Of a DNA stretch of 64,000 nt, positions 1 to 64,000 are shown piece after piece. The translations under genes and the position numbers were made by a program. The notes under the pieces were generated by a model. It was not told where the DNA came from and searched no databases. It worked only from the letters and a program-made list of their open reading frames with translations. The stretch's first letter is position 1. Each line of letters begins with the position of its first letter. This DNA comes from Verrucomicrobia bacterium LW23 (GTDB lineage Bacteria > Verrucomicrobiota > Verrucomicrobiia > Methylacidiphilales > UBA1321): positions 372,001 through 436,000 of the forward strand of contig QAZA01000050.1 of the NCBI GenBank assembly GCA_003054695.1, given 5' to 3'.

Positions 1-370
1 ACAGCCCCGGGAAGTCCCGGCGTGTTGGGTAAGTAGTTGCACTTCATCGACAAAGAAGCCAAAAGCTCCTTGCCACTGTTCCTGTTTTGAATTTCCTAAT
101 GATAATTCAAACGGAATTATAAAGCAGTGCTTTCTAAAAAGTAATGCACCCCCCATGCCACATGCAAGCAAAGAAATCGCATCGCTTGAAAATATTTCGC
201 CCCGATGAACCTGCTGCCGCAAGAGTCCCCTGTATAGCTTGCAACCACAAGCCTTTGCATGCCAACGCCGCCATGGCGACTTTCTTGGCAATGCACCACG
301 TCTAGCATTGCGAATCCAAGTTTCTCCGCCTACGATGGAAGCAACAGTACCCCCCGCCGCACCTTGCTGC
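1..370. other. Intergenic lead-in to the first gene
   Basis: This stretch holds no gene that I can support. A short inverted repeat lies at 7-20 (CCGGG, four-base loop, CCCGG), followed by an AT-richer part (about 95-200) that could contain the promoter of the downstream PilT-like gene. Upstream in-frame starts exist at 239 and 335, but the PilT homology only begins after 371, and the residues encoded before it do not resemble the family. Confidence 0.4.
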
Positions 371-1468
371 ATGAGCGCTTCTGTCCCGATCGATCTTGTT
401 TATCTCCTCGGCCGCATCGTGGAGATGCAGGCCTCCGACCTCCATCTTTCCGTGGGTTGCAAGCCCATGGCACGGCTTCACGGCGCCATGCGCGCGGTGG
501 CGGAAGTGGTGCTGGGGGGTGAGGCGTGCCGTGATCTGATTCTGAGCGCGCTGACCGAAGTGCAGCGCTCACGCCTGGAGGACACGCTGGAGCTGGATTT
601 TGCCGTCAGCGTGGAGGGCATCGGCCGGTTCCGCGGCAACGCCCACTACTGCCGCGGGCAGATGGAGGCCGCCTTTCGCCATATTCCAGACAACGTGCCG
701 GACCTCTCCACGCTGGGGCATCGTCCCGCCGTCTCCTCACTGTGCGATCTGGAGCACGGGCTGGTGCTGGTAACCGGGATGACCGGCACGGGCAAAAATA
801 CCACCATGGCCGCGATGGTAAAGGAGATCAGCAAGCGGCGCAGCGGGGTGATTATCACCATTGAGGACCCGATCGAGTTCGTCTACCAAAACAGCCTCTC
901 CATCATCAAGCAGCGGGAGGTGGGCACCGACACGAAATCGTTTGCCAATGCGTTGCGGCAGGCGCTGCGGCAGGACCCCGACGTGATTTTGCTGGGCGAA
1001 ATGCGGGACCTGGACACCGCGCAGGCCGCCATTACCGCTGCGGAGACGGGCCACCTGGTGCTCAGTACGCTGCATACGGTGGACGCGCCCAAGGCGGTGG
1101 ACCGCATTGTCGACGCCTTTCCGGCCGATCAGCAAAGCCAGATTGTGGCGCAGCTGGCTAACAGCCTGCAAGCCGTTATCTCGCAGCGACTTCTGCCAAA
1201 AGCCGATGGGTCGGGGCGGGTGCTGGCGTCGGAGGTCCTTATCGCCAACCACGCCGTGCGGGCATGTTTGCGGGACCGCCGGTACGAGCAGTTTCTGGGG
1301 CTGATGGAGATTGGCGCCCGGGAGGGGATGTTTACGATAGACGACCACGTGAAGGAGCTGCTGACGCGCGGGTTGATTAGCAAGGAGGAGGCGATGATCA
1401 ACGCGCGGGATAAAGAACGGATGTCGAAGGTTCAGCCGCCTACTACGAGAAAAGGCTTATTCGGTTGA
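371..1468 (+). CDS. PilT/PilU-like retraction ATPase with altered Walker A
   Basis: A hexameric AAA-like ATPase of the secretion-ATPase superfamily; family members power type IV pilus retraction at the inner membrane. From the chosen start it has 365 residues, the usual PilT size. It opens with the N-terminal domain motif ASDLHLSVG, then shows the Asp box, a Walker B/GEMRD segment (DPDVILLGEMRDLDT) and the His box (TGHLVLSTLHT). The P-loop reads GMTGTGKNTT, so the Ser/Thr after the invariant Lys (residue 142) is Asn (AAT codon), unlike the GSGKST of the two paralogues at 38.6-41.4 kb. The usual AIRNLIRE motif is degenerate (AVRACLRD). The start at 371 fits the homology boundary; 335 and 239 are possible. 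No pilus gene lies next to it. Confidence 0.85.
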   Translation: MSASVPIDLVYLLGRIVEMQASDLHLSVGCKPMARLHGAMRAVAEVVLGGEACRDLILSALTEVQRSRLEDTLELDFAVSVEGIGRFRGNAHYCRGQMEAAFRHIPDNVPDLSTLGHRPAVSSLCDLEHGLVLVTGMTGTGKNTTMAAMVKEISKRRSGVIITIEDPIEFVYQNSLSIIKQREVGTDTKSFANALRQALRQDPDVILLGEMRDLDTAQAAITAAETGHLVLSTLHTVDAPKAVDRIVDAFPADQQSQIVAQLANSLQAVISQRLLPKADGSGRVLASEVLIANHAVRACLRDRRYEQFLGLMEIGAREGMFTIDDHVKELLTRGLISKEEAMINARDKERMSKVQPPTTRKGLFG

Positions 1469-1614
1469 ATAACAATGACTTGCAGCATAATTTCCTGAAT
1501 TGTGTGGATTGACTTTTTACGGCAAAGACCATAAAAAAGCCAAACTTTCCCGGCCACCAGAAGCGCGCCCCACCTCGCGCCCCCTCCCCACGCCCGCCGG
1601 GCCACGCCTTTCCC

Positions 1615-2829
1615 ATGTCGCACGAAATCGTACCCTCGCAAACCAAAGCGCCAGGCAGCCTTTGGCAAACCGGACTTTCCCTCTGGACGCATCGGTCCGA
1701 GATGTACCAGGCGCCGGTCGATCTCCTCTCCAGCCTGGTGACGGGCGGGCAGCCGCTGGAGGCGCAGGACTGGCGCCGCGGCCTCATCGTATGTCACGGC
1801 GACGCGTCGGCCATGCTGCAGCGCACCGCCTCGCTCGTCCATTTATGCCGCGTGTTTCCCGACTGCGAGTGGCACGCTACGTCCAGCCCCGGCACGGACG
1901 AGATCATCAGCAATAACCCGCACCTCGCGCGCACCTGGCCGGTGTTTCCCGACGAGCGCGACAAGCGGGCGCGTTCCTTCGCCTCCCCCCCGGCCGAGGC
2001 TGTGCCCCCCGCCGTGGAGGCCCGGCTGCGCGCCGCGCGGTTTGACGTAATGCTGTGCCCCGACTCCCTGCACCACCCGGAGGACCGGATGCTGGGGTTG
2101 CGCATGCGGGTGCCCACACGCATTGGCTTTGCACAACGCGCTCAGCGCCAGCTGGTTACCATGGAAGTGCCCGTTAACTTCGACCAGCCGGAAGCCGCGC
2201 TTTTCCGCGACATGGTGGCGGAGATCGCCAGCCTCGCCCCGCGCTGGGACTTGCGGCCGCAAATCTTCCCGCGGCCGGAGGATGAGATGGAGGCGCGCCG
2301 TTACCACGAGGCGCTGCCACGCACCTCCCGGCACGGCGTCACGGCGCGACGCATCGCCGTCTTCCCGTTTGTGACGACGAGCGGCGGTGTCTGGTTTCCG
2401 GAGTTTTGGGTACGGCTGCTCGATCTGCTAAGCGCGGACGGCCGGCTGCAGCCCATCCTGTGCGGCGCGGCGTCCGACGCCAAACGGCTTCGCGAGCTCT
2501 CCGACCGCACCGCGTATCAGGTGCCCGTGCTGGCGGCGGACCTCAGCTACCGGGTGATGGCGGCGTTTCTGCGCGGCTGCGCGGCGCGGCTGGGGCCGGA
2601 TAGCCCATCGCGCCACCTGGCCACGGCGGTCGGTACGCCCGCGTTCTATTTCCGCGACATGTCCGTATCGTGGGCCGAAGGCGCCGTCACGTGCGCCGGC
2701 GAGCACTCGCTGGTGCCAGACGAGATGGAGCGCCTCCAGCCATTCGAGGAGATCCGCGCGCTGGAATCGCTCCGACCCGAGCTGATCTTCGGCGAGATTC
2801 TGAACGCGCTGCCGGACGGCGTAAAGTAA
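1615..2829 (+). CDS. GT9-like (heptosyltransferase-type) glycosyltransferase
   Basis: 404 residues. The C-terminal half has the layout of glycosyltransferase family 9 (GT-B fold, ADP-heptose-type donors, cytoplasmic face of the inner membrane). The stretch LGPDSPSRHLATAVGTP, about 70 residues from the end, matches the family's donor-site signature, which usually reads GNDSGPMHLAAALGTP. The change of the Gly-Asn-Asp-Ser core to Gly-Pro-Asp-Ser marks it as divergent. The N-terminal half (LIVCHGDASAMLQRTASL) replaces the usual pattern of acceptor-domain start. A role in LPS core or another cell-surface glycan is inferred. The gene follows the PilT-like gene by about 145 bp with no clear Shine-Dalgarno sequence; no other glycan genes are adjacent. 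Confidence 0.65.
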   Translation: MSHEIVPSQTKAPGSLWQTGLSLWTHRSEMYQAPVDLLSSLVTGGQPLEAQDWRRGLIVCHGDASAMLQRTASLVHLCRVFPDCEWHATSSPGTDEIISNNPHLARTWPVFPDERDKRARSFASPPAEAVPPAVEARLRAARFDVMLCPDSLHHPEDRMLGLRMRVPTRIGFAQRAQRQLVTMEVPVNFDQPEAALFRDMVAEIASLAPRWDLRPQIFPRPEDEMEARRYHEALPRTSRHGVTARRIAVFPFVTTSGGVWFPEFWVRLLDLLSADGRLQPILCGAASDAKRLRELSDRTAYQVPVLAADLSYRVMAAFLRGCAARLGPDSPSRHLATAVGTPAFYFRDMSVSWAEGAVTCAGEHSLVPDEMERLQPFEEIRALESLRPELIFGEILNALPDGVK

Positions 2830-3385
2830 ACGGCGCGGGCTCTCTCGCTCCAAGTGTCCTGTATTTGTGATTCTTCGTGGATGAAAAGGCAATGCTTCCA
2901 GCGGTGTTCTTCATAAATCATTATATGAATGATTTATGGTACAGGACATTCCATCAGTTTAAATCCGTGTGTAAAGAGGCGATTCGCGGGAACAGGAAGG
3001 AAGGATGTCGTTTGACAAGCGGCCTGCCCAGCAAGCTCCTTCCCCCGTTGCGCTCGTTTCGTTTCTGAACGTAGCGGCCCGTTGCGTGAAAATCTGTTTC
3101 TCGTATGGCTACATCCATTCGCAGAGCAAAGTACCTGGCGGATTTTCACGCAACGACCGCTACGGGCAGATACGCAACGTACGCAACGGGGGATAGAAGC
3201 TTGCTCGGCGGGCCCGTCTGCACATTCCAGTATCTATCCCCATCCAAAGGGTAGAGCCCACGTTGGGGGGTGTGGGGAAGAGCGCTCTTCAGAGCTCCCT
3301 CGCTTGACTCGGGGCAAGCTGGGCAGGGATAGAGAACCACTTCGAGGCTCTCGGACCTCCTGCGTACACCTGTACTTAAACCCCT
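2830..3385. other. Intergenic region with large palindrome
   Basis: A 556-bp spacer between the plus-strand GT9 gene and the minus-strand aminotransferase. Its first part (2860-2960) is AT-rich. The centre is occupied by the imperfect inverted repeat listed separately. The rest (3214-3385) has short complementary blocks (CTATCCCC near 3233 and GGGATAG near 3326) but no recognisable gene. Confidence 0.6.
3026..3213. repeat. Imperfect long inverted repeat (about 70-nt arms)
   Basis: The arm at 3026-3094 is closely mirrored by the reverse complement of 3141-3213. Shared blocks include CCCCCGTTGCG, GTAGCGG and CGTTGCGTGAAAATC. The loop is about 46 nt. The end blocks GCCCAGCAAGC and GCTTGCTCGGCGGGC also pair. 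No transposase is present, so it could be a miniature inverted-repeat element, a paired REP-type element or a structured 3' end shared by the two convergent genes. Confidence 0.7.
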
Positions 3386-4657
3386 CTAGCTGGCCGAAGC
3401 CGTGCCCAGCACCGACACAAGGCCGTCCGCCGCAGCGCTTTGCGTAGACGGGGATGCAGCGCCCAGGCGTTGCCGGGCTACGAAGCGGGCGATGCGTTCG
3501 GCGGCGATTTCGATCTGGTCGAAGGCGGTGGCGTAGCTGCAGCGGATGAAGCCTTCGCCGGAGGTGCCGAAGGCGTTGCCGGGGACGACGGCGACCTTTT
3601 CCTCTTCCAGCAGGCGCACGGCAAACTCGCGGGAGTGGAGGCCGGTGGAGCGGATGTCGACGAACATGTAAAAGGCGCCCTGTGGCTCGAAGCACGGCAA
3701 GCCCATCTCCTCAAACGACTTGTGCAGGAAATTACGGCGCATGCGGTACTGGTCGCGCATCTCGGCCATGGCGGTGGCGCCGTTTTCCAGCGCTTCGGTC
3801 GCGGCCTCCTGGCCTACGATGGAGGCGCAGAGAATGCTGTACTGGTGGATGCGCATCATCGCCTCCGTCAGCGCGGCGGGCGCACACGCGTAGCCGACGC
3901 GGAAGCCCGTCATGGCAAACGCCTTGGAGAAGCCGTGCAGGAAGATGCAGCGCTCGCGCATGCCGGGCAGGGACGCGATGGAGACGTGCGGGGTGGAGGA
4001 GTAGGTGAGCTCGGAGTAGATTTCATCCGTAAGCACCAGCAAATCGTGCTCAATACACACATCCGCAATGGCTTGCAGCTCTTCACGCGTCATCACGCCG
4101 CCGGTGGGATTGCAGGGGAAATTGAGGATGAGCGCCTTGGATCGGGGCGTGATGGCGGCGCGCAGCGCCTCGGGGCGGAGCTTGAATTTGTCCTCCACAA
4201 AAGTGGGGATGGCGACCGCTTTGCCGTGGGCCAGGGCGATGCTGGGACTGTAGGAGACGTAGCACGGCTCGTGGTACAGCACTTCGTCGCCGGGGTTGAT
4301 GATGGCGCGCAGCGCTATGTCCATGGCTTCGGAAACACCTACAGCCACAATCACTTCCGTAAGTGCCTGGTACTGCACGCCGTAGTTGTCGCGCACATAG
4401 CGGGCAATGGCTTTGCGCAGTTTGGGCGCGCCGAGATTGCTGGTGTACCCTGTGCGGCCACGCTCCAGGGCGTAGATAGCGGCCTCCCGTATGTGCCAGG
4501 GCGTCACGAAATCGGGCTCACCGATGCCGAGCGAGATGACGTCGGCCATGGACTGCACGATTTCGAAGAAGTCACGGATCCCGGAGCGGGGAATCGAGAG
4601 CACGTGCTCCGCGATAAAGTTCCGGGGTTGGGATACGGGTGGGGTCTCGGGTTTCAT
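3386..4657 (-). CDS. Class I/II PLP-dependent aminotransferase
   Basis: 423 residues, fold type I. Visible are the substrate/PLP motif GIGEPDF (residues 44-50), the NPTG motif around Asn183, the PLP-nitrogen Asp211 in LTDEIYSEL, and the Schiff-base Lys245 in HGFSKAFAMTGFRVGY. The sequence resembles the aspartate/alanine/aromatic aminotransferase group (AspC, AlaA, PatA type) and should transfer amino groups to 2-oxoglutarate; the exact amino acid cannot be read. It lies 175 bp downstream of an Lrp/AsnC regulator on the same strand, a common pairing in which the regulator responds to the amino acid handled by the enzyme. Probably transcribed from the regulator's promoter. The C-terminal 20 residues are an Ala/Ser-rich tail. 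Confidence 0.9.
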   Translation of the reverse strand: MKPETPPVSQPRNFIAEHVLSIPRSGIRDFFEIVQSMADVISLGIGEPDFVTPWHIREAAIYALERGRTGYTSNLGAPKLRKAIARYVRDNYGVQYQALTEVIVAVGVSEAMDIALRAIINPGDEVLYHEPCYVSYSPSIALAHGKAVAIPTFVEDKFKLRPEALRAAITPRSKALILNFPCNPTGGVMTREELQAIADVCIEHDLLVLTDEIYSELTYSSTPHVSIASLPGMRERCIFLHGFSKAFAMTGFRVGYACAPAALTEAMMRIHQYSILCASIVGQEAATEALENGATAMAEMRDQYRMRRNFLHKSFEEMGLPCFEPQGAFYMFVDIRSTGLHSREFAVRLLEEEKVAVVPGNAFGTSGEGFIRCSYATAFDQIEIAAERIARFVARQRLGAASPSTQSAAADGLVSVLGTASAS

Positions 4658-4832
4658 GGCGAAAGGGGACGGTGCCGCGCGTGCCGTGGCGACGGGGCAG
4701 GCGGAAGAGGAGGGGCAACGGCGCGCCTAACAGTTGCGCCTTTAAGCTAAACGCGGCCAAGGGCTTACGCAAGGGGCGGCGGCGCTGGGCGGCCAGGCTC
4801 CGGCTTCATCGGCGCTGCTGGTGACTGGGAAC

Positions 4833-5324
4833 TCAGGGGCTGATTTGCAGGCGCTCCTCGTTTTCATCGGGCAGCATCAGCACGCCCTGCTCTTTGTAAG
4901 GCTTTAAGGTAAAGTGAGTTGCGGTGGAGAGGACGCCGCTGATGGTGGCGAGCTTTTCGGAGACAAACGTGGCGACCTCGCGCAGGGTGGCGCCTTCGAT
5001 AAACACAAGCAGATCGTACGAGCCGCTCATGAGGAAACACGAGGTGACCTCCGGGTACCTGGCGATGCGGGCCGCCAGGCGGTTGAAGCCGCCGCCGCGC
5101 TCGGGGGTGATGCGCACCTCGATGACGGCCTTGACCTTGTTGCGCTCGGCCTTTTCGTCGTCGACAATTGCCTTATACGCCAGAATAATCTTGTCCTCTT
5201 CCAGCTGCTTGATCTGGCGGCGCACCTCGTCGGCCGGCCGGCCCAGCAGCTTGCCAATCGTCTCGGGCGAACGCAGGGCGTTCTCTTCCAGCAATGTCAA
5301 TAATTCGTCCATTCCGCCTTGCAT
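4833..5324 (-). CDS. Lrp/AsnC family transcriptional regulator
   Basis: 163 residues. The N-terminal winged helix-turn-helix (LLTLLEENALRSPETIGKLL to IILAYKAI, residues 8-55) is followed by a RAM/AsnC effector domain with the FLMSGSYDLLVFIEG segment. Such proteins form octamers or dimers of dimers and bind amino acids. The start at 5324 is chosen because AAAGGA lies nine bases upstream; the Met at 5312 is 12 bases further in and too far from that site. It is followed by the aminotransferase gene and is divergent from the GH5 gene, so it may autoregulate from the shared 5325-5519 spacer. Confidence 0.9.
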   Translation of the reverse strand: MQGGMDELLTLLEENALRSPETIGKLLGRPADEVRRQIKQLEEDKIILAYKAIVDDEKAERNKVKAVIEVRITPERGGGFNRLAARIARYPEVTSCFLMSGSYDLLVFIEGATLREVATFVSEKLATISGVLSTATHFTLKPYKEQGVLMLPDENEERLQISP

Positions 5325-5443
5325 TCTAGCGTGTTCCTTTGGCGACGACAATGCTGAACATCGCCATATACCGGTACAGTTTGGCACTTTGCCACAACAC
5401 ACACCGGCACAGATTCAGGCGCTCAAAATCGTATGGGAAGTGA

Positions 5444-5473
5444 TTGACACGGATTGCTCTGTATAGCTATATA
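5444..5473 (+). promoter_or_regulatory. Sigma-70-type promoter for the GH5 gene
   Basis: A perfect -35 box TTGACA (5444-5449) is separated by 18 bases from a TATATA -10 box (5468-5473). Transcription would start near 5480, leaving a 5' leader of about 40 bases before the ATG at 5520. The box lies between the divergent Lrp gene and the GH5 gene. Confidence 0.6.
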
Positions 5474-5519
5474 GCACTATTTATAGCTTTTGATTTCCCA
5501 CTCCTCTCTCCCCTTCTCC

Positions 5520-6632
5520 ATGTCAACCACCAGCCCTGTTGCCGAGCCCCACGTGCCCAAAACGCATCGCTACCCTCAGGATCCCGCCCCGGAAACGCCG
5601 CGCCCGGAGAACTGGCCGGCCGAGATCCGTGTCTCCGGCAATCGCCTGGTGGACGGCGCGGGGAGGGAGGTGTGGCTGCAGGGCCTGGCCATCCCGGGCC
5701 TGGAGATTCGCCCCGAAGGCCACGGCTGCGTGCTCTCCACCCGCGTGGGTATTGAGGACTGGAACGCCAACGTCATCCGCCTGGCGGTAAAGGACGAGTA
5801 CTGGTACGGCCACGGCAAGCCGGGCGGCGAAAGCGCCGGGCAGAGCGACGGCGGCGCCGCCTATCGCGCCACGGTGGACGCCGCGGTAAACGTGGCGGCC
5901 AATCGCGGCGCGTATCTGGTGATCGACAACCACCGCTTCCGCGCCGTGCGCGAGGAGCAGCTGCAGTTCTGGAAGGATGTGGCCGAGATGTACAAGAATC
6001 ACCCGGCCGTGCTGTTCGATGTTATCAACGAGCCGCACGATATCTCCTGGGAGGTGTGGCGCAACGGCGGCGAGGTGGTGGAGCGCACAGCCAAGGTGGA
6101 CGAATCGGCCTTTCTCAGCGACGCGGAGAAGCAGAAGAACCAGTGCTTCCAATCCCCCGGCATGCAGCGGCTGGTGGATGTGATCCGCGCCACGGGTGCA
6201 CGCAACGTCATTATTGCCGGCGGCCTGGACTGGGCGTACGACCTGGAAGGCGTGGTGGACGGCTTTGCGCTGGACGACCCGCAGGGCAACGGCATCATGT
6301 ACTCCACGCACATTTACCCGTGGAAGACCGACTGGCAAAGCAAAGTGCTGCGCGCGGCGGCCCTGTACCCGCTGTTTGTGGGCGAGGTGGGCGCTGACAT
6401 CAAGAAGATGTCTTTCCTTCCCCTGGATCGCCAGGAGGACCCCTACACGTGGGGGCCGGACATGCTTGGCTTTATCCAGAAGTACCGCCTGAACTGGAGC
6501 GGCTGGTCCTTCCACACCTGGGCCACGCCCGTGATGCTTGAGGACTGGGACTACACGCCCACGCCCTTCTGGGGCGTCCCCGCCAGGGAGGCGCTGGCCG
6601 GCAAACCGTTTGAGCTGAGGCGGATGCGTTAG
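5520..6632 (+). CDS. Glycoside hydrolase family 5 (cellulase-type) enzyme
   Basis: 370 residues with a (beta/alpha)8 GH5 layout. The acid/base Glu171 lies in FDVINEPHD, the nucleophile Glu289 in LFVGEVGAD, and the family's conserved His is in YLVIDNHRF (residues 133-140) and STHIYPW (262-268). Retaining cleavage of beta-1,4-glucan or mannan is expected for the family; the substrate cannot be told. From the ATG at 5520 no signal peptide is visible; the first 35 residues are Pro-rich and hydrophilic, so the enzyme appears cytoplasmic and may act on imported oligosaccharides. An upstream Met at 5490 would not add a signal peptide. The stop overlaps the convergent M50-HlyD gene by four bases. Confidence 0.85.
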
Positions 6633-9052
6633 CAGGGACGGCACGCGCCCAAAAGCAGCCCGCCAACGGCCAGGGTAGCGGTGCGATGTAGTGGGTGTCG
6701 ACATTCGACTACCGTGGGATAACGCCTCGCCTTCTCCCCTCCGTGTAATCCGTGGCGAATAACTCCCCGTTTGAACTGAATGTCAACCACGGCCCCATCC
6801 TCATGCCGCGCCCGATGGAACAGCCAGCGAAACGCGCCTTCCACCCATGCGGCCGCCACCTTCCACAGCGGCGTGGACTCCCCGCTGACGAAACGCGTGC
6901 GCACCACCTCGCCGGTGTGGATGCCCTCGGGCGGCGCGTCCTGAAAATAGGCCACCGCCTCAAACGCCGGGCTCAGCAGCTCGTACGAGGCGTAGGGATC
7001 CTTCCCCTTGTCATCGCGCGGCGCGGATGAATCCTCCTTGCGCTGCACCACCGCCAGCGGGCCGCCGGCCAGCGCCGTAAGCTCGGGGAAAGCAATATCG
7101 CGCGAGCCCCGCGAGGTGATGCGGTGCAGCACCGCCGTCGTCTCCCCGCGCCCGGGCAGGTAAACCTCCACGCGCCCGCCCAAACGGGCGCGGAAGGCAT
7201 CTACCGCGTGTTGCGGAATCATCAGGCGAATCTCCGTCGCCGGCACCTGGCCCATGCGCAAAATCTCCTGGCCCGGATTGAGATACGAGCCGCGCCGCTG
7301 CGCCAGCTTCCAGGTCAGGATTGTGCCGTCGATCGGCGCCTCCACCCGCAGCGAGGCGATCATCTTCGCCTTCTCGGCCGTCTGCTTTCGCAAGGCGTTC
7401 AGGCTGGCCTCCTCGGCCTGAAAGGATGCGACATCTACATCGCTCTGACCGCCTTCGCGCTCGCGCGCCTCCAGGGCGGCGGCGGTTTTGGCCTCCTGGT
7501 ACAGCAGGCGCAGCTTAAGCACGCGCAAGGCGTTGGTTTCCTGCAAGTTACGCACGTCTACCAGCCATTCGCCGCGGCTTACCGTCTGGCCTTCGCGCAC
7601 AAAAACGTCGTTGATAAAGCCGGGCGCCTCGGCGCGCAGCACCACCATGTCCTTTACCTGCACCAGGCCGGGCGCCGTGGCCATGGGGTAGACGGGAATA
7701 AACGCAACAAGCGCAAGGGTGGCGAGGAGCAGCGCCAGGCGAAAAATCAACCGCATGCGCGATGATGCCCCCCAACCCTCCTGCGGTGCAAGCCCGGCGA
7801 AGAACCGCCAGATGCCCGGGCCAATCCACGTGACCGCGCACAGCAATCCCAGCACCAGCCCGCCGCCCCTCCACATCAGGGAGGCGCCGATGATCAGCAC
7901 CGCCATGGTCATCACGCGCCATACCAGCGCCGCGATGCCGTAGAGCAGCAGCACGGAGCGCTCCCACTCCGGCACCCCCACGGGCTCCTGCACGTCGGGG
8001 TCGCTCATCAGCCATCGCCGGCAAAAGCGGTTGATGGCCTGGTTGGAGCGCTGGTAGAGGTTGGGCATGCCCAGCAGGTCGGAGAGCAGGTAGTAGCCGT
8101 CAAAACGCATCAGCGGGTTGAGATTGAACAGGACGGTGGTAACGCCCGCGATAATGACCGTTTTGTACGCCAGCGTATTGGCAAAGCTCTCCTGCGAATG
8201 CGCCCAGTACAGGGCGGCCAGCGACGCCACGAAGACCTCCACCCACAGCCCGCCAAACGTTACGTGCATACGCTGCCAGCGAGAGGGCAGCGCCCAGCTC
8301 GCCGTAGCGTCCACGTATGTAATGGGCATAAAAAGGATGAACGTGAACCCCGCCTCGCGCACGCGGCAGCCATAGTATTTGCACACCAGTCCATGCCCAA
8401 ACTCATGCACCACCTTCAGCGCCGCCCAAATGGCCAGCAGCACCCAGCCATCCTGCGGATTAAGTACGCCACCCGCCATGGTTTGGAAGCGATGCCAGTT
8501 CCACAGCACGCTCCACAGCCCCGCCAGGACCACGGCCAGCCAGGGGATCCACATGACCGGGTGGCACAGCCAGCCCAGAACGGAAGCCGATGCGGTAAAA
8601 ATCCAGTCCGGGCTGCCCAGCGGCACGCGCAGAAAGAGGAAGTTGCTCAGCTCCATCGCCCGGCGCTTCTTGCGCGTGTCGGCGTCCTCCACGGCCACCT
8701 CGTTGGTCGTCGCGTCAAAGTCGACCAGGTGATTGTGTACCAGCCAGCGGGTGAGGACGAGCGCCTCCTGCTCCGTAATCGCCTCGCCACCCGCCGAGAG
8801 CGACGCCCGGGCAAACGCCTCGGAGATGGTGCGGCGGCCGTCAAGAAATGTCATAAAGACATACTCCGGCAACCCTACCTGGTGAAACTTGCTGTGCAGG
8901 GGATCCTCCACCAGCGCGTACCGGCCGCCGCTGTAGTCCTGAAACGTCACCCGCAGGCCGCGCCGGAGCCGGGGCCGCGTGGCGCGCAGCTCGCGCACGG
9001 AAATATCCGCCGCGGCCGGCTTCGCTTCCATATCCGCAAGGGGCAAGTGCAT
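6629..9052 (-). CDS. PqqD-like / M50 site-2-type protease / HlyD fusion
   Basis: 807 residues. Residues 30-110 resemble a PqqD-like winged domain. Residues 160-455 hold about six membrane segments with the zinc motif HEFGH (216-220) and the second M50 motif [16 protein letters not shown] (310-325). From about 465 a periplasmic HlyD-type adaptor follows ([20 protein letters not shown], then a coiled coil and a second half-lipoyl segment). The protein could both bind or clip a polypeptide in the inner membrane and reach towards TolC. It is the last gene of the tolC-giant-secA block, 16 bp after the GAF-HlyD gene, with AAGGGG seven bases before the ATG. The last 30-40 residues look non-native: they are encoded by a dispersed-repeat fragment (6696-6758). 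Confidence 0.85.
6696..6758. repeat. Dispersed repeat fragment inside the 3' end of the M50-HlyD gene
   Basis: TGTCGACATTC (6696-6706) and CCGTGTAATCCGTGGCGA (6741-6758) lie within the last codons of the M50-HlyD gene. The first block recurs exactly at 47996-48006, where it is followed by a related CTGTCATCTGTGGCC block, showing that this is a genome-dispersed unit and not protein-driven conservation. Confidence 0.5.
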
Positions 9053-9068
9053 GGCGATTCCCCTTTCC

Positions 9069-11141
9069 TTACCAAAAGAACGTGAGCCGCAGGTAATCCC
9101 ACACCTTGTGCGTCAGCTGCCACCACAGCGGCTGCGGGGCGCCCTCCAGCACCGCCCAGCCTTTCATGCCGGGGCGCAACTTGCTGGTGTCGGGATTTTC
9201 CTTTGCGGTAAGGCCGGCTTCCGCAACAAACACGTGGTCGCCCTCGCGAACGTCCGACTGCGGCTTGATTTTATGCACCGTGGAGCGCCAGCTGTCGCCG
9301 GGGAAGGCATCCAGACGCGCCGTCAGCGGGATGGGCTTGTCCGCCACGTACGGCAGGTCGCCATCGGGGATGTCCAGCTCCAGCACCAGGCGGTCCAGCG
9401 GGGCCACCTCAAAAAGCACGTCGCCCTTTTTGACGGGGATGCCCTCGGCGCGCTTCAGGTCGCCGGTCAGCACCACACCGGCGATCGGGGAGATGAGCTC
9501 CAGCTGGGCGATCATGTGGCGCGTCGTCTCCAGCTCCACGGCGTACTGCTCGGCTTCCAGCCCGGCCATTTTGACGGTGGCCTGGGGCGCCTCGCGGTCG
9601 GCCAGATTCTTGTCGCGCTGCGTCAGCGCACGGTCGCGCTGGGCGATGCTTTGCGCCTCCTTCCAGCGCAGCTCCTTGTCGTCCATCACGGCCAGCACGT
9701 CGCCGGATTTTACGAGATCGCCCGGCTCCACCTTCGCCTCCTTAAGCCGGCCCTCAAATGGAGCGGCGACGACGCGTTTCAGCTCCGGCTGCACGCGGCA
9801 GGTTACCCACATGTAGTGGGGGAAAGGCATGGAAAGTAGCACGCCCGCGCCGATCAGCAGGGCAATCAGCGCCACCTGCCAAAGGCGGCCCATGGCGTCC
9901 CAGGCGCGGCCGATCCATCGGATCGGCGCGATCGGGTCGGCCTTCTTCAGCAGGATAATCTGGCTTTCCAGATGCGGCCGCGCGGCGGTAAGGAACTGCC
10001 TGGTGTTGTCGCTAAACGCTTTAGGCTTGTCCCAGCTCAGCACCACCACGGCCAGCGGCTCGCCTTCGTCGGGGTCCGCACCGTCGCGGGCGCCATCGGC
10101 AGGCGCATCCGCAAAGGGCTCGTACGGGCGGACGTAGAGGGGCAGGCTCACAACCGTCGCCCAGTCCAGCGCACGCAAAATCTCCTGGTGAGCGACGACG
10201 CTCAGCCCGTCCGTATCCACGTTATCCACCGCGCCGGCGTGGCGCACCACCATCTCCCCGCGGCTCAGGGACTCCCGCATCGCCCCCTGCAGCAGGCTGG
10301 CGCTGAAGCCCAGGCGATCGAAATTGCCGGAGCCCGACACCGCGCGCACCGCCACTTTGCGGCGCGAGCGCGCCATGCCGATCGACACCAGCGCGCAGCC
10401 CAGATGCGTGCGCAGCCGGTCCGCCAGCACGCGCAGCGCCAGGTCCAGCCCGTCGGCGCGCGCCGCCAGGGAGCCCAGCTCCACCAGCGCGGCGGCCTGT
10501 TTCAGCGCCGTGTCGCCCGTCGCTTTGGCGGGGCCCGCATCGGCCAGGATGGAGTGCACATAGCCGGTGCTCGTCTGCAGAATAATCAGGAACGACTCCA
10601 GCTGGCTGGGCCGGGCGGCCTCCAGCAGCAGGCAGATAAAGTAGGGCGGCTGTCCGTCGCCGCGTGTTACCGGCGAGGCCACCAGGTAATGCCCGGGCAT
10701 CGACTTCATCTCGCGCACCGCCGCAAGCGGCTCCCCCACAACGGGTTGCGACACAGCAGACGTGCCAGCGCCGTCGCCGGAAAGCGACACTACCGGAACG
10801 GGCGCCGCGGGAGCGAGGTGCTTCACCATCTCCGCCACAGAGCCGGACGGCGGCGGCGCGGCATCCTTCCAGACGCGGCCGATCAGCCGCACATCCTCGG
10901 GCGCGGACGGATTGATGATGAAAGAGGAATGCGCGTTGGTCAGCTCCGTCAGAAAAATGAGAAGCTCGCGCAGCCGCACCATCACGTCCGCACGCATCCG
11001 GGCAATGCGCACCATCCGCGCCTCAATGCGCAGGATGTGGATGCCCTCCGCCTCCGCAACGCCGGGTGCGCCCGCCGGGGCGGGGCCGGGCCTGGCGGTG
11101 GGGGCGGGAGCCGGAGAACCGCCGTGCGTGTTAGGTGTCAT
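9069..11141 (-). CDS. GAF domain fused to HlyD-type membrane adaptor
   Basis: 690 residues. A Pro/Ala-rich start and a helical segment (33-70) precede a region resembling a GAF sensor domain (about 220-395, with a cytoplasmic character). One membrane helix follows at about 421-440 (VALIALLIGAGVLLSMPF), then a biotinyl-lipoyl-like hairpin (VVAAPFEGRLKEAKVEPGDL, 457-476), a coiled coil and a beta-barrel segment typical of HlyD/EmrA-type adaptors. The topology implies a cytoplasmic sensor coupled through the membrane to a periplasmic adaptor. It lies between the DUF3467 gene (75 bp upstream) and the M50-HlyD gene. What the GAF domain binds cannot be said. The fusion is unusual for adaptors, which normally have only a short cytoplasmic tail. 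Confidence 0.8.
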   Translation of the reverse strand: MTPNTHGGSPAPAPTARPGPAPAGAPGVAEAEGIHILRIEARMVRIARMRADVMVRLRELLIFLTELTNAHSSFIINPSAPEDVRLIGRVWKDAAPPPSGSVAEMVKHLAPAAPVPVVSLSGDGAGTSAVSQPVVGEPLAAVREMKSMPGHYLVASPVTRGDGQPPYFICLLLEAARPSQLESFLIILQTSTGYVHSILADAGPAKATGDTALKQAAALVELGSLAARADGLDLALRVLADRLRTHLGCALVSIGMARSRRKVAVRAVSGSGNFDRLGFSASLLQGAMRESLSRGEMVVRHAGAVDNVDTDGLSVVAHQEILRALDWATVVSLPLYVRPYEPFADAPADGARDGADPDEGEPLAVVVLSWDKPKAFSDNTRQFLTAARPHLESQIILLKKADPIAPIRWIGRAWDAMGRLWQVALIALLIGAGVLLSMPFPHYMWVTCRVQPELKRVVAAPFEGRLKEAKVEPGDLVKSGDVLAVMDDKELRWKEAQSIAQRDRALTQRDKNLADREAPQATVKMAGLEAEQYAVELETTRHMIAQLELISPIAGVVLTGDLKRAEGIPVKKGDVLFEVAPLDRLVLELDIPDGDLPYVADKPIPLTARLDAFPGDSWRSTVHKIKPQSDVREGDHVFVAEAGLTAKENPDTSKLRPGMKGWAVLEGAPQPLWWQLTHKVWDYLRLTFFW

Positions 11142-11215
11142 CGGTGGCAGCTCCGGCTCATAAGGTTACGCAGGGAATCGGCGACCGCCGGATCAGGCCA
11201 GCCGCGGGGGGGACG

Positions 11216-11536
11216 TTACAGGCGGGGCAGCGAGGCACCCGACTGAGGCGGAGCGGACGGGCGGGCCGAGGCGGTTACGGTCGTGCGGCCCAGCGATTGC
11301 TCCAGCGCCTGCAAAAAGCGGCGCGCCGCCGAGGGCGACATGGCAATGCGGGTATGCACGCTCAGCACGGCCTCCTGGCCGTTGGGATCGCGCAGCACGC
11401 CCGAGGAGAAATCGAGGAACACTTCCTCCGCGGAGGCATTGATGATCACCTGGCTCGCATACTTGGCGGACAGGTCGTCGTACTTCACTCTTAGCTGCAC
11501 CTGACCGGCGCCGCCTTTGCTGTTTCCATCTTCCAT
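11216..11536 (-). CDS. DUF3467 family protein
   Basis: 106 residues from the ATG at 11536. The pattern QVQLRVKYDDLSAKYASQ, then EEVFLDFSSG and the C-terminal segment TRIAMSPSAARRFLQALEQ matches the small DUF3467 family, whose function is unknown. An upstream in-frame start at 11590 would add 18 residues not typical of the family. The tail is Ala/Pro/Ser-rich. It sits between the SecA-like and GAF-HlyD genes on the same strand, which suggests a soluble part or chaperone of the same machine; this is inference from position only. Confidence 0.75.
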   Translation of the reverse strand: MEDGNSKGGAGQVQLRVKYDDLSAKYASQVIINASAEEVFLDFSSGVLRDPNGQEAVLSVHTRIAMSPSAARRFLQALEQSLGRTTVTASARPSAPPQSGASLPRL

Positions 11537-11617
11537 AGTGGTTGGATGATAGGCCCGCGTGAGCGAGGTATCAAGTGTTAACTCGCACATTGCGAACCAT
11601 TGAGTACATAAACAAAA

Positions 11618-13522
11618 TTAAGTATACGCAAAGTGGCGCTTCAGCTTCAGAAACTGCTCGTCGTGCCGGGCGGTCTGCCGACGCAACGCGCGTTGCGTGG
11701 CTTCCACCTCGCGCTGCACCCGCTGGGCCAGGCGGGCCAGGCCGGGGCTGACTTCGCCGCCCGCGCCGGCGCGGGCGCGGCGGATGGTTTCGCCCTGCTT
11801 CTTGCCATAATTCGCGAACAGGTAATCGTCGGCGGAGAGGAAGAAGCGCGCGGTGCCGGGCTCGCCCTGGCGACCGGCGCGGCCGGCAAGCTGCCGGTCC
11901 AGGCGGGGGGAGTCGTAGCGCTCCTGGCCCAGCACCATCAGGCCGCCAAGCTCCAGCGCCTCCTTCTGCACCTTGATATCCGTGCCGCGGCCGACCATGT
12001 TGGTGACGATGGTGATGCGGCCCAGCTCCCCTGCCCGCGCCACAAGCTCGGCCTCCTGCTCATCCAGCCGGGCGTTGATGACGCACGCATCCACGCCGGC
12101 GGCGCGCAGCAGCTCCGCCAGCTCCTCGCTGCGCTGCACACTGCGGGTGCCCGCCAGGATGGGCTGGCCGGTGGAGTGGCGGGCGCAAATCTCCTGCACG
12201 TAGGCGGCCATCTTTTCGTCCCAGGTGCGGAACACTCTGTCCGGCAAGTACTTGAGGCGCAGCGGGCGGTGGCGTTCCACGTAGTGGATGGAGAGATCGT
12301 AGCACTCGCGCATTTCGCCCGCGCATTCGCGGGCGGTGCCGGTCATCCCGCACAAGTGTGCGTAACGGCGAAAAAACAGCTGCCGCGACATGCTCACCTC
12401 CGACAGCGTCTCCGGCGAGATGCTGGCGCCTTCCTTCGCCTCCACCGCCTGGTGCAGGCCCTCGCGCCACTTGCGGTCCGCAAAGCCGCGGCCGGTGTTC
12501 TCGTCGATGATCTCGACCTTGTCCTTGCGCACCAGGTAGTGGGCGTTCAGCTCAAAGCAGTGGCGAGCGCGCAGGGCCTGCTCCAGGTAAAAGTGCCAGG
12601 CGCGGGTAAGCACCTCCGGGTCGGGCGGGCGGAACTCCGCGGTGTAAACCTTCTTGATGCCGGGCGGCAGCAGGGCTACGAGGCGCCTGGGCACGTCCAG
12701 CTCAAAGTCTATGTCCTTCTCCAGCCGCTCGGCCAGCTTGTCGGCGCAGAGGTAGGCGCTCTCCGACGGATTTTTGGTGCCGGAGGGCGGGCTGATGATC
12801 AGCGGCGTTACGGCCTCGTCGATCAGCACGCTGTCGATTTCGTCCACCACGGCGTGGCGGGCCTGCCGCTGCACGGTGTCCGAGCCCGGGGTGGCGGAGC
12901 CCAGCAGGCGGCCGGCCAGCTCGGCGCCCAGCTCCTGCCTGCGGCCACCCAGCAGCTTTAGCTGGTCGCGCAGGTAGTCGAAGCCGAACTCGTAGCCGGT
13001 GCCGTAGGTGACGTCCGCCTGGTAGGCCAGGCGCTTTTTGTCGTTGTTATCCTTCTCGCGCAGCACGCCGAGGGTAATGCCGAAGAAATCGAGAATGGGC
13101 CGGATAATCTCCGCATCGCGCTCGGCCAGGTAGCGATTGACCGTGGCCACGTGCACGCCGCCGCCCCGCAGGGAGAGGTACGCGGCCGCCAGCCCGGCGA
13201 CAAGCGTTTTGCCCTCGCCGGTGGCCATCTCGGCGATCATCCGCGTGCCCATGCACAGGGCGCCTTCCATCTGCACGTCGTAGGGGCGCATGCCGGTGGT
13301 GCGCCGGGCTGCCTCGCGCAGCATCGCAAAGGCCTGCGTGGTGGCGCGGGCGCCAGGTATGCCGGAGCCGCCGCGCACAGCCTCCGCCCTCAGTCGCGCC
13401 CAGTCCTCTCGAAGCTGCTCGTCGGTGCGCGCCCGCACGGCCGCCTCCTCCCGGGCAATGGCAGAGCACAGCCCTCGCAGGCGCGAGGCGTTGGTGAAGG
13501 GAAGGTACCGGGCTAACTTCAT
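11618..13522 (-). CDS. Truncated SecA-like ATPase (second SecA)
   Basis: 634 residues, against about 850-900 for housekeeping SecA. Walker A is MATGEGKT (99-106), Walker B VVDEIDSVLIDEA (225-237), followed by a short preprotein-binding region (about 245-380), CGMTGTARE (391-399) and a complete second motor half with NMVGRGTDI (508-516) and RQLAGRAGRQG (543-553). The protein ends just after the start of the long scaffold helix (LAQRVQREVEA to the stop), so the helical wing, the two-helix finger and the zinc-binding C-terminal linker are missing. The start at 13522 fits the SecA N-terminus; 13597 would add a Pro/Arg-rich lead. It directly follows the giant DUF11 gene (about 80 bp) and is the only energy-coupling protein in the block. 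Confidence 0.9.
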   Translation of the reverse strand: MKLARYLPFTNASRLRGLCSAIAREEAAVRARTDEQLREDWARLRAEAVRGGSGIPGARATTQAFAMLREAARRTTGMRPYDVQMEGALCMGTRMIAEMATGEGKTLVAGLAAAYLSLRGGGVHVATVNRYLAERDAEIIRPILDFFGITLGVLREKDNNDKKRLAYQADVTYGTGYEFGFDYLRDQLKLLGGRRQELGAELAGRLLGSATPGSDTVQRQARHAVVDEIDSVLIDEAVTPLIISPPSGTKNPSESAYLCADKLAERLEKDIDFELDVPRRLVALLPPGIKKVYTAEFRPPDPEVLTRAWHFYLEQALRARHCFELNAHYLVRKDKVEIIDENTGRGFADRKWREGLHQAVEAKEGASISPETLSEVSMSRQLFFRRYAHLCGMTGTARECAGEMRECYDLSIHYVERHRPLRLKYLPDRVFRTWDEKMAAYVQEICARHSTGQPILAGTRSVQRSEELAELLRAAGVDACVINARLDEQEAELVARAGELGRITIVTNMVGRGTDIKVQKEALELGGLMVLGQERYDSPRLDRQLAGRAGRQGEPGTARFFLSADDYLFANYGKKQGETIRRARAGAGGEVSPGLARLAQRVQREVEATQRALRRQTARHDEQFLKLKRHFAYT

Positions 13523-13603
13523 GCGCAACAAGCATATCCGCAAACGCGGGGGGGGAGGGAAATCCGGAGTCCACTCCCCTGCCCGCGCCCAGGGCATCCC
13601 GCC

Positions 13604-16600
13604 TTAGCTGGAGGGCGTGCCCTGGGCGCTGAGGAACTCGTACCGGTACTTCTCGCCGCCTACCTGCACGGGGTTGCGGGTGCCCTGGTAGAGGTTCTCC
13701 AGCACGGTCTGCGGCATCTGCGACATCACTTTGTTGACATCGGGTTGCTGGTAGAAGAAGTGCGAGGAGTTGATGGCGGGGGAGAAGTAGGTGCGCAGGT
13801 TAAAGCCGGAGCGCGAGGCGTCCTCCACCGGCGAGGGCTGCTCGGTAATGACAACCGTTTGCGGGTAGTCGTGGAGGATGGTGCTGGGGAACGTGGCCAG
13901 CCAGTTGCCGCCAGTATCCACGACGACCGTCTGGGTGCCCACCTTGACGCCCATGGCGTTGAAGATCTCGAGAACCAGCGTGGAGCCCGGGTCCGCGGCG
14001 CCGCTATACATGGGCGCGAGGGTGAGCATCGGCGGCTGATACGGCAGGTTGTTCCAGTCCCAGCCCCAACGATCTTCGTCGCCCTGGCCAAAGGGGCGCC
14101 AGGTGGCGAAGTTGCTGAAGCTGTCGTAGGTAAAGGCCGGCAACAGGTCGACTACCGCAGTGGCCGTGTTGTTGTCGGGCGTCGGGTCCGGGCCGCTCAG
14201 CGCCTCGTTGTACGAGGTGGTGGCGGTGTTTTCCAGCTGCGACACAAACGGGTAGAGCAGGTTGACCTGCACGGTAACCGTGATGGTAATCGTGCCGCCG
14301 CCGCCCGCCAGGGTGCCCAGCTCCCAGCTGATGATATCGCCATTAAAGCGGCCGCCCAGCGTGGCGGAGAGGAACGTGACGATGCGCTCGTCCAGGTCGT
14401 CCGTCAGCACCACGTCGGAGGCATCCTGGTTGCCGGGGTTAACGATGGTGATGGTGTAGGTGACGACATCGCGCGGGCCGGCCTCCACCACGTTGGCCAC
14501 CTTGGTAATCTGCAGGCCCGGCAGCGCGTCGACGATGTCGGTGTCGGACGCCGTGTTGTTCTCGGGCGTGCGATCGACGATGCTGTGCGTGACGGTAACC
14601 GTGTTGGTCATCGACTCGAAGCCGGCCGATACCACGCTGTCCAGCAGCGTTACAACCTGGATCGTTACCGTCTCGCCGGCACGGATGTTGGCCAGCGGGA
14701 TGACAAAGCCGTTGCTGGTTAGCGTGGGATTGACAAGCACGCCATTGACGAGCACGGAGCCCAGCGTCAGGTGTTGCGGCAGGATGTCCGTAAGGCGCAC
14801 GCCCGTGGCGGTATCGGTGCCAAAGTTGGTGACGCGGATCATGTAGGTGACCGACTGGCCGGGCACCACGGTGGTCAGCCCGTCGTCCTTGGTAATGCGC
14901 AGGTCGGCGCCGCGCACGGGGGTCAGCACGGTGTCGGAGTTGTTGGTAAACACCACCTCGGGCGGGTTGCCGCCGGGGCCGTGGAACGAGTCGTCCGTTA
15001 CCGTAACGGTGTTGGTGAGGTAGCCGGACGCCGTCGAGTTATTGGGCAGGTAGGCCTGCACCGTAAAGGTGTAGGTATCCAGGTTATTGCCCAGGAAGGT
15101 GCCGGGCATCACCCACGTAATCTCCCAGTTCCCCGTAACGGAGTTGAAGGCGAGCGTGCCGCCGTCCGTATCCACCACCACCAGGCCGGGCGGCAGCACG
15201 TCCACCACGGTCAGGCCGTCCACGGAGCGGTTGCCGATGTTGGTGACGGTGATCGTATAGGTGAAGATTTCGTTGAGCTCGATGAGCGTTGTATCGACCG
15301 TCTTGGTGACGACCAGATCGGGGATCGTCGGCAGGGTGATCGTCACCTGATCCACGTTGTCGTTCACATCCACCGGGCCGGTGGGCGAGCCGCCGGGCGT
15401 GGCGGGGTTGGACGGGCCGGGCGTCGGGTCGGTGTCGACCGGATGCAAGGGGTCGCCCGTGGTGAACTCCGTGGGAACCCATACGTAGTTGGTAAAGTCG
15501 TTAACGTAAGGCGGCAGCGGTGTGAGCGCCTGGAAGTTAAGCGTAAACTGCTGAGTGCCGCCGCTGCCCGCCAGCGCGCTAAGCGCAAAGCTGTAGGTGG
15601 TGCCGGAGATGACGGGAGTGACGATGATGGGCGCGCCCGTGGTATCGAAACCGCTGATGTAGTCGGCAACGAAGAGCACCTGGGACAGGTCGTCCACCAT
15701 GTAGTAGCCGGTGCCCAGATCCTGGTTGCCCACGTTGGTGACGGTGATGACGTAGGTGAAGAAATCACCCGCGTTGACGTCCGTGAGCGGATTGCCGAGC
15801 GAATCGACCGCCACCTTGGTGACCGCGAGGTCCGGCGTGGCGTCGACAAAGTCGGTGTCCGAGGCCGTGTTGTTGTTGACCTCGACATGGTAGTCGGGAT
15901 CCCCGGGCGTGCCGTGAGTGTCGCCGTTGGTGACGTCCTCGGCGATCTGGTCGAACGTGACCGAGGCGGTGTTGGTGATGAACTCGACGCCGTGATCCAC
16001 CACCGCGTCCACCTGCACGGTGATGATAAACTCCACCCACTCGCCCGCATTCAGGCTGTTGATGGGGGCGAGAGACGGATTGGCGTAGCTGAGCGTAAAG
16101 GAGCTTGGCGTTGTGCCGGATTCCGGAACCTGCCCAACGGAGCCTACGGGAACGATGCCAGAGCCGCTGAAGCCTCCCGACGAGTCGTACTTGTTAAAGC
16201 TGATGCTTACCAGCGTGCCGGCGTTGAGCGGCAGGGTATCGGACACGACAAGGCCCGTTGCCGTGGATGTGCCAATATTCCGGACGACCACCACATAGGT
16301 TATCGTCTGGCCGGGCACCACCTGCGTCAGGCTGTCGTCCTTGGTGATGGAGAGGTCCGCGCCGACGACCGTGATGGTGGAGGAGGCGTTATCCGCATAG
16401 GTGTTAACGCCGCCGGAGCCGTCGCGCTCGCCCGTCGTCCCGCCCGTAGTGCCGGGGGCCTGGATGGGGGCGGAGTTGTCGATAGACGTCCAGGTGATGC
16501 TGGGCGTGTAGGTAAACTGGTCCGTGTTGTTGTCCGGGATGGCGTCAAGCGGGTCGTCCGTGCCGTAGGTGCCACCGATGTAGTACGGGTTGTCGGTCAT

Positions 16601-19600
16601 CTGCACTTCAACGCGGAAGGTAACCGTGCCGCCCTCCGCGATATCCACAACGCCGCCCAGGCCGCCCGGGCCGTAGGAGATCGCAGAGTCGACATCCGTG
16701 CCGATGCCCGTCAGCAGCGTATAGACGCCGGGGTTGCCGATCGGATCGGGCTCCAGGAAGCCGAGGAAGGTGACGCCGGGTGGCAGAAGGCCGGCCAGGG
16801 AGACATCGTACGCGTTGCTGAACAGAGCGCCGGAGGCGGCGGTCAGCGTGATGTCGTAGTAGAATGTATCGCCCAGATTCAGCGAAGTCGTGCTGGGCGT
16901 GATGGTGATGTTAACCGAGGGCTCGACCACCGTGAGGGTGACCGGCGTGGCCGTGTCGCTCTCGCCCGGCTCGCCGACGATAAAGTCGCCGTCCAGGTCC
17001 GCATCTACCGAGACCGTGTTGGTGAGCGTGGTGCCCGCTGTGTTGGTGCCCACGTTCTCCACCAGCGCCGTGTAGCGCACGGAGAAGATGCCGGTGCCCA
17101 GGCCGCCGCCGGCCGGTACGGTAACGGAGTGGAAGTTGAACTGGAACTGACCGGCGCCGGGGCCGAAGGTGATGTCGCGGATGTCGATAATCTGGCCATT
17201 GGCATACGTAATGCCGCTGACGCCGACGGCTGTTACGCCCGCCGCGGACTCGAAGAAGATACCAGCATAACCCGTGTAGGACTGGGCTGTAGAGCTGGTG
17301 GCCGCAGTGGTGGCGCCTGGAACCAGAGACATGCCGGTGGGCAGGCTCTCGTGGATAAGCACGCCTGCGTCCGTGGCCGCATTGCCGCGGGTTGTGCCCT
17401 GTTGCAGCTCCACCGCCACGCGGTAGGTCGCCGTCTCGCCTATGACAACGTTGGTGCCGCCGGTGGACTCCACCGCGTTGGCGCCGTTGTCCTTCTGGCT
17501 CGTGTCGACCAGCGACTTGGTGACGTTGAGGCTGGAGGTGGTCGTCACCCCGGCGTCGTCTTCCACGGGGTCTGTGGTGCGCTCGAAGGCGCTGGTACCG
17601 GGCAGCGTGGTAGTCACCGCGCTGGCTGTGTTGGTGATCCCTGTGGTGCCCGGAGGCAGAGTGTTAAGGAGGTTTACCGTGAACGTCAGAGTTACCACCT
17701 CGTTCACCGCAATTCCGCCGGAGTGAGAGAGCGTTACGGTATTGCCAACCAGGTTAAAGGACCACCCCAGCGGCAGCGCACCGGCGGCGGCCGTCAGCAC
17801 GTCGAAGTAGCTGGCGTCCAGAAGGTCGGTCACGACGGTATCGTAGCCGGTTGACGTGCCCGTGTTGGTCAGCTGAATCTGGAACGTTACTGTATCGCCC
17901 GCATCGGCCGTCGCGGGGCTGATGGTCGTCTTCTCGATCTCCAGCACCGGCTCTACCACGGTGGCCGGGACAGGCGTGCCCGGCGTACCGGAGGGGCCGC
18001 CCTTGCCGTCGTTGTAGGCGATGGAGTTTTGAAGCTCGGTCTGGCCGCCCGGCAGGCCGCTGTTGGCGGGCACATCAAGTACGCGTGCCTGGAACTCGAT
18101 GGCAAACGTGTTTTGCGCTGTGCCAAGGCCGGCGCCAGCGCCGGAGGTGGCAATGATGGAGTTGAAGTTAATCGTGAGGATGCCGCCCGAGAAGGAGACA
18201 AAGGCGGTGCCAATCGTGCCGTTAAAGCCCAGCGGAAGGACGGACGCCGAGCCGGAGACGTAAGTAAGGCCGGCGGGCAGCAGATCCTGGATGATGAGAT
18301 CGGGCGTCTCGCCATCCGGCACGGTAACGGTAATGCGATAGGTGATCGTCTCGCCAATCGTCGCGACCGGCGTCGGATCGGCAGCGCCGTCGCCGTCGTT
18401 GTCGGCGATGCCCGTCGCGACGATCGTTTTCTCGGCGGAGAGACCGTCAGTCGTAAAGCTTACGGAGTCGGTCGCGCCGTAGTCGTTGAGACCGCCCGGG
18501 AACTGGCTGCCGTTGCGCTCCAGGATGCCCGTCGTGTCATCGCCGTCCACGCCGGCGGGCAGCGAGCTCCAGTAGACCGTGGCCGCGTTGGTGATCGTGG
18601 TTTCGACATCCACCGACCCGTTAATGATGGCCGAGATGGTGATCGTCAGCGTATCGTTAAACGCCAGGTTAAGCCCGGGCGTGTTGATGCTAAGCGTGCC
18701 GGTGACGTTGTTGTAGGTGAAGAAGCCCGCAACATTGCCCAGCAGCGCCGTTGTCGCCGTAAAGGTAACGCTGCCATAGGAGAAGTCCGACTGCAGGACA
18801 TCCGAGAAGGCCAGGTCGTAGGCCGTCTGGTCGCTCGTGTTATCGATGACAATGGTGTACGTTACGGTGTCGCCGCCGTCATTGCCCGCGGTCGTCAGCT
18901 GCTTGTCCAGCGTCAGCGTCGGCTCGGCTACAACCGGCACAGGCGTGTTGGCGTCCACCGTATCCGGAACCGTTCCGAGGCTGCTGTCGTTGCGCGTGTA
19001 GGTGAGTTGCGCGGAGGGATGCAACTGCGTGTTTTCCTGGTTACCCGCCACATTGTCCACGCGGCCTTCCACACGGATCACAAATGCGTTGTTGAGCGTG
19101 CCGGCGGAGGTGGGCACGGTGATGTCGCCCAGCGTAAAGGTGTAGGTCTGGCCAGTGGGATCGGCCCCCAGATCCTGCGTGATGATGAACGACGGGATGA
19201 TGCCTGTGCCGATTGCATTACTGCCGGTAAGCAGAGCGGACAGGCCGGACGAGACCAGAAGGTCCGCGTCGAGGTACGTCATGCCCGGCGGCAGGGTAAA
19301 GCTCACCACCACGTCCTGCGTTGTGCCTTCCGGCACGGTCACCAGGATGTCAAAAAACGCGTGCTCGCCAATCACCGTATCCGCGCCGGTGCTGCTGCCC
19401 AGCGACGTGTCGTCGTTGGTCAGCGTGCCGTCTTTCCACAACAGGTCGATGGTCGGAGCGCCAATGTGCAGCGTCTCGGTGTCGGAAGTCGTGTAGTCGT
19501 TCACGCCGCCGTCGCCCGTGCGCTCGCCAGTGGCGGTGCCGGGGGCCGTGGGGGTGCTGGTGACGGGCGTGGGAGTTGTGCCGGTACCAGTGGTGGTATT

Positions 19601-22600
19601 CACCGTCAGGCCCGGTCCGTTAACGCCGGTTGTGCTGGGCAGGCTTGTATAGCGCACGGAGGCGGTGTTGTCGATTTCGTCGCCCTCCAGCACGGTGTTG
19701 AGCACCAGCACCTGGTACGTAATGGTGAAGGATGCGCCCACTCCCAGGCTGCCGATCGTAAAGTCGATCGTGTTGTCGTCGTAATCCGGGTCGTCCACCG
19801 TAATGTTGGCGGGAAGCACCGAGATCGTGAGCGAGCCCGGCACCATATCCATGTAGAGTGACGGGATCAGATCCTGCACCCGGATATCGTACGCGGTTGC
19901 CGTGCCGGTGTTTTGGACGGTAATGGAGTACGTCACCACGTCGCTCTCGTCCGCCTGCGGCGGCGTGCCGGAAGGCACCGTAATGTCCTTATCGATGGTG
20001 AGCACCGGCTCGCGAATCGTCACGGTGACCGTGTTGGACGTACCCAGCGTCCGCGGCGAATCCCACGGCTCGTCCGTGCGTACCTGGAAGTTGTTGGCGC
20101 GGTTTACGCCGGACTGATTGCCGGAGATATTCGTGACAATGGCGTTGAACTCGATAACCACGTACTCCGCGTCGGCATCGCTATCGGAGTTCACCACATC
20201 GCCCATGTGGAACGAAATCGTGCCGCCATCCGAGCCGGTGGTGATGATATACGTCGACGGAATGCTGTACGTGTTGCCCAGCATGGGTACCGCGTTGCCC
20301 GTCATAAAGGCCGAGACATGCGTGGACGGAACGTTGGTGGATGTGATGCCGCCGCCGTTGGAGACAAACGCCAGCGTCGCCGTGCCATCGTTGATGAACT
20401 GCAGACCCGAGGGCAGGTCGTCAAAAAAACTCAGGTCGTAGGTGGTCCCCTCCGGAATCTGCCATACCAGCCGGTAGCGCACAATCTCGCCAATCACCAC
20501 GCTGCTCCCCGTGGTAGCCGCCACGCTGGTTGCCACAATCGCTTTGGAGGGCGTAGGGTTGGCCGTGACGATCGTCGCGTCGTCGTCGGGGTCCGTTTCC
20601 GTAAAGTCCGTGCCGCCGTTACTGCTGGCGTAGTTGGTGATGGTAGCGGTGTTGGTAATCGTCTGGTTTGGCGCCGCGCTGGTGGCGACGACGAGGTCGT
20701 ACACCACCACAATCATGTTGCTGCCGTCCGTCACCGGCGTGGAGGGGTCGAGTTGCCCCCTGCCGATCGCACCCGCGTCCGCGCCAACGGGGTTATCGTT
20801 AAGCGTTACCGTAAAGGTGGAGGCAACGCTGTCCCATACCAGGTCGTACGTACCGATCCCGCCGGCGGGGTTGTAACTGAGAAGCGTACCGTTGCCGCTG
20901 TACACCCGGAAGTTGGTGGCGGCAATGAACGCTGCCGCGCTGCCGTAAGCCCCGTTGGTCTGCGTAAACCCGGCGGGGATCGTATCCGTAAACGTCACGT
21001 CGTAGGCAGACGCACTGCCCGAGTTCGTGATCATGATGGCGTAGCGCACCGTATCCCCGGCGTCCGTGTTGGCGGCGGAGGTCAGGTTAATCGCACCAAA
21101 CGCCGCAATTGCCGCGTCGGTCATCGTACCCGTAAAGTCGGGCGTCGTGCCGGTCTCTGTAAACGCAACGCCGCCGGCGCTTGCCGCCGCCGTCTTGTCG
21201 GAGTCCACCACGCCCTTGACGATTTCCAGCACCGGTTCCTTAATCCGCACCTGCACAATGTCCGCATCCACCACCTTGGTGAGACCCGTGTTGAAGTAGG
21301 TCGCCACCATCTGGTTGGTGAGATAGAGCTCGTCCCGCATCGGGACGGAGGTCGTCGTCAGCGTAAAGTAGATGCGGACATCCGTGGGCGACGAGGTCGT
21401 CAGATCGAAGGTGCCCACATCCACCGTAAAGGAGTTGGTCGCCGCATCCCACGTCATCCCGGGTGTGTTGCCCGTAAGCAAGAAGTTGGCGTACACCGCA
21501 TCGGATACCACCAGGTACATGTCGCCCGCCGCCGGCACAAACCCGGCGCCCAGCGCGGCCCACATAGTATGGCTCATGTACGTAAACGTACCCGTTGCAA
21601 ACTCGGTTACCAGGAACTTGGGCAGCGGCACAAAGTCCGTAATCTCCAGCTGCTCGATGTCCGAGATCGGCAGGCTCATCGTCAGCTCGTAGGAGATCGT
21701 CTCACCTGCCGCAATGGCAGGCGGCGACGGGTACGCGGTGGAACCATTAACCGCGTAAACCTCCTTGTTCAGCTCCGGCGGGGGAACCACCACGCCCGCG
21801 CCGCTGTCGTCACTGACCTGGCTGCCGCCCGGCACATTCACCACGCCGTAAATATCCACCGTATTGCCTACGGAGTCCCCAATATCGATCGACGGATCGC
21901 CCGGATGCGGCCCCACATACTCCTGATTCGTATCCACCCTAAACGTGATGGAGCCGGTAGTGCCGGGGCTGTCGGTAAGCGGGCCAAAATACGCGCCGTC
22001 CAGCACGCCGTCCTCGCCCGGTATGCGGGCCAGGCGCGCCGACACATTAAACACAATAATCGTCTCACCCGCGCCAAGGCTGATCGTCCCCGCGCCCGGC
22101 ACCGTAATGGTGGTGGCCGTGGCACTGGTGTTGTAGTAGGTAACAAAATCGATGGAGCCGACGCTGGGCCCGTAATAACGCGTCTGCAAAAAGCCGCCGG
22201 GGATTACCGTATTGGTGGAAAGCGAGGCCTGCAGCGTGTTGTCAAAGTTGGTCGTGTGCGACGTGCCGTACTCCGTCCACGTAAAGGTGACGGGAGAGCC
22301 CGCCAGGAAAGTCTGGCCGTCGCCCAGCCGATCCACAATGTACAAGTCGTTGAACGAGAAGTAGTCCGACACCTGAAACTCCAGCTGGTACTCCAGCTCG
22401 TCCCCCGGCAAAAAGCCAGTCGTCCCGCCCACGTCGAGAGAGGGATTATCGACATTGGACACATACTTCTGGATTGCCAGCGAGCGGTCGATCAGCGTGT
22501 CGGTATTCGGCAAATCCCCCTCGTTAAGAGGATCCGGCGAGTCGATCAGGTCCTCACTGCCACCATCGTTCGTGCTGTTGCCGTTCAGATCGTACCACGC

Positions 22601-23746
22601 CGTGCCCGTAACGCCGTTGCGGGAGATGCTGGGCTGACCAGTGATGGGATCCAGCACCGGATCGCCGTTCACGCCGTCACCGTTGTCGCCGTCAAAGCCG
22701 GAGTTGGTGGGATCGCCCGAATCGTACGGCGCGCTGCCATCCGCGTCATCATGCTCAAACTCAGGCACATACGTGTCGTACTGGACAATAAAGTCTGTGC
22801 CCACCACACCACCCGTCCAGCCAATCGACGTAAGGTAAGCGCCCAGGTTAACGGTAAGAGTGCCACCCGGCTCCGAAGGCGTGCCGGCTGGGCTGAACGA
22901 CCAGTAAGTCGGAGGCACCGCCCCAATGGCCAGGCCGGTCGTCGGCGAGATAAACGTAACGTTGCCAACAAACATCAGGTTATTGGGCAGCTGATCGGTC
23001 AGCACAATGTCATGCACCATCTCCCCACTGGCCACGTCCACGGATAGCTGCCACGGCACATGAAAGTTTGAGCCGGTCGCCGTCTCGTCCTCGTGAATCA
23101 CCACGTCCTTGCCCACTTCCCACACTTTGGGCGTCACCGTACCCACATCCACGGCCGCCTCAATCACCGTCGTGCCCGTGGGTGTGTTGCCGTAGCGGAA
23201 GCCGCCGCCCACCTCAATCTCCAGATCCACGCCCACCTGAGCGCTCTCGGTGGCCTTGTTGGTTATGGCTGTAAACTCAACGTCCAGCGGCTCCTGATCC
23301 ACCACAAAACTGCCAAACGGCAGCTCGTAAATGTAGAACTCCTCACCCGCCGCCAGCGTAAACGTCTGCCCCGTAATGGCATGCGAATGGGTGCCGGGCG
23401 TGGTGTAGGCCTGCACCAGCTGCAGCGCGGTACCCAGGTACGTCGGCGCCCCCTGCAGGTCCACACCGTCCGGCGTCTTGATGTCGATATACGGCCCGTA
23501 ACCCGGGTTCGTCGCCCCGCCGGCGGAGGGATTCGTAAACGTTGCCGTAAACTGAAACTGCTCGTTAATCATCGGCCGGGCGTCGGACTCCGCCGTATCC
23601 GCGCTTCCTGGCTCCATATCCACCGTAACCACCGGCACCGCGTCAAACAGAATACGGTCCTCCAACGTCTCCATCAGCATGTTGCGGCGGGAAAACTGCA
23701 AGCCGTTACGACGAGAAGACAACAGTGAAGAAAACGACCAGGCCAT
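13604..23746 (-). CDS. Giant DUF11-repeat surface/adhesin-like protein with LEPR-XLL-like start
   Basis: 3,380 residues. No Sec signal peptide is visible. Residues 25-36 read METLEDRILFDA, a variant of the LEPR-XLL motif found at the start of large exported proteins in Planctomycetota and Verrucomicrobiota. A region around 340-400 has Asp/Gly/Asn-rich calcium-site-like stretches (FDGDNGDGVNGDP). About 15 DUF11-type beta-sandwich repeats follow; the first ten alternate between a form with NTGTATAYD-like and a form with VPEGTTYD-like central motifs, and the last five are all of the first form. The C-terminal 230 residues form a distinct end with an Ig-like stretch (YSGAADPGSTLVLEIF). I noticed no cysteine on reading it through, as is common for large one-step-secreted proteins. 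It lies between tolC and the SecA-like gene. Adhesion or envelope function is inferred. Confidence 0.9.
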   Translation of the reverse strand: MAWSFSSLLSSRRNGLQFSRRNMLMETLEDRILFDAVPVVTVDMEPGSADTAESDARPMINEQFQFTATFTNPSAGGATNPGYGPYIDIKTPDGVDLQGAPTYLGTALQLVQAYTTPGTHSHAITGQTFTLAAGEEFYIYELPFGSFVVDQEPLDVEFTAITNKATESAQVGVDLEIEVGGGFRYGNTPTGTTVIEAAVDVGTVTPKVWEVGKDVVIHEDETATGSNFHVPWQLSVDVASGEMVHDIVLTDQLPNNLMFVGNVTFISPTTGLAIGAVPPTYWSFSPAGTPSEPGGTLTVNLGAYLTSIGWTGGVVGTDFIVQYDTYVPEFEHDDADGSAPYDSGDPTNSGFDGDNGDGVNGDPVLDPITGQPSISRNGVTGTAWYDLNGNSTNDGGSEDLIDSPDPLNEGDLPNTDTLIDRSLAIQKYVSNVDNPSLDVGGTTGFLPGDELEYQLEFQVSDYFSFNDLYIVDRLGDGQTFLAGSPVTFTWTEYGTSHTTNFDNTLQASLSTNTVIPGGFLQTRYYGPSVGSIDFVTYYNTSATATTITVPGAGTISLGAGETIIVFNVSARLARIPGEDGVLDGAYFGPLTDSPGTTGSITFRVDTNQEYVGPHPGDPSIDIGDSVGNTVDIYGVVNVPGGSQVSDDSGAGVVVPPPELNKEVYAVNGSTAYPSPPAIAAGETISYELTMSLPISDIEQLEITDFVPLPKFLVTEFATGTFTYMSHTMWAALGAGFVPAAGDMYLVVSDAVYANFLLTGNTPGMTWDAATNSFTVDVGTFDLTTSSPTDVRIYFTLTTTSVPMRDELYLTNQMVATYFNTGLTKVVDADIVQVRIKEPVLEIVKGVVDSDKTAAASAGGVAFTETGTTPDFTGTMTDAAIAAFGAINLTSAANTDAGDTVRYAIMITNSGSASAYDVTFTDTIPAGFTQTNGAYGSAAAFIAATNFRVYSGNGTLLSYNPAGGIGTYDLVWDSVASTFTVTLNDNPVGADAGAIGRGQLDPSTPVTDGSNMIVVVYDLVVATSAAPNQTITNTATITNYASSNGGTDFTETDPDDDATIVTANPTPSKAIVATSVAATTGSSVVIGEIVRYRLVWQIPEGTTYDLSFFDDLPSGLQFINDGTATLAFVSNGGGITSTNVPSTHVSAFMTGNAVPMLGNTYSIPSTYIITTGSDGGTISFHMGDVVNSDSDADAEYVVIEFNAIVTNISGNQSGVNRANNFQVRTDEPWDSPRTLGTSNTVTVTIREPVLTIDKDITVPSGTPPQADESDVVTYSITVQNTGTATAYDIRVQDLIPSLYMDMVPGSLTISVLPANITVDDPDYDDNTIDFTIGSLGVGASFTITYQVLVLNTVLEGDEIDNTASVRYTSLPSTTGVNGPGLTVNTTTGTGTTPTPVTSTPTAPGTATGERTGDGGVNDYTTSDTETLHIGAPTIDLLWKDGTLTNDDTSLGSSTGADTVIGEHAFFDILVTVPEGTTQDVVVSFTLPPGMTYLDADLLVSSGLSALLTGSNAIGTGIIPSFIITQDLGADPTGQTYTFTLGDITVPTSAGTLNNAFVIRVEGRVDNVAGNQENTQLHPSAQLTYTRNDSSLGTVPDTVDANTPVPVVAEPTLTLDKQLTTAGNDGGDTVTYTIVIDNTSDQTAYDLAFSDVLQSDFSYGSVTFTATTALLGNVAGFFTYNNVTGTLSINTPGLNLAFNDTLTITISAIINGSVDVETTITNAATVYWSSLPAGVDGDDTTGILERNGSQFPGGLNDYGATDSVSFTTDGLSAEKTIVATGIADNDGDGAADPTPVATIGETITYRITVTVPDGETPDLIIQDLLPAGLTYVSGSASVLPLGFNGTIGTAFVSFSGGILTINFNSIIATSGAGAGLGTAQNTFAIEFQARVLDVPANSGLPGGQTELQNSIAYNDGKGGPSGTPGTPVPATVVEPVLEIEKTTISPATADAGDTVTFQIQLTNTGTSTGYDTVVTDLLDASYFDVLTAAAGALPLGWSFNLVGNTVTLSHSGGIAVNEVVTLTFTVNLLNTLPPGTTGITNTASAVTTTLPGTSAFERTTDPVEDDAGVTTTSSLNVTKSLVDTSQKDNGANAVESTGGTNVVIGETATYRVAVELQQGTTRGNAATDAGVLIHESLPTGMSLVPGATTAATSSTAQSYTGYAGIFFESAAGVTAVGVSGITYANGQIIDIRDITFGPGAGQFQFNFHSVTVPAGGGLGTGIFSVRYTALVENVGTNTAGTTLTNTVSVDADLDGDFIVGEPGESDTATPVTLTVVEPSVNITITPSTTSLNLGDTFYYDITLTAASGALFSNAYDVSLAGLLPPGVTFLGFLEPDPIGNPGVYTLLTGIGTDVDSAISYGPGGLGGVVDIAEGGTVTFRVEVQMTDNPYYIGGTYGTDDPLDAIPDNNTDQFTYTPSITWTSIDNSAPIQAPGTTGGTTGERDGSGGVNTYADNASSTITVVGADLSITKDDSLTQVVPGQTITYVVVVRNIGTSTATGLVVSDTLPLNAGTLVSISFNKYDSSGGFSGSGIVPVGSVGQVPESGTTPSSFTLSYANPSLAPINSLNAGEWVEFIITVQVDAVVDHGVEFITNTASVTFDQIAEDVTNGDTHGTPGDPDYHVEVNNNTASDTDFVDATPDLAVTKVAVDSLGNPLTDVNAGDFFTYVITVTNVGNQDLGTGYYMVDDLSQVLFVADYISGFDTTGAPIIVTPVISGTTYSFALSALAGSGGTQQFTLNFQALTPLPPYVNDFTNYVWVPTEFTTGDPLHPVDTDPTPGPSNPATPGGSPTGPVDVNDNVDQVTITLPTIPDLVVTKTVDTTLIELNEIFTYTITVTNIGNRSVDGLTVVDVLPPGLVVVDTDGGTLAFNSVTGNWEITWVMPGTFLGNNLDTYTFTVQAYLPNNSTASGYLTNTVTVTDDSFHGPGGNPPEVVFTNNSDTVLTPVRGADLRITKDDGLTTVVPGQSVTYMIRVTNFGTDTATGVRLTDILPQHLTLGSVLVNGVLVNPTLTSNGFVIPLANIRAGETVTIQVVTLLDSVVSAGFESMTNTVTVTHSIVDRTPENNTASDTDIVDALPGLQITKVANVVEAGPRDVVTYTITIVNPGNQDASDVVLTDDLDERIVTFLSATLGGRFNGDIISWELGTLAGGGGTITITVTVQVNLLYPFVSQLENTATTSYNEALSGPDPTPDNNTATAVVDLLPAFTYDSFSNFATWRPFGQGDEDRWGWDWNNLPYQPPMLTLAPMYSGAADPGSTLVLEIFNAMGVKVGTQTVVVDTGGNWLATFPSTILHDYPQTVVITEQPSPVEDASRSGFNLRTYFSPAINSSHFFYQQPDVNKVMSQMPQTVLENLYQGTRNPVQVGGEKYRYEFLSAQGTPSS

Positions 23747-23894
23747 GGCTAGTAAAGGTGGTTAAGTGTTTCGCACCGAAGGGGATTAAATTGCCGATAG
23801 ATTGTGCGGCTAATCATCACCAATATCCGCCAGTCGGCAGATTTGGATCATCAGGCTCGATTGATTGACGATTTGTCTATTTCCAAAGCTGAAA

Positions 23895-23918
23895 GCCGGC
23901 GTGCAAAGGCACACCGGC
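23895..23918 (-). terminator. Hairpin between tolC and the giant gene
   Basis: GCCGGCGTGC (23895-23904) and GCACACCGGC (23909-23918) pair over ten positions with one G-T wobble around a four-base loop. Read on the minus strand it lies about 26 bases after the tolC stop and is followed by TTTC and a second T-rich run. It resembles a weak intrinsic terminator or RNA-processing site, which would set the ratio of channel to cargo mRNA. Confidence 0.55.
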
Positions 23919-23944
23919 CATCTGCTGATGTCTCCAATCAGGGT

Positions 23945-26047
23945 TCAGGGCACGCCGGCATTCGCCAGCGGCTCGCCAGACGTCGCTTCGCCCTCCGACG
24001 CCGCTTTCTTCTCCTCCCGCTCCGGCTTCTCCTCAGCCGCCGCCTCCGCCGAAGCAGCCTTCTTCTCCTCCGCGGGAGCCTCCGGCGCTGCCGCCACCGG
24101 CTGCGAAGCAGCAGGCACTGGCGGCCCGGCCGTTGCCCCCTTGCTGCTGCGCGAGGCGGTGGAACCGCCCTTGCCCGCCGGTGCCTTCGCCGCCGCCGTC
24201 GTCACGGTCGTCGCCGAGGACCCCTTTTTCCGACCGCTACCCGACTCCGACACGGCAACCGGCTTGTTCGGTGCTCCGCTCGGCTTCGGCGCAATCGGCT
24301 CCTTCCCGCTGGGGGTGATCCGTTCCAGATGGTACTGCGGCAAGTTCATGTCGTCCTTCGACTTCTGCATGCGAACCTGCTCGTAACTCAGCAGCGTGCC
24401 CTGCGATTTCTGTAAGTTCGTCAGCGCCACGTTATAGGTGGCCACGCTCTTGAGGTACTCCTCCTCGTTCGCCGTCAGCCGGTCCTGCGCATTAAGAAGG
24501 CTGTCCAGGTAGGTGGAGCCCGTCATGTCGTTGCTCGACAAAATCACCGACTTGCGCGCCTTCAGGTCGTCCACTTCCTCGCGCGATGCCTCGTAACTGG
24601 CGTACTTGGCCTGAATATCGCGGTAAGCCGTCTTCACCTCGCGCACGGAAACCTTCACCTCCAGCAACACCGTGTCGATCGTCGTTTGCAGCTGGTTAAA
24701 CTGCTGGCGAAGCTCCAGCATGCGGCGCTTATGCCGGGCGCGGGCCTCGTTGTTCTCCAGCGGAAACTCCGCACGCACGCCGGCCATAACGCCCGGGCCA
24801 CCTTCGTCCCACTGGTTACTCCACGCATCGTAGCGGCGATTGTCGCCGGAAAGGCCGCTCATCCGGCCCTCCAGCATCAGGTTAAGCGACGGCAGCACCT
24901 CGTTCTTCTGCATCTTTTCGCGAATCATCGCCGCCTTGAGCTGCATAAAGCCCTGGGAGATTTCCGGCCGCGACGCAAGAGCCGTGGCGGCGGAGGCGCG
25001 CACATCCACCCGCACCTCGGCCGTCACCGGCTTGTTGCCCGGCAAAATTTCCGACGCGGAGCGCTCGCGCATGCCGGGGTCGCCCACCAGTGTCAGCAAC
25101 CGGTCCTGCGCGTTGCGAATGGCCGCCTCCGAGCGTATGAGGTCCGCCTTGCGGCTCTCAAACGAGGCGCGGGCCCGCATCGTCTGCGTGCGCACGGCGT
25201 CAATATCGCTGCGGCCTTCCAGTTCCGACACAATGTCGCCCGCCGAGTCGACGCCGCGCTTTTTGGAGTAGTACAAACCGCGCGCCAGGTGCAGCGCCCA
25301 GTAGCTGCGGGAGATCTCGAGCAGATGCGACTCCGCCTGGCGGACAAACTCCGCCCGCGCAATCTCACTGTCAATCTTGGCCACGCGTAGTACGGACGTG
25401 TTGTAGCACACACCCGCGCCCTTCAGCAGCGGCTGCACAATGCGCAGCGTCACCTCCGCACTGTTCTGGGGATCGGGCGTAAAATAAATGGAGTTGCTGT
25501 TGGTATGCGCAAGCCTCTCGGACACAGTAACTTCCGTACCTGTTACAAACTTCTTGCGAACGCCCGCCTCCACATAGGTCTCCTCCTGAATCAGCCGCGG
25601 GCCTCCAGAGGTAAGGATGCTGCCGGTTGGTTCATTGACCTTGTCGTAAGCTGTTTCAACAAAGAGGTTTGTGTCGAAAGGCCCCTTCGCTTCCTGGATA
25701 CCCGTCTCACGAATGGTAGGAATGTCACTAAACACGCGAATCTGCGACGAGTGGCGCAGCGCCGAGATAAACAAATCGTCCAGCCGATACTTCGTCGCGC
25801 CGGAGCCCCCCGAAATCGGCTTCTCCACCAGCTGCGCGGCCGGCGGCGCAAAGTCCTTCGGCACGGCCGGTAAGTCCTTGTTGGCGTAGCTCTTGGCATC
25901 CTGCTGGGCCAGCTTCTCCGCCTCGGATTTGTAGCCCTGGATGACGCCGCTGAACTGTGTCTGCAAATCCGGTTCGTTAGTACTACGCGGCGTGCAGCCC
26001 GTCAGCGTTGCGGCCAAAGCTAGCAGAGAGATCAGTTTGTACGTCAT
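23945..26047 (-). CDS. TolC-family outer-membrane lipoprotein
   Basis: 700 residues. A lipoprotein signal ends in LALAATLTGC, so the mature protein would start at Cys with a lipid anchor, as in the OprM/CusC branch. The middle 550 residues show the paired long helices of TolC channels (for example EITEVTV-type strands, QTMRARASFESRKADLIRSE, and the second-half YRDIQAKYASYEASREEVD). The final 110 residues are an Ala/Glu/Lys/Pro-rich low-complexity tail, which is absent from most TolC proteins and would lie in the periplasm. The start at 26047 has GAGAG close upstream; 26059 is an alternative that adds four residues. First gene of the minus-strand export block. Confidence 0.9.
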   Translation of the reverse strand: MTYKLISLLALAATLTGCTPRSTNEPDLQTQFSGVIQGYKSEAEKLAQQDAKSYANKDLPAVPKDFAPPAAQLVEKPISGGSGATKYRLDDLFISALRHSSQIRVFSDIPTIRETGIQEAKGPFDTNLFVETAYDKVNEPTGSILTSGGPRLIQEETYVEAGVRKKFVTGTEVTVSERLAHTNSNSIYFTPDPQNSAEVTLRIVQPLLKGAGVCYNTSVLRVAKIDSEIARAEFVRQAESHLLEISRSYWALHLARGLYYSKKRGVDSAGDIVSELEGRSDIDAVRTQTMRARASFESRKADLIRSEAAIRNAQDRLLTLVGDPGMRERSASEILPGNKPVTAEVRVDVRASAATALASRPEISQGFMQLKAAMIREKMQKNEVLPSLNLMLEGRMSGLSGDNRRYDAWSNQWDEGGPGVMAGVRAEFPLENNEARARHKRRMLELRQQFNQLQTTIDTVLLEVKVSVREVKTAYRDIQAKYASYEASREEVDDLKARKSVILSSNDMTGSTYLDSLLNAQDRLTANEEEYLKSVATYNVALTNLQKSQGTLLSYEQVRMQKSKDDMNLPQYHLERITPSGKEPIAPKPSGAPNKPVAVSESGSGRKKGSSATTVTTAAAKAPAGKGGSTASRSSKGATAGPPVPAASQPVAAAPEAPAEEKKAASAEAAAEEKPEREEKKAASEGEATSGEPLANAGVP

Positions 26048-26846
26048 GGGGTCTCTCATTTCTATGTTCAGTGTATATTACCAAAAATGTACTAAAATTG
26101 TACCAGTGAGTAAGCATGCAGCGCTTCCGCCTGCTTTCATAGATGGCTTGCTGTTGGTTTGAAGCGGTACGTGTGGGTACATTGCGTCGTACAACAGGCC
26201 ACGCACAATCTTTCCAACAACCGTTTCATAATTGCAAAACTTTATTTGCAAAAAGTCCCTAAAAGGAGGATTTTACCTCTGAAAAAATATATTTCGACGT
26301 AAAGTGAAATGATTCATTCTGAGTAAATGCTGTCGTTTACATTAACAACTAGCCAGGAACTCAGGCCGACATTAACTGCCTGTTAACCACTTATTAACTA
26401 AAGGCTGAGTTACACACTTAACTACAGCACTCCTCCATCGCACCCCAAAGCATGGATTCACTCATTCCCGCCTTATCGGTAGATTTACATGATAAGGGCT
26501 CATCTATACATATTCGCGCAATCACTACTCGCGCTCATTTCATTCACCCGTTTTAACTTTATGAATTTCTTCCAGGGTCACCATGAACCGCAATCATCAC
26601 CGGCCGAAAATTCTTCCCAAAATCCTCTACGGCGCCCGCCTCGATCGCCCTGAAACGGAAGATATTTCCTCTCTCAAGCGCTTTACCTTCAATTTGTTAC
26701 AGCCCGTCAATCCCGTAAACATTACGGAATTTATTTCCGTTCCTTTCTTCATCTCATCATTCACCGGTCCAACTCATTTTCAGCCTTTCACCAGCCTCTT
26801 CACCCTCCTTGCAGCTTAAGCGACACTCACCCAACACCCTCCCCGC
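26048..26846. other. AT-rich divergent promoter region (tolC / hlyD)
   Basis: About 800 bp, markedly more AT-rich than its surroundings, between the divergent tolC and hlyD-like genes. It should hold the promoters for both arms of the export system, but I could not pick a convincing -35/-10 pair. A short GAGG-ATTTTA-CCTC hairpin lies near 26267-26280. Its length, more than needed for two promoters, leaves room for regulatory sites or a small RNA. Confidence 0.5.
26583..26819 (+). CDS. Possible small protein upstream of hlyD (doubtful)
   Basis: A 78-residue open frame, Phe/Pro-rich in its second half (EFISVPFFISSFTGPTHFQP), starts 27 bases before the free HlyD-type gene's own leader begins. 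I recognise no family, and no clear Shine-Dalgarno sequence precedes it. It could be a leader peptide or simply a chance open frame in an AT-rich spacer. Confidence 0.15.
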   Translation: MNRNHHRPKILPKILYGARLDRPETEDISSLKRFTFNLLQPVNPVNITEFISVPFFISSFTGPTHFQPFTSLFTLLAA

Positions 26847-27671
26847 ATGGTCACTAGCCGTTCACTACTTATCCACTTTCTGGCCGCCATCCTCCTGACA
26901 CTGGGGACCGCGAGCCGGCTTATCGCCGCGCCGCCTTTTGGTTATACGGAGCCTTATCGCGAGGTTAAACTTGCGTTTCCGGAAACCGGTGTCATCAGCG
27001 AGCTGCTGGTTAAGGAGGGCGAAATCGCAAAGCAAGGCACCGTTCTCGCCCGACAAAACACCAGAATCTTTGAGAAAGACCTGGAGATTGCCCGCGCGGA
27101 AATCCGCATCCAGAGCGAGCGCCTGGACAAAATGAAGGCGGTCGGCAAGGGGCGCATCTCCGCGGATGAAATAACCAAGGCCGAGCTGGAGCTCATCGTC
27201 TCCCGCCTCAAAGCCCAGCGCACCGAGGCGCAGATCGACTACCTGACCCTGCGCGCGCCGTTTGACGGCGTGGTTAGCGAGGTTAAACGCGACGTGGCCG
27301 AAAGCGTGGGCCCCACCGTGCAGGTGATGACCCTGGTGCAGCTGGACAAGCTGGCCATCAAGATGTTTCTGCCGCCCGCCGTGGCCAAAAAGCTGGTTGT
27401 GGGCAAGCCTTACTCGTTAAGGATGCCGGAGCTTAACAAGGTCGTAACTGCCGAGCTCGAATTCATCTCCCCCGTGCACGACGCCGCCAGCAATACCGTG
27501 CGCGTGCGGTTTGTGCTGGCCAACCCGGACGGCACATGGAAAAGCGGCGTACGCTGCGAGCCCCAGTTCGGCCCCGCCATCCGCATGCCGGAAGCAGCCG
27601 ACGCCGAGGCGCCCGCGCAAACGGCCATGCCGCCCCCGGAGGCGAGGCCCGGCGAGAAGACCTATCAGTAA
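26847..27671 (+). CDS. Free HlyD/RND-type periplasmic adaptor
   Basis: 274 residues with an N-terminal signal sequence (LIHFLAAILLTLGTASR, cut near residue 30 at AAP). The first half-lipoyl motif is FPETGVISELLVKEGEIAKQ, a short coiled coil covers about 75-130, the second half-lipoyl motif is LRAPFDGVVSEVKRDVAE, and a beta-barrel domain follows. It is exported or anchored with no further membrane helix, so it is a compact membrane fusion protein that could bridge to the TolC-type channel. It is divergent from tolC across the long spacer and has no transporter gene of its own nearby. The last 25 residues are Ala/Pro-rich. Confidence 0.85.
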   Translation: MVTSRSLLIHFLAAILLTLGTASRLIAAPPFGYTEPYREVKLAFPETGVISELLVKEGEIAKQGTVLARQNTRIFEKDLEIARAEIRIQSERLDKMKAVGKGRISADEITKAELELIVSRLKAQRTEAQIDYLTLRAPFDGVVSEVKRDVAESVGPTVQVMTLVQLDKLAIKMFLPPAVAKKLVVGKPYSLRMPELNKVVTAELEFISPVHDAASNTVRVRFVLANPDGTWKSGVRCEPQFGPAIRMPEAADAEAPAQTAMPPPEARPGEKTYQ

Positions 27672-27710
27672 GCGATCAAGGGTAAGCTTGGTACGGCTTA
27701 CTCCGAAGGA

Positions 27711-27732
27711 CTTAGACCAATTCGCACAGTTA
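27711..27732. repeat. Copy 1 of a 22-nt dispersed sequence
   Basis: This block matches 48246-48267 at 20 of 22 positions, sharing CAATTCGCACAGTTA at its core. It lies in the 72-bp gap between the convergent hlyD and uvrB genes. Next to it, GTAAGC (27682) and GCTTAC (27696) form a small hairpin. Confidence 0.5.
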
Positions 27733-27743
27733 TTTGGCCTTAC

Positions 27744-29921
27744 TCAGTACGACTTATCCACCGCGCCGAACGATCGCTTTTTGCCCTTGGCGCCGCCGCC
27801 CCCCTTGGCGCCAAGGCCGCGCACGCCCAGGTTGGCGGAGGAGGAGACGCCGGAGACGGGCGACTTGCTGCTTTTGTGCTTGCCGTAGCTGAGGGGCTTG
27901 GCGGGGCGCGAGGCCGGGTCCATCTTGGCGATGCCGGCGCGGTCCTTCAGCTCAATCATCTGGTCGCGCAGCAGCGCGGCGCGCTCAAAGTCCAGGCGCT
28001 CAGAGGCTTGCAGCATTTCTGTCTCCAGCTCCTGCAGCACCGCCAGCACGTCCATATCCTCGCCTGTCTCGCGGACGACCGACGCCTCGACCTCACGTCC
28101 TTTGAGGACGGTGGCGAGACTTTCCTGCACGGCGCGCTGGGCGCTGCGCGGGGTGATGCCGTGCAACTTGTTGTAAGCCAGCTGTTTGCTCCGGCGGTAC
28201 TCAGAGATATCAAGAAGGCGCTTCATCGATCCGGTGATCGAGTCCGCATAGAGAATGACCAAGCCGTTGACGTGGCGCGCAGCGCGGCCGGCCGTCTGGA
28301 TCAGCGAAGTATCGCTGCGCAGAAAGCCTTCCTTATCCGCGTCAAGTATCGCCACCAGCGAGACTTCCGGCAAATCCAGGCCCTCGCGCAACAGATTGAT
28401 GCCGACAAGCACGTCGACCTCGCCCAGGCGCAGGCTTCGCAATATCTCCACACGTTCAATCGTATCTACCTCGCTATGGAGGTAGCGAACCTTTATATTC
28501 AGGTCCTTCAGATACTCCGCCAGATCTTCGGCCGTGCGTTTGGTCAGTGTCGTCACCAAAACGCGCTCTCCCTTCTCGACGCGCTGCCGCGCCTGCTCGA
28601 TCAGGTCGTCTATCTGTCCGGTCAGCGGTTTAATGACAATTTGCGGATCAACCAGGCCCGTGGGGCGGATGATCTGTTCGGCTACTCCACTACGGTCCGC
28701 ATTCTCTCCATAAGCGCCGATTGCCTTAAGCTCATAGGGGCCGGGTGTAGCGGAGACATAAATGCGCTGGCCCGTTACCTGCTCCCACTCATCGAACTTG
28801 AGCGGACGATTATCCAGAGCAGATGGCAGACGGAAACCATGTTCCACCAAGGTTGTTTTGCGGTTGCGATCGCCTTCATACATAGCGCCGATCTGAGGAA
28901 TCGTCGCGTGGCTTTCGTCAATAATGCAGATGTAGTCGTCGGGAAAGAAATCGAGCAGTGTGTAGGGACGGCTTCCGGGCTCGCGCATGGCCAGGTGGCG
29001 ACTGTAATTCTCAATGCCATTGCAAAAGCCCATCTCTTCCATCATCTCCAGGTCGTATTCGGTGCGCATTTTCAGTCGCTGTGCTTCCAGGAGTTTGCCT
29101 TGCTTTTCCAGCTCCGGCAGCCGGCCGTTGAGTTCCTCGCGGATGGTTACCAAAGCGCGGCGCAGTTTCTCGTGCGGCGTGACGAAGTGCTTGGCGGGGA
29201 AGATGATATAGCGGGAGAGCTCCTCGAGGTTCTCGCCCGTGAGGGGGTCAAAGCGGGTAATGCGATCGATCTCGTCGCCAAAGAATTCGATGCGCAGGGC
29301 GTCCTCGGTATAGCCGGGGCACAGCTCCACCACATCGCCGCGCACGCGGAAATTGCCGCGCGTTAGTGCAATATCATTGCGGGTGTACTGCATCTCCACA
29401 AGCTGCCCCAGCAGCTGATCGCGCGTGATGAACTGGCCGACTCCCAGCGAGCACACCATGTTCTTGTAATCTTCCGGCGAACCGAGGCCGTAGATGCAGG
29501 AGACGCTGGCCACAACAATAACATCGCGCCGCGATAACAGGGAAGACGTTGCAGCCAGGCGAAGTCGCTCAATTTCCTCGTTAACAGAGGAATCTTTTTC
29601 AATATACGTATCGCTTCGGGGGATATAGGCCTCGGGCTGATAATAGTCGAAGTACGATACAAAGTACTCCACCGCATTGTTGGGGAAGAACTGCTTGAGC
29701 TCGCTGTACAACTGCGCCGCCAGCGTCTTGTTGTGCGAGAAAACCAGAGCAGGGCGGTTGACATTCGCGATGACATTCGCGATGGAAAACGTTTTACCGG
29801 AGCCGGTAACGCCGAGCAAAACGTTGTGCTTTTCGCCTGCGTCCAGCCGCTCCGTAAGCTTCGCAATGGCCTGGGGCTGATCACCTTGCGGCGGATAGGG
29901 GCAGACGAGGTCAAAAGACAT
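27744..29921 (-). CDS. uvrB: Excinuclease ABC subunit B
   Basis: 725 residues. UvrB is the damage-verifying helicase-like component of nucleotide excision repair; it loads from UvrA and recruits UvrC. Walker A is [10 protein letters not shown] (37-46), and the beta-hairpin that grips DNA ([18 protein letters not shown]) follows near residue 85-105. The helicase motifs include [22 protein letters not shown] in the second half. The UVR domain for UvrC contact is [19 protein letters not shown]. The C-terminal 45 residues after the UVR domain are Lys/Gly/Ser-rich and variable. It follows the phosphoesterase and HtrA genes on the same strand. No uvrA or uvrC is in the window, which is common. Confidence 0.98.
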
Positions 29922-29991
29922 GGCGAAGGAAATAGTGAGAGTGGTTTGTCAACCGTGCGGCTGCTACAACGCAACGTGCGCAGCCCGTAAT

Positions 29992-30465
29992 CTACACCCT
30001 AACCACCTCCGCGCGAAAGGGCGCGCTGCCCACTTTTGTGAGAAATCCCACGCTCAGGGGCGAGCCGCGGCTTTGGCCAGCGCTGCCCGGGTTAAACCAG
30101 CGCACGCCGGCCAGCACCTCGTTGCGGGGGTGATGGGTGTGGCCGTGCAGCAGCCAGTCGGTCCGCTCCATCAGCCGGCCGGGCGGTATGTGGATGAGGT
30201 AAAAGCTTTCACCAAAGCGCATCTCCTTGCGCGTCAACGGGTAATCTATGAGGTAGTCGTTATTGCCAAGCACGCAGATCACCCGGTCGCTCAGGCAGCG
30301 CAGCTCGTCCAGCACGCGTTCCTGGCATACGTCGCCCAGGTGCCAGATCTCGTTAACGTCCGCAAAAAGCGTGGCGATGGCCGGTTGCCAGCGGTTATGC
30401 GTATCGGCAATCACGCCGATGCGCCACGTTTGTCCCTCCGCAAGTTCGGCTGGAATTTTCGCCAC
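29992..30465 (-). CDS. YfcE/MJ0936-type metallophosphoesterase
   Basis: 157 residues. The calcineurin-like signature is complete and short: GVIADTHNR, WHLGDVC, VLGNND, LLHGHTHHP, with the Asp, His and Asn ligands for two metals. Such enzymes hydrolyse phosphodiesters or phosphomonoesters in the cytoplasm. The GTG start at 30465 is preceded by AGAAGGG five bases upstream and gives a normal family length; the open frame runs back to 30597 but there encodes Arg-rich residues overlapping the HtrA 3' end. It lies 70 bp before uvrB and may share its transcript. Confidence 0.85.
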   Translation of the reverse strand: MAKIPAELAEGQTWRIGVIADTHNRWQPAIATLFADVNEIWHLGDVCQERVLDELRCLSDRVICVLGNNDYLIDYPLTRKEMRFGESFYLIHIPPGRLMERTDWLLHGHTHHPRNEVLAGVRWFNPGSAGQSRGSPLSVGFLTKVGSAPFRAEVVRV

Positions 30466-30556
30466 GGGTTCCCTTCTGATGATGGATGTGGCGCGACGGC
30501 GGTTAGCACATCTCCGTCGTCGCGCTTTGTAACATCTTGCGCTTAAGCCGCTTGCG

Positions 30557-32155
30557 TTACTTGGATTCCTTATCCTTCTTGAACGCGGGCAGTACAATCA
30601 GCACCGTGGAGCCGGCGCGGCGGACGACCAGCAGTACGCTCTGATCTTCTTTCAGCTCGCGGGCCATCTCGATAAAGCGGCGCACGTCGGTGGGGATCGT
30701 CTTGTCGAGCGGCACGACGGAGCTGCTGGGGCGGATCGCCTCAATCACGTCGTCCTTGCGGAGGCCCTTGGCCTCGGCGATGGAGCCGGGCTCGATGGAC
30801 GCGATGACAACGCCTTTCAGGTCGGCGCTGAGCTTCAGGCGGCCGCGTGTGGCGTCGTCGATGTTTTGCACCTTGATGCCGGCCAGCGCGTTTTTCAGGT
30901 TACCCGTGTCCTCGTCGGTGGCGCCGCCGGGGGTGGAGCCGCCGGCCAGGCTGCCGGGGCGCTCGGTGATCGTCATGGTAAGCGTGTGGGGCTTGCGGTT
31001 ACGGATAACCGTTACCTTAACTTCCTTGCCGATGTTGGTTAGCGAGACCAGCAGGCGCAGCTCGGAGGTGGTCTTTACCTTCTGGCCGTCAAACTCCACA
31101 ATCACGTCGCCGCGCTCCACGCCGCCCTTGTCGGCAGGGCCGCCTTTGGTCACGTCGGTGATGAGGGCGCCTTCCTCGCTCGGCAGGCCAAAGGCTTCGC
31201 GCAGCTCGGGCTTGACGTCCTGGATGTCGACGCCCAGGAAGCCGCGCACGACTTTGCCGTGGCGGATGAGGCTCTCCAGCGTAAACCGGGCCAGGTTGCT
31301 GGGGATGGCGAAGCCGAGGCCCTGAAAGCCGCGGCTCATGGAGGCGATGGCGGTGTTGATGCCGATGAGCTCGCCGCGGCTGTTCACCAGGGCGCCGCCG
31401 GAGTTACCGGGGTTAATCGCCGCGGTCGTCTGCAGAAAGTCCTCGTAGCTGCCGCGCGTAAACTGCGGGTTGCGGCCCTTGGCGCTGACGATACCGGTCG
31501 TCACGCTCTCCGAGAAGATGCCGAACGGATTGCCGATGGCCATGACGAACTCGCCCACCTGCACCTTGCTGGAGTCGCCGATGGCGAGCGCCTGCAGGTT
31601 TTCGCCGTCAATTTTGAGCACCGCGAGGTCGCCCATTTCGTCGATGCCAATGAGCTTGGCCTTGTACTTTTTGTTATCAAAAGTTTGCACGGTAATCTCA
31701 TCCGCATCCTTTACCACGTGGTTGTTCGTCACAATGTGGCCCTCGCGGCTGACGATAACGCCGGAGCCCAGCGAGTTATCGCGCGGGATGGGAGAGGGGG
31801 CCGGCTGGTTGGGGCGGGGGCGGCGGCCGGGGGGTAGCGCGGGCGCGTCGTCGTCGCCGGCGATGCCGGGCGCTACGTTTTTGCTGGTGGTAATGCTGAC
31901 CACGCTGGGAACGACGGCCTGGGCGATCTTGGTGGTCTCGCGGTTAATCTTTTCCAGAAGCGGGACGTCGTTCTCCGTCAGCGGCGCGACGGGTTCGGGG
32001 GTGTACTGGATCTTTTCCTTATCCTTGTCCTTGGCCTTCGCTTCTGCGGGCTTGGCTTTCGGCGCTTCTTCGGCGGTGGCGTGCGGGCAGCCCAAGGAGA
32101 GAAGGGCGCCAACGGCAACAACGGCGGTAAAATGGAATACGTTTCGCTTCATCAT
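30557..32155 (-). CDS. HtrA/DegP-type periplasmic serine protease
   Basis: 532 residues. A signal sequence (residues 1-28, ending near TAEE) is followed by a Lys/Glu-rich linker. The trypsin-like triad is His146 (IVTNNHVV), Asp176 (MGDLAVLKI) and Ser252 (INPGNSGGALVNS). Two PDZ domains follow (about 335-420 and 440-525). This is the quality-control protease/chaperone of the envelope and forms cage-like oligomers. A Cys follows Leu-Gly at residue 23 but the lipobox is poor, so a lipoprotein form is uncertain. It is divergent from the IclR gene and heads a minus-strand run with the phosphoesterase and uvrB genes. Confidence 0.95.
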   Translation of the reverse strand: MMKRNVFHFTAVVAVGALLSLGCPHATAEEAPKAKPAEAKAKDKDKEKIQYTPEPVAPLTENDVPLLEKINRETTKIAQAVVPSVVSITTSKNVAPGIAGDDDAPALPPGRRPRPNQPAPSPIPRDNSLGSGVIVSREGHIVTNNHVVKDADEITVQTFDNKKYKAKLIGIDEMGDLAVLKIDGENLQALAIGDSSKVQVGEFVMAIGNPFGIFSESVTTGIVSAKGRNPQFTRGSYEDFLQTTAAINPGNSGGALVNSRGELIGINTAIASMSRGFQGLGFAIPSNLARFTLESLIRHGKVVRGFLGVDIQDVKPELREAFGLPSEEGALITDVTKGGPADKGGVERGDVIVEFDGQKVKTTSELRLLVSLTNIGKEVKVTVIRNRKPHTLTMTITERPGSLAGGSTPGGATDEDTGNLKNALAGIKVQNIDDATRGRLKLSADLKGVVIASIEPGSIAEAKGLRKDDVIEAIRPSSSVVPLDKTIPTDVRRFIEMARELKEDQSVLLVVRRAGSTVLIVLPAFKKDKESK

Positions 32156-32521
32156 GGTCGGGTGCCTATTACTATGCGCGTGAGCGTTCCGAACGCAAAT
32201 TTTTTCACTGAGGTGAATGGAGGTTGCATGATCAAAATTCAGCGCTGTCGCCGGCTCCTCGCCGACAGTCGCACAGCGCCTGGCGAAGCGGCCGGAGGTG
32301 TGATGCGTGCTCTCCCTCTGCGGCCATTAGCCGCACGTGGTGTAGCAAAAATAGCGAAGCTGTGGCTTGCCTGACCAGCATTTTACAGGCAGATTCTGAT
32401 TTATTAGCAGCATGATTTTGACAGCGCGCCTTTCGCCGATGAAACACCCCTGCCCGCCCTGTCCCATCCCCGCCCTGCCCCCTGCCCTCGCCACAGCGCG
32501 CCTTTCTTCCTGAGGACTGTA
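32156..32521. promoter_or_regulatory. Divergent htrA / iclR regulatory region
   Basis: A 366-bp spacer. Two copies of ACAGCGCGCCTTTC (32421-32434 and 32493-32506) lie 72 bp apart upstream of the IclR gene and could be operators. A hairpin-forming segment CTGTCGCCG/CGCCGACAG lies near 32247-32270. GAGGA five bases before 32522 fixes the IclR start. Confidence 0.5.
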
Positions 32522-33331
32522 ATGACTCCCGCCAGTGTCCACCCTATCGACCCAATCCACTCGCTGAATGTGACACCGGACGTTCGCCAGCTGGCCACGG
32601 CCACCACCACGGCCCCGGCGCTTAATCGCGGCCTGGCGGTGCTGGCGGCGTTGTGCCAGGAGGCGCCGCAGTCGCTGGATTCGCTGGCGATACGTCTGGC
32701 GTTGCCCAAGGCGTCGGTCTTTCGCTTTCTGGCCACGCTGCAAAAGATTGGCATTGTGCGCAAAACGCAGGACAAACGCTACGAGCCCCTGTGGGCGCTG
32801 CACCCGCTGGCCGATGAGCGCACCCTGATGCGCGCCGCCGTAGCCCAGGCTCTCGCCGCCCTGTGCAATGCCACGGGTTGCACCACCGAGTGGTACGAGC
32901 CCGCGCTGGACGGCCTTCGCCTGGAGCAACAGGCCAACCCCGATACGGAGCTGTGCGTAAAGGTGCGCCCCGGCTTTACCCGCATGTGGAGCGGCGAGTT
33001 TGAGGCGGTGTTGCGCCTCGGCTACGCCTTTGCCCCGCAGGCGCCGGCGCCCGCCCCCAGCCTGCGCGTTTTTGTGGCGAACGGCCGCGTGGAATCGGTG
33101 CCGGAAGGCGCCACCGCTGCCATGCTGGCGGAGTGCCGCCGCGATCGCGCCACGGCGGATATCTTCTTTAACAGCAACGGTGTACGCCGATGCGCCGCCG
33201 CCGTCTTTTCGCGAGGCTCCGGCGCCTTCCTCGGCGTGCTGGCCCTGGCGGAGGGCTTCCACTTCTCCCGCCGCACGGAGCAGGCGGAGTACATCGCCAT
33301 GCTCGGTCGGGCGGCGGCGTCGTTGCCGTAG
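32522..33331 (+). CDS. IclR-family transcriptional regulator
   Basis: 269 residues. An N-terminal extension of about 30 residues precedes the winged helix-turn-helix (ALNRGLAVLAALCQEAPQSL to KIGIVRKTQDKRYEP, about 33-90), then a GAF-like effector domain to the C-terminus. IclR proteins sense small carbon compounds and control catabolic genes. GAGGA lies five bases before the ATG. The sulfatase gene follows on the same strand after 237 bp, so the regulator is likely to control it; the ligand is unknown. A repeated 14-mer upstream may mark its own operator. Confidence 0.85.
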   Translation: MTPASVHPIDPIHSLNVTPDVRQLATATTTAPALNRGLAVLAALCQEAPQSLDSLAIRLALPKASVFRFLATLQKIGIVRKTQDKRYEPLWALHPLADERTLMRAAVAQALAALCNATGCTTEWYEPALDGLRLEQQANPDTELCVKVRPGFTRMWSGEFEAVLRLGYAFAPQAPAPAPSLRVFVANGRVESVPEGATAAMLAECRRDRATADIFFNSNGVRRCAAAVFSRGSGAFLGVLALAEGFHFSRRTEQAEYIAMLGRAAASLP

Positions 33332-33568
33332 GGGCATGCTGCGCGTGGCGGGCGCGCAGAGATTCGGCGCCGTCGGTGAGGCGGGCCTGGAAGGCGGGCT
33401 TGGAGGGGGCGTCGCTTGCGGACGACAGTCCGGAACGGGTCGGTTTCGGTTAGTGTCGCTACTGGAATGGATCGGGTGAGTTGGCTCGTTCGGACATTTT
33501 GCTAATGAATTGCTGTTTTATGAATAAATTTCTTGCCTCTCAAGAACAATTTTCGCCATTTTAGGTGC

Positions 33569-35080
33569 ATGAACGTCGTCATGGTTATGTTCGACAGCCT
33601 CAACCGGCGCATGCTGCAACCTTACGGCTGCACCTGGACGCATACGCCCCACTTCCAGCGCCTGGCCCGCCGCGCCACCACTTTTGAGAACAGCTACGTC
33701 TGCTCCATGCCCTGCATGCCCGCCCGGCGCGACTTGCACACCGGCCGCCCCAATTTCCTGCACCGCTCCTGGTCGCCGCTGGAGCCGTTTGACGACTCGA
33801 TGCCGCAGATGCTGAAAAAGGCGGGGATCCACACCCATTTTTCGACGGATCACTACCACTACTTTGAGGACGGCGGCGCGACCTACCACACGCGCTACAG
33901 CACGTGGGATTTCTCCCGCGGCCAGGAGGGCGACCCGTGGATCGGCCGCGTCGACAAACCGGTGCCGCCGCCCACAGAGTTTAAGGACGAGAATTACTAC
34001 AACGAGATGCGGATGCAGGACCAGGTGAACCGCGCCGTGACGGAGAGCCCGGAGCTGTTTCCCATGTACCAGACGTTCCGCAATGGCATCGATTTTATCC
34101 GCAGCAACCGCAACGCCCAGGGGCAATGGTTTGTGCAGATCGAGACGTTTGACCCGCACGAGCCCTTTACCTCCCTGCCCGAGCACAAGAAGCTCTACGC
34201 CGAGCACTACGACACCTACAAAGGCGACGCCGCCGACTGGCCCGTCTACCGCCCGGTGCGGGAGAGCAAGGAGGCCGTGGAGCACTGCCGCTACGAGTAC
34301 GCCTCGCTTCTCAGCGCCTGCGACTCGCGCATGGGGCAAATCCTGGATCTGTTTGACGAGCTGGATATGTGGAAGGACACCATGCTGATTGTGTGGACCG
34401 ACCACGGCTTTCTGCTGGGAGAGCAAGGCAAATGGGCCAAATGCTGGACGCACTTTTACCAGGAGATCGCGCACACCCCCTTCTTTGTGTGGGATCCGCG
34501 CTGCCCCGCCGCCGCCGGCACGCGCCGCCGCGCCCTGGTGCAACCGTCGATCGACCTGGCGCCCACCGTCCTCGGCTTCTTTGGCCTGGCGCCCACACCC
34601 GACATGACCGGCCACGACCTGGCCGCCGTCATCGCCGAGGACACCCCGGTGCGCGACTACGCGCTATTTGGCATGTTTGGAGCGCAAATCAACATTACGG
34701 ACGGCCGCTACGTCTACATGCGCGGCAACGCCACACCCGACAACCAGCCGCTGTTCGAGTACGGCCTGATGCCCACGCACATGCGCAACCGGTTTACCCC
34801 GGCGGAGCTAGCCCACGACACCACCGCGCTGGCCCAGCCCTTCTCCTTTACCAAAGGCTGCCCGCTGCTGCGCATGGCCGGCAGTGGCTGGGGCCGCAAC
34901 CTCCCTACTCTCCTTTACGACGTGCAGGCCGACCCCGAGCAATCCGCCCCGATCCAGGACGCCGAGCTGGAAGCGCGCTTTACCGCCCTGATCGCCGAGG
35001 AACTCATCCGCCTGGACGCCCCTCGCGAGCAGTTTGCCCGCATGGGGATAGAGGTGCCCGTGGCTGCGGCAGCGGTGTAG
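33569..35080 (+). CDS. Type I sulfatase (formylglycine-dependent), no signal peptide
   Basis: 503 residues of the alkaline-phosphatase-like fold. The metal-binding start is VMVMFDSLNRRMLQPYG (residues 4-20). The formylglycine motif is CMPAR (49-53), in which Cys49 would be converted by a formylglycine-generating or anaerobic maturation enzyme. A second metal site is VWTDHGFLLGEQGKW. It should hydrolyse sulfate esters, possibly of a sugar. No signal peptide is seen: the protein begins directly at the fold, so it appears cytoplasmic, which is uncommon for bacterial polysaccharide sulfatases. The ATG at 33569 is chosen; the frame opens earlier only with a TTG. It lies after the IclR gene and converges with the LacI gene. 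Confidence 0.85.
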   Translation: MNVVMVMFDSLNRRMLQPYGCTWTHTPHFQRLARRATTFENSYVCSMPCMPARRDLHTGRPNFLHRSWSPLEPFDDSMPQMLKKAGIHTHFSTDHYHYFEDGGATYHTRYSTWDFSRGQEGDPWIGRVDKPVPPPTEFKDENYYNEMRMQDQVNRAVTESPELFPMYQTFRNGIDFIRSNRNAQGQWFVQIETFDPHEPFTSLPEHKKLYAEHYDTYKGDAADWPVYRPVRESKEAVEHCRYEYASLLSACDSRMGQILDLFDELDMWKDTMLIVWTDHGFLLGEQGKWAKCWTHFYQEIAHTPFFVWDPRCPAAAGTRRRALVQPSIDLAPTVLGFFGLAPTPDMTGHDLAAVIAEDTPVRDYALFGMFGAQINITDGRYVYMRGNATPDNQPLFEYGLMPTHMRNRFTPAELAHDTTALAQPFSFTKGCPLLRMAGSGWGRNLPTLLYDVQADPEQSAPIQDAELEARFTALIAEELIRLDAPREQFARMGIEVPVAAAAV

Positions 35081-35110
35081 CGGTGCTCTCGCTCTGGCCC
35101 CCGTCCTGTA

Positions 35111-36313
35111 TCAGGCTGCGGAAGCCGACTTGACGCGCGGGCGCGACGCGGCGCCTTTGGAGGAGGCGGGGGCCCCCGACTGCGCAGCAACCGGAGCAGG
35201 CGCGGCGATAGAAATCGGCTCGGCCGTGACAGCGGGCGCGGGCACCGGCGTCGCGATGACTGGCGGCACGCCCGTTGCTGCATTCTGCGCCAGGCCAACG
35301 CCGGCACCGGCGCCGGGCACGGTGGACTCGCGGACGACCAGCGTGGGCATGACCTTGATGCTCTCCGTCGGGAGGCCCTCCAGCTTGTTCAGCACCGCCT
35401 CCACGGCCAGGGCGGCGCAGCGGGTACGGCCGCTGCTGGTGCTGGTAAGCGGCACCTGACAGTAATGCCGGGCGATCGGCGAGTCGTCGACTCCGGTAAA
35501 TTTGGGCCATTGCGCAATCGGCACGCCGCGATCCACCAGGCACCGCATGGCGCCGGCCGCCTGGGCGTCGGACTGTGCGTTGACGGCGTCGAACCGGGCG
35601 CCGGAATCCAGCAGTTGCCCCATCGCGTCGTAACCGGCCTCTGCCGTAAACATGCGGTTGGGGACGATCAGGCGCTCATCCACCGGCACGCCCACCTCGG
35701 CATGCGCACGCATGTAGCCGTCGCAACGCGCCGGGATGGAGAGAATGTGTGCAATGCGCCTGCAGCCCACGTCCAGCAGGTGCCGTGTGGTCAGGTAGGT
35801 CTGTCCGGTCTGATCGCACGTGATGTTGATAATCCCCGGGGGCATGTAGTCGCCGTCGGACGAGCAAACGATGTGCAAGCCGTGCTGCTCCAGGTTTTGC
35901 AGGGATTCGGCCAGCTCCGGATGCGGCAGGCCGGCGACGATCAACGCGTCCAGGCTGCGCGTAAGCCGTTGATTACAAGCGGCAAGGAACTCGGTATCCG
36001 TACCAAAAAACTGCAACCATAAATTCAGCCGCGCCTTGGCCAGGGCCGCGCTGGCGCTCTCCAGAAACTGCACGCTGAGATCGCTGCCCGCCACGCCTAC
36101 CTGGTGGATAAATACGCCCACCACGCCCTTGCGGCCGCGCTTGAGGGCGATGGCCAGCGGGTTGGGCCGGTAATCCATCTCCCGCGCCCGCTGCAAAATC
36201 GCCTCGCGCGTCTTCTCCCCCACTCGCGTCGTGCCCATCCTGTTGTTCAGCACCCGGGAGACAAGCGTGTGCGATACGCCAACAGCGGCCGCGATATCTT
36301 TGAGAGAAGGCAT
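35111..36313 (-). CDS. LacI-family transcriptional regulator
   Basis: 400 residues. The helix-turn-helix and hinge helix are SLKDIAAAVGVSHTLVSRVL and REMDYRPNPLAIALKRG (about 3-65). A periplasmic-binding-like effector domain follows to about 345, ending near VVRESTV. The last 50 residues are an Ala/Pro/Ser-rich tail that the family normally lacks. The ATG at 36313 gives the usual LacI start; 36334 adds seven residues. Repression of sugar-use genes is expected. It converges with the sulfatase gene (30-bp gap), so it may regulate that or a gene outside the window. Confidence 0.85.
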   Translation of the reverse strand: MPSLKDIAAAVGVSHTLVSRVLNNRMGTTRVGEKTREAILQRAREMDYRPNPLAIALKRGRKGVVGVFIHQVGVAGSDLSVQFLESASAALAKARLNLWLQFFGTDTEFLAACNQRLTRSLDALIVAGLPHPELAESLQNLEQHGLHIVCSSDGDYMPPGIINITCDQTGQTYLTTRHLLDVGCRRIAHILSIPARCDGYMRAHAEVGVPVDERLIVPNRMFTAEAGYDAMGQLLDSGARFDAVNAQSDAQAAGAMRCLVDRGVPIAQWPKFTGVDDSPIARHYCQVPLTSTSSGRTRCAALAVEAVLNKLEGLPTESIKVMPTLVVRESTVPGAGAGVGLAQNAATGVPPVIATPVPAPAVTAEPISIAAPAPVAAQSGAPASSKGAASRPRVKSASAA

Positions 36314-36528
36314 TACTCCACCACAATGCCGCATTTCCCCCTGACTTACAAGGGGATTGGCGGAGGAAACAGCTCTGATACAGCTTATTCTTGATGGCGC
36401 TTTTGGGAACAGGCCCGATGCGGCGCTTTGCGGGCTGTTAACATGGCGAATGCGCCCTTATTTTGAGCAAAATTTGGATCAATAGCTCTACTGTCCCGAG
36501 TCAGTATTAGCTATCGTTAGCCAAGGTC

Positions 36529-36648
36529 CGTTCCGCCCCTTTGTGTCTTCGTGACTTTGTGGTTAAATAATCCCCTGTTCCGATGTCAACTGAGAGGGCA
36601 AAGGGGATTTTTCACCACAAAGTCACGAAGACACAAAGGGGGGAAACG
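36529..36648. repeat. Near-perfect inverted repeat (about 45-nt arms)
   Basis: The arm ending at 36574 and the arm starting at 36602 pair almost completely; the core ACCACAAAGTCACGAAGAC and its complement match without a mismatch. The loop is about 27 nt. The TTCGTG...TGTGGTTAAA wording also occurs in the other spacers (36705, 37981, 38205, 42003), so it belongs to one repeat family. Confidence 0.8.
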
Positions 36649-36704
36649 GAGGTGGCGGGAGGAAAGTTAATGATGTGTATTTTCTGATCCAGCAAACGAG
36701 CACT

Positions 36705-36765
36705 CCTTTCGTCCCCTCTGTAGTTTCCGTGTGCTTCGTGTGCTCTGTGGTTGAACAATCCTCTT
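36705..36765 (+). repeat. CGTGTGCT-type dispersed unit, copy 1
   Basis: The unit consists of CCTTTCGTCCCCTCTG, then tandem CCGTGTGCT/TCGTGTGCT, then CTGTGGTTGAACAATCC. A second copy at 41981-42045 matches it over its whole length with scattered changes. Confidence 0.7.
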
Positions 36766-36921
36766 TTCTGCACCGCCATTAGTCTTACCCCGCTGCCATA
36801 GCCGGCAACATTTTGCCTTGCGCCTCCGCCACCCTCGCGACAAGATGACCGTTCCGCGCGAGGTGCGTCCGAGGTCGGATCGGATATCCTGGCGCGCGTT
36901 CCCATTTCCCCCCTCCCCTTC

Positions 36922-37956
36922 ATGCAAGAAGCTTACTCTCAACTCCTTACCGAAGCCCTCGCCGCCGTGGAGGCCGCGGGCGACGCCGCCGCGCTCGAAG
37001 CTGTGCGCGTGCAATATCTGGGCCGCAACGGCAGCATTACCGCGCTGCTGGAGGGCATGAAGGACGTGCCGAAGGAGCTGCGCCCCGTCATCGGCAAGCT
37101 GGTGAATGAAGGCAAAGGCAGGCTGGCCGCCGCGTTTGAGACGCGCAAGAACGCATTTGCCGACTCCGCCGCCGCCGCCGGTCCCGCCGTGGATACCACG
37201 CTGCCCGGCCGGACTGCGCCGTACGGCTCGCTCCACCCTGTGCTGCAGGCGCGCGATCGGGCGATCGATATCTTCCGCCGCATGGGCTTTGCCATTGCGG
37301 ACGGCCCGGACATCGAGTTTGAGTTCTACAACTTTGACGCGCTGAACACCCCGCCGGAGCACCCGGCGCGCAATGAGGCGGACACCTTCTTTATCCGCGG
37401 CGAAGCCCCCGGCGAGCACGGCAAAGGCCGCCTCCTCCTGCGCAGCCACACCAGCCCCGTGCAGGCGCGCACCATGGAGAAGCAGGAGCCGCCCCTGCGC
37501 ATTGTGGCGCCCGGCCGCTGCTACCGCCGCGACGAAATCGACGCGACGCACCTGATGTCGTTTAGCCAGATGGAAGGCCTTGCGGTGGATAAGGATCTGT
37601 CGCTGGCGCACCTGAAGGGCACACTGGAGTTTTTCTTCCGCGAGCTCCTCGGCCGCGACCTCATCTTCCGCTTCCGCCCCCACTTCTTCCCCTTTACGGA
37701 GCCCAGCTTTGAGGTGGACTGCGCCCGCCCCGGCACACGCATCAAAGGCAAGGAGTGGCTGGAAATCTGCGGCTGCGGCATGGTGGACCCCAACGTCCTG
37801 CGCGCCGTCGGCTACGACCCGGACATCTACACCGGCTGGGCCTTCGGCTTCGGCCTCGAACGCGTCGCCATGCTCCTGCACGAGGTCCCCGACCTTCGCC
37901 ACTTTACGGAGTGCGACGTGCGCTTCCTCAAGCAGTTTACCAAGGCGGTGGTGTAG
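36922..37956 (+). CDS. pheS: Phenylalanyl-tRNA synthetase alpha subunit
   Basis: 344 residues, normal size for the bacterial alpha subunit. A coiled-coil N-terminus (about 1-85) precedes the class II catalytic core: motif 1 area near GFAIADGPDIEFEFYNF, motif 2 RCYRRDEIDATHL followed by FSQMEGLAV, and motif 3 FGFGLERVAMLLH near residue 318-330. It charges tRNA-Phe together with the beta subunit. pheT does not follow; the next 600 bp are repeats and then the PilT genes on the other strand, so beta must be encoded elsewhere. Confidence 0.97.
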   Translation: MQEAYSQLLTEALAAVEAAGDAAALEAVRVQYLGRNGSITALLEGMKDVPKELRPVIGKLVNEGKGRLAAAFETRKNAFADSAAAAGPAVDTTLPGRTAPYGSLHPVLQARDRAIDIFRRMGFAIADGPDIEFEFYNFDALNTPPEHPARNEADTFFIRGEAPGEHGKGRLLLRSHTSPVQARTMEKQEPPLRIVAPGRCYRRDEIDATHLMSFSQMEGLAVDKDLSLAHLKGTLEFFFRELLGRDLIFRFRPHFFPFTEPSFEVDCARPGTRIKGKEWLEICGCGMVDPNVLRAVGYDPDIYTGWAFGFGLERVAMLLHEVPDLRHFTECDVRFLKQFTKAVV

Positions 37957-37980
37957 TGGAACCGGCGGGGAAACAGCGGG

Positions 37981-38227
37981 GAGTGTTTAACCACGAACTT
38001 CGGAGGGGACGAAAGGGGGGGAGTAGGCGGAATTTTCCCCCTTAGCGGCTTCGTCCCCCTTAGCGTGATAATTTCTGCAGGCAGGATTCGGAGAATGCGG
38101 TTTATCACGCGAAGGGGGACAAAGCCGCCAAGGGGGGAATGGGGGAGCACAATCCATCAACCCACTCTTTCGGAGGGGACGAAAGGGGGAGTGGAGGCAA
38201 TTTCGTGTGTTTCGTGGTTAAACACTC
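37981..38227. repeat. Nested inverted repeats flanked by complementary 17-mers
   Basis: GAGTGTTTAACCACGAA (37981-37997) is the exact reverse complement of 38211-38227. Inside, CCCTTAGCGGCTTCGTCCCC (near 38039) pairs with the 38100-38137 arm. A direct repeat TTCGGAGGGGACGAAAGGG occurs at 37999 and 38169, in the opposite orientation to the CCCTTTCGTCCCCTC blocks at 36705 and 41981. The whole looks like a composite of several REP-like units. Confidence 0.75.
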
Positions 38228-38490
38228 GCCCGATCCCCTCCCCCTCCCGGCCGTTACCAAAATTAGCTTTTAATATTCCGCCCCATCCGGCGTAGTACAG
38301 GTATGCCTGTAATGCCTGGTGTTGTCTGGCGGGTGGAGATGGCGACGGCGCGTGCGAGCCGTTTTGCGCGGGGTTGCCATCTTGTTGTCCGGCAGGCCAG
38401 CATCGGCATGCCAGGCAGCGAGGCGCCGCCGGAGTCGGCCGGTTTTAAATGGAAGTAATCGTACGTTTATTTTAACTTCCCCCCATTATC

Positions 38491-38530
38491 CCCACTTAGC
38501 GGCTTATTTCCCCCTTAGAGCGAGATAATC
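38491..38530. repeat. Degenerate copy of the CTTAGCGGCTT unit
   Basis: CCCCACTTAGCGGCTTATTT, CCCCCTTAGAGCGAGATAAT reproduces the order of the inner arm at 38037-38071 (CTTAGCGGCTTCGTCCCC, TTAGCGTGATAA). It lies just before the 3' end of the pilT gene. Confidence 0.5.
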
Positions 38531-38565
38531 CCCTCTGCCCTCTGGATCTGCCTCCGCAATCCCCC

Positions 38566-39630
38566 TTACTTCGCCTCGACAAACTGGGCGAAGCGGCCTT
38601 TGTCGATGGCTTTCATGTAGGCTTCGTTGCCGGTGATGAGCTTTTGTTTGTAGAAGTTCATGATGGCGTCGTCCATAAACTGCATGCCTTCGGCGCGGCC
38701 GGAGATGAGGACGTCGGTTAGCTTTTCCGGGGCGCCCTCGCGGATGATGGCGCTGACGGCGCTGTTGGCGATGAGGATCTCGTTGACGGCGAGGCGGCCT
38801 TTGCCGTCGGCGCGCTTAAGCAGCAGCTGGGCGACGATGCCGCGCAGGGAGCTGGAGAGCATGGTGCGCACCTGCGGCTGTTGATCGCTGGGGAACACGT
38901 CGATCATGCGGTCCACGGTTTTGCGCGCGTTGTTGGTGTGCAGCGTGCCGAAGACGAGCATGCCGGTTTCCGCCGCCGTCAGGGCCAGCGCTATCGTTTC
39001 CAGGTCGCGCATTTCGCCCACCAGCACCACGTCGGCGTCCTGGCGAAGGGCGCTGCGCAGGGCGGTGCTGAAGCTTGTCGCGTCGTCCGGCACCTCGCGC
39101 TGGGTGATGATGCTGCATTTGTTCTGGTGCACAAACTCGATCGGCTCCTCAATCGTAACAATGTGCTTGGAGAAGCCGGAGTTGATGTAGTCGATAATGG
39201 CCGCCAGCGTGGTGGATTTGCCGGAGCCCGTGGGCCCCGTTACCAGCACAAGCCCGCCGGTAAGGTGCGCAAATTGCTTGATGACCGGGGGCACACCCAG
39301 TTGGTCGATGGACATGATGCGCGTGGGGATGAGACGGAAGACGGCGCCGTAGCCGTGCAGCTGCTTCATGTAGTTGCAGCGAAAGCGGGCGTCCTCGTTC
39401 ATCTCGTACGCAAAGTCAAAGTCGCCCCGCTTAAGGAAGCTGGCCCAGCGGTCGGGGCCGGCGATTTCGCTCAGCAGCTGCTCCATCTCGGCGTTGGTGA
39501 GCGGCTCCGGGCGCATGGGCGTCATATCGCCGTGCACGCGCATTTTGGGCGGCTGGCCCTCCTGCAGGTGAAGGTCGGATGCCTTGTGGGCAATCAGAGT
39601 CTCAAAGAATGCGTCAATCTTGTTGGCCAT
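38566..39630 (-). CDS. pilT: Type IV pilus retraction ATPase PilT
   Basis: 354 residues. All PilT motifs are present: KASDLHLQEG at the N-terminus, Walker A GPTGSGKSTT (Lys138), the Asp box, Walker B DADVVLVGEMRDLET, the His box TGMLVFGTLHTNN, and the C-terminal AVSAIIREG, equivalent to AIRNLIREG. It should power pilus retraction and twitching. It lies 99 bp downstream of the extended PilT gene and presumably shares its transcript. No pilB, pilC or pilin genes are in the window. Confidence 0.95.
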   Translation of the reverse strand: MANKIDAFFETLIAHKASDLHLQEGQPPKMRVHGDMTPMRPEPLTNAEMEQLLSEIAGPDRWASFLKRGDFDFAYEMNEDARFRCNYMKQLHGYGAVFRLIPTRIMSIDQLGVPPVIKQFAHLTGGLVLVTGPTGSGKSTTLAAIIDYINSGFSKHIVTIEEPIEFVHQNKCSIITQREVPDDATSFSTALRSALRQDADVVLVGEMRDLETIALALTAAETGMLVFGTLHTNNARKTVDRMIDVFPSDQQPQVRTMLSSSLRGIVAQLLLKRADGKGRLAVNEILIANSAVSAIIREGAPEKLTDVLISGRAEGMQFMDDAIMNFYKQKLITGNEAYMKAIDKGRFAQFVEAK

Positions 39631-39729
39631 GGGGGGGCGGGGATCGTGGGGAGAGAAAGGAGGAGATGTGGTGCGGCTGTACGTGCGGGCGGGCTTGGTC
39701 GCGACGCTAAATCATTGCAGTGCCGTGCT

Positions 39730-41379
39730 TTAGCGAAAGTGCGCCTTGTTTTCGGCGCGGTCGCGCGCTTCGTCTTTAGAGACGATGCCGCGGTTGACGA
39801 GGTCCAGCAGCGAGTCGTCCATCAGGCGCATGCCGGCCTTCTTGCCCACCTGCATAATGCCCGGGAGCATGAACGTGCGGGCCTCGCGGATAAGGTTGGC
39901 CACCGCCGGCGTGTTGAGCATGATCTCCAGCGCCAGCGCCCGGCCCTGGCCGTCCACGCGGGGCACCAGCTGCTGGGAGACAATGCCGCGCAGCGACTCC
40001 GCCACCATCGTGCGGATCTGGTCCTGCTGCTCCACGGGAAAGGCGTCCAGCACGCGATCCAGCGTACGGGCGGCGTTGCCGGTGTGCAGGGTGCCCAGCA
40101 CCAGGTGGCCCGTTTCGGACGCGGTGATGGCGAGGGAGATCGTCTCAAGGTCGCGCATTTCACCCACCATGATGACGTCCGGATCCTGACGAAGGGCGCC
40201 GCGCAGGGCGTTGGCGAATGACATGGTGTGCGAGTGCACTTCGCGCTGGGAGATCTGGCAGCCTTTCGGCTCAAACACGTACTCGATCGGGTCCTCCAGC
40301 GTAATAATGTGGTCGTGACGCGTGCGGTTCACCTCCTCCACCATACTGGCCATAGTGGTGGATTTACCGCTGCCGACCGGGCCGGTGATAAGCACCAGGC
40401 CATTGTGATACTGCGTCAGCACCTTGAGCGAAGGGGGCAGCCCCAGCTCGTCCATCGTGCGCACGCGCGTCTCCACAATGCGGAAGACGACGTCAAAGCC
40501 TTTACGCTGGCGCACGACGCTGGTACGGAAGCGGCCCAGCTCGCACTGGTAGGAGATTTCCAGGTACTTTTGCTCCAGAAACTGCGCCCACTGCTCGGGC
40601 GTGAGGAAGGACTGGATGATCGCCTCGGTCTGATCCGCCCGCAGGTTGGGCGTGCCTCCCCAGAAGGGCCGGAGGATGCCGTTATGGCGCATCAGCGGCG
40701 GCGCGCCCACACCGATGTGGATGTCCGAAGCGCCGGCGCTTTTGGCGTAGCGGAGAAAGTCGTGACAGTGCGAGTAACCCTCCATGTACGCGCCGCCCGG
40801 CTGGGCGGAGGCGGAGCTGGCCACGGGCGCCTCAAACACATGGGCGGCTGGCGCCGCGGCGACGACGGTGGGCGCGGCTGAGGCCGGCATCGGCGGCGGG
40901 CCGGCGGCCACGCGGGGCTGAGCGGCCACGGCAGGCTGCGCGGCGACAGGCGTGGCGGAAACCACGCGCGGCGTAGGGGCGGGGGAAGCGGAGACGACGC
41001 GGGGCTGCGCCTGCGCCTGTGCCGCATGCTGGGCCATCATGATGCGCTGGCTTTGCGGCGGCGGTACGTGGCCCTTGCCATTGTGCACGGGAACCGGGGG
41101 CGGACCGCTGGGGCGGGGCGGGTGCTCCGCAGGCACGGCGCTGACCGTCACGTGGCTCTCGGCCGCGGCGGCCAGATGCGCCGTCTCGGCCTGATGAATG
41201 GCAGCGCGCAACAGGCCGGCGTATTCGTCGGAAAGGATTTGCTGCTGGTGAAGAAGATCGAGGGCGGAGTAACCGGGATGCGCCGCCAGCCAGTGCAGGG
41301 CGGCCTCATGCTGCTCGGGTGAAATCCAGCGTTGATCCAGGCAGGTGGTGAGGACGTATTCGTTATATTGGGCGGGCAT
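39730..41379 (-). CDS. PilT-like ATPase with long N-terminal extension
   Basis: 549 residues from the ATG at 41379. The N-terminal 70 residues (EYVLTTCLDQRWISPEQHEA, LDLLHQQQILSDEYAGLL) resemble the short helical domains that precede secretion ATPases of the GspE/PilB kind, and a Pro/Ala/Val-rich linker of about 120 residues follows. The PilT core begins near YAKSAGASDIHIG, with Walker A GPVGSGKSTT, GEMRDLET and LGTLHTGNAA. The frame stays open to 41526, but the extra 49 residues look unrelated. The extension is unusual for PilT and could tether the hexamer to a pilus platform or another partner. It lies upstream of pilT. Confidence 0.85.
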   Translation of the reverse strand: MPAQYNEYVLTTCLDQRWISPEQHEAALHWLAAHPGYSALDLLHQQQILSDEYAGLLRAAIHQAETAHLAAAAESHVTVSAVPAEHPPRPSGPPPVPVHNGKGHVPPPQSQRIMMAQHAAQAQAQPRVVSASPAPTPRVVSATPVAAQPAVAAQPRVAAGPPPMPASAAPTVVAAAPAAHVFEAPVASSASAQPGGAYMEGYSHCHDFLRYAKSAGASDIHIGVGAPPLMRHNGILRPFWGGTPNLRADQTEAIIQSFLTPEQWAQFLEQKYLEISYQCELGRFRTSVVRQRKGFDVVFRIVETRVRTMDELGLPPSLKVLTQYHNGLVLITGPVGSGKSTTMASMVEEVNRTRHDHIITLEDPIEYVFEPKGCQISQREVHSHTMSFANALRGALRQDPDVIMVGEMRDLETISLAITASETGHLVLGTLHTGNAARTLDRVLDAFPVEQQDQIRTMVAESLRGIVSQQLVPRVDGQGRALALEIMLNTPAVANLIREARTFMLPGIMQVGKKAGMRLMDDSLLDLVNRGIVSKDEARDRAENKAHFR

Positions 41380-41746
41380 AGAAGCGAGCGAAGGGGAGAT
41401 CGGCAAATAGGATCGCGCGACAGAAGGAAAACATTGAGCAAACCCGGCCGGAATGCAAGCCTGCACAAATGCCGATGGTAGTATTTGTGGAAAGAAAGTG
41501 GGAAAAAGTGGTTCCGTCTTGTTCATGCATCCCGGTACGGAACCATGCTTAATGAGTTACAGGAAATGATCAACCATGGATCATCTACTGAACTGGATCA
41601 CTCCTCCCGCCACGACGGGAATCGCCGCAATTATACAGACGTTTGCGCGCGTGCAAAATGCACTAACCCAATCCCACCTATAGATACATACAATCGCATT
41701 GTTTATACTCGCCGGAAATACTGTTTTTTGTGATGCAAACAGCATT

Positions 41747-41884
41747 CGGCGAGTGTAGACATGACATCCTCTAAAGCGCCACACTCGCGAAAGCCCCGGG
41801 TGAGGTCCGAATGAAATCGCGTCCTGCAGGGACGCAACAGCCTCCGCCTGTGGCGCTCCAGAGGATACCGTGTCTACACGCCGA
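41747..41884. repeat. Long inverted repeat with internal hairpin (MITE- or RNA-like)
   Basis: The arm at 41747-41783 pairs with 41849-41884: both contain GTGTAGACA, ATCCTCT and AGCGCCACA blocks. The loop of about 65 nt contains a further GCGTCC-TGCAG-GGACGC hairpin (41818-41834) and a CCCCGGGTGAGGTCCG stretch. Terminal GGCG(A/T)GTGTAGAC ends make it look like a small mobile element, but a structured RNA is also possible. Confidence 0.7.
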
Positions 41885-41980
41885 TTGAAAATGATCTAAG
41901 GGGAGTCAGATCCTCATTCCAGTAAACCGATTGTGTTCAGCTTTCGGCGCTGTGACCTCCATTTTTCCAGGGACCACTCT

Positions 41981-42045
41981 CCCTTTCGTCCCCTCCGAAA
42001 ATTCCGTGTGCTCCGTGTGCTCCGTGGTTAAACCAATCCCCTGTC
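41981..42045 (+). repeat. CGTGTGCT-type dispersed unit, copy 2
   Basis: CCCTTTCGTCCCCTCCGAAA is followed by tandem CCGTGTGCT blocks and CCGTGGTTAAACCAATCCCC. It matches the unit at 36705-36765. It ends just before the 3' end of the GH28-like gene (stop at 42061). Confidence 0.7.
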
Positions 42046-42060
42046 CCCCTCCCTCCTCCT

Positions 42061-43515
42061 CTACGCGAAGTGCACGTTTTCAGTAAACTCATTTAACGTC
42101 AGCTTCATATCCTCCGCGGACATCGCCGCCTTCCCAAGATAGCTCAGCTTCTCCAGGCGCACATTGACTACCCGATGCTCGGCGTCTTTGCCCATAATCT
42201 CCGAAGGGGCGGGCGCTGTGCCGCCCAGCGTTACGCCGCGCACCACAATGTTGCGGATGTGCCCGGGCTCCTTGTCGGTGCCCCACATGTCCTTGGCGAT
42301 GGTGAAGCGCAGCAGCATGGGGGTCTGCTTCCAGCGGCGGGCGGCCGGGGTGAGATCTTCCACCCGGATCTCCTCGAACGTGATGTTGCGGGCCGTCTCG
42401 GAGTCCACCACATAAACGCCCAGCGCCCAGTGGCGCACGCACAGGATGTCGCAGTTACGGTACGTCACGTCGTAGATGGGGGAGCGCGTTTCGTAGGTGA
42501 TTCCCAGCGCATAGCCCCAGTCATTCCAAATCACACAGTCCTCGATGCGGATGTCCCATGCCGGCGCTTTGGGCTGCATGGCCTTTACGGCCAGCGAGTC
42601 GTCGTGGCTGCGCACAAAGCAGTTGCGAATGTGCACGTGGTGAGAGGAGACAGTGTTGATCCCGTCCGTATTCAGCCGCCCGCCGATTACGCTAAGCCCG
42701 TCCACCACAACGCTTTCCGACGTTTGCACGATGACTTGCCAGTTGGCGGAGTGCCGTATCGTAATCCCCTCAAACCGCACGTTGCGGGAGTTGCGCGCCA
42801 CCAGCGTGGCTCGCGCCGCGTGCGGCAGCGCCCGGCAATCGATGATGCCTCGCCCGGCCACCCGCACGTTCTCCCCGCCCTGCACCAGCACCACCGGCGT
42901 GCCGTAGCTGCGCAGCCCGGTGCGCGGGCTTACAATGCCAATCTCGTTGGGCCGCAGCTTTGCCCGAAGAATGGCCCCGCCCGCCAGATACAGCGTTTGC
43001 CCGCTGCGCAGGGAAAGGGTCGTGATCTCATGCACGCCCGGCCCGTACCACACCACGTGGGGATCCTTGGGATCAGGCACATCGCCCGGCGCCTCCGGCA
43101 CGCGCGCAAATAAATGCAGCGCAACATCATCCGCGCCATCCAGCAGCACTGTCAGCGGTCGCGGCCGGTCCATCGTAAAGCGGATAACGCCACCCTCCAC
43201 CTTCGGCCGGATCCCCGCCGAAAGCGGATGCACCGTGGCCGACGTGAACGCGCGCGTCCCCTGCACCGTCACCGCCACCTCCACCGGCGCGGAAAAATCA
43301 AACAGCGCAAACGAGGCGATATCCGCCCCGCAATCCTCCTTGTGGGTCCAGATCGTATCCTTCGCCTTGAGAATCTCCTCCCGCACGCGCGCCTGGTACA
43401 CAAATACGGGCCTGCCCTGTACCGCCAGGGTAAAGTCGGCGGAAGGCGCCTCGCCCTCCGGCGCCGGCCAGGTGACAAAACCACCCCTGGCGGAAGCTTG
43501 TTGAAGATCACCCAT
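42061..43515 (-). CDS. GH28-like (polygalacturonase-type) beta-helix hydrolase
   Basis: 484 residues. An N-terminal beta-sandwich part (about 1-150) precedes a right-handed parallel beta-helix. GH28 residues are visible as NTDGIN (282-287, family form NTDGxD) and the Asp pair in SHDDSLAVK (304-311, family form DDCxxxK). The conserved GHG loop is replaced by WNDWGYALGI, and the final RIK-like motif is not clear, so substrate or activity may differ from polygalacturonase. No signal peptide is present, suggesting action on imported oligosaccharides. No transporter or regulator is adjacent. About 220 bp further on, on the same strand, is the alpha/beta hydrolase gene. Confidence 0.75.
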   Translation of the reverse strand: MGDLQQASARGGFVTWPAPEGEAPSADFTLAVQGRPVFVYQARVREEILKAKDTIWTHKEDCGADIASFALFDFSAPVEVAVTVQGTRAFTSATVHPLSAGIRPKVEGGVIRFTMDRPRPLTVLLDGADDVALHLFARVPEAPGDVPDPKDPHVVWYGPGVHEITTLSLRSGQTLYLAGGAILRAKLRPNEIGIVSPRTGLRSYGTPVVLVQGGENVRVAGRGIIDCRALPHAARATLVARNSRNVRFEGITIRHSANWQVIVQTSESVVVDGLSVIGGRLNTDGINTVSSHHVHIRNCFVRSHDDSLAVKAMQPKAPAWDIRIEDCVIWNDWGYALGITYETRSPIYDVTYRNCDILCVRHWALGVYVVDSETARNITFEEIRVEDLTPAARRWKQTPMLLRFTIAKDMWGTDKEPGHIRNIVVRGVTLGGTAPAPSEIMGKDAEHRVVNVRLEKLSYLGKAAMSAEDMKLTLNEFTENVHFA

Positions 43516-43736
43516 AGAGACCGCAGCTTAAACGGCGATAGCCGCATGGCGAGCAAATTCTGACCTATAGCAGAATCCACGCAATGCAATGAAACGCTGC
43601 GCCACGTCACGTCGCGCAACGCCAGGCAGCCGCCCGCGTGCACGCCCTCTCCTGCCGCGCGACTTAAAGCGCGACAGGAGCTTGCGCAAAGCCAGGCGGA
43701 CGGAGGACGGCGGCCACCGCCCGGCCGGCCGTGCGG

Positions 43737-44567
43737 TTACGACTCAATAAACGCCAGCAAATCCGCGTTCAGCTGCTCCTTGCTCGTATCGCCCAGGGAG
43801 TGCGAGCCGCCGGGGTATATCTTCAGCGTCGCCTGCGGCGCCAGCTTGGCGGAAAGCAGCGCGGAGGCCGCAATCGGCACAATCTGGTCGTCGTCGCCGT
43901 GGATGATCAGCGTCGGCACATCCATCTTCTTCAGGTCCTCCGTAAAATCCGTCTCGGAGAACGCCTTGATGCAGTCATACGCATTCTTGTGGCCGGACAT
44001 CATGCCCTGCATCCACCAGCTCTGGATCAACCCCTTGGATACCTCCGCCCCCGGCCGGTTAAAGTTAAAAAACGGCCCGCTTGCCACATCCAGAAAGAAC
44101 TGGGAGCGATCCTTGAGATACGCCGCGCGAAACCCGTCGAAAACCTCCAACGGCAACCCGCCGGGATTCGCCTCCGTCTTCAGCATAATAGGCGGCACCG
44201 CGCCCATCAGCACCGCCTTGGCCACGCGCGACGTACCGTGCCGGCCAATGTACCGCGCCACCTCGCCGCCGCCCGTGGAGTGGCCGATCATCACGGCCCC
44301 CTTCAGGTCCAGCGCCTCAAACAGCTCCTGCAGGTCGTCCGCGTACTGATCCATATGGTTGCCGTCCCACGGCTGGCTGCTGCGGCCGTGACCGCGGCGG
44401 TCGTGCCCAATACAGCGGTAGCCCTTGCTGGCCAGGAAAAACATCTGCGCCTCCCAGGCGTCGGAGCTCAGCGGCCAGCCGTGACTGAACGTCACCGGCT
44501 TTCCGTCGCGGGGACCCCAGTCCTTGTAGTAGATCTGCGTGCCGTCTCGCGTGGTAAATGTGCTCAT
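43737..44567 (-). CDS. Chloroperoxidase/perhydrolase-type alpha/beta hydrolase
   Basis: 276 residues, the usual length of cofactor-free (non-haem) chloroperoxidases and related esterases. The oxyanion motif [10 protein letters not shown] (29-38), nucleophile Ser97 in GHSTGGGE, Asp227 in HGDDDQIVP and His256 in GGSHSLGD form the expected triad. Such proteins hydrolyse aryl or lactone esters and make peracids. Cytoplasmic, with no signal peptide. The ATG at 44567 gives the family N-terminus ([15 protein letters not shown]); 44645 would add unrelated residues. It is divergent from trpE. Confidence 0.9.
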
Positions 44568-44964
44568 GGTAATGAATCGTGTACGGTCGGTAACAGGAAG
44601 TAGATAGGTACAGGTGGATGCAGTCCGAGGCAGCTTGTGCCTCACCCCAACCAGGTGGCATCAGCCGCCCTGATAGCCTGCCCCCGCCCGCCCCCCTTCG
44701 TAAAGCAACAATACACAGAATCCGCGCAAACCCGTATCAGGGCCTCCCGCCTGCTCGTCCGCGGCGCCGGGGAACGCCAGATCCTCCGCTCCGCCCCTTC
44801 GCCTCCTTCGCCCCCCTGCCCTCGCCAGGCGCCCCGGCAACATTTTGCGCCGCACACCCAAGTTTCCCATTGGCGCGCGCCCGTCCGCCCGCTAAGGTGA
44901 GAGCTTTTCCATCGCCCGCCCGGCCTTGCAGCCGCGGCAGGCTTAATCCGCCGACGCAACACGC
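44568..44964. other. Divergent spacer upstream of trpE
   Basis: A 397-bp, mostly C-rich spacer that must contain the promoters of the hydrolase gene (minus) and trpE (plus). I see no T-box, no Trp-codon-rich leader peptide and no clear attenuator before trpE, so tryptophan control there, if any, is not by a recognisable leader. Confidence 0.4.
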
Positions 44965-46458
44965 ATGCTCTTCCCGTCCCGCCAGATTTTCGCCGAACTC
45001 GCCCGGCAGGGTAACCTCATCCCCGTGTACCGGGAGATCCTTGCGGACGTCGACACGCCCGTTTCCGCCTATCTCAAGATAGCGGGCGGGGCAGCCGCGC
45101 CGTCGCATGCCTTTCTGCTGGAGAGTGTTGAGCAGGGCGGTCGGTTCTCGCGCTACAGCTTTTGCGGGGCCAATCCCAGCATTATTCTCACCACCCGCGG
45201 CAAGCAGGCCACCCTGCGCGAGGGCGGCAAGGTCGCCAACTACACGTTCGACGGCGACCCGCTGCGCGAGCTCCAGAAGCTCATGTCCCGCTACAAGCCG
45301 ATCTCCTTTGGCCAGCTCCCCATCTTCTATGGCGGCGCTGTGGGATACCTTGCGTATGAAGCAGTTACGTCGTTCGAGCCCACCGTGCCGCGCGCCAGGA
45401 ACGACGACCTGAACATCCCCGACGCCGTCTTCGTTATCAGCGATACTCTTCTCATCTTCGACCACCACGAGCGCCGCATCAAGGTCGTCGCCAACGCCCA
45501 CGTGGTGGATGGCGACGCCAACGCCGCCTACGACGAAGCCGAGCGCAAAATCAACGAGCTCACCGCTCTCGTGCACAACCCGCTCAGCACCAAAGTGTTA
45601 GCCCTGCGCCCCGGCATCCCTGATCTCGAGCCCGGCGTCAATATGACGCGCGAGGAATACGTGAAGATGACCGAAAAGATGCAGGAATACATCAAAGCCG
45701 GCGATATCTTCCAGGTCGTTCCCTCCCAACGCTTTGAGGTGCCCTATACCGGCGATCCCATCGAGCTTTACCGCGCGCTTCGCCTCATCAACCCGTCCCC
45801 CTACATGTTCTGCCTCCGCATGGGCGACGTCACCCTCGTCGGCGCCTCCCCCGAGGTGCATGTGCGGTGCGAGGAGGGCAAAGTCGAAATCCGCCCCATC
45901 GCAGGCACTCGCCCCCGCCGCGACAACCCCGTGGAGGACGAAGCGATGGCCCGCGAACTGCTGGCCGACCCCAAAGAGCGCGCCGAGCACGTCATGCTTG
46001 TTGACCTGGCCCGCAACGATGTAGGCCGCGTGTGCAAGTTCCAAACCGTTCGCGTTACGGACTTTATGAAGATCGAGCGCTTCTCGCACGTCATGCATAT
46101 CGTCTCCAACGTGGAGGGCATGCTCAAGCCCGGCTACTCGCAGTTCGACGTCATGCGCGCAACGTTCCCCGCCGGCACCGTCAGCGGCTCGCCCAAGGTC
46201 CGCGCGATGCAGATTATTGCCGAGCAGGAGCCCACGTGCCGCGGAAGTTATGCAGGCGCAGTAGGTTACTTCGGTTTCTCCGGCAATCTCGACTCATGCA
46301 TCGCCATCCGAACCATCCTCATCAAGGACGGCAAAGCCTACCTGCAGGCCGGTGGCGGCCTCGTCGCGGACTCGACGCCTATGGGCGAGTACCAGGAAAG
46401 CGTCAACAAGGCCAAAGCCGGCATGAAGGCCCTCGCCCTCGCCGCCCTCTTCGAGTAG
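44965..46458 (+). CDS. trpE: Anthranilate synthase component I
   Basis: 497 residues. It converts chorismate to anthranilate using ammonia from TrpG, the first committed step of tryptophan synthesis. The feedback-site motif LLESVEQGGRFSRYSF lies near residue 51-66. The chorismate-binding core includes the sequence PIAGTRPRRDNPVEDE, then VDLARNDVGRVC and the TFPAGTVSGSPKVRAMQI signature. It is followed after 66 bp by trpG and then the lipid-kinase-like gene. The other trp genes are not in the window. Confidence 0.97.
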   Translation: MLFPSRQIFAELARQGNLIPVYREILADVDTPVSAYLKIAGGAAAPSHAFLLESVEQGGRFSRYSFCGANPSIILTTRGKQATLREGGKVANYTFDGDPLRELQKLMSRYKPISFGQLPIFYGGAVGYLAYEAVTSFEPTVPRARNDDLNIPDAVFVISDTLLIFDHHERRIKVVANAHVVDGDANAAYDEAERKINELTALVHNPLSTKVLALRPGIPDLEPGVNMTREEYVKMTEKMQEYIKAGDIFQVVPSQRFEVPYTGDPIELYRALRLINPSPYMFCLRMGDVTLVGASPEVHVRCEEGKVEIRPIAGTRPRRDNPVEDEAMARELLADPKERAEHVMLVDLARNDVGRVCKFQTVRVTDFMKIERFSHVMHIVSNVEGMLKPGYSQFDVMRATFPAGTVSGSPKVRAMQIIAEQEPTCRGSYAGAVGYFGFSGNLDSCIAIRTILIKDGKAYLQAGGGLVADSTPMGEYQESVNKAKAGMKALALAALFE

Positions 46459-46524
46459 CCCGCCCGCATGGCCCTCACTTGCACGAAACGATTTGCGCGA
46501 TAATGTATTCCAGACATCACCTCT

Positions 46525-47088
46525 ATGCTGCTCGTCATCGATAATTACGACTCGTTCACCTACAATCTCGTCCAGTACTTTGGCGAGATGGGCGCGGAGC
46601 TCCTCGTCAAGCGCAACGACGAGCTCACCCTCGATGACATCCGCCAGTGGAAGCCCAGCCACATCGTCATCTCCCCCGGCCCCTGCACGCCACTGGAGGC
46701 AGGCATTTCCAACGAGGTGATCCTGGAATTCGGCCCCAAAACGCCGCTGCTGGGCGTATGCCTGGGCCACCAGTGCATTGGCCACTCGTTCGGGGGCAAA
46801 GTCATTCGCGCCGAGCGACTTATGCACGGTAAGACATCGCCCGTCCTGCATCACGGCGACGGCGTTTTTACCACGCTGCCCAGCCCGTTTGAAGCCACCC
46901 GCTACCACAGCCTTATCGTCGAGCGCTCGTCGCTGCCCGATTGCCTGGAAATTACCGCCGAGACCGCTGAGAACGAGATTATGGGCTTGCGCCACAAGGA
47001 GTTACCTATCCACGGCGTCCAGTTCCATCCCGAGTCCATCCTGACGCAACACGGCAAAAGCCTGCTTCAGAACTTCCTGCGCATGTAG
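46525..47088 (+). CDS. trpG: Anthranilate synthase component II (glutamine amidotransferase)
   Basis: 187 residues, a class I glutamine amidotransferase. Catalytic Cys79 is in [10 protein letters not shown], and His168/Glu170 are in VQFHPESI. The start [15 protein letters not shown] is typical of TrpG/PabA. It supplies ammonia to TrpE just upstream; a protein of this type can also serve PabB in folate synthesis. Confidence 0.96.
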
Positions 47089-47118
47089 CTGGGCCGCAAG
47101 GATTAAGCTTCAATCCCC

Positions 47119-47991
47119 ATGGCAAACGCCCAGGCTCCACGCACCTGCGTCATCATGAACCCCGCCGCGCGCAGCCAGCGGGCGCGGGACCGCGTGGCCC
47201 AGGTGCGTAAACTCGTTGGCCGCGATGCCACCCTGCGCCTGACCCGCGGCCCCGGCGACGCCGAAGCCATTGCGGAACGTGCTGTGCAGCAAGGATATGA
47301 GATTGTTGTGGCCGCCGGCGGCGACGGCACCATCAACGAAGTCGTCAACGGCCTGGAGGGCTCCAACGCCAAGCTTGGCCTGTTGCCGACCGGGACCATC
47401 AATGTTTTTGCGATGGAACTGGGCATTCCCTTCGACCTGAATGCTGCCTGGAAAATCATTAAAGCCCACAAGGTCAAGAAGATAGACCTTGCCACCGCCA
47501 ACGGCCACTGCTTCGTGCAGCTTGCCGGCTTTGGCCTGGACGCCCAGATCGTCGAGCGCACCGACTCTGAGACAAAGAACGTCCTCGGCCCCCTTAGCTA
47601 CCTCCTCACCGCCACCGCCGTCGCCGCCGAAACCCCGCCGAAACTCGTCATCAAGCACGACAAGGGGCAAACCGAGGGCTCCTTTGTTGTTATTGGCAAC
47701 GGGCGGCTGTACGCGGGGCCTTTCTCGCTCTTTACGGAGGCGGATATAAGCGATGGTTATCTTGACGTATGTGTCTTTCACCAAGTCAATTACCTTGCCA
47801 TTATCCGCTATTTGCGTGGTGTGCTTTTTGGTGTGCACACGCAGTTTTCCGACGTGGAATACTTCAAAAGCAAACACATCCGCGTGGAAAGCAATGAGCG
47901 CGTGCCCTTTGAGGTGGACGGCGAGTTGATCGGGCATTTGCCGTGCGACGTCCACGTCTACAAGCACGCGCTGCAAGTTATTGTGCCTTAG
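47119..47991 (+). CDS. Diacylglycerol/lipid kinase family protein (YegS-like)
   Basis: 290 residues. The catalytic-domain start MNPAARSQRARD and the nucleotide loop AAGGDGTINEVVNGL (about 58-72) followed by LGLLPTGTINVFA are typical of the DAGK_cat family; the C-terminal part forms the second beta domain ending in DGELIGHLP. It phosphorylates a lipid alcohol such as diacylglycerol or sphingosine at the inner membrane. It follows trpG by about 30 bp, so is probably cotranscribed, without an obvious functional link. Confidence 0.9.
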   Translation: MANAQAPRTCVIMNPAARSQRARDRVAQVRKLVGRDATLRLTRGPGDAEAIAERAVQQGYEIVVAAGGDGTINEVVNGLEGSNAKLGLLPTGTINVFAMELGIPFDLNAAWKIIKAHKVKKIDLATANGHCFVQLAGFGLDAQIVERTDSETKNVLGPLSYLLTATAVAAETPPKLVIKHDKGQTEGSFVVIGNGRLYAGPFSLFTEADISDGYLDVCVFHQVNYLAIIRYLRGVLFGVHTQFSDVEYFKSKHIRVESNERVPFEVDGELIGHLPCDVHVYKHALQVIVP

Positions 47992-48245
47992 AGGCTGTCG
48001 ACATTCATTTCCCTGTCATCTGTGGCCGGTTGAGTAAACGCCTTCACTGGCCCTTTCCGTATCTCGTCCCCCGCAGCGTACGTCATTTTCACTTCTTCTC
48101 TTACTGTCGCCTTTATCGTGGGAAGCCCTTAAGGCCGTACGGGATGGCTTTGCCGAAGTCCTCCTCATCGACGAAATCGCAGGCTTTCACCTCAACGGGC
48201 TCGCCCCGTGGCCTCCACTCCCGGCCGGCGCTGCGCTAGAAGGGG

Positions 48246-48267
48246 CTTAGGGCAATTCGCACAGTTA
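48246..48267. repeat. Copy 2 of a 22-nt dispersed sequence
   Basis: Matches 27711-27732 at 20 of 22 positions, with the core CAATTCGCACAGTTA identical. Both copies lie in intergenic DNA. Confidence 0.5.
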
Positions 48268-48388
48268 GCCTGATGTTTGCAGATTTTCTTGCGGATTCAA
48301 TGGGCATGATGAAGCGCTATATGGCTTATGATTAACAGGTTGCACGGTTAGGACGGTTACTCGGCAGTCTTCAGGATCAAAAAAGGGA

Positions 48389-48417
48389 TTGACCAAATTT
48401 CAAAAGCATAGTAATCC
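48389..48417 (+). promoter_or_regulatory. Possible promoter of the exbB-exbD-tonB run
   Basis: TTGACC (48389-48394) and TAATCC (48412-48417) are 17 bases apart in the AT-rich part of the spacer. The distance to exbB is about 400 bp, which leaves a long leader, so the match may be chance. Confidence 0.25.
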
Positions 48418-48819
48418 TAGTGACTATATAGTTTATTGCGCGCGCCATTGCGGTTCCTGCGATTCCTCCCTCCTATGATCCCCTCGTGTCCATGCCCTCT
48501 CCTGTTTGTCCAGGTTGTACTGGCCCAGTGAACTGCCCCATCCGTTGGTGATCGCGGGAGCATTTCAGCCGTCACCCCTTCTTTGTGGAGTCTCTTGTTT
48601 CATTCTCTTCAACTCATTTCTATGCAACTGCGTCGTTCTCTTCTGTTCCGTCATTCCTCCAGGCATGTGCCGGAGGCAGGTCGTCTCCCTGTCGGTATTC
48701 ACGCTCTGCGCACGCGCCCTTCGCGGCTTCCTCCTCCCGAGACGCTGCGCAACGGATTTTTCCGCGCTCGTTCAGTTTAATCTCCCTCCCCAACCCCTCT
48801 TGGAACCCCCTGCTTACTT

Positions 48820-49629
48820 ATGTTGAACCTTACATCCACTCTGCTGGCCAGCGCTGCACCTTCCGGCGCGGAAACGAATATTGTTATTGATACCTTTATT
48901 AAGGGCGGCCCGATCATGTGGCCCATCCTGCTGACCTCCATAGTGGCGGTTGGCGTGGTGGCGGAGCGGGTGATCTGGTGGACGGTCCAGTCCTGGGCGC
49001 GGGATGCCAAGCGGCTGGATGCGGTCTATGCTGCTCTGGAGCAAGGCAATGTGCAGGAGGCCTCGGCGCTCGCCAAGGGCTCGAAGGATCCGGTATTGCG
49101 GAGCATTTACCATGGGTTGAATCATCACCACGCCTCGCTGGAGGGGGCGTATCAGGTGGCGGCGGGCACGGAGATCGAGCGGGCGGGCCGGGGTCTTACG
49201 GCCATCGATACGATTGTGACCCTGGCACCTTTGCTGGGCTTGCTGGGTACGGTGACGGGCATTATGCACTCGTTCCACTTTGTGGGGGATGAGCAACTGG
49301 CAGCCACGAAGGTGAGCGGCGGTATCGCGGAGGCGCTGATTGCGACGGCGGCGGGGCTAACCATTGCGATTCTGTGCCTGCTTCCGTTCAATTACTTTAC
49401 GGCGCGGGTGGCGCGCTTGCAGTTCGATCTGCAGACGGCCGGCACTAATCTTGAGCTGTTGCTGAAGGGCGCGGCGCATCGCCTGGCTGCGGTGGGCGTG
49501 GTGCAGGAGGCGGCGCTTTCCGCAGCAGTGCAGGCGCAGGTGCCGGTATCGCTTCAAGCGGCGGGTCACGCACACAAATCCAACAAGAAGGAGCACTCGG
49601 ATGAAGCTGCATTCGCCACTGCCGCATAA
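48820..49629 (+). CDS. exbB: ExbB/TolQ-type proton channel subunit
   Basis: 269 residues with three membrane segments: MWPILLTSIVAVGVVAERVI (about 28-47), DTIVTLAPLLGLLGTVTGIM (about 128-147) and IATAAGLTIAILCLLPFNYF (about 172-191), the pattern of the MotA/TolQ/ExbB family. With ExbD it converts proton flow into force on TonB in the inner membrane. The last 55 residues form a cytoplasmic Ala-rich tail. The 3' end overlaps exbD by 29 bp, so the two are translationally coupled. Its position before tonB, and the receptor at 62.8 kb, make an ExbB rather than TolQ role likely. Confidence 0.9.
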   Translation: MLNLTSTLLASAAPSGAETNIVIDTFIKGGPIMWPILLTSIVAVGVVAERVIWWTVQSWARDAKRLDAVYAALEQGNVQEASALAKGSKDPVLRSIYHGLNHHHASLEGAYQVAAGTEIERAGRGLTAIDTIVTLAPLLGLLGTVTGIMHSFHFVGDEQLAATKVSGGIAEALIATAAGLTIAILCLLPFNYFTARVARLQFDLQTAGTNLELLLKGAAHRLAAVGVVQEAALSAAVQAQVPVSLQAAGHAHKSNKKEHSDEAAFATAA

Positions 49630-50287
49630 GAAGACGCGCATCGAGATCATCCCGCTGATCGACATCATGTTCTTCCTGCTTGCCTGCTTTATGCTGGTGA
49701 GTCTGAACATGATACAGTTGCACGGGCTGAATGTGAATCTGCCGATAGCCGCCGCGCCCTCAGGTGCGCCGGAGGAATCGAAGAAGCCGATCACCATCAC
49801 CGTGGACAAGCTGGGCGCGCTGCACCTGGACAAGGACAGCATCAAGCGCGAGGAGCTTCCGGCGCTGCTGGCACGGCTGAAGGCGGAGAAGGGCGATGAT
49901 CTTCGCATCTTTATCGCGGGCGACAAGGAGTCCAGCCACGGCGACGTGGTAGGCATCCTGGATCAGGTGCGGCACGCGGGGATCTCCAAGGTGGCGATCC
50001 AGATCAAGGCGGGGGCGTCGGGCTCTTCCTCAACGCATATCCCCGCCGCGGGGTCCGGGGCGAGTCCTGCGGCCGCGCCCGCTTCGGGGACTCCGGCAAT
50101 CCCGGGGGACGCTCCGGCATCGGCTGCCTCCGCACCTCCGGCTCCGTCCGAGTCAGCGACTTCCTCGCCGGCCCAGGCACCCGCCTCCGCTCTGGGGGAC
50201 TCGAGCACTCCTCCGGCTGCCGCTGCTGATTCTTCTCCACCATCTCCTTCACCCTCAACGCCTTCTGCGCCGGCACCATCGCCATGA
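49601..50287 (+). CDS. exbD: ExbD/TolR-type energiser subunit
   Basis: 228 residues. The single membrane helix contains the essential Asp (EIIPLIDIMFFLLACFMLV, Asp near residue 21). A periplasmic domain follows to about 135, resembling ExbD/TolR. The final 90 residues are Ala/Pro/Ser-rich low complexity, longer than in typical ExbD. It overlaps exbB at its 5' end and tonB at its 3' end (ATGA). Confidence 0.88.
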   Translation: MKLHSPLPHKKTRIEIIPLIDIMFFLLACFMLVSLNMIQLHGLNVNLPIAAAPSGAPEESKKPITITVDKLGALHLDKDSIKREELPALLARLKAEKGDDLRIFIAGDKESSHGDVVGILDQVRHAGISKVAIQIKAGASGSSSTHIPAAGSGASPAAAPASGTPAIPGDAPASAASAPPAPSESATSSPAQAPASALGDSSTPPAAAADSSPPSPSPSTPSAPAPSP

Positions 50288-51252
50288 GTTTTGCACGTTC
50301 CCCAGCATCTCCCGCTGACGTTCGGTCTTATTCGGTGGCTATTGCGGTGATTCTCTCGTTTGGGGTGCACGGCGCTCTGGTGGCGTTGGGCGCTACGTCG
50401 CTGCTCCAGACGCATCCGGTGCTTCCTCCGCTCCCTGAGGAACCGGAGGTGATTGCGGTGGAGATAATCGCCGAACCCGAGCCGGAGCCAATCCCCGAGG
50501 AGCCTCCTGCGCCGCCGGCGGATGTCACCACCCCGCCCCAGGTGGAGGAGCCCAAACCGCCGCAGCCCACGCCCGAGCCGGAGCCTCTGACGCCACCGCC
50601 GCCGGTTCTCTCCATGGCCCCTCCGGAGGAGCTGCTGCCTCCGGAACCCCAGCCGTTAACGCCCCCGCCCGTGACAGAGCCTCCGCCACCTCTGCCGTTG
50701 CCCGAGCCGCCTCCCATGGAGCCGCCACCGCCAGTCACGACGCCGGAACCCCCTCCGCCGGAGCCTGCCCCGGAACCCGAGCCCGAACCCGAGCAACCCC
50801 CGGAGCCACCTCCCGCTCCGCTGCCGGAGAAGAAGCCCGAGTTCATCCAGGAGAAGCCCAGGCCCAAACCGGCGCCCAGGCCAAGGCCAAAGCCTCTCGA
50901 TACGGACGCGACTCCGCGAAATGCACCGGTTCAGCCCATGGCCCTGGCCCAGCCGCAGCGCCCAGCCCATGCGCCGGCCACTGGCGTGGCGGGGCAGGCG
51001 CGCAGTGGGGGAAGCAGTTTCCCGCGACCTCCGTATCCGCTCCAGGCACGCAAGCAGAACATGCAGGGGACGGTTCGTCTGTCCATCGCGTTTAATGCGG
51101 ATGGCCGGGTGACGAGTGTCACGGTTATCGCATCGTCGGGATTCCCGGTGCTGGATGCCACGGCGAAGTCCTGGGTGGCCTCGCGCTGGAAGTTTCCGCC
51201 GGGCGCCGGGGGGACGCGTGTGCTGCCCGTGCAATTTCGGCTGGGCGGCTAG
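50284..51252 (+). CDS. tonB: TonB-type energy transducer
   Basis: 322 residues. An N-terminal membrane anchor (AIAVILSFGVHGALVALGA, about 20-38) is followed by a Pro/Glu-rich spacer of about 150 residues that would span the periplasm, then a Lys/Arg-rich part (about 180-200). The TonB C-terminal domain starts at PPYPLQARKQNMQGTVRLSI and ends VLPVQFRLGG. It carries proton-motive force to outer-membrane receptors such as the one at 62.8-64 kb. The start overlaps exbD, and the ABC permease gene follows 70 bp downstream, tying energiser and importer to one transcript. Confidence 0.92.
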   Translation: MSFARSPASPADVRSYSVAIAVILSFGVHGALVALGATSLLQTHPVLPPLPEEPEVIAVEIIAEPEPEPIPEEPPAPPADVTTPPQVEEPKPPQPTPEPEPLTPPPPVLSMAPPEELLPPEPQPLTPPPVTEPPPPLPLPEPPPMEPPPPVTTPEPPPPEPAPEPEPEPEQPPEPPPAPLPEKKPEFIQEKPRPKPAPRPRPKPLDTDATPRNAPVQPMALAQPQRPAHAPATGVAGQARSGGSSFPRPPYPLQARKQNMQGTVRLSIAFNADGRVTSVTVIASSGFPVLDATAKSWVASRWKFPPGAGGTRVLPVQFRLGG

Positions 51253-51321
51253 CCCGGGCTAGCGGTGCCGGCCGGTCGATTTACCACGTCGCTCTTTCGC
51301 TATCACTTTCTTCTCTATCGC

Positions 51322-52260
51322 ATGAACCACTCTGCTGCTTCGTCTTCGTCCTCCCTTTACCAGGGGGAGTTTTCGTCCTATGGAGTCAAAGAAGCGCCTC
51401 CCTCGCTTATCCGTTGGTCCGGCGGAGCGTGCCTCCGTGCTTCAGCCTTTGTCGCAAGCCTGCGGCTGGGGGTGATTCTGGCGGGCATCTTTGTCGCACT
51501 GCTGTTTGTCGCGGCGATTTCCCCGGAGCTCCTTGTCGCGACGGATCCGCTGGCGACCAATGCGCGGGAAGTCTTCCGCGCGCCGAGTCTGGCGCATCCC
51601 TTCGGTACGGATGAGAACGGGCGCGACCTTCTGGCGCGGCTGGTGCACGGCGTGCGGCCCTCTTTGATAATGGGGCTGGGCGCTACCCTCATTGGGCTGG
51701 GTGGCGGCGCGCTTATCGGGCTGCTGGCCGGGCTCGGCCGCCGGTGGATAGACGGGGCCATTATGCGCGCGCTGGATGTGGTGCTGGCTTTTCCCGACAT
51801 ACTGCTGGCGTTGGTGATTATCACGTTTTGCGGTCAGGGCATGGCCAATGCCATCTTTGCTGTGGGGGTGGCGAGTATCCCCCGCTATGCACGCATGGTG
51901 CGGGCACAGACTCTGGTGGTGCGGCAATCGCAGTACATCGAAGCGGCGCGCACGCTCGGGCTGCATCCTCTGGTTATTGTGTGGCGGCATGTGTTGCCGA
52001 ACGCCATTAAGCCGGTGCTGATCCTGGCCACTATTGGTATTGGCGGAAAGATTGCGGCCGGGGCGGCCCTCAGTTTTCTGGGCTTTGGCGCGCCGCCGCC
52101 GGCGCCGGAGTGGGGCTCCATGCTCTCCGTAGGGCGCAATTTCTTGGCCAATGCGTGGTGGCTTACCGCGATACCCGGCGTGGCCATCACGCTCACGGTC
52201 CTCTCCATTTCGGCGATAGGTCGCGAGATTATGCGACGCAGTGAAGGCAAGCGCGTATGA
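51322..52260 (+). CDS. Dpp/Opp-type ABC permease (DppC-like)
   Basis: 312 residues. About six membrane helices; the DppC-type features are the FGTDENGRDLLARLVHG motif in the first periplasmic part and the EAA loop (IEAARTLGLHPLVIVWRHVL). It forms the inner-membrane pore with the second permease encoded at 54189-55238. The ATG at 51322 is chosen; a GTG at 51265 would lengthen the N-terminus. It overlaps the ATPase gene by four bases (ATGA). It is the C-type half; the B-type half is on the convergent operon. Confidence 0.92.
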   Translation: MNHSAASSSSSLYQGEFSSYGVKEAPPSLIRWSGGACLRASAFVASLRLGVILAGIFVALLFVAAISPELLVATDPLATNAREVFRAPSLAHPFGTDENGRDLLARLVHGVRPSLIMGLGATLIGLGGGALIGLLAGLGRRWIDGAIMRALDVVLAFPDILLALVIITFCGQGMANAIFAVGVASIPRYARMVRAQTLVVRQSQYIEAARTLGLHPLVIVWRHVLPNAIKPVLILATIGIGGKIAAGAALSFLGFGAPPPAPEWGSMLSVGRNFLANAWWLTAIPGVAITLTVLSISAIGREIMRRSEGKRV

Positions 52261-54128
52261 GCTGGTCTGAACCTTTGACTGTGGCTGAGCCCGGCGCGGC
52301 TGCCGGCAGACACGTCACCCACCCGCCGGCTCCGTCTGTCGCGCATGATCCGCTTGTAGAGGTGCAGGATCTCTTCGTCCGCTTCCCCCACGCCTCGAAC
52401 TTGCACGGGCGCGGCGCGGCGGCGGTCGATTTGCCGGTGATCAAAGGCATCTCCTTTACGCTGCGGCGCGGGGAGTGCCTGGCGCTTGTCGGCGAGTCAG
52501 GCTCCGGCAAAAGTGTGACGGCACGCACCCTGGTGGGGCTTGCAGGCGCACCGGCTTCCACTGGGTACGGCGCGGAGATTCGTGCGAAGCGGCTGCGGCT
52601 GGCCGGGGAGGATCTGCTCTCGTTCCGCGAGCGCGACTGGCTGCGTGTTCGCGGCTCGCGCGTCGGTTTTGTGATGCAGGATGCGCTTGGCTCGCTCGAT
52701 AACCTCCGCACTGTTGGCCGCGAGGTGGGCGAAGCGCTGGAGCTGCACGGCTCCCTTACCCGTGCGGCGCGGGAGCTCCGGGTGATCGAACTGCTTCGCG
52801 CCACGGGGGTTCCGCTGCCGGAGGTGCGGGCGCTTCAGTATCCCCATCAGCTCTCCGGCGGCTTGCGGCAACGTGCGCTGATCGCCTCCGCCATCGCGTG
52901 CGGCCCGGAGCTGCTCATCGCCGACGAACCCACCACCGCGCTGGACGCCTCCGTTCAGGCGCAGGTGCTGGATCTGCTGGAGAGCCTTCGCACGCCCGGC
53001 AATGGCATGCTCGTCATCAGCCACGATATCGGCGTGGTGGCGCGTCTTGCGGATCGAGTGGTTGTCATGCGGTACGGCGAAATTGTGGAGCAGGGATCGG
53101 CGGAACAGGTGCTTCACGATCCGCAGCACGCCTACACAAAATCCCTGCTGGCTGCGGTGGCCGCCGTGCATGTCGCGGGCGCTTCGCTGGGAGAATTAGA
53201 TGGGGGAGCCAAAACGGCTGCAGTCAATAATGGCGCCAACAGCAGCAAAAGCGGTGGCAGCAGAAGCCTCGGTGCATCGCCCAGAGATTTTACCGCTGAG
53301 CGCGTGCTTTTGAAGGCGGGCGGGCTCTCGAAGTCTTTCCTCGGCCCGGACGGTACGTCGCGGCCGGCCGTCGCGGGCGTCACCCTGCAACTTCGGGCGG
53401 GGCAGACGCTGGGCATTGTCGGCGAGTCCGGCTCAGGCAAAACGACGCTGATCCGGATGATACTGGGCCTGGAGGCTCCGGACAGCGGTTTTGTGCAGCT
53501 TCGCGATAAGCTCTGGTCCACCCTGAGCCCTGCGCAGCAGAGGGCCGAGCGCCGGCGCATGCAGGTTATCTTTCAGGATCCGCTGGCTTCCTTTGATCCA
53601 CGCTACACGGTGGAGCGCGTTCTGGGCGAGGCCCTTGAGGTCGCCGGCCTCACCACCGCCGTGGCGCGCCGCCGCCGCGCCGTGGAGCTGCTTCACCTGG
53701 TGCGCCTGGATGACAGCTATCTCACGCGCCGCCCCGTGGAGCTCTCCGGCGGCCAGCGCCAGCGCGTGGCTATTGCGCGGGCGCTTGCTCCCGAGCCGGA
53801 AATTCTTGTCTGCGACGAGCCGGTTTCCGCCCTGGATGTCTCCGTGCAGGCACAGATTCTGCAGCTTCTCGCCGACCTGAAATCGCGGCTGGGCCTCTCC
53901 TGCCTTTTCATCTCGCACGATCTCGGGGTCATCCACCACGTCAGCGACCACGTCCTGGTGATGAAAGACGGCCGGGTGGTGGAGTCAGGCCCCGTGGGAG
54001 AGGTCTTCCACCATGCGCAACATCCCTACACGCGTGAGCTCCTCAACGCCATCCCGCGCCTGCACGCGCGACGGGCGGGGGCCGGGGCGAGGTCGGGAAA
54101 GCTGCCCGAGCTTCAGGAAGTTCGATAA
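52257..54128 (+). CDS. Fused two-domain ABC ATPase (DppD-DppF type)
   Basis: 623 residues with two complete nucleotide-binding domains. Domain 1: GESGSGKSVTA (about 79-89), signature LSGGLRQRALIAS, Walker B ELLIADEPTTALD. Domain 2: GESGSGKTTLI (about 390-400), LSGGQRQRVAIARA, EILVCDEPVSALD. A low-complexity Asn/Ser/Gly-rich linker (about 320-345) joins them. Peptide/nickel-type importers usually use two separate ATPases; here they are one chain. It powers the permease pair. The 3' end meets the convergent permease gene across a 60-bp gap with a hairpin. Confidence 0.93.
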   Translation: MSWSEPLTVAEPGAAAGRHVTHPPAPSVAHDPLVEVQDLFVRFPHASNLHGRGAAAVDLPVIKGISFTLRRGECLALVGESGSGKSVTARTLVGLAGAPASTGYGAEIRAKRLRLAGEDLLSFRERDWLRVRGSRVGFVMQDALGSLDNLRTVGREVGEALELHGSLTRAARELRVIELLRATGVPLPEVRALQYPHQLSGGLRQRALIASAIACGPELLIADEPTTALDASVQAQVLDLLESLRTPGNGMLVISHDIGVVARLADRVVVMRYGEIVEQGSAEQVLHDPQHAYTKSLLAAVAAVHVAGASLGELDGGAKTAAVNNGANSSKSGGSRSLGASPRDFTAERVLLKAGGLSKSFLGPDGTSRPAVAGVTLQLRAGQTLGIVGESGSGKTTLIRMILGLEAPDSGFVQLRDKLWSTLSPAQQRAERRRMQVIFQDPLASFDPRYTVERVLGEALEVAGLTTAVARRRRAVELLHLVRLDDSYLTRRPVELSGGQRQRVAIARALAPEPEILVCDEPVSALDVSVQAQILQLLADLKSRLGLSCLFISHDLGVIHHVSDHVLVMKDGRVVESGPVGEVFHHAQHPYTRELLNAIPRLHARRAGAGARSGKLPELQEVR

Positions 54129-54142
54129 GACTTTGAATCGGT

Positions 54143-54169
54143 CGCAGGCAGGTTTTTACACTGCCTGCG
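54143..54169. terminator. Shared hairpin between the convergent ABC operons
   Basis: CGCAGGCAG (54143-54151) and CTGCCTGCG (54161-54169) pair perfectly over nine bases, with a nine-base T-rich loop. It lies in the 60-bp gap between the two convergent operons and can act in both directions. No long U-tract follows, so termination may be weak or factor-assisted. Confidence 0.55.
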
Positions 54170-54188
54170 CTCTCCTCAGCCGCCGCGC

Positions 54189-55238
54189 TTACACTCCCTT
54201 CAGTCTCGGGTCTATGATGGTGTAGAGCACATCAACCACGAGATTGATGACCACATACACGAGCGCGGAGAGCAGCGTAATGCCAAGCACAATCGGCACG
54301 TCTTTGTTCATTGTGGCGTCGATCATGAGGCGACCGATGCCTTGCCTTGCGAAAAGGGATTCTGCGATCACCGCGCCTCCCAGGAGACTGCCCACGATGA
54401 ATCCGGACAGAGTGACGAGCGGGATAAGCGCGTGGCGCAAGGCGTGGCGCAGGCGTACTCCCACCTCGGACATCCCCCGCGCGCGGGCAGTGAGGATGAA
54501 GGGCTGCTCCAGGATGTCCTCCAGCTCCTGGCGCAGCACTTGTGTCAGCACGGCGGCGATGGGCAGAGCCAGCGTGATCGTTGGCAGAACCATGGACAGC
54601 CACCCCGCCGATCCCGAAGCGGGGAGCAGCTTGAGCTGAAAGGCAAAGACCAGCAGCAGAATAATGCCGATGACGAAGCCCGGCATCGAGGAGATCACCA
54701 GCTCCGCGCCGGAGACGAGCGAACGGATCCACGGCCTCTGCCTGGCAGTCAGAATCGCCACGGTGATAGAGAGAAGCACCGCCACCGTGGCGGCCCAGAA
54801 GGCAAGCTGCGCCGTAGCGCCAATCTGCTGCGCAATGGCCCGTGTAACCGGGATGCGCAGCCGGTAGGAGTCGCCGAGATCCCCCTGCGCAAGGCGAGCG
54901 AGGTAGAGCGTGTACTGGTACCACAGCGGTTGATCCAGATGATACTCGGCGCGGACGCGGGCCAAAGCTTCGCGGCTGGGCGTGGCGTCCTCACCGCCCA
55001 GAATGGTAAGCGCGGGATCGCCGCCGGTGAGGTGAAGCGCCAGGAAGGTGAGCGTGGCCGCGCCCCAGAGGACGCCGAGCCCGCCCAGCAGACGCCACGC
55101 AAAGCGGCGCAGCGCTGCAGCCCATGGCCGCGGCGCTGCTTTGCCCGCAGCCACGCCATGTGCGCCAGCAGCGGGCGATACGGATGCGCTTACTTCCGAC
55201 TCCGTATCCGTATCAGCGAGAACAGGTTCTCTGCTCAC
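54189..55238 (-). CDS. Dpp/Opp-type ABC permease (DppB-like)
   Basis: 349 residues. An unusually long Ala/Ser-rich cytoplasmic lead (about 45 residues) precedes the first helix (LLGGLGVLWGAATLTFLALH). The DppB-type pattern is seen in HLTGGDPALTIL, EYHLDQPLWYQYTLYL and the EAA loop RARGMSEVGVRLRHALRHAL. It partners the DppC-like permease of the other operon. Its start overlaps the binding-protein gene by four bases. Confidence 0.92.
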   Translation of the reverse strand: MSREPVLADTDTESEVSASVSPAAGAHGVAAGKAAPRPWAAALRRFAWRLLGGLGVLWGAATLTFLALHLTGGDPALTILGGEDATPSREALARVRAEYHLDQPLWYQYTLYLARLAQGDLGDSYRLRIPVTRAIAQQIGATAQLAFWAATVAVLLSITVAILTARQRPWIRSLVSGAELVISSMPGFVIGIILLLVFAFQLKLLPASGSAGWLSMVLPTITLALPIAAVLTQVLRQELEDILEQPFILTARARGMSEVGVRLRHALRHALIPLVTLSGFIVGSLLGGAVIAESLFARQGIGRLMIDATMNKDVPIVLGITLLSALVYVVINLVVDVLYTIIDPRLKGV

Positions 55239-56968
55239 AGGCTTCCCTCCTCATCCAGCCATGCGCTGGTAAAGACGGGCCGGTTGTGGGATGTATCGTA
55301 AATCACGCCTTTAAGCCGCTTGCGATACGCGATGATGTTGTGATTCTCAAACAGCGGCACGCTCGGCACAATCTCCACCAGGCGGCGCTGCGCCTTGCTG
55401 TAGAGGTCCTTCAGCACGGCGGGATCGGTGGACCGGCGGGCGGCGCTCAGCAGTTCGTCCAGTTCCGGATCGCTGAGGCGCGAGAGATTGGCGCCGATGA
55501 GTTTATCGGAGATAATCTGGTTGGTGTGGTACACGATGTAAAGCGCGTCCGGGGTGTTGGTGTGCCAGGCGTAGTTGCCCATCACCTGATAGGTGCCGGC
55601 GTCGCGGTGCACCAGGCGCTGCTCGTTGGGCATCTGGCTGATGGTGAGCTCGAAACCTATCTTTTTGAGGCTGGACTGCACCTCCACAACCACCAGATTG
55701 GGAGCGCCGCTCTGGGTCAGCAGAATCTCCGCAGTCAGCCGCTTGCCATCTTTTGTGCGATAGCCGGCCGCGTCGCGCCCCGTCCAGCCTGCTTCGTCCA
55801 GCAGCGCATTGGCCTTCGCCAGGTCGTAGTGGAGTACATCCTTAAACGAGGGATCGTAGTACGGAGTGTTGGAGGCCAGGAAATCGGTCTTCGGCGTATA
55901 TTCCCCGAACCCGACCATTTGCGTAATCGCTTCGCGGTCAATGGCATAGGCATACGCTTTGCGGATTCGTAAATCGTCAAAGGGGGCGCGCTGCGTGTTG
56001 ATGACCGGTGCCCGCATCGGGTTGCCCTGCAGGATACGGCTGGTGAGGGTGATGGCGGGATCGCTGCGCAGGCCGGCGGCATTCTGGGGCGGCGCGTCGA
56101 GGGTGATGTCGAATTGCCCGGATACCAGCGAGCCGTAGCGGCTGATGGCTTCCGGAATGATATCGACCTCAATCCTCTCGATATAGGCCGGGCCTTTGTG
56201 CTGAATGAAGTCGGGCGCCCAGTTGTAGTCTGTACGCCGTACAAAGATAATCTTCTGCTGCCGTGCAAACTGCTCCACTACATAGGGGCCGGTGGTGACG
56301 GGCGCTTCGCCAAGTGTTTTGGGGCGCTCCCTGATGGCTTTGGGCGAGATAAAGCCGAGCGGGGACTGCGCCAGCACGTACAGAAACGGGCTGTACGGCT
56401 CGCGCAGTGTGGCCTCGAAGGTGAACTCGTCGATGACCCTGCCGCCGATATACGGCTCGATGTAGGCCGTGGCCAGCGGCGACTTTGTTGCGGGATCGCG
56501 GATACGGGTAAAGTTGTCCAGCACCGCCTGCGCATCAAAACGCGTCCCGTCGCTGAACGTCACGTCCTCGCGCAGGCGAAAGGTGTAGGTTTTGCCATCC
56601 GCCGAGATCGTCCAGGACTTTGCCAGCCACGGCGTGATGTTGCCCTTGTCATCCAGGTACACGAGGTTGTCGTACAGGATACGCCCGAACCAGCTCCCGC
56701 TGAGCGCGAGGGCGGATTGCAGGTCCAGCGTCGATACGTCCGCCGCAATCGAGACGCGCAGCGTTCCGCCTGGCTTACCGGTGCCGGCGGAGACGTAGTC
56801 GTGGATGGACGGCGCGACGGTTCGCCTCTCGCCTCCGCCGTCCGCGCCGGCGGACGAGGGGCCGCAGGCGGTAAGCCCGGCGAGGGTGAGGACGCAGACC
56901 ATCGCCAGGAGCGCTGCTCCGGCGATGGTGGTGAACTCAGGATGCTTCACAGGCTTCACATTCATCAT
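55235..56968 (-). CDS. Family 5 extracellular solute-binding lipoprotein
   Basis: 577 residues. The N-terminal signal ends in LTLAGLTAC (lipobox), so the protein is a lipoprotein held in the periplasm. The SBP_bac_5 pattern is clear: GTLRVSIAADVSTLDLQSA, LAKSWTISADGKTYTFRLRE, VTFSDGTRFDAQAV, and the C-terminal FENHNIIAYRKRLKGV. Family members bind peptides, nickel, opines or other small molecules. It overlaps both the upstream monooxygenase and the downstream permease by four bases, so synthesis is tightly coupled to the monooxygenases. The substrate is likely the compound or a product related to those enzymes. Confidence 0.93.
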   Translation of the reverse strand: MMNVKPVKHPEFTTIAGAALLAMVCVLTLAGLTACGPSSAGADGGGERRTVAPSIHDYVSAGTGKPGGTLRVSIAADVSTLDLQSALALSGSWFGRILYDNLVYLDDKGNITPWLAKSWTISADGKTYTFRLREDVTFSDGTRFDAQAVLDNFTRIRDPATKSPLATAYIEPYIGGRVIDEFTFEATLREPYSPFLYVLAQSPLGFISPKAIRERPKTLGEAPVTTGPYVVEQFARQQKIIFVRRTDYNWAPDFIQHKGPAYIERIEVDIIPEAISRYGSLVSGQFDITLDAPPQNAAGLRSDPAITLTSRILQGNPMRAPVINTQRAPFDDLRIRKAYAYAIDREAITQMVGFGEYTPKTDFLASNTPYYDPSFKDVLHYDLAKANALLDEAGWTGRDAAGYRTKDGKRLTAEILLTQSGAPNLVVVEVQSSLKKIGFELTISQMPNEQRLVHRDAGTYQVMGNYAWHTNTPDALYIVYHTNQIISDKLIGANLSRLSDPELDELLSAARRSTDPAVLKDLYSKAQRRLVEIVPSVPLFENHNIIAYRKRLKGVIYDTSHNRPVFTSAWLDEEGSL

Positions 56969-58350
56969 AAGTTTGCATTTGCGTAACGTGACGTTGCGGA
57001 GTCCGATGACGCAGCAGCGGCGGCGCCGACGGAGCCCGCGCCCCGGGGGCTATTCCGGTTCTGCGGCCGCTTCAAGCCAAAGCTCTCACGCAGCGTGGTT
57101 CCCTCGTACGCCGTGCGGAAGAGGCCGCGGTTTTGCAGTTCCGGTATCACTTTGTCAAAGAAGCCGTGCGTTGAGCCCGGTGCCACCTGGGGCAGCAGGT
57201 TAAAGCCGTCGCAGGCGTCGGAGGTAAACCACTCCTCGATAAAGTCCGCAATCTGCAACGGAGTTCCCGCCAGTGAGATGTGGCCGTGCCCAGCGTTGGA
57301 GCGGTAGAGAAGCTGGCGGATTGTGACCGTGCCGCGCCGCGCGGGATTCAGCACCGCTTCGTGGCGGCTGCGGATGCCGTCGATGGTATCCTCCGATATA
57401 GCGCGGTCGATCGGCACCGGATCGTCCAGATCGTAGTCGTTCAGGTTAACCTCAAAGCGCTCCGAGAGAGCATTTAGCGCCTTGCGGGTATCCACGTAGC
57501 GGTTCAGCTCGTGCTCCAGCTCCAGCGCTTCCTTCTCGGTGTCGGCAACAAGCGGAGCAAGACCCGGGAGAATGAGCAGATCTTCGCGGCTGCGGCCGTA
57601 TTTGGGCAGGCGTCCCTTCAGGTCAATATAGAACTCCTTTGCCGCCGCCAGAGTCTGCTGCGCGGTATACACTGCCTCACCGTGCTTGGCCGCCATCTCT
57701 TTGCCAGTCTCCGAGGAGCCGGATTGCAGAATCACCGGGTGGCCCTGCGGAGGGCGCGCGAGATTCAGCGGACCGCGCACAGAGTAGAACTGGCCGGTGT
57801 GGTTGATCTGGTGGATGCGATCCTGGTTCACGTAGAGATTGCGCTCCGGCACGGGCAGGATGGCACCATCCTCCCAGCTGTCCCACAGGCGCTTGATGAT
57901 ATCCACGGCTTCATCGCCCTGCGCATAGCGGTCGGCGTGGCTGGGGTGGCCGTCGCGGGAGAACTGGTGCGCCGCGGAGCCTGCGCCAGTCACAAAATTC
58001 CAGCCGGCGCGTCCTTTGCTCAGGTGATCCAGCGACGCGATGAAGCGGGCGATGTGGTACGGCTCGTTATACACCGTGGCGATGGTGTTGATGAGCCCGA
58101 TGTGCGAAGTCTCCGCGGCAATCGCGGCAAGCTGGGAAAAAGTATCCAGCGCACTGTTTTTGCCGGTGTAGAACTCCGCGACAAACAGGGCGTCCAGCAG
58201 GGCGGCCTCGGCGCGTTTCGCCTCGGCTATCTGCCAGTCGATATCCATCATCGGCTCGATGGGGGCATCGGGATGACGCCACGATCCGGCGTGGTGCCCG
58301 GTACGTCCAAGAATAGCGATAAGGTGAACCTGGCGATGGGAGGAGCTCAT
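56965..58350 (-). CDS. LLM-class FMNH2-dependent monooxygenase (NtaA/SnaA/DszA type), copy A2
   Basis: 461 residues with a luciferase-like barrel. Family marks: GRTGHHAGSWRHP at the start, GRAGWNFVTGAG, and PVILQSGSSETGKEMAA. Such enzymes use FMNH2 from a separate reductase to cleave C-S or C-N bonds in the cytoplasm. It resembles the copy at 59878-61200 more than its two other neighbours; a 56-nt stretch near the 3' ends (57101-57156 and 59939-59994) differs at one base. The ATG at 58350 overlaps the upstream gene (ATGA); the longer open frame upstream is not supported. The C-terminus adds about 35 variable residues. Confidence 0.9.
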   Translation of the reverse strand: MSSSHRQVHLIAILGRTGHHAGSWRHPDAPIEPMMDIDWQIAEAKRAEAALLDALFVAEFYTGKNSALDTFSQLAAIAAETSHIGLINTIATVYNEPYHIARFIASLDHLSKGRAGWNFVTGAGSAAHQFSRDGHPSHADRYAQGDEAVDIIKRLWDSWEDGAILPVPERNLYVNQDRIHQINHTGQFYSVRGPLNLARPPQGHPVILQSGSSETGKEMAAKHGEAVYTAQQTLAAAKEFYIDLKGRLPKYGRSREDLLILPGLAPLVADTEKEALELEHELNRYVDTRKALNALSERFEVNLNDYDLDDPVPIDRAISEDTIDGIRSRHEAVLNPARRGTVTIRQLLYRSNAGHGHISLAGTPLQIADFIEEWFTSDACDGFNLLPQVAPGSTHGFFDKVIPELQNRGLFRTAYEGTTLRESFGLKRPQNRNSPRGAGSVGAAAAASSDSATSRYANANL

Positions 58351-59804
58351 GTGGTGTGAGTGGTAGCAAGGACGGAAGGCGCCGCCTCGCGGGGTACAGA
58401 GGAGGAGATGGAGGGAGAGGACAGCGCGGATGGAGCGGAGGCTGACTGACCGGGACCGTGAGCGTGAGCGCGGGCAAAGCTGCGGACCGGCTTTGGTGCC
58501 CGGAGGCCGAGGCGCTCGCGCAGGGTAATGTTGCGGCCGTCGGAGCGCGCTTCGTAGCTGGTACGAAAGAGGCCGCGCCGCTGAAGCTCCGGCACGACGT
58601 AATCGACAAAGAGTTGAAGATCCTGCGGAAAGACGCCGGGCATCAGGTTGAAACCATCCGCCGCGCCTTTGACAAACCACTCCTCAATCAGATCCGCCAA
58701 CTGAGTTGCGCTTCCCACAAAGCTGGCGTGGCCGCGACCCAATGCGTGGCGCTCCGCCAGGCGGCGGATGCTCAGCTTCTCCCGGCGGATCAGATCCAGC
58801 ACCAACTGGTGCCGGCTGCGCACCTGATCCACCTGATCGGCCTGCTTCGGGTTCTCCAAAACCAGCGGCTTATCCAGCGGGTAGTCGCTCAGATCCACGG
58901 AGAAGCGGCGGGAGAGATTGGCGGTAAAGGCGGCGAGATCCAGGTGCGAGGCCAGCTCTTCGTGGCGCTCGTTTGCCTCGGCTTCCGTTCGGCCCAGGAT
59001 AAAGCAGAGGCCGGGCAGGATCTTGAGGGAGCCGGGCGGGCGGTCGAACTTATCAAGGCGCGCGTTGACGTCATTGTAGAACTCGCGCGCTTCATTTATC
59101 TCATGCTGCGCGGTAAAGATGGCTTCGGCCCACTTCGCGGCATAATCCTTGCCGCGATCTGACGAGCCGGATTGCACGAGCACCGGCCTGCCCTGGGGCG
59201 GGCGCGAGACATTCAGCGGCCCTCGCACAGTGTAGTACTTGCCGGTGTGGTTGATCTCGTGGATCTTGCTCTCATCGTAGCGGATTCCGGCCGCTTTGTC
59301 GTTGATGACAGCGCCTTCCTCCCAGCTATCCCAGAGTTGGGTGACGACGTCCAGGTACTCGTCGGCGATGTCATAGCGCTCGTCGTGCGGAGCCACGCGC
59401 TTGTTGCTGTAGTTTACCGCGCCCTCGGCACCACTTGTCACAATGTTCCAGCCGGCGCGCCCTTTGCTGATGTGATCCAGCGAGGCGAGGCGGCGCGCGA
59501 GGTGAAACGGCTCGTTGTAGGTGGTGTTGACGGTGGCGATCAGGCCAATGTGCCTGGTCTTGACCGCCAGGTAAGCCAGGAGAGTAAACGGCTCCAGCCA
59601 CTTGGATGGGCCGCCCTCGATATCCGCCGCAAAGATCGCATCAAATAGGCCGCGCTCCGAGATGCGCGCGATATCCACCATATAATCAATATCAATGCGT
59701 CGCTCCGGATGATTCCCCTCGATGCGCCACGCAGAATCGTGATGGCCGGTAAGGTAGAGGAAAGTGTTGAAGTGCAACTGCCGCGGTGTGTGAGAAATGC
59801 TCAT
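58347..59804 (-). CDS. LLM-class FMNH2-dependent monooxygenase, copy B2
   Basis: 485 residues. Same family as its neighbours, with YLTGHHDSAWRIEGNHPE at the start, GRAGWNIVTSGAEGAVNY and RPVLVQSGSSDRGKDYAA. It is closer to the copy at 61315-62640 (shared pattern ITEEWF/ADGFNLMPGVFPQDLQLFVD) than to those at 56965 and 59878. The C-terminal 60 residues are Ser/Ala-rich and variable. It is coupled to the next gene by a four-base overlap. It should use FMNH2 and oxygen on an imported substrate. Confidence 0.9.
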   Translation of the reverse strand: MSISHTPRQLHFNTFLYLTGHHDSAWRIEGNHPERRIDIDYMVDIARISERGLFDAIFAADIEGGPSKWLEPFTLLAYLAVKTRHIGLIATVNTTYNEPFHLARRLASLDHISKGRAGWNIVTSGAEGAVNYSNKRVAPHDERYDIADEYLDVVTQLWDSWEEGAVINDKAAGIRYDESKIHEINHTGKYYTVRGPLNVSRPPQGRPVLVQSGSSDRGKDYAAKWAEAIFTAQHEINEAREFYNDVNARLDKFDRPPGSLKILPGLCFILGRTEAEANERHEELASHLDLAAFTANLSRRFSVDLSDYPLDKPLVLENPKQADQVDQVRSRHQLVLDLIRREKLSIRRLAERHALGRGHASFVGSATQLADLIEEWFVKGAADGFNLMPGVFPQDLQLFVDYVVPELQRRGLFRTSYEARSDGRNITLRERLGLRAPKPVRSFARAHAHGPGQSASAPSALSSPSISSSVPREAAPSVLATTHTT

Positions 59805-59877
59805 GGATCATGTTGTGGTGAGTTGGAAAGGAAGGAACGGAAAGAGACAGAGAAGCTGCTGCAGGAAGGGGCCCCCG

Positions 59878-61200
59878 TTACGCGGCCTTAGCCAGCGGCA
59901 AGGTGCCGCGCAGCCCCAGGTTGCGGCGCAGCGTCGTGCCCTCGTACGCCGTGCGGAAGAGGCCGCGGTTTTGCAGCTCCGGTATCACTTTGTCCACAAA
60001 GAGGCGGAACTGCTGGGGAAGCAGCGGCGGCTCGATCACAAAGCCGTCCACGGCGTTGCTGTTGAACCACTTGTCGATAAAGTCCGCAATCTGCAACGGC
60101 GTGCCGGTATGCGTAACGTGCCCGTGGCCGCCATTCGCCCGGTAGAGAAGTTGGCGGATGGTAAAGCCTTCGCGCCGTGCGGGATCCAGAACAACGTCCT
60201 GCCGGCTCTTCACGTTGTCGAAGTCGTCCGCTGACTTCGCCTTATCCAGCGGTACAGGGCCGTCGATCGGGTAATCGTTCAGATTGACGGTAAAGCGCTC
60301 CGAGAGGAGATCCAGTGCACGACGGGTATCCACGTAGCTGTTCAGCTCGTGCTCCAGGTCGCGCGCCTCCGCTTCCGTTTCGCCGATGAGCGGGGCAAAG
60401 CCGGGCGTGATAAAGAGATCATCGCGGGAGCGGCCGTAGCGGGCGAGGCGTCCCTTCAGGTCGCGGTAAAACTCCTGCGCGGCGGGCAGTGTCTGCTGCG
60501 CAGTAAAGACAAGCTCCGCCGTGCGCGCGGCCAGCTCCTTGCCGGGCTCGGACGATCCCGCCTGCACGATAACCGTGTGGCCCTGGGGCGACGGCGGCAG
60601 ATCCAGCGGGCCACGCACCTGGTAGTGGCGTCCACGGAAGTTGATTTCGTTAACGCGCGCGGGATCGATAAGGATGCCGCGCTGCTTATCGGCGACAAAA
60701 GCGCCCTCGTCCCAGCTTGCCCACAGTTGCTTCACGACCTCCACGAACTCATTGGCGGCCTCATACCGGTCCGCATGGCTGGGGTGCCCGCCGCGCGTAA
60801 ACTGCTCCGCCGCAGAGTGCGCGCCTGTGACGACGTTCCAGCCGGCGCGTCCGCCGCTGATAAGGTCCAGCGAGGCAAAGTAGCGTGCCAGGCTGTACGG
60901 ATCGTTGTAGACCGTGCCGACTGTGTTGATGAGGCCGATGTGGCTGGTATGTACCGCAACGGCAGAGAGTTGCGTAAACGGCTCCAGCTTGGTGCCGCTC
61001 TTCCAGCCATCGCCGTCAGCGATAAACACGGCATCAAAGAGCGCGCGCTCGGCCTCCTGGGCCTCGGCAATGTGATGATCGATGTCCAGCCCCGCGTTGG
61101 GGTTGGAGGAGGGATGGCGCCAGGAGCCAGCATGGTGGCCGGTCCAGCCGAGAAAGGCGATGAGCTTGAGCTTGCGTGAGGTGGAGTTGTGGCGGCTCAT
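59878..61200 (-). CDS. LLM-class FMNH2-dependent monooxygenase, copy A1
   Basis: 440 residues of the NtaA/SnaA/DszA family: AFLGWTGHHAGSWRHPSSNP at the start, GRAGWNVVTGAHSAAEQF, and HTVIVQAGSSEPGKELAA. It pairs by sequence with the copy at 56965-58350 (for example, the near-identical FIPELQNRGLFRTAYEGTT region). It is preceded by 114 bp after the next copy and followed by 73 bp. The family acts on sulfonates, sulfones, nitrilotriacetate-like amines and related compounds. Confidence 0.9.
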   Translation of the reverse strand: MSRHNSTSRKLKLIAFLGWTGHHAGSWRHPSSNPNAGLDIDHHIAEAQEAERALFDAVFIADGDGWKSGTKLEPFTQLSAVAVHTSHIGLINTVGTVYNDPYSLARYFASLDLISGGRAGWNVVTGAHSAAEQFTRGGHPSHADRYEAANEFVEVVKQLWASWDEGAFVADKQRGILIDPARVNEINFRGRHYQVRGPLDLPPSPQGHTVIVQAGSSEPGKELAARTAELVFTAQQTLPAAQEFYRDLKGRLARYGRSRDDLFITPGFAPLIGETEAEARDLEHELNSYVDTRRALDLLSERFTVNLNDYPIDGPVPLDKAKSADDFDNVKSRQDVVLDPARREGFTIRQLLYRANGGHGHVTHTGTPLQIADFIDKWFNSNAVDGFVIEPPLLPQQFRLFVDKVIPELQNRGLFRTAYEGTTLRRNLGLRGTLPLAKAA

Positions 61201-61314
61201 AAGTCAGATGGGAAGGAGTGAGTAGTGAGTTAAAGCAGTGGGGAAAAGGCGGGCCGGAAGTAATGTGGCGGGGTGTGGTGATGCTAAATCGCAGCGCCTC
61301 GCTCCGTCATGCGG

Positions 61315-62640
61315 TTACGCGGGCAGACCCGTCGCCGCATAGCGGTTAGGCACGGGCCCCAGGCCCAGGTGGCCGCGCAGCGTGGTCGCCTCGTAGCGAG
61401 TGCGGAAAAGGCCTCTCTTTTGCAGGATGGGCACGACGTGATCCACAAAGAGCTCCAGGTCGCGGTTGAAGACAGCCGGCATCAGGTTAAAGCCATCCGC
61501 CGCGCCGTTCTCAAACCACTGCTGCGCCAGATCCGCCAGTTGCACCGGCGTGCCGACAAAGCTGTAGTGCCCGCGCCCCTGCGCCAGGCGACCGATCAGT
61601 TGCCGCAGCGACAGCTTCTCGCGCAGCACCAGGTCCACAATAAGCTGGTGTCGGCTGCGCACGCCATCCACTTCCACTGCCGGGCGTGCGTTGTCCAGAT
61701 TCAGCGGCGCGTCCAGCGGGTGGCGCGTCAGGTCCAGGCCAAAGCGATCGGAAAGATTTGCAATGGCGCGGTCTTTGTCGATAAAGCTGAACAGCTCTTC
61801 CTCGCGCTCCCGCGCTTCCCTGTCGCTGCCCCCGAGCACAAAGCACAAACCGGGTGCTATCCTGATGTCGTCGGGATTGCGCCCGTAGCGGGGAGCGCGC
61901 GCCTTTACGTCGCGATAAAACGCCTGGGCCTCCGCCAGGGAGCCCTGAGCTGTAAAGATGAGCTCGCCCCACTTGGCCGCCTGCTCGCGCCCGTCCTCGG
62001 ACGAGCCGGATTGCACCAGCAGCGGGCGGCCCTGCGGCGGGCGGGCGATACTCAGCGGCCCTTTTACGGAGAAGCGCTTGCCGATGTGGTTAATCTCGTG
62101 GATCTTGGCGTCATCGTAGCGGGTGCCGCGCGCTTTGTCGTAATTCAGGGCACTATCTTCCCAGCTATCCCAGAGCTTGGTGACGACATCCACAAACTCG
62201 TCGGCTATCTTGTAACGCGTGGCGTGGCTGGGGTGCACGCGGTTGGAATAGTTGTGGGATCCGTTACCCGCGCCGGTAATGATGTTCCAGCCCGCGCGCC
62301 CCTTGCTGATGTGATCCAGCGAGGCAAACTTGCGCGCCAGGTGGTAGGGCTCGTTGTACGTGGTATCCACCGTGGCGATAAGCCCGATGTGACGCGTTTT
62401 GACGGCCAGCGCGGAGAGGAGCGTGAACGGCTCAAGCCAACTGGCGCGCCCACCCTGAAAGTCCGCCGCAAAGACCGCATCCAGCAGGCCCTGCTCAGCT
62501 ATCTGCGCGATTTCCGCCACCGCTGCAATGTTGAGGCGATCCGCCGGGCGAGCGGAAGCCGTACGCCACGAGGCCTCGTGGTGCCCGGTATTAAAGAGAA
62601 AGACGTTGAAGTGCAACTGACGAGAGGTTGGATTGCTCAT
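61315..62640 (-). CDS. LLM-class FMNH2-dependent monooxygenase, copy B1
   Basis: 441 residues. The start (LHFNVFLFNTGHHEASWRT), GRAGWNIITGAGNGSHNYSN and RPLLVQSGSSEDGREQAA place it in the same family; it groups with the copy at 58347-59804. It is the first monooxygenase after the receptor gene (123-bp gap), so the operon probably begins with the receptor. No flavin reductase gene is visible among these genes. Confidence 0.9.
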   Translation of the reverse strand: MSNPTSRQLHFNVFLFNTGHHEASWRTASARPADRLNIAAVAEIAQIAEQGLLDAVFAADFQGGRASWLEPFTLLSALAVKTRHIGLIATVDTTYNEPYHLARKFASLDHISKGRAGWNIITGAGNGSHNYSNRVHPSHATRYKIADEFVDVVTKLWDSWEDSALNYDKARGTRYDDAKIHEINHIGKRFSVKGPLSIARPPQGRPLLVQSGSSEDGREQAAKWGELIFTAQGSLAEAQAFYRDVKARAPRYGRNPDDIRIAPGLCFVLGGSDREAREREEELFSFIDKDRAIANLSDRFGLDLTRHPLDAPLNLDNARPAVEVDGVRSRHQLIVDLVLREKLSLRQLIGRLAQGRGHYSFVGTPVQLADLAQQWFENGAADGFNLMPAVFNRDLELFVDHVVPILQKRGLFRTRYEATTLRGHLGLGPVPNRYAATGLPA

Positions 62641-62763
62641 AAGAGGAGATGGGATGGACTCCGGAACCGGGCAGCGAGCCCGTGCCGCTGCCCGGCACCG
62701 GCTCGAAGTCCTGCCTGTTGTATGCTTTGGGTGTTTGTTCCGAGACAGAGCTGGTAGCAGCTC

Positions 62764-64000
62764 CTAAAACTTCACCTCAAAGCCGCCGGTGATGCTCCGC
62801 CCCTCGCCGGGCCAATAGACTGCCGGGTTCGGCGTAAGCCTGGCGCTCGCCGTCGCGTTGATGACCGAGACGTAGCTCTCGTCCAGGAGGTTGCGTGCGT
62901 CGACGTACACCTGCCAGCGGCCGCTGGGTGCCTTGTAGCCGGCCCTCAGGCCAAACAGCACGTACGGATTCGCAAACGCCGTGTTGGCATAATCTGCCGC
63001 CCACTCAAAGGGCACGGAGGTCACATTCGGCCCGATGTAAAAGCCGCTCTCGTGCTCAAAGAGCAGCTCCGCATAGGTGTTGACCGGGGGGATGGCCGGC
63101 AGTGAGTTGGTGCCGAAGGTGGGGTCGCCCGCAAAGTAGTTGTCGGACCACGTCAGCGTGTTGTTCAGCGTCAGCCGGCTTGTGCGGCCAGGGCCGCGCT
63201 GCTCAACGTCCTTGGCATCTTTGGGATCATGAACCGCTTTGGGATCGGGATTGCCGCCCTTGATCGGCTTCCCCTCGCCGGTGAACTCCCACAGCGTAGT
63301 CTGTAACCCAAACTCCACGCCCTGATGTATCGTCGGGGTGGCATTTGTCGTCACAAACGTATTGGAGCCCGGGCTGGTCTCCTGTGTCAGGATCTCGTTG
63401 TCAATCCACGAGCGGTAGAGCGACACACTGCCGGAGAAGATGCCGACCTTGCCACGCGCGCCCAGCTCGAGCGTCGTTGCCGTCTGCGCATTGTAGCCAT
63501 TCCTGGCCTGCTGAGAAAAAGGTGCGGTGAAGCGGTTGGCCACCGTGGGCTGACTCGCCGCGTAGGACGAAGATTGCGCAAACTCCACAGTTCGCGACAC
63601 ATTGGCAAACACCTGGTTCTCCGGGTTAAACTCGTACCGGACACCAAAGCGCGGTGCATAATCCACAAAGGATTGCTCCACGCTCTGGTTACCCCTGAAG
63701 TTGAGCGATGAACCGCGATTGGCGTAGAGCAGGGAGATGCCCGGGCTGAGCCACAACTGCGGCACCACTTCGAGATCGTGGTTAGCCGAGAACACGATAT
63801 TGTCACCCGTGAAATCCTGACTGCTTAGCACCTCTTTATTATAGCGCGAGTTGTTGCGGCCGATGATTTGGCGACCGCCGTAGAGAATAGTCTGGGCACT
63901 GAGAGAGAATTTGGTGTTTGCCTTGCGACCAAACAGCTCGTCCTCTCGCTCGTAGCCAAGCACTGCGGCAAAATCTCCCGTCACGTCCTTTTGGCTGGTC
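62764..64000 (-). CDS. TonB-dependent outer-membrane receptor, C-terminal part (cut by window edge)
   Basis: At least 412 residues of the C-terminal beta-barrel are visible; the gene continues beyond 64000. Alternating amphipathic strands (YAPRFGVRYEFNPENQVFAN, FGLRAGYKAPSGRWQVYVDA) end in a terminal Phe (GGFEVKF), the signal for barrel insertion. The region around NLLDESYVSVINATASARL and PGEGRSITGG resembles siderophore/other TonB receptors. The substrate is probably that of the adjacent importer and monooxygenases. Plug and TonB box are outside the window. Confidence 0.93.
   Translation of the reverse strand, partial: TSQKDVTGDFAAVLGYEREDELFGRKANTKFSLSAQTILYGGRQIIGRNNSRYNKEVLSSQDFTGDNIVFSANHDLEVVPQLWLSPGISLLYANRGSSLNFRGNQSVEQSFVDYAPRFGVRYEFNPENQVFANVSRTVEFAQSSSYAASQPTVANRFTAPFSQQARNGYNAQTATTLELGARGKVGIFSGSVSLYRSWIDNEILTQETSPGSNTFVTTNATPTIHQGVEFGLQTTLWEFTGEGKPIKGGNPDPKAVHDPKDAKDVEQRGPGRTSRLTLNNTLTWSDNYFAGDPTFGTNSLPAIPPVNTYAELLFEHESGFYIGPNVTSVPFEWAADYANTAFANPYVLFGLRAGYKAPSGRWQVYVDARNLLDESYVSVINATASARLTPNPAVYWPGEGRSITGGFEVKF

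Follow-up and report, generated by a model that had tools for sequence, protein, structure and literature searches.

A DUF3467-type secondary SecA_DEAD locus as a probable exporter of a giant repeat protein in Verrucomicrobiota

How might a giant repeat protein leave the cell when the genes around it encode a TolC-like channel and HlyD adaptors and no ABC or RND pump? The window (the whole 64,000-nucleotide stretch analysed here, from Verrucomicrobia bacterium LW23) raises this question in an operon-like run on the minus strand (6629–26059), in which genes for a TolC/OEP protein, a 3,380-aa repeat protein, a 659-aa SecA, a DUF3467 protein, a GAF-HlyD fusion and an M50-HlyD fusion follow one another with gaps of 198, 6, 27, 74 and 16 bases, and from which a third HlyD adaptor diverges (Table 1). 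All open reading frames were found where an earlier, sequence-only reading had placed them, and its component list is supported by Pfam matches. The block is a true gene cluster, conserved across phyla; probably, it is a DUF3467-type secondary SecA_DEAD locus encoding an exporter that spans the envelope and is dedicated to a giant repeat protein destined for the surface or for secretion.

Table 1. Features of the locus (window coordinates)
Feature	Coordinates	Strand	Basis
PqqD-like/M50 protease/HlyD fusion, 807 aa	6629..9052	-	Pfam Peptidase_M50, HlyD_D23
GAF-HlyD fusion, 690 aa	9069..11141	-	HlyD_D23 in window copy, GAF in orthologues
DUF3467 protein, 124 aa, subtype marker	11216..11590	-	Pfam E 4.6e-10
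Short SecA-like ATPase, 659 aa	11618..13597	-	Pfam SecA domains
Putative cargo, 3,380 aa, DUF11 and isopeptide-domain repeats	13604..23746	-	
Cargo C-terminal region, common to G187 and G190 giants of DUF3467-type loci	13610..14311	-	phmmer
Cargo N-terminal leader, ends METLEDRILFDA	23639..23746	-	
TolC/OEP-family outer-membrane protein, lipoprotein-like N-terminus, 704 aa	23945..26059	-	OEP E 1.3e-23
Third HlyD/RND-type adaptor, 274 aa, divergent	26847..27671	+	TIGR01730 E 3.3e-32, over cut-off

The sequence-only reading knew of no characterised system with this composition, which had in fact been published in 2015: Kamneva, Poudel and Ward described it as a secondary SecA_DEAD locus related to type I secretion, already suggested that SecA is the ATPase and M50 the pore, and called the role of the locus completely unknown (PMC4452313). 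Their loci, found without an ABC transporter in hosts that include Verrucomicrobia and Proteobacteria, combine a SecA lacking SecA_SW with M50-HlyD, GAF-HlyD, a further HlyD/biotin_lipoyl protein and sometimes an OEP, and the window likewise holds a SecA_DEAD protein without SecA_SW, adjacent M50-HlyD and GAF-HlyD genes, a third HlyD and an OEP. One operon named in that paper is META1p2402-2399 of Methylobacterium extorquens AM1, whose short SecA is META1p2400. The window operon differs in containing a DUF3467 gene and a putative cargo; neither DUF3467 nor giant proteins nor the LEPR motif are mentioned in PMC4452313, and our literature searches turned up no paper joining giant proteins to the locus. 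Beyond PMC4452313, the present analysis adds the DUF3467 subtype, the PqqD domain, a map of the SecA that lacks the finger, and the link to a giant cargo whose LE[P/D]R leader is not hydrophobic.

Recurrence of the gene set beside giant LEPR-type proteins, which the sequence-only reading had named as its supporting test, is strongly borne out across phyla, in Verrucomicrobiota genomes and on alphaproteobacterial plasmids alike. Short SecA occurs in 12 of 145 Verrucomicrobiota genomes, and M50-HlyD of this kind in the same 12 and no others (p = 9e-18); loci L033-L044 and L098-L109 show the order TolC, HlyD, GAF-HlyD, M50-HlyD, SecA, with variations. LEPR-XLL proteins are present in 10 of the 12 short-SecA genomes versus 1 of the 133 others (p = 9e-13), and in a draw of 388 genomes in 22/26 with short SecA versus 3/362, those three being weak matches in frames of less than 700 aa. 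In six genomes (G045, G066, G091, G039, G290 and G218) a LEPR giant begins roughly 0.1-0.5 kb away from the short SecA gene. Plasmids of the Alphaproteobacteria Pontibrevibacter, Mesorhizobium, Methylosinus and Pseudosulfitobacter carry a giant, DUF3467, one or more adaptors, PqqD/M50-HlyD and short SecA together, the giants there having coding sequences of 26.5-38.2 kb. The giant 'LEPR' proteins are thus the likely cargo of the cluster, a link that is strong statistically.

The window's own giant contains 11 DUF11 and 5 isopeptide (K2N) domains, has no cysteine and is poor in basic residues (K+R = 2.6%); RTX repeats, of which two relatives' giants have 20-25, were not found in it. The curated model (NF012209, LEPR-8K; cut-off 17 bits) matches neither the protein nor anything else in its genome, yet residues 25-36 read METLEDRILFDA, a variant of LEPR-XLL whose LEDRILFDA motif, read directly, falls below that cut-off. 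Like the LEPR-XLL giants, then, it is a very large protein with an N-terminal LExR-x-L[L/F] beside the same genes; at 3,380 aa it is shorter than most of them. Its leader has no hydrophobic core such as Sec signal peptides carry, and operon-adjacent giants of other genomes carry a motif of like type at a like position in leaders that are also non-hydrophobic. The C-terminal region resembles those of the G187 and G190 giants (phmmer E 1.1e-38 and 1.6e-17), a conservation seen, among the giants compared, only in those of DUF3467-type loci.

Canonical SecA works at SecY with its two-helix finger and wing. The short SecA (SecA_DEAD 7.1e-88, P-loop_SecA 2.3e-49, SecA_PP_bind 5.8e-22) retains NBD1, the substrate-clamping PPXD, NBD2 and the first part of the scaffold helix, with Walker A, Walker B, motif VI and PPXD all intact; it lacks the helical wing (HWD), the two-helix finger and the C-tail, coverage of wing and finger being 0%. 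SecA_SW had no Pfam match in it or in its 12 relatives, and wing and finger are missing from every short SecA checked. All short SecAs fall in a single clade (support 0.998), and the sole match in the genome_contigs set, L045 (Actinomycetota), has both wing and finger and was dropped as canonical. The genome of the window encodes, away from the locus, a canonical SecA (983-residue frame) and only one SecY. As in accessory Sec systems, then, a second SecA paralogue accompanies the housekeeping one, and it differs from SecA2 in lacking HWD and finger, in having no SecY2 and in being linked to HlyD/TolC genes. These features bear on a two-step export, in which the short SecA would be a SecA2-like helper of SecYEG moving the giant or another substrate to the periplasm, and HlyD/TolC a separate outer-membrane step. 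The lone SecY, the retained substrate-gripping PPXD and NBDs, and the placement of the secondary SecA clade next to Actinobacterial SecA2 (PMC4452313) favour such a division of labour; the loss of the parts that contact SecY and the want of a hydrophobic signal sequence in the giants speak against it, and we regard it as unlikely.

The block contains neither an ABC nor an RND pump, as the sequence-only reading had it, and the same holds in the other loci read. A search for an ABC pump just beyond the window was negative: the whole 604-kb contig C50 has no ABC exporter membrane domain (ABC_membrane), and the nearest RND pump (ACR_tran, C50:358845-362144) lies about 16 kb past the operon. Neither an ABC nor an RND gene occurs within 12 kb of the Pontibrevibacter and Methylosinus operons. 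Other contigs of the genome do carry ABC exporters, and many RND pumps lie elsewhere in the genome. Type I secretion systems pair an ABC transporter with adaptor and channel and recognise an uncleaved C-terminal secretion signal. The window locus shares with HlyB-HlyD-TolC its HlyD adaptors, TolC-family channel and large repeat cargo without a Sec signal, and some relatives share RTX repeats; it differs in having no ABC transporter, but an N-terminal leader, M50 and GAF fusions and a SecA-family ATPase. From RND tripartite pumps it differs in that its adaptors have no neighbouring RND inner-membrane protein.

Relatives without SecA also exist. The 908-kb Thalassospira plasmid carries an LEPR giant, DUF3467, HlyD, M50-HlyD, an adaptor and TolC, with no short SecA on the plasmid, the replicon searched; Kosakonia has another SecA-less relative, and many Verrucomicrobiota M50-HlyD loci lie in genomes without short SecA, some adjoining a giant that starts MYQLE[D/E]RILFD. 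A regular expression for the leader matched beside 7 of 27 SecA-less loci (two being the same G006 gene) versus 0 of 14 much shorter controls, a lead only. Since these relatives have the same adaptors and similar leaders, adaptors and leader are not strictly dependent on the short SecA. The short SecA might accordingly be a cytosolic holdase, unfoldase or quality-control ATPase for giants, with export energised by housekeeping SecA or by an ABC or RND pump encoded at another site, a reading with which the pumps elsewhere in the genome also agree; the pump-free surroundings of the operons and the genetic linkage of short SecA to adaptors in 26 genomes of the 388-genome draw make it improbable. 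The earlier claim of SecA-powered export we keep as a suggestion, because finger and wing are lost, SecA-less loci exist and the genome has other pumps.

The M50-HlyD fusion (Peptidase_M50 E 1.3e-7, HlyD_D23 1e-7) has six hydrophobic stretches and an HExxH at residues 216-220 (about 8393-8407) that, with D318, is invariant across 12 orthologues. PqqD matched weakly in 5/12 Verrucomicrobiota orthologues and over cut-off in alphaproteobacterial ones (E down to 1.6e-6); because the predicted PqqD-like fold was poor (pLDDT 43.5), we base this assignment on the Pfam matches. A viral_contigs scan returned one distant M50 relative. The multi-TM M50 is profile-related to the HExxH proteases of the daptide and YydH/LiaK families, which, with the PqqD domain, could suggest a RiPP- or epipeptide-like cassette for the maturation of a peptide by PqqD and M50, to which the giant would be incidental; this is scarcely credible, as the scores of the M50 (161 and 31 bits) fall below the equivalog cut-offs (300 and 225), the protease is HlyD-fused, no precursor peptide, modification enzyme or peptide cassette was noted, and the association with giants is far stronger. 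HlyD_D23/HlyD_3 matches occur in all three adaptors. GAF-HlyD (HlyD_D23 1.7e-15) has one hydrophobic stretch (residues 423-441) and a GAF domain that falls short of the threshold in the window (E 0.044) and is clear in 11/12 orthologues, and orthologues of the third adaptor lie within the operon in other genomes.

DUF3467 is the sole copy in its genome and occurs in 1 of 140 Verrucomicrobiota genomes; it sits in the same operon at L104, L111 and L113 and on the alphaproteobacterial plasmids. It has no confident relative among solved structures. A role as a SecB-like chaperone found no support (hhalign versus E. coli SecB, probability 0.2%), the single-sequence fold (pLDDT 38.5) being unusable for a search.

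We infer every step of the export that we favour—transport, energy source, conduit, leader recognition and leader cleavage—from the anatomy of the locus. Recognition of the giant's short, non-hydrophobic LE[P/D]R-x-LL leader would take place in the cytosol; the PqqD-like domain of M50-HlyD is a plausible reader of it, perhaps with the small DUF3467 protein as a helper. The PPXD of the short SecA would then clamp the unfolded chain, and ATP would be spent on feeding it into a conduit in the inner membrane, for which the candidates are M50-HlyD and the one housekeeping SecYEG; the leader may be removed at the M50 site. SecA would thus be the power source. Because the HlyD portions of the two fusions, together with that of the third adaptor, would span the periplasm to the TolC-like channel, we propose a one-step exit like that of type I secretion. 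That such loci form a separate one-step secretion class—with a finger-less SecA motor, an M50-HlyD conduit, cargo that may reach about 20,000 residues, no ABC pump, possibly no SecYEG, and a PqqD-like domain that reads an N-terminal LE[P/D]R leader—is a tentative extension.

We found no description of the export route of LEPR-XLL giants in the literature searched; the co-occurrence reported here ties that route to the role of the 2015 locus, so that one deletion could test both. If a finger-less SecA does drive export, the clamp would be distinguished from the finger as the part of the SecA motor that bears the force, and a TolC-type exporter would be energised by non-ABC means.

We read the gene block in the window, on balance, as a dedicated exporter of giant proteins. 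Every open reading frame proposed in the sequence-only reading was found at its coordinates, and its domain calls (OEP, HlyD, M50, DUF3467 and SecA_DEAD) were borne out. Six minus-strand genes are separated by gaps of 198, 6, 27, 74 and 16 bases, and this shared strand and spacing make the run look like a single operon, from which the third adaptor diverges. A domain profile search assigns the window's SecA-like ATPase (short SecA) a SecA_DEAD region with PPXD and P-loop domains and no SecA_SW; the GAF domain of GAF-HlyD is clear in 11 of 12 orthologues and sub-threshold in the window copy.

Locations of individual features in the window, its contig and other genomes (G, genome; C, contig; L, locus)
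Feature	Location	Observation
M50-HlyD C-terminal extension	window 6629-6850	about 50 residues beyond the orthologues' ends
Convergent ORF	window 5490-6632	abutted by the extension
RND-type pump gene	G000:C50:358845-362144	outside the window, about 16 kb past the operon; match split in two pieces
Second short-SecA genes within one genome	G350:C382:1200-3038; G091:C1:2846329-2848266; G187:C1:2607986-2609779	in G187, one gene per subtype
Giants starting MYQLE[D/E]RILFD[G/A]A	L117:1-4525 (G006); L179 (G230); L186 (G117)	adjoin SecA-less M50-HlyD loci; possible further leader subtype

Loci of this kind are already known: Kamneva, Poudel & Ward 2015 (PMC4452313) reported secondary SecA_DEAD proteins that have lost SecA_SW, with conserved HlyD, M50-HlyD, GAF-HlyD and sometimes OEP neighbours and no ABC homologues, and proposed SecA as the ATPase and M50 as the pore, terming the broader role of the locus completely unknown. 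The terms giant, LEPR, DUF3467, adhesin, DUF11 and cadherin do not occur in their text. Our analysis adds the giant/LEPR association, the DUF3467 subtype, a PqqD domain, a finger-level SecA map and SecA-less relatives; later prior art on any of these may exist, as our literature search covered few subscription papers and no bioRxiv preprints.

A protein search of 145 Verrucomicrobiota genomes with the short SecA returned, in 12, a frame of 661-770 residues matched along most of its length; canonical SecAs in the same search were nearly all of about 1,000 residues and matched only partially. M50-HlyD and GAF-HlyD adjoin the short SecA in 11 of 12 loci from other genomes (L033-L035, L037-L044), usually with HlyD and TolC genes too; in the lone exception, L036, a different contig of that genome holds the M50-HlyD set (L110). 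When 388 genomes were searched with the M50-HlyD profile, 24 gave E < 1e-140; among the 80 M50-HlyD genomes searched, the short SecA is present in all 24, as well as in G190 and G218, and was not found in the roughly 54 with a more distant M50-HlyD.

The giants are the probable cargo. LEPR-XLL (NF012209; E <= 0.003) was found in 10 of the 12 genomes with a short SecA and in 1 of the 133 others (Fisher p = 9e-13). In the 388-genome draw the figures are 22 of 26 against 3 of 362; only part of the genomes lacking any M50-HlyD were tested for short SecA and kinship is uncorrected, so that the p value is indicative. Weak LEPR-XLL matches in frames below 700 residues (G119:C151, G331:C34, G269:C76), from genomes where M50-HlyD gave no strong match, may have arisen by chance. 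LEPR frames reach 20,466 residues and begin about 0.1-0.5 kb from the short SecA in G045, G066, G091, G039, G290 and G218. At the N-terminus of the giants stands a short leader that lacks a hydrophobic core, and after it LE[P/D/E/Q]R-x-[L/M][L/F/Y]; the motif reads METLEDRILFDA in the window cargo and IETLEDRVLYNA in the DUF3467-type giant of G187, and the two proteins share a C-terminal region (E 1e-38). With DUF11 and isopeptide repeats, no cysteine and 2.6% K+R, the putative window cargo of 3,380 residues has the composition expected of a secreted, adhesin-like protein.

Mapped onto E. coli SecA, 11 Verrucomicrobiota rows (window included) and five alphaproteobacterial short SecAs all retain NBD1, PPXD, NBD2 and the greater part of the scaffold helix; helical wing and two-helix finger are absent, and the C-tail is practically absent. 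The Verrucomicrobiota rows, window included, have intact Walker A, Walker B and motif VI. In canonical SecA the finger enters the SecY funnel while the clamp grips the chain (PMC6599042), and the wing contacts SecY (PMC7503281); since finger and wing are missing, such a clamp-bearing motor would not be expected to engage SecY in the canonical manner. In many short SecAs the scaffold helix is followed by a short conserved motif at the C-terminus, which in several lineages reads D..L...L[A/S]F[T/A]G (alignment A1; L150, L151, L159-L161) and could serve for docking. Short SecAs form a single clade (support 0.998) of three lineages, one from Verrucomicrobiota, one alphaproteobacterial and one containing the window protein, and a slower tree places them on the same side of a 100/100 branch.

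The same operon occurs on plasmids of the Alphaproteobacteria Pontibrevibacter (LEPR giant, DUF3467, GAF-HlyD, PqqD/M50-HlyD, 661-residue short SecA, adaptor), Mesorhizobium, Methylosinus (including TolC) and Pseudosulfitobacter, with a reduced form in Rhodobacteraceae M382. M50-HlyD-like matches also appear among plasmid records of Escherichia (18), Citrobacter (8) and Streptomyces (9). A Thalassospira plasmid carries a LEPR-DUF3467-adaptor-TolC set with no short SecA on the plasmid, and Kosakonia has a large protein and adaptors without SecA. These relatives show that the short SecA is not a constant companion of the adaptor set and leader, and it may therefore be an addition suited to very long cargo.
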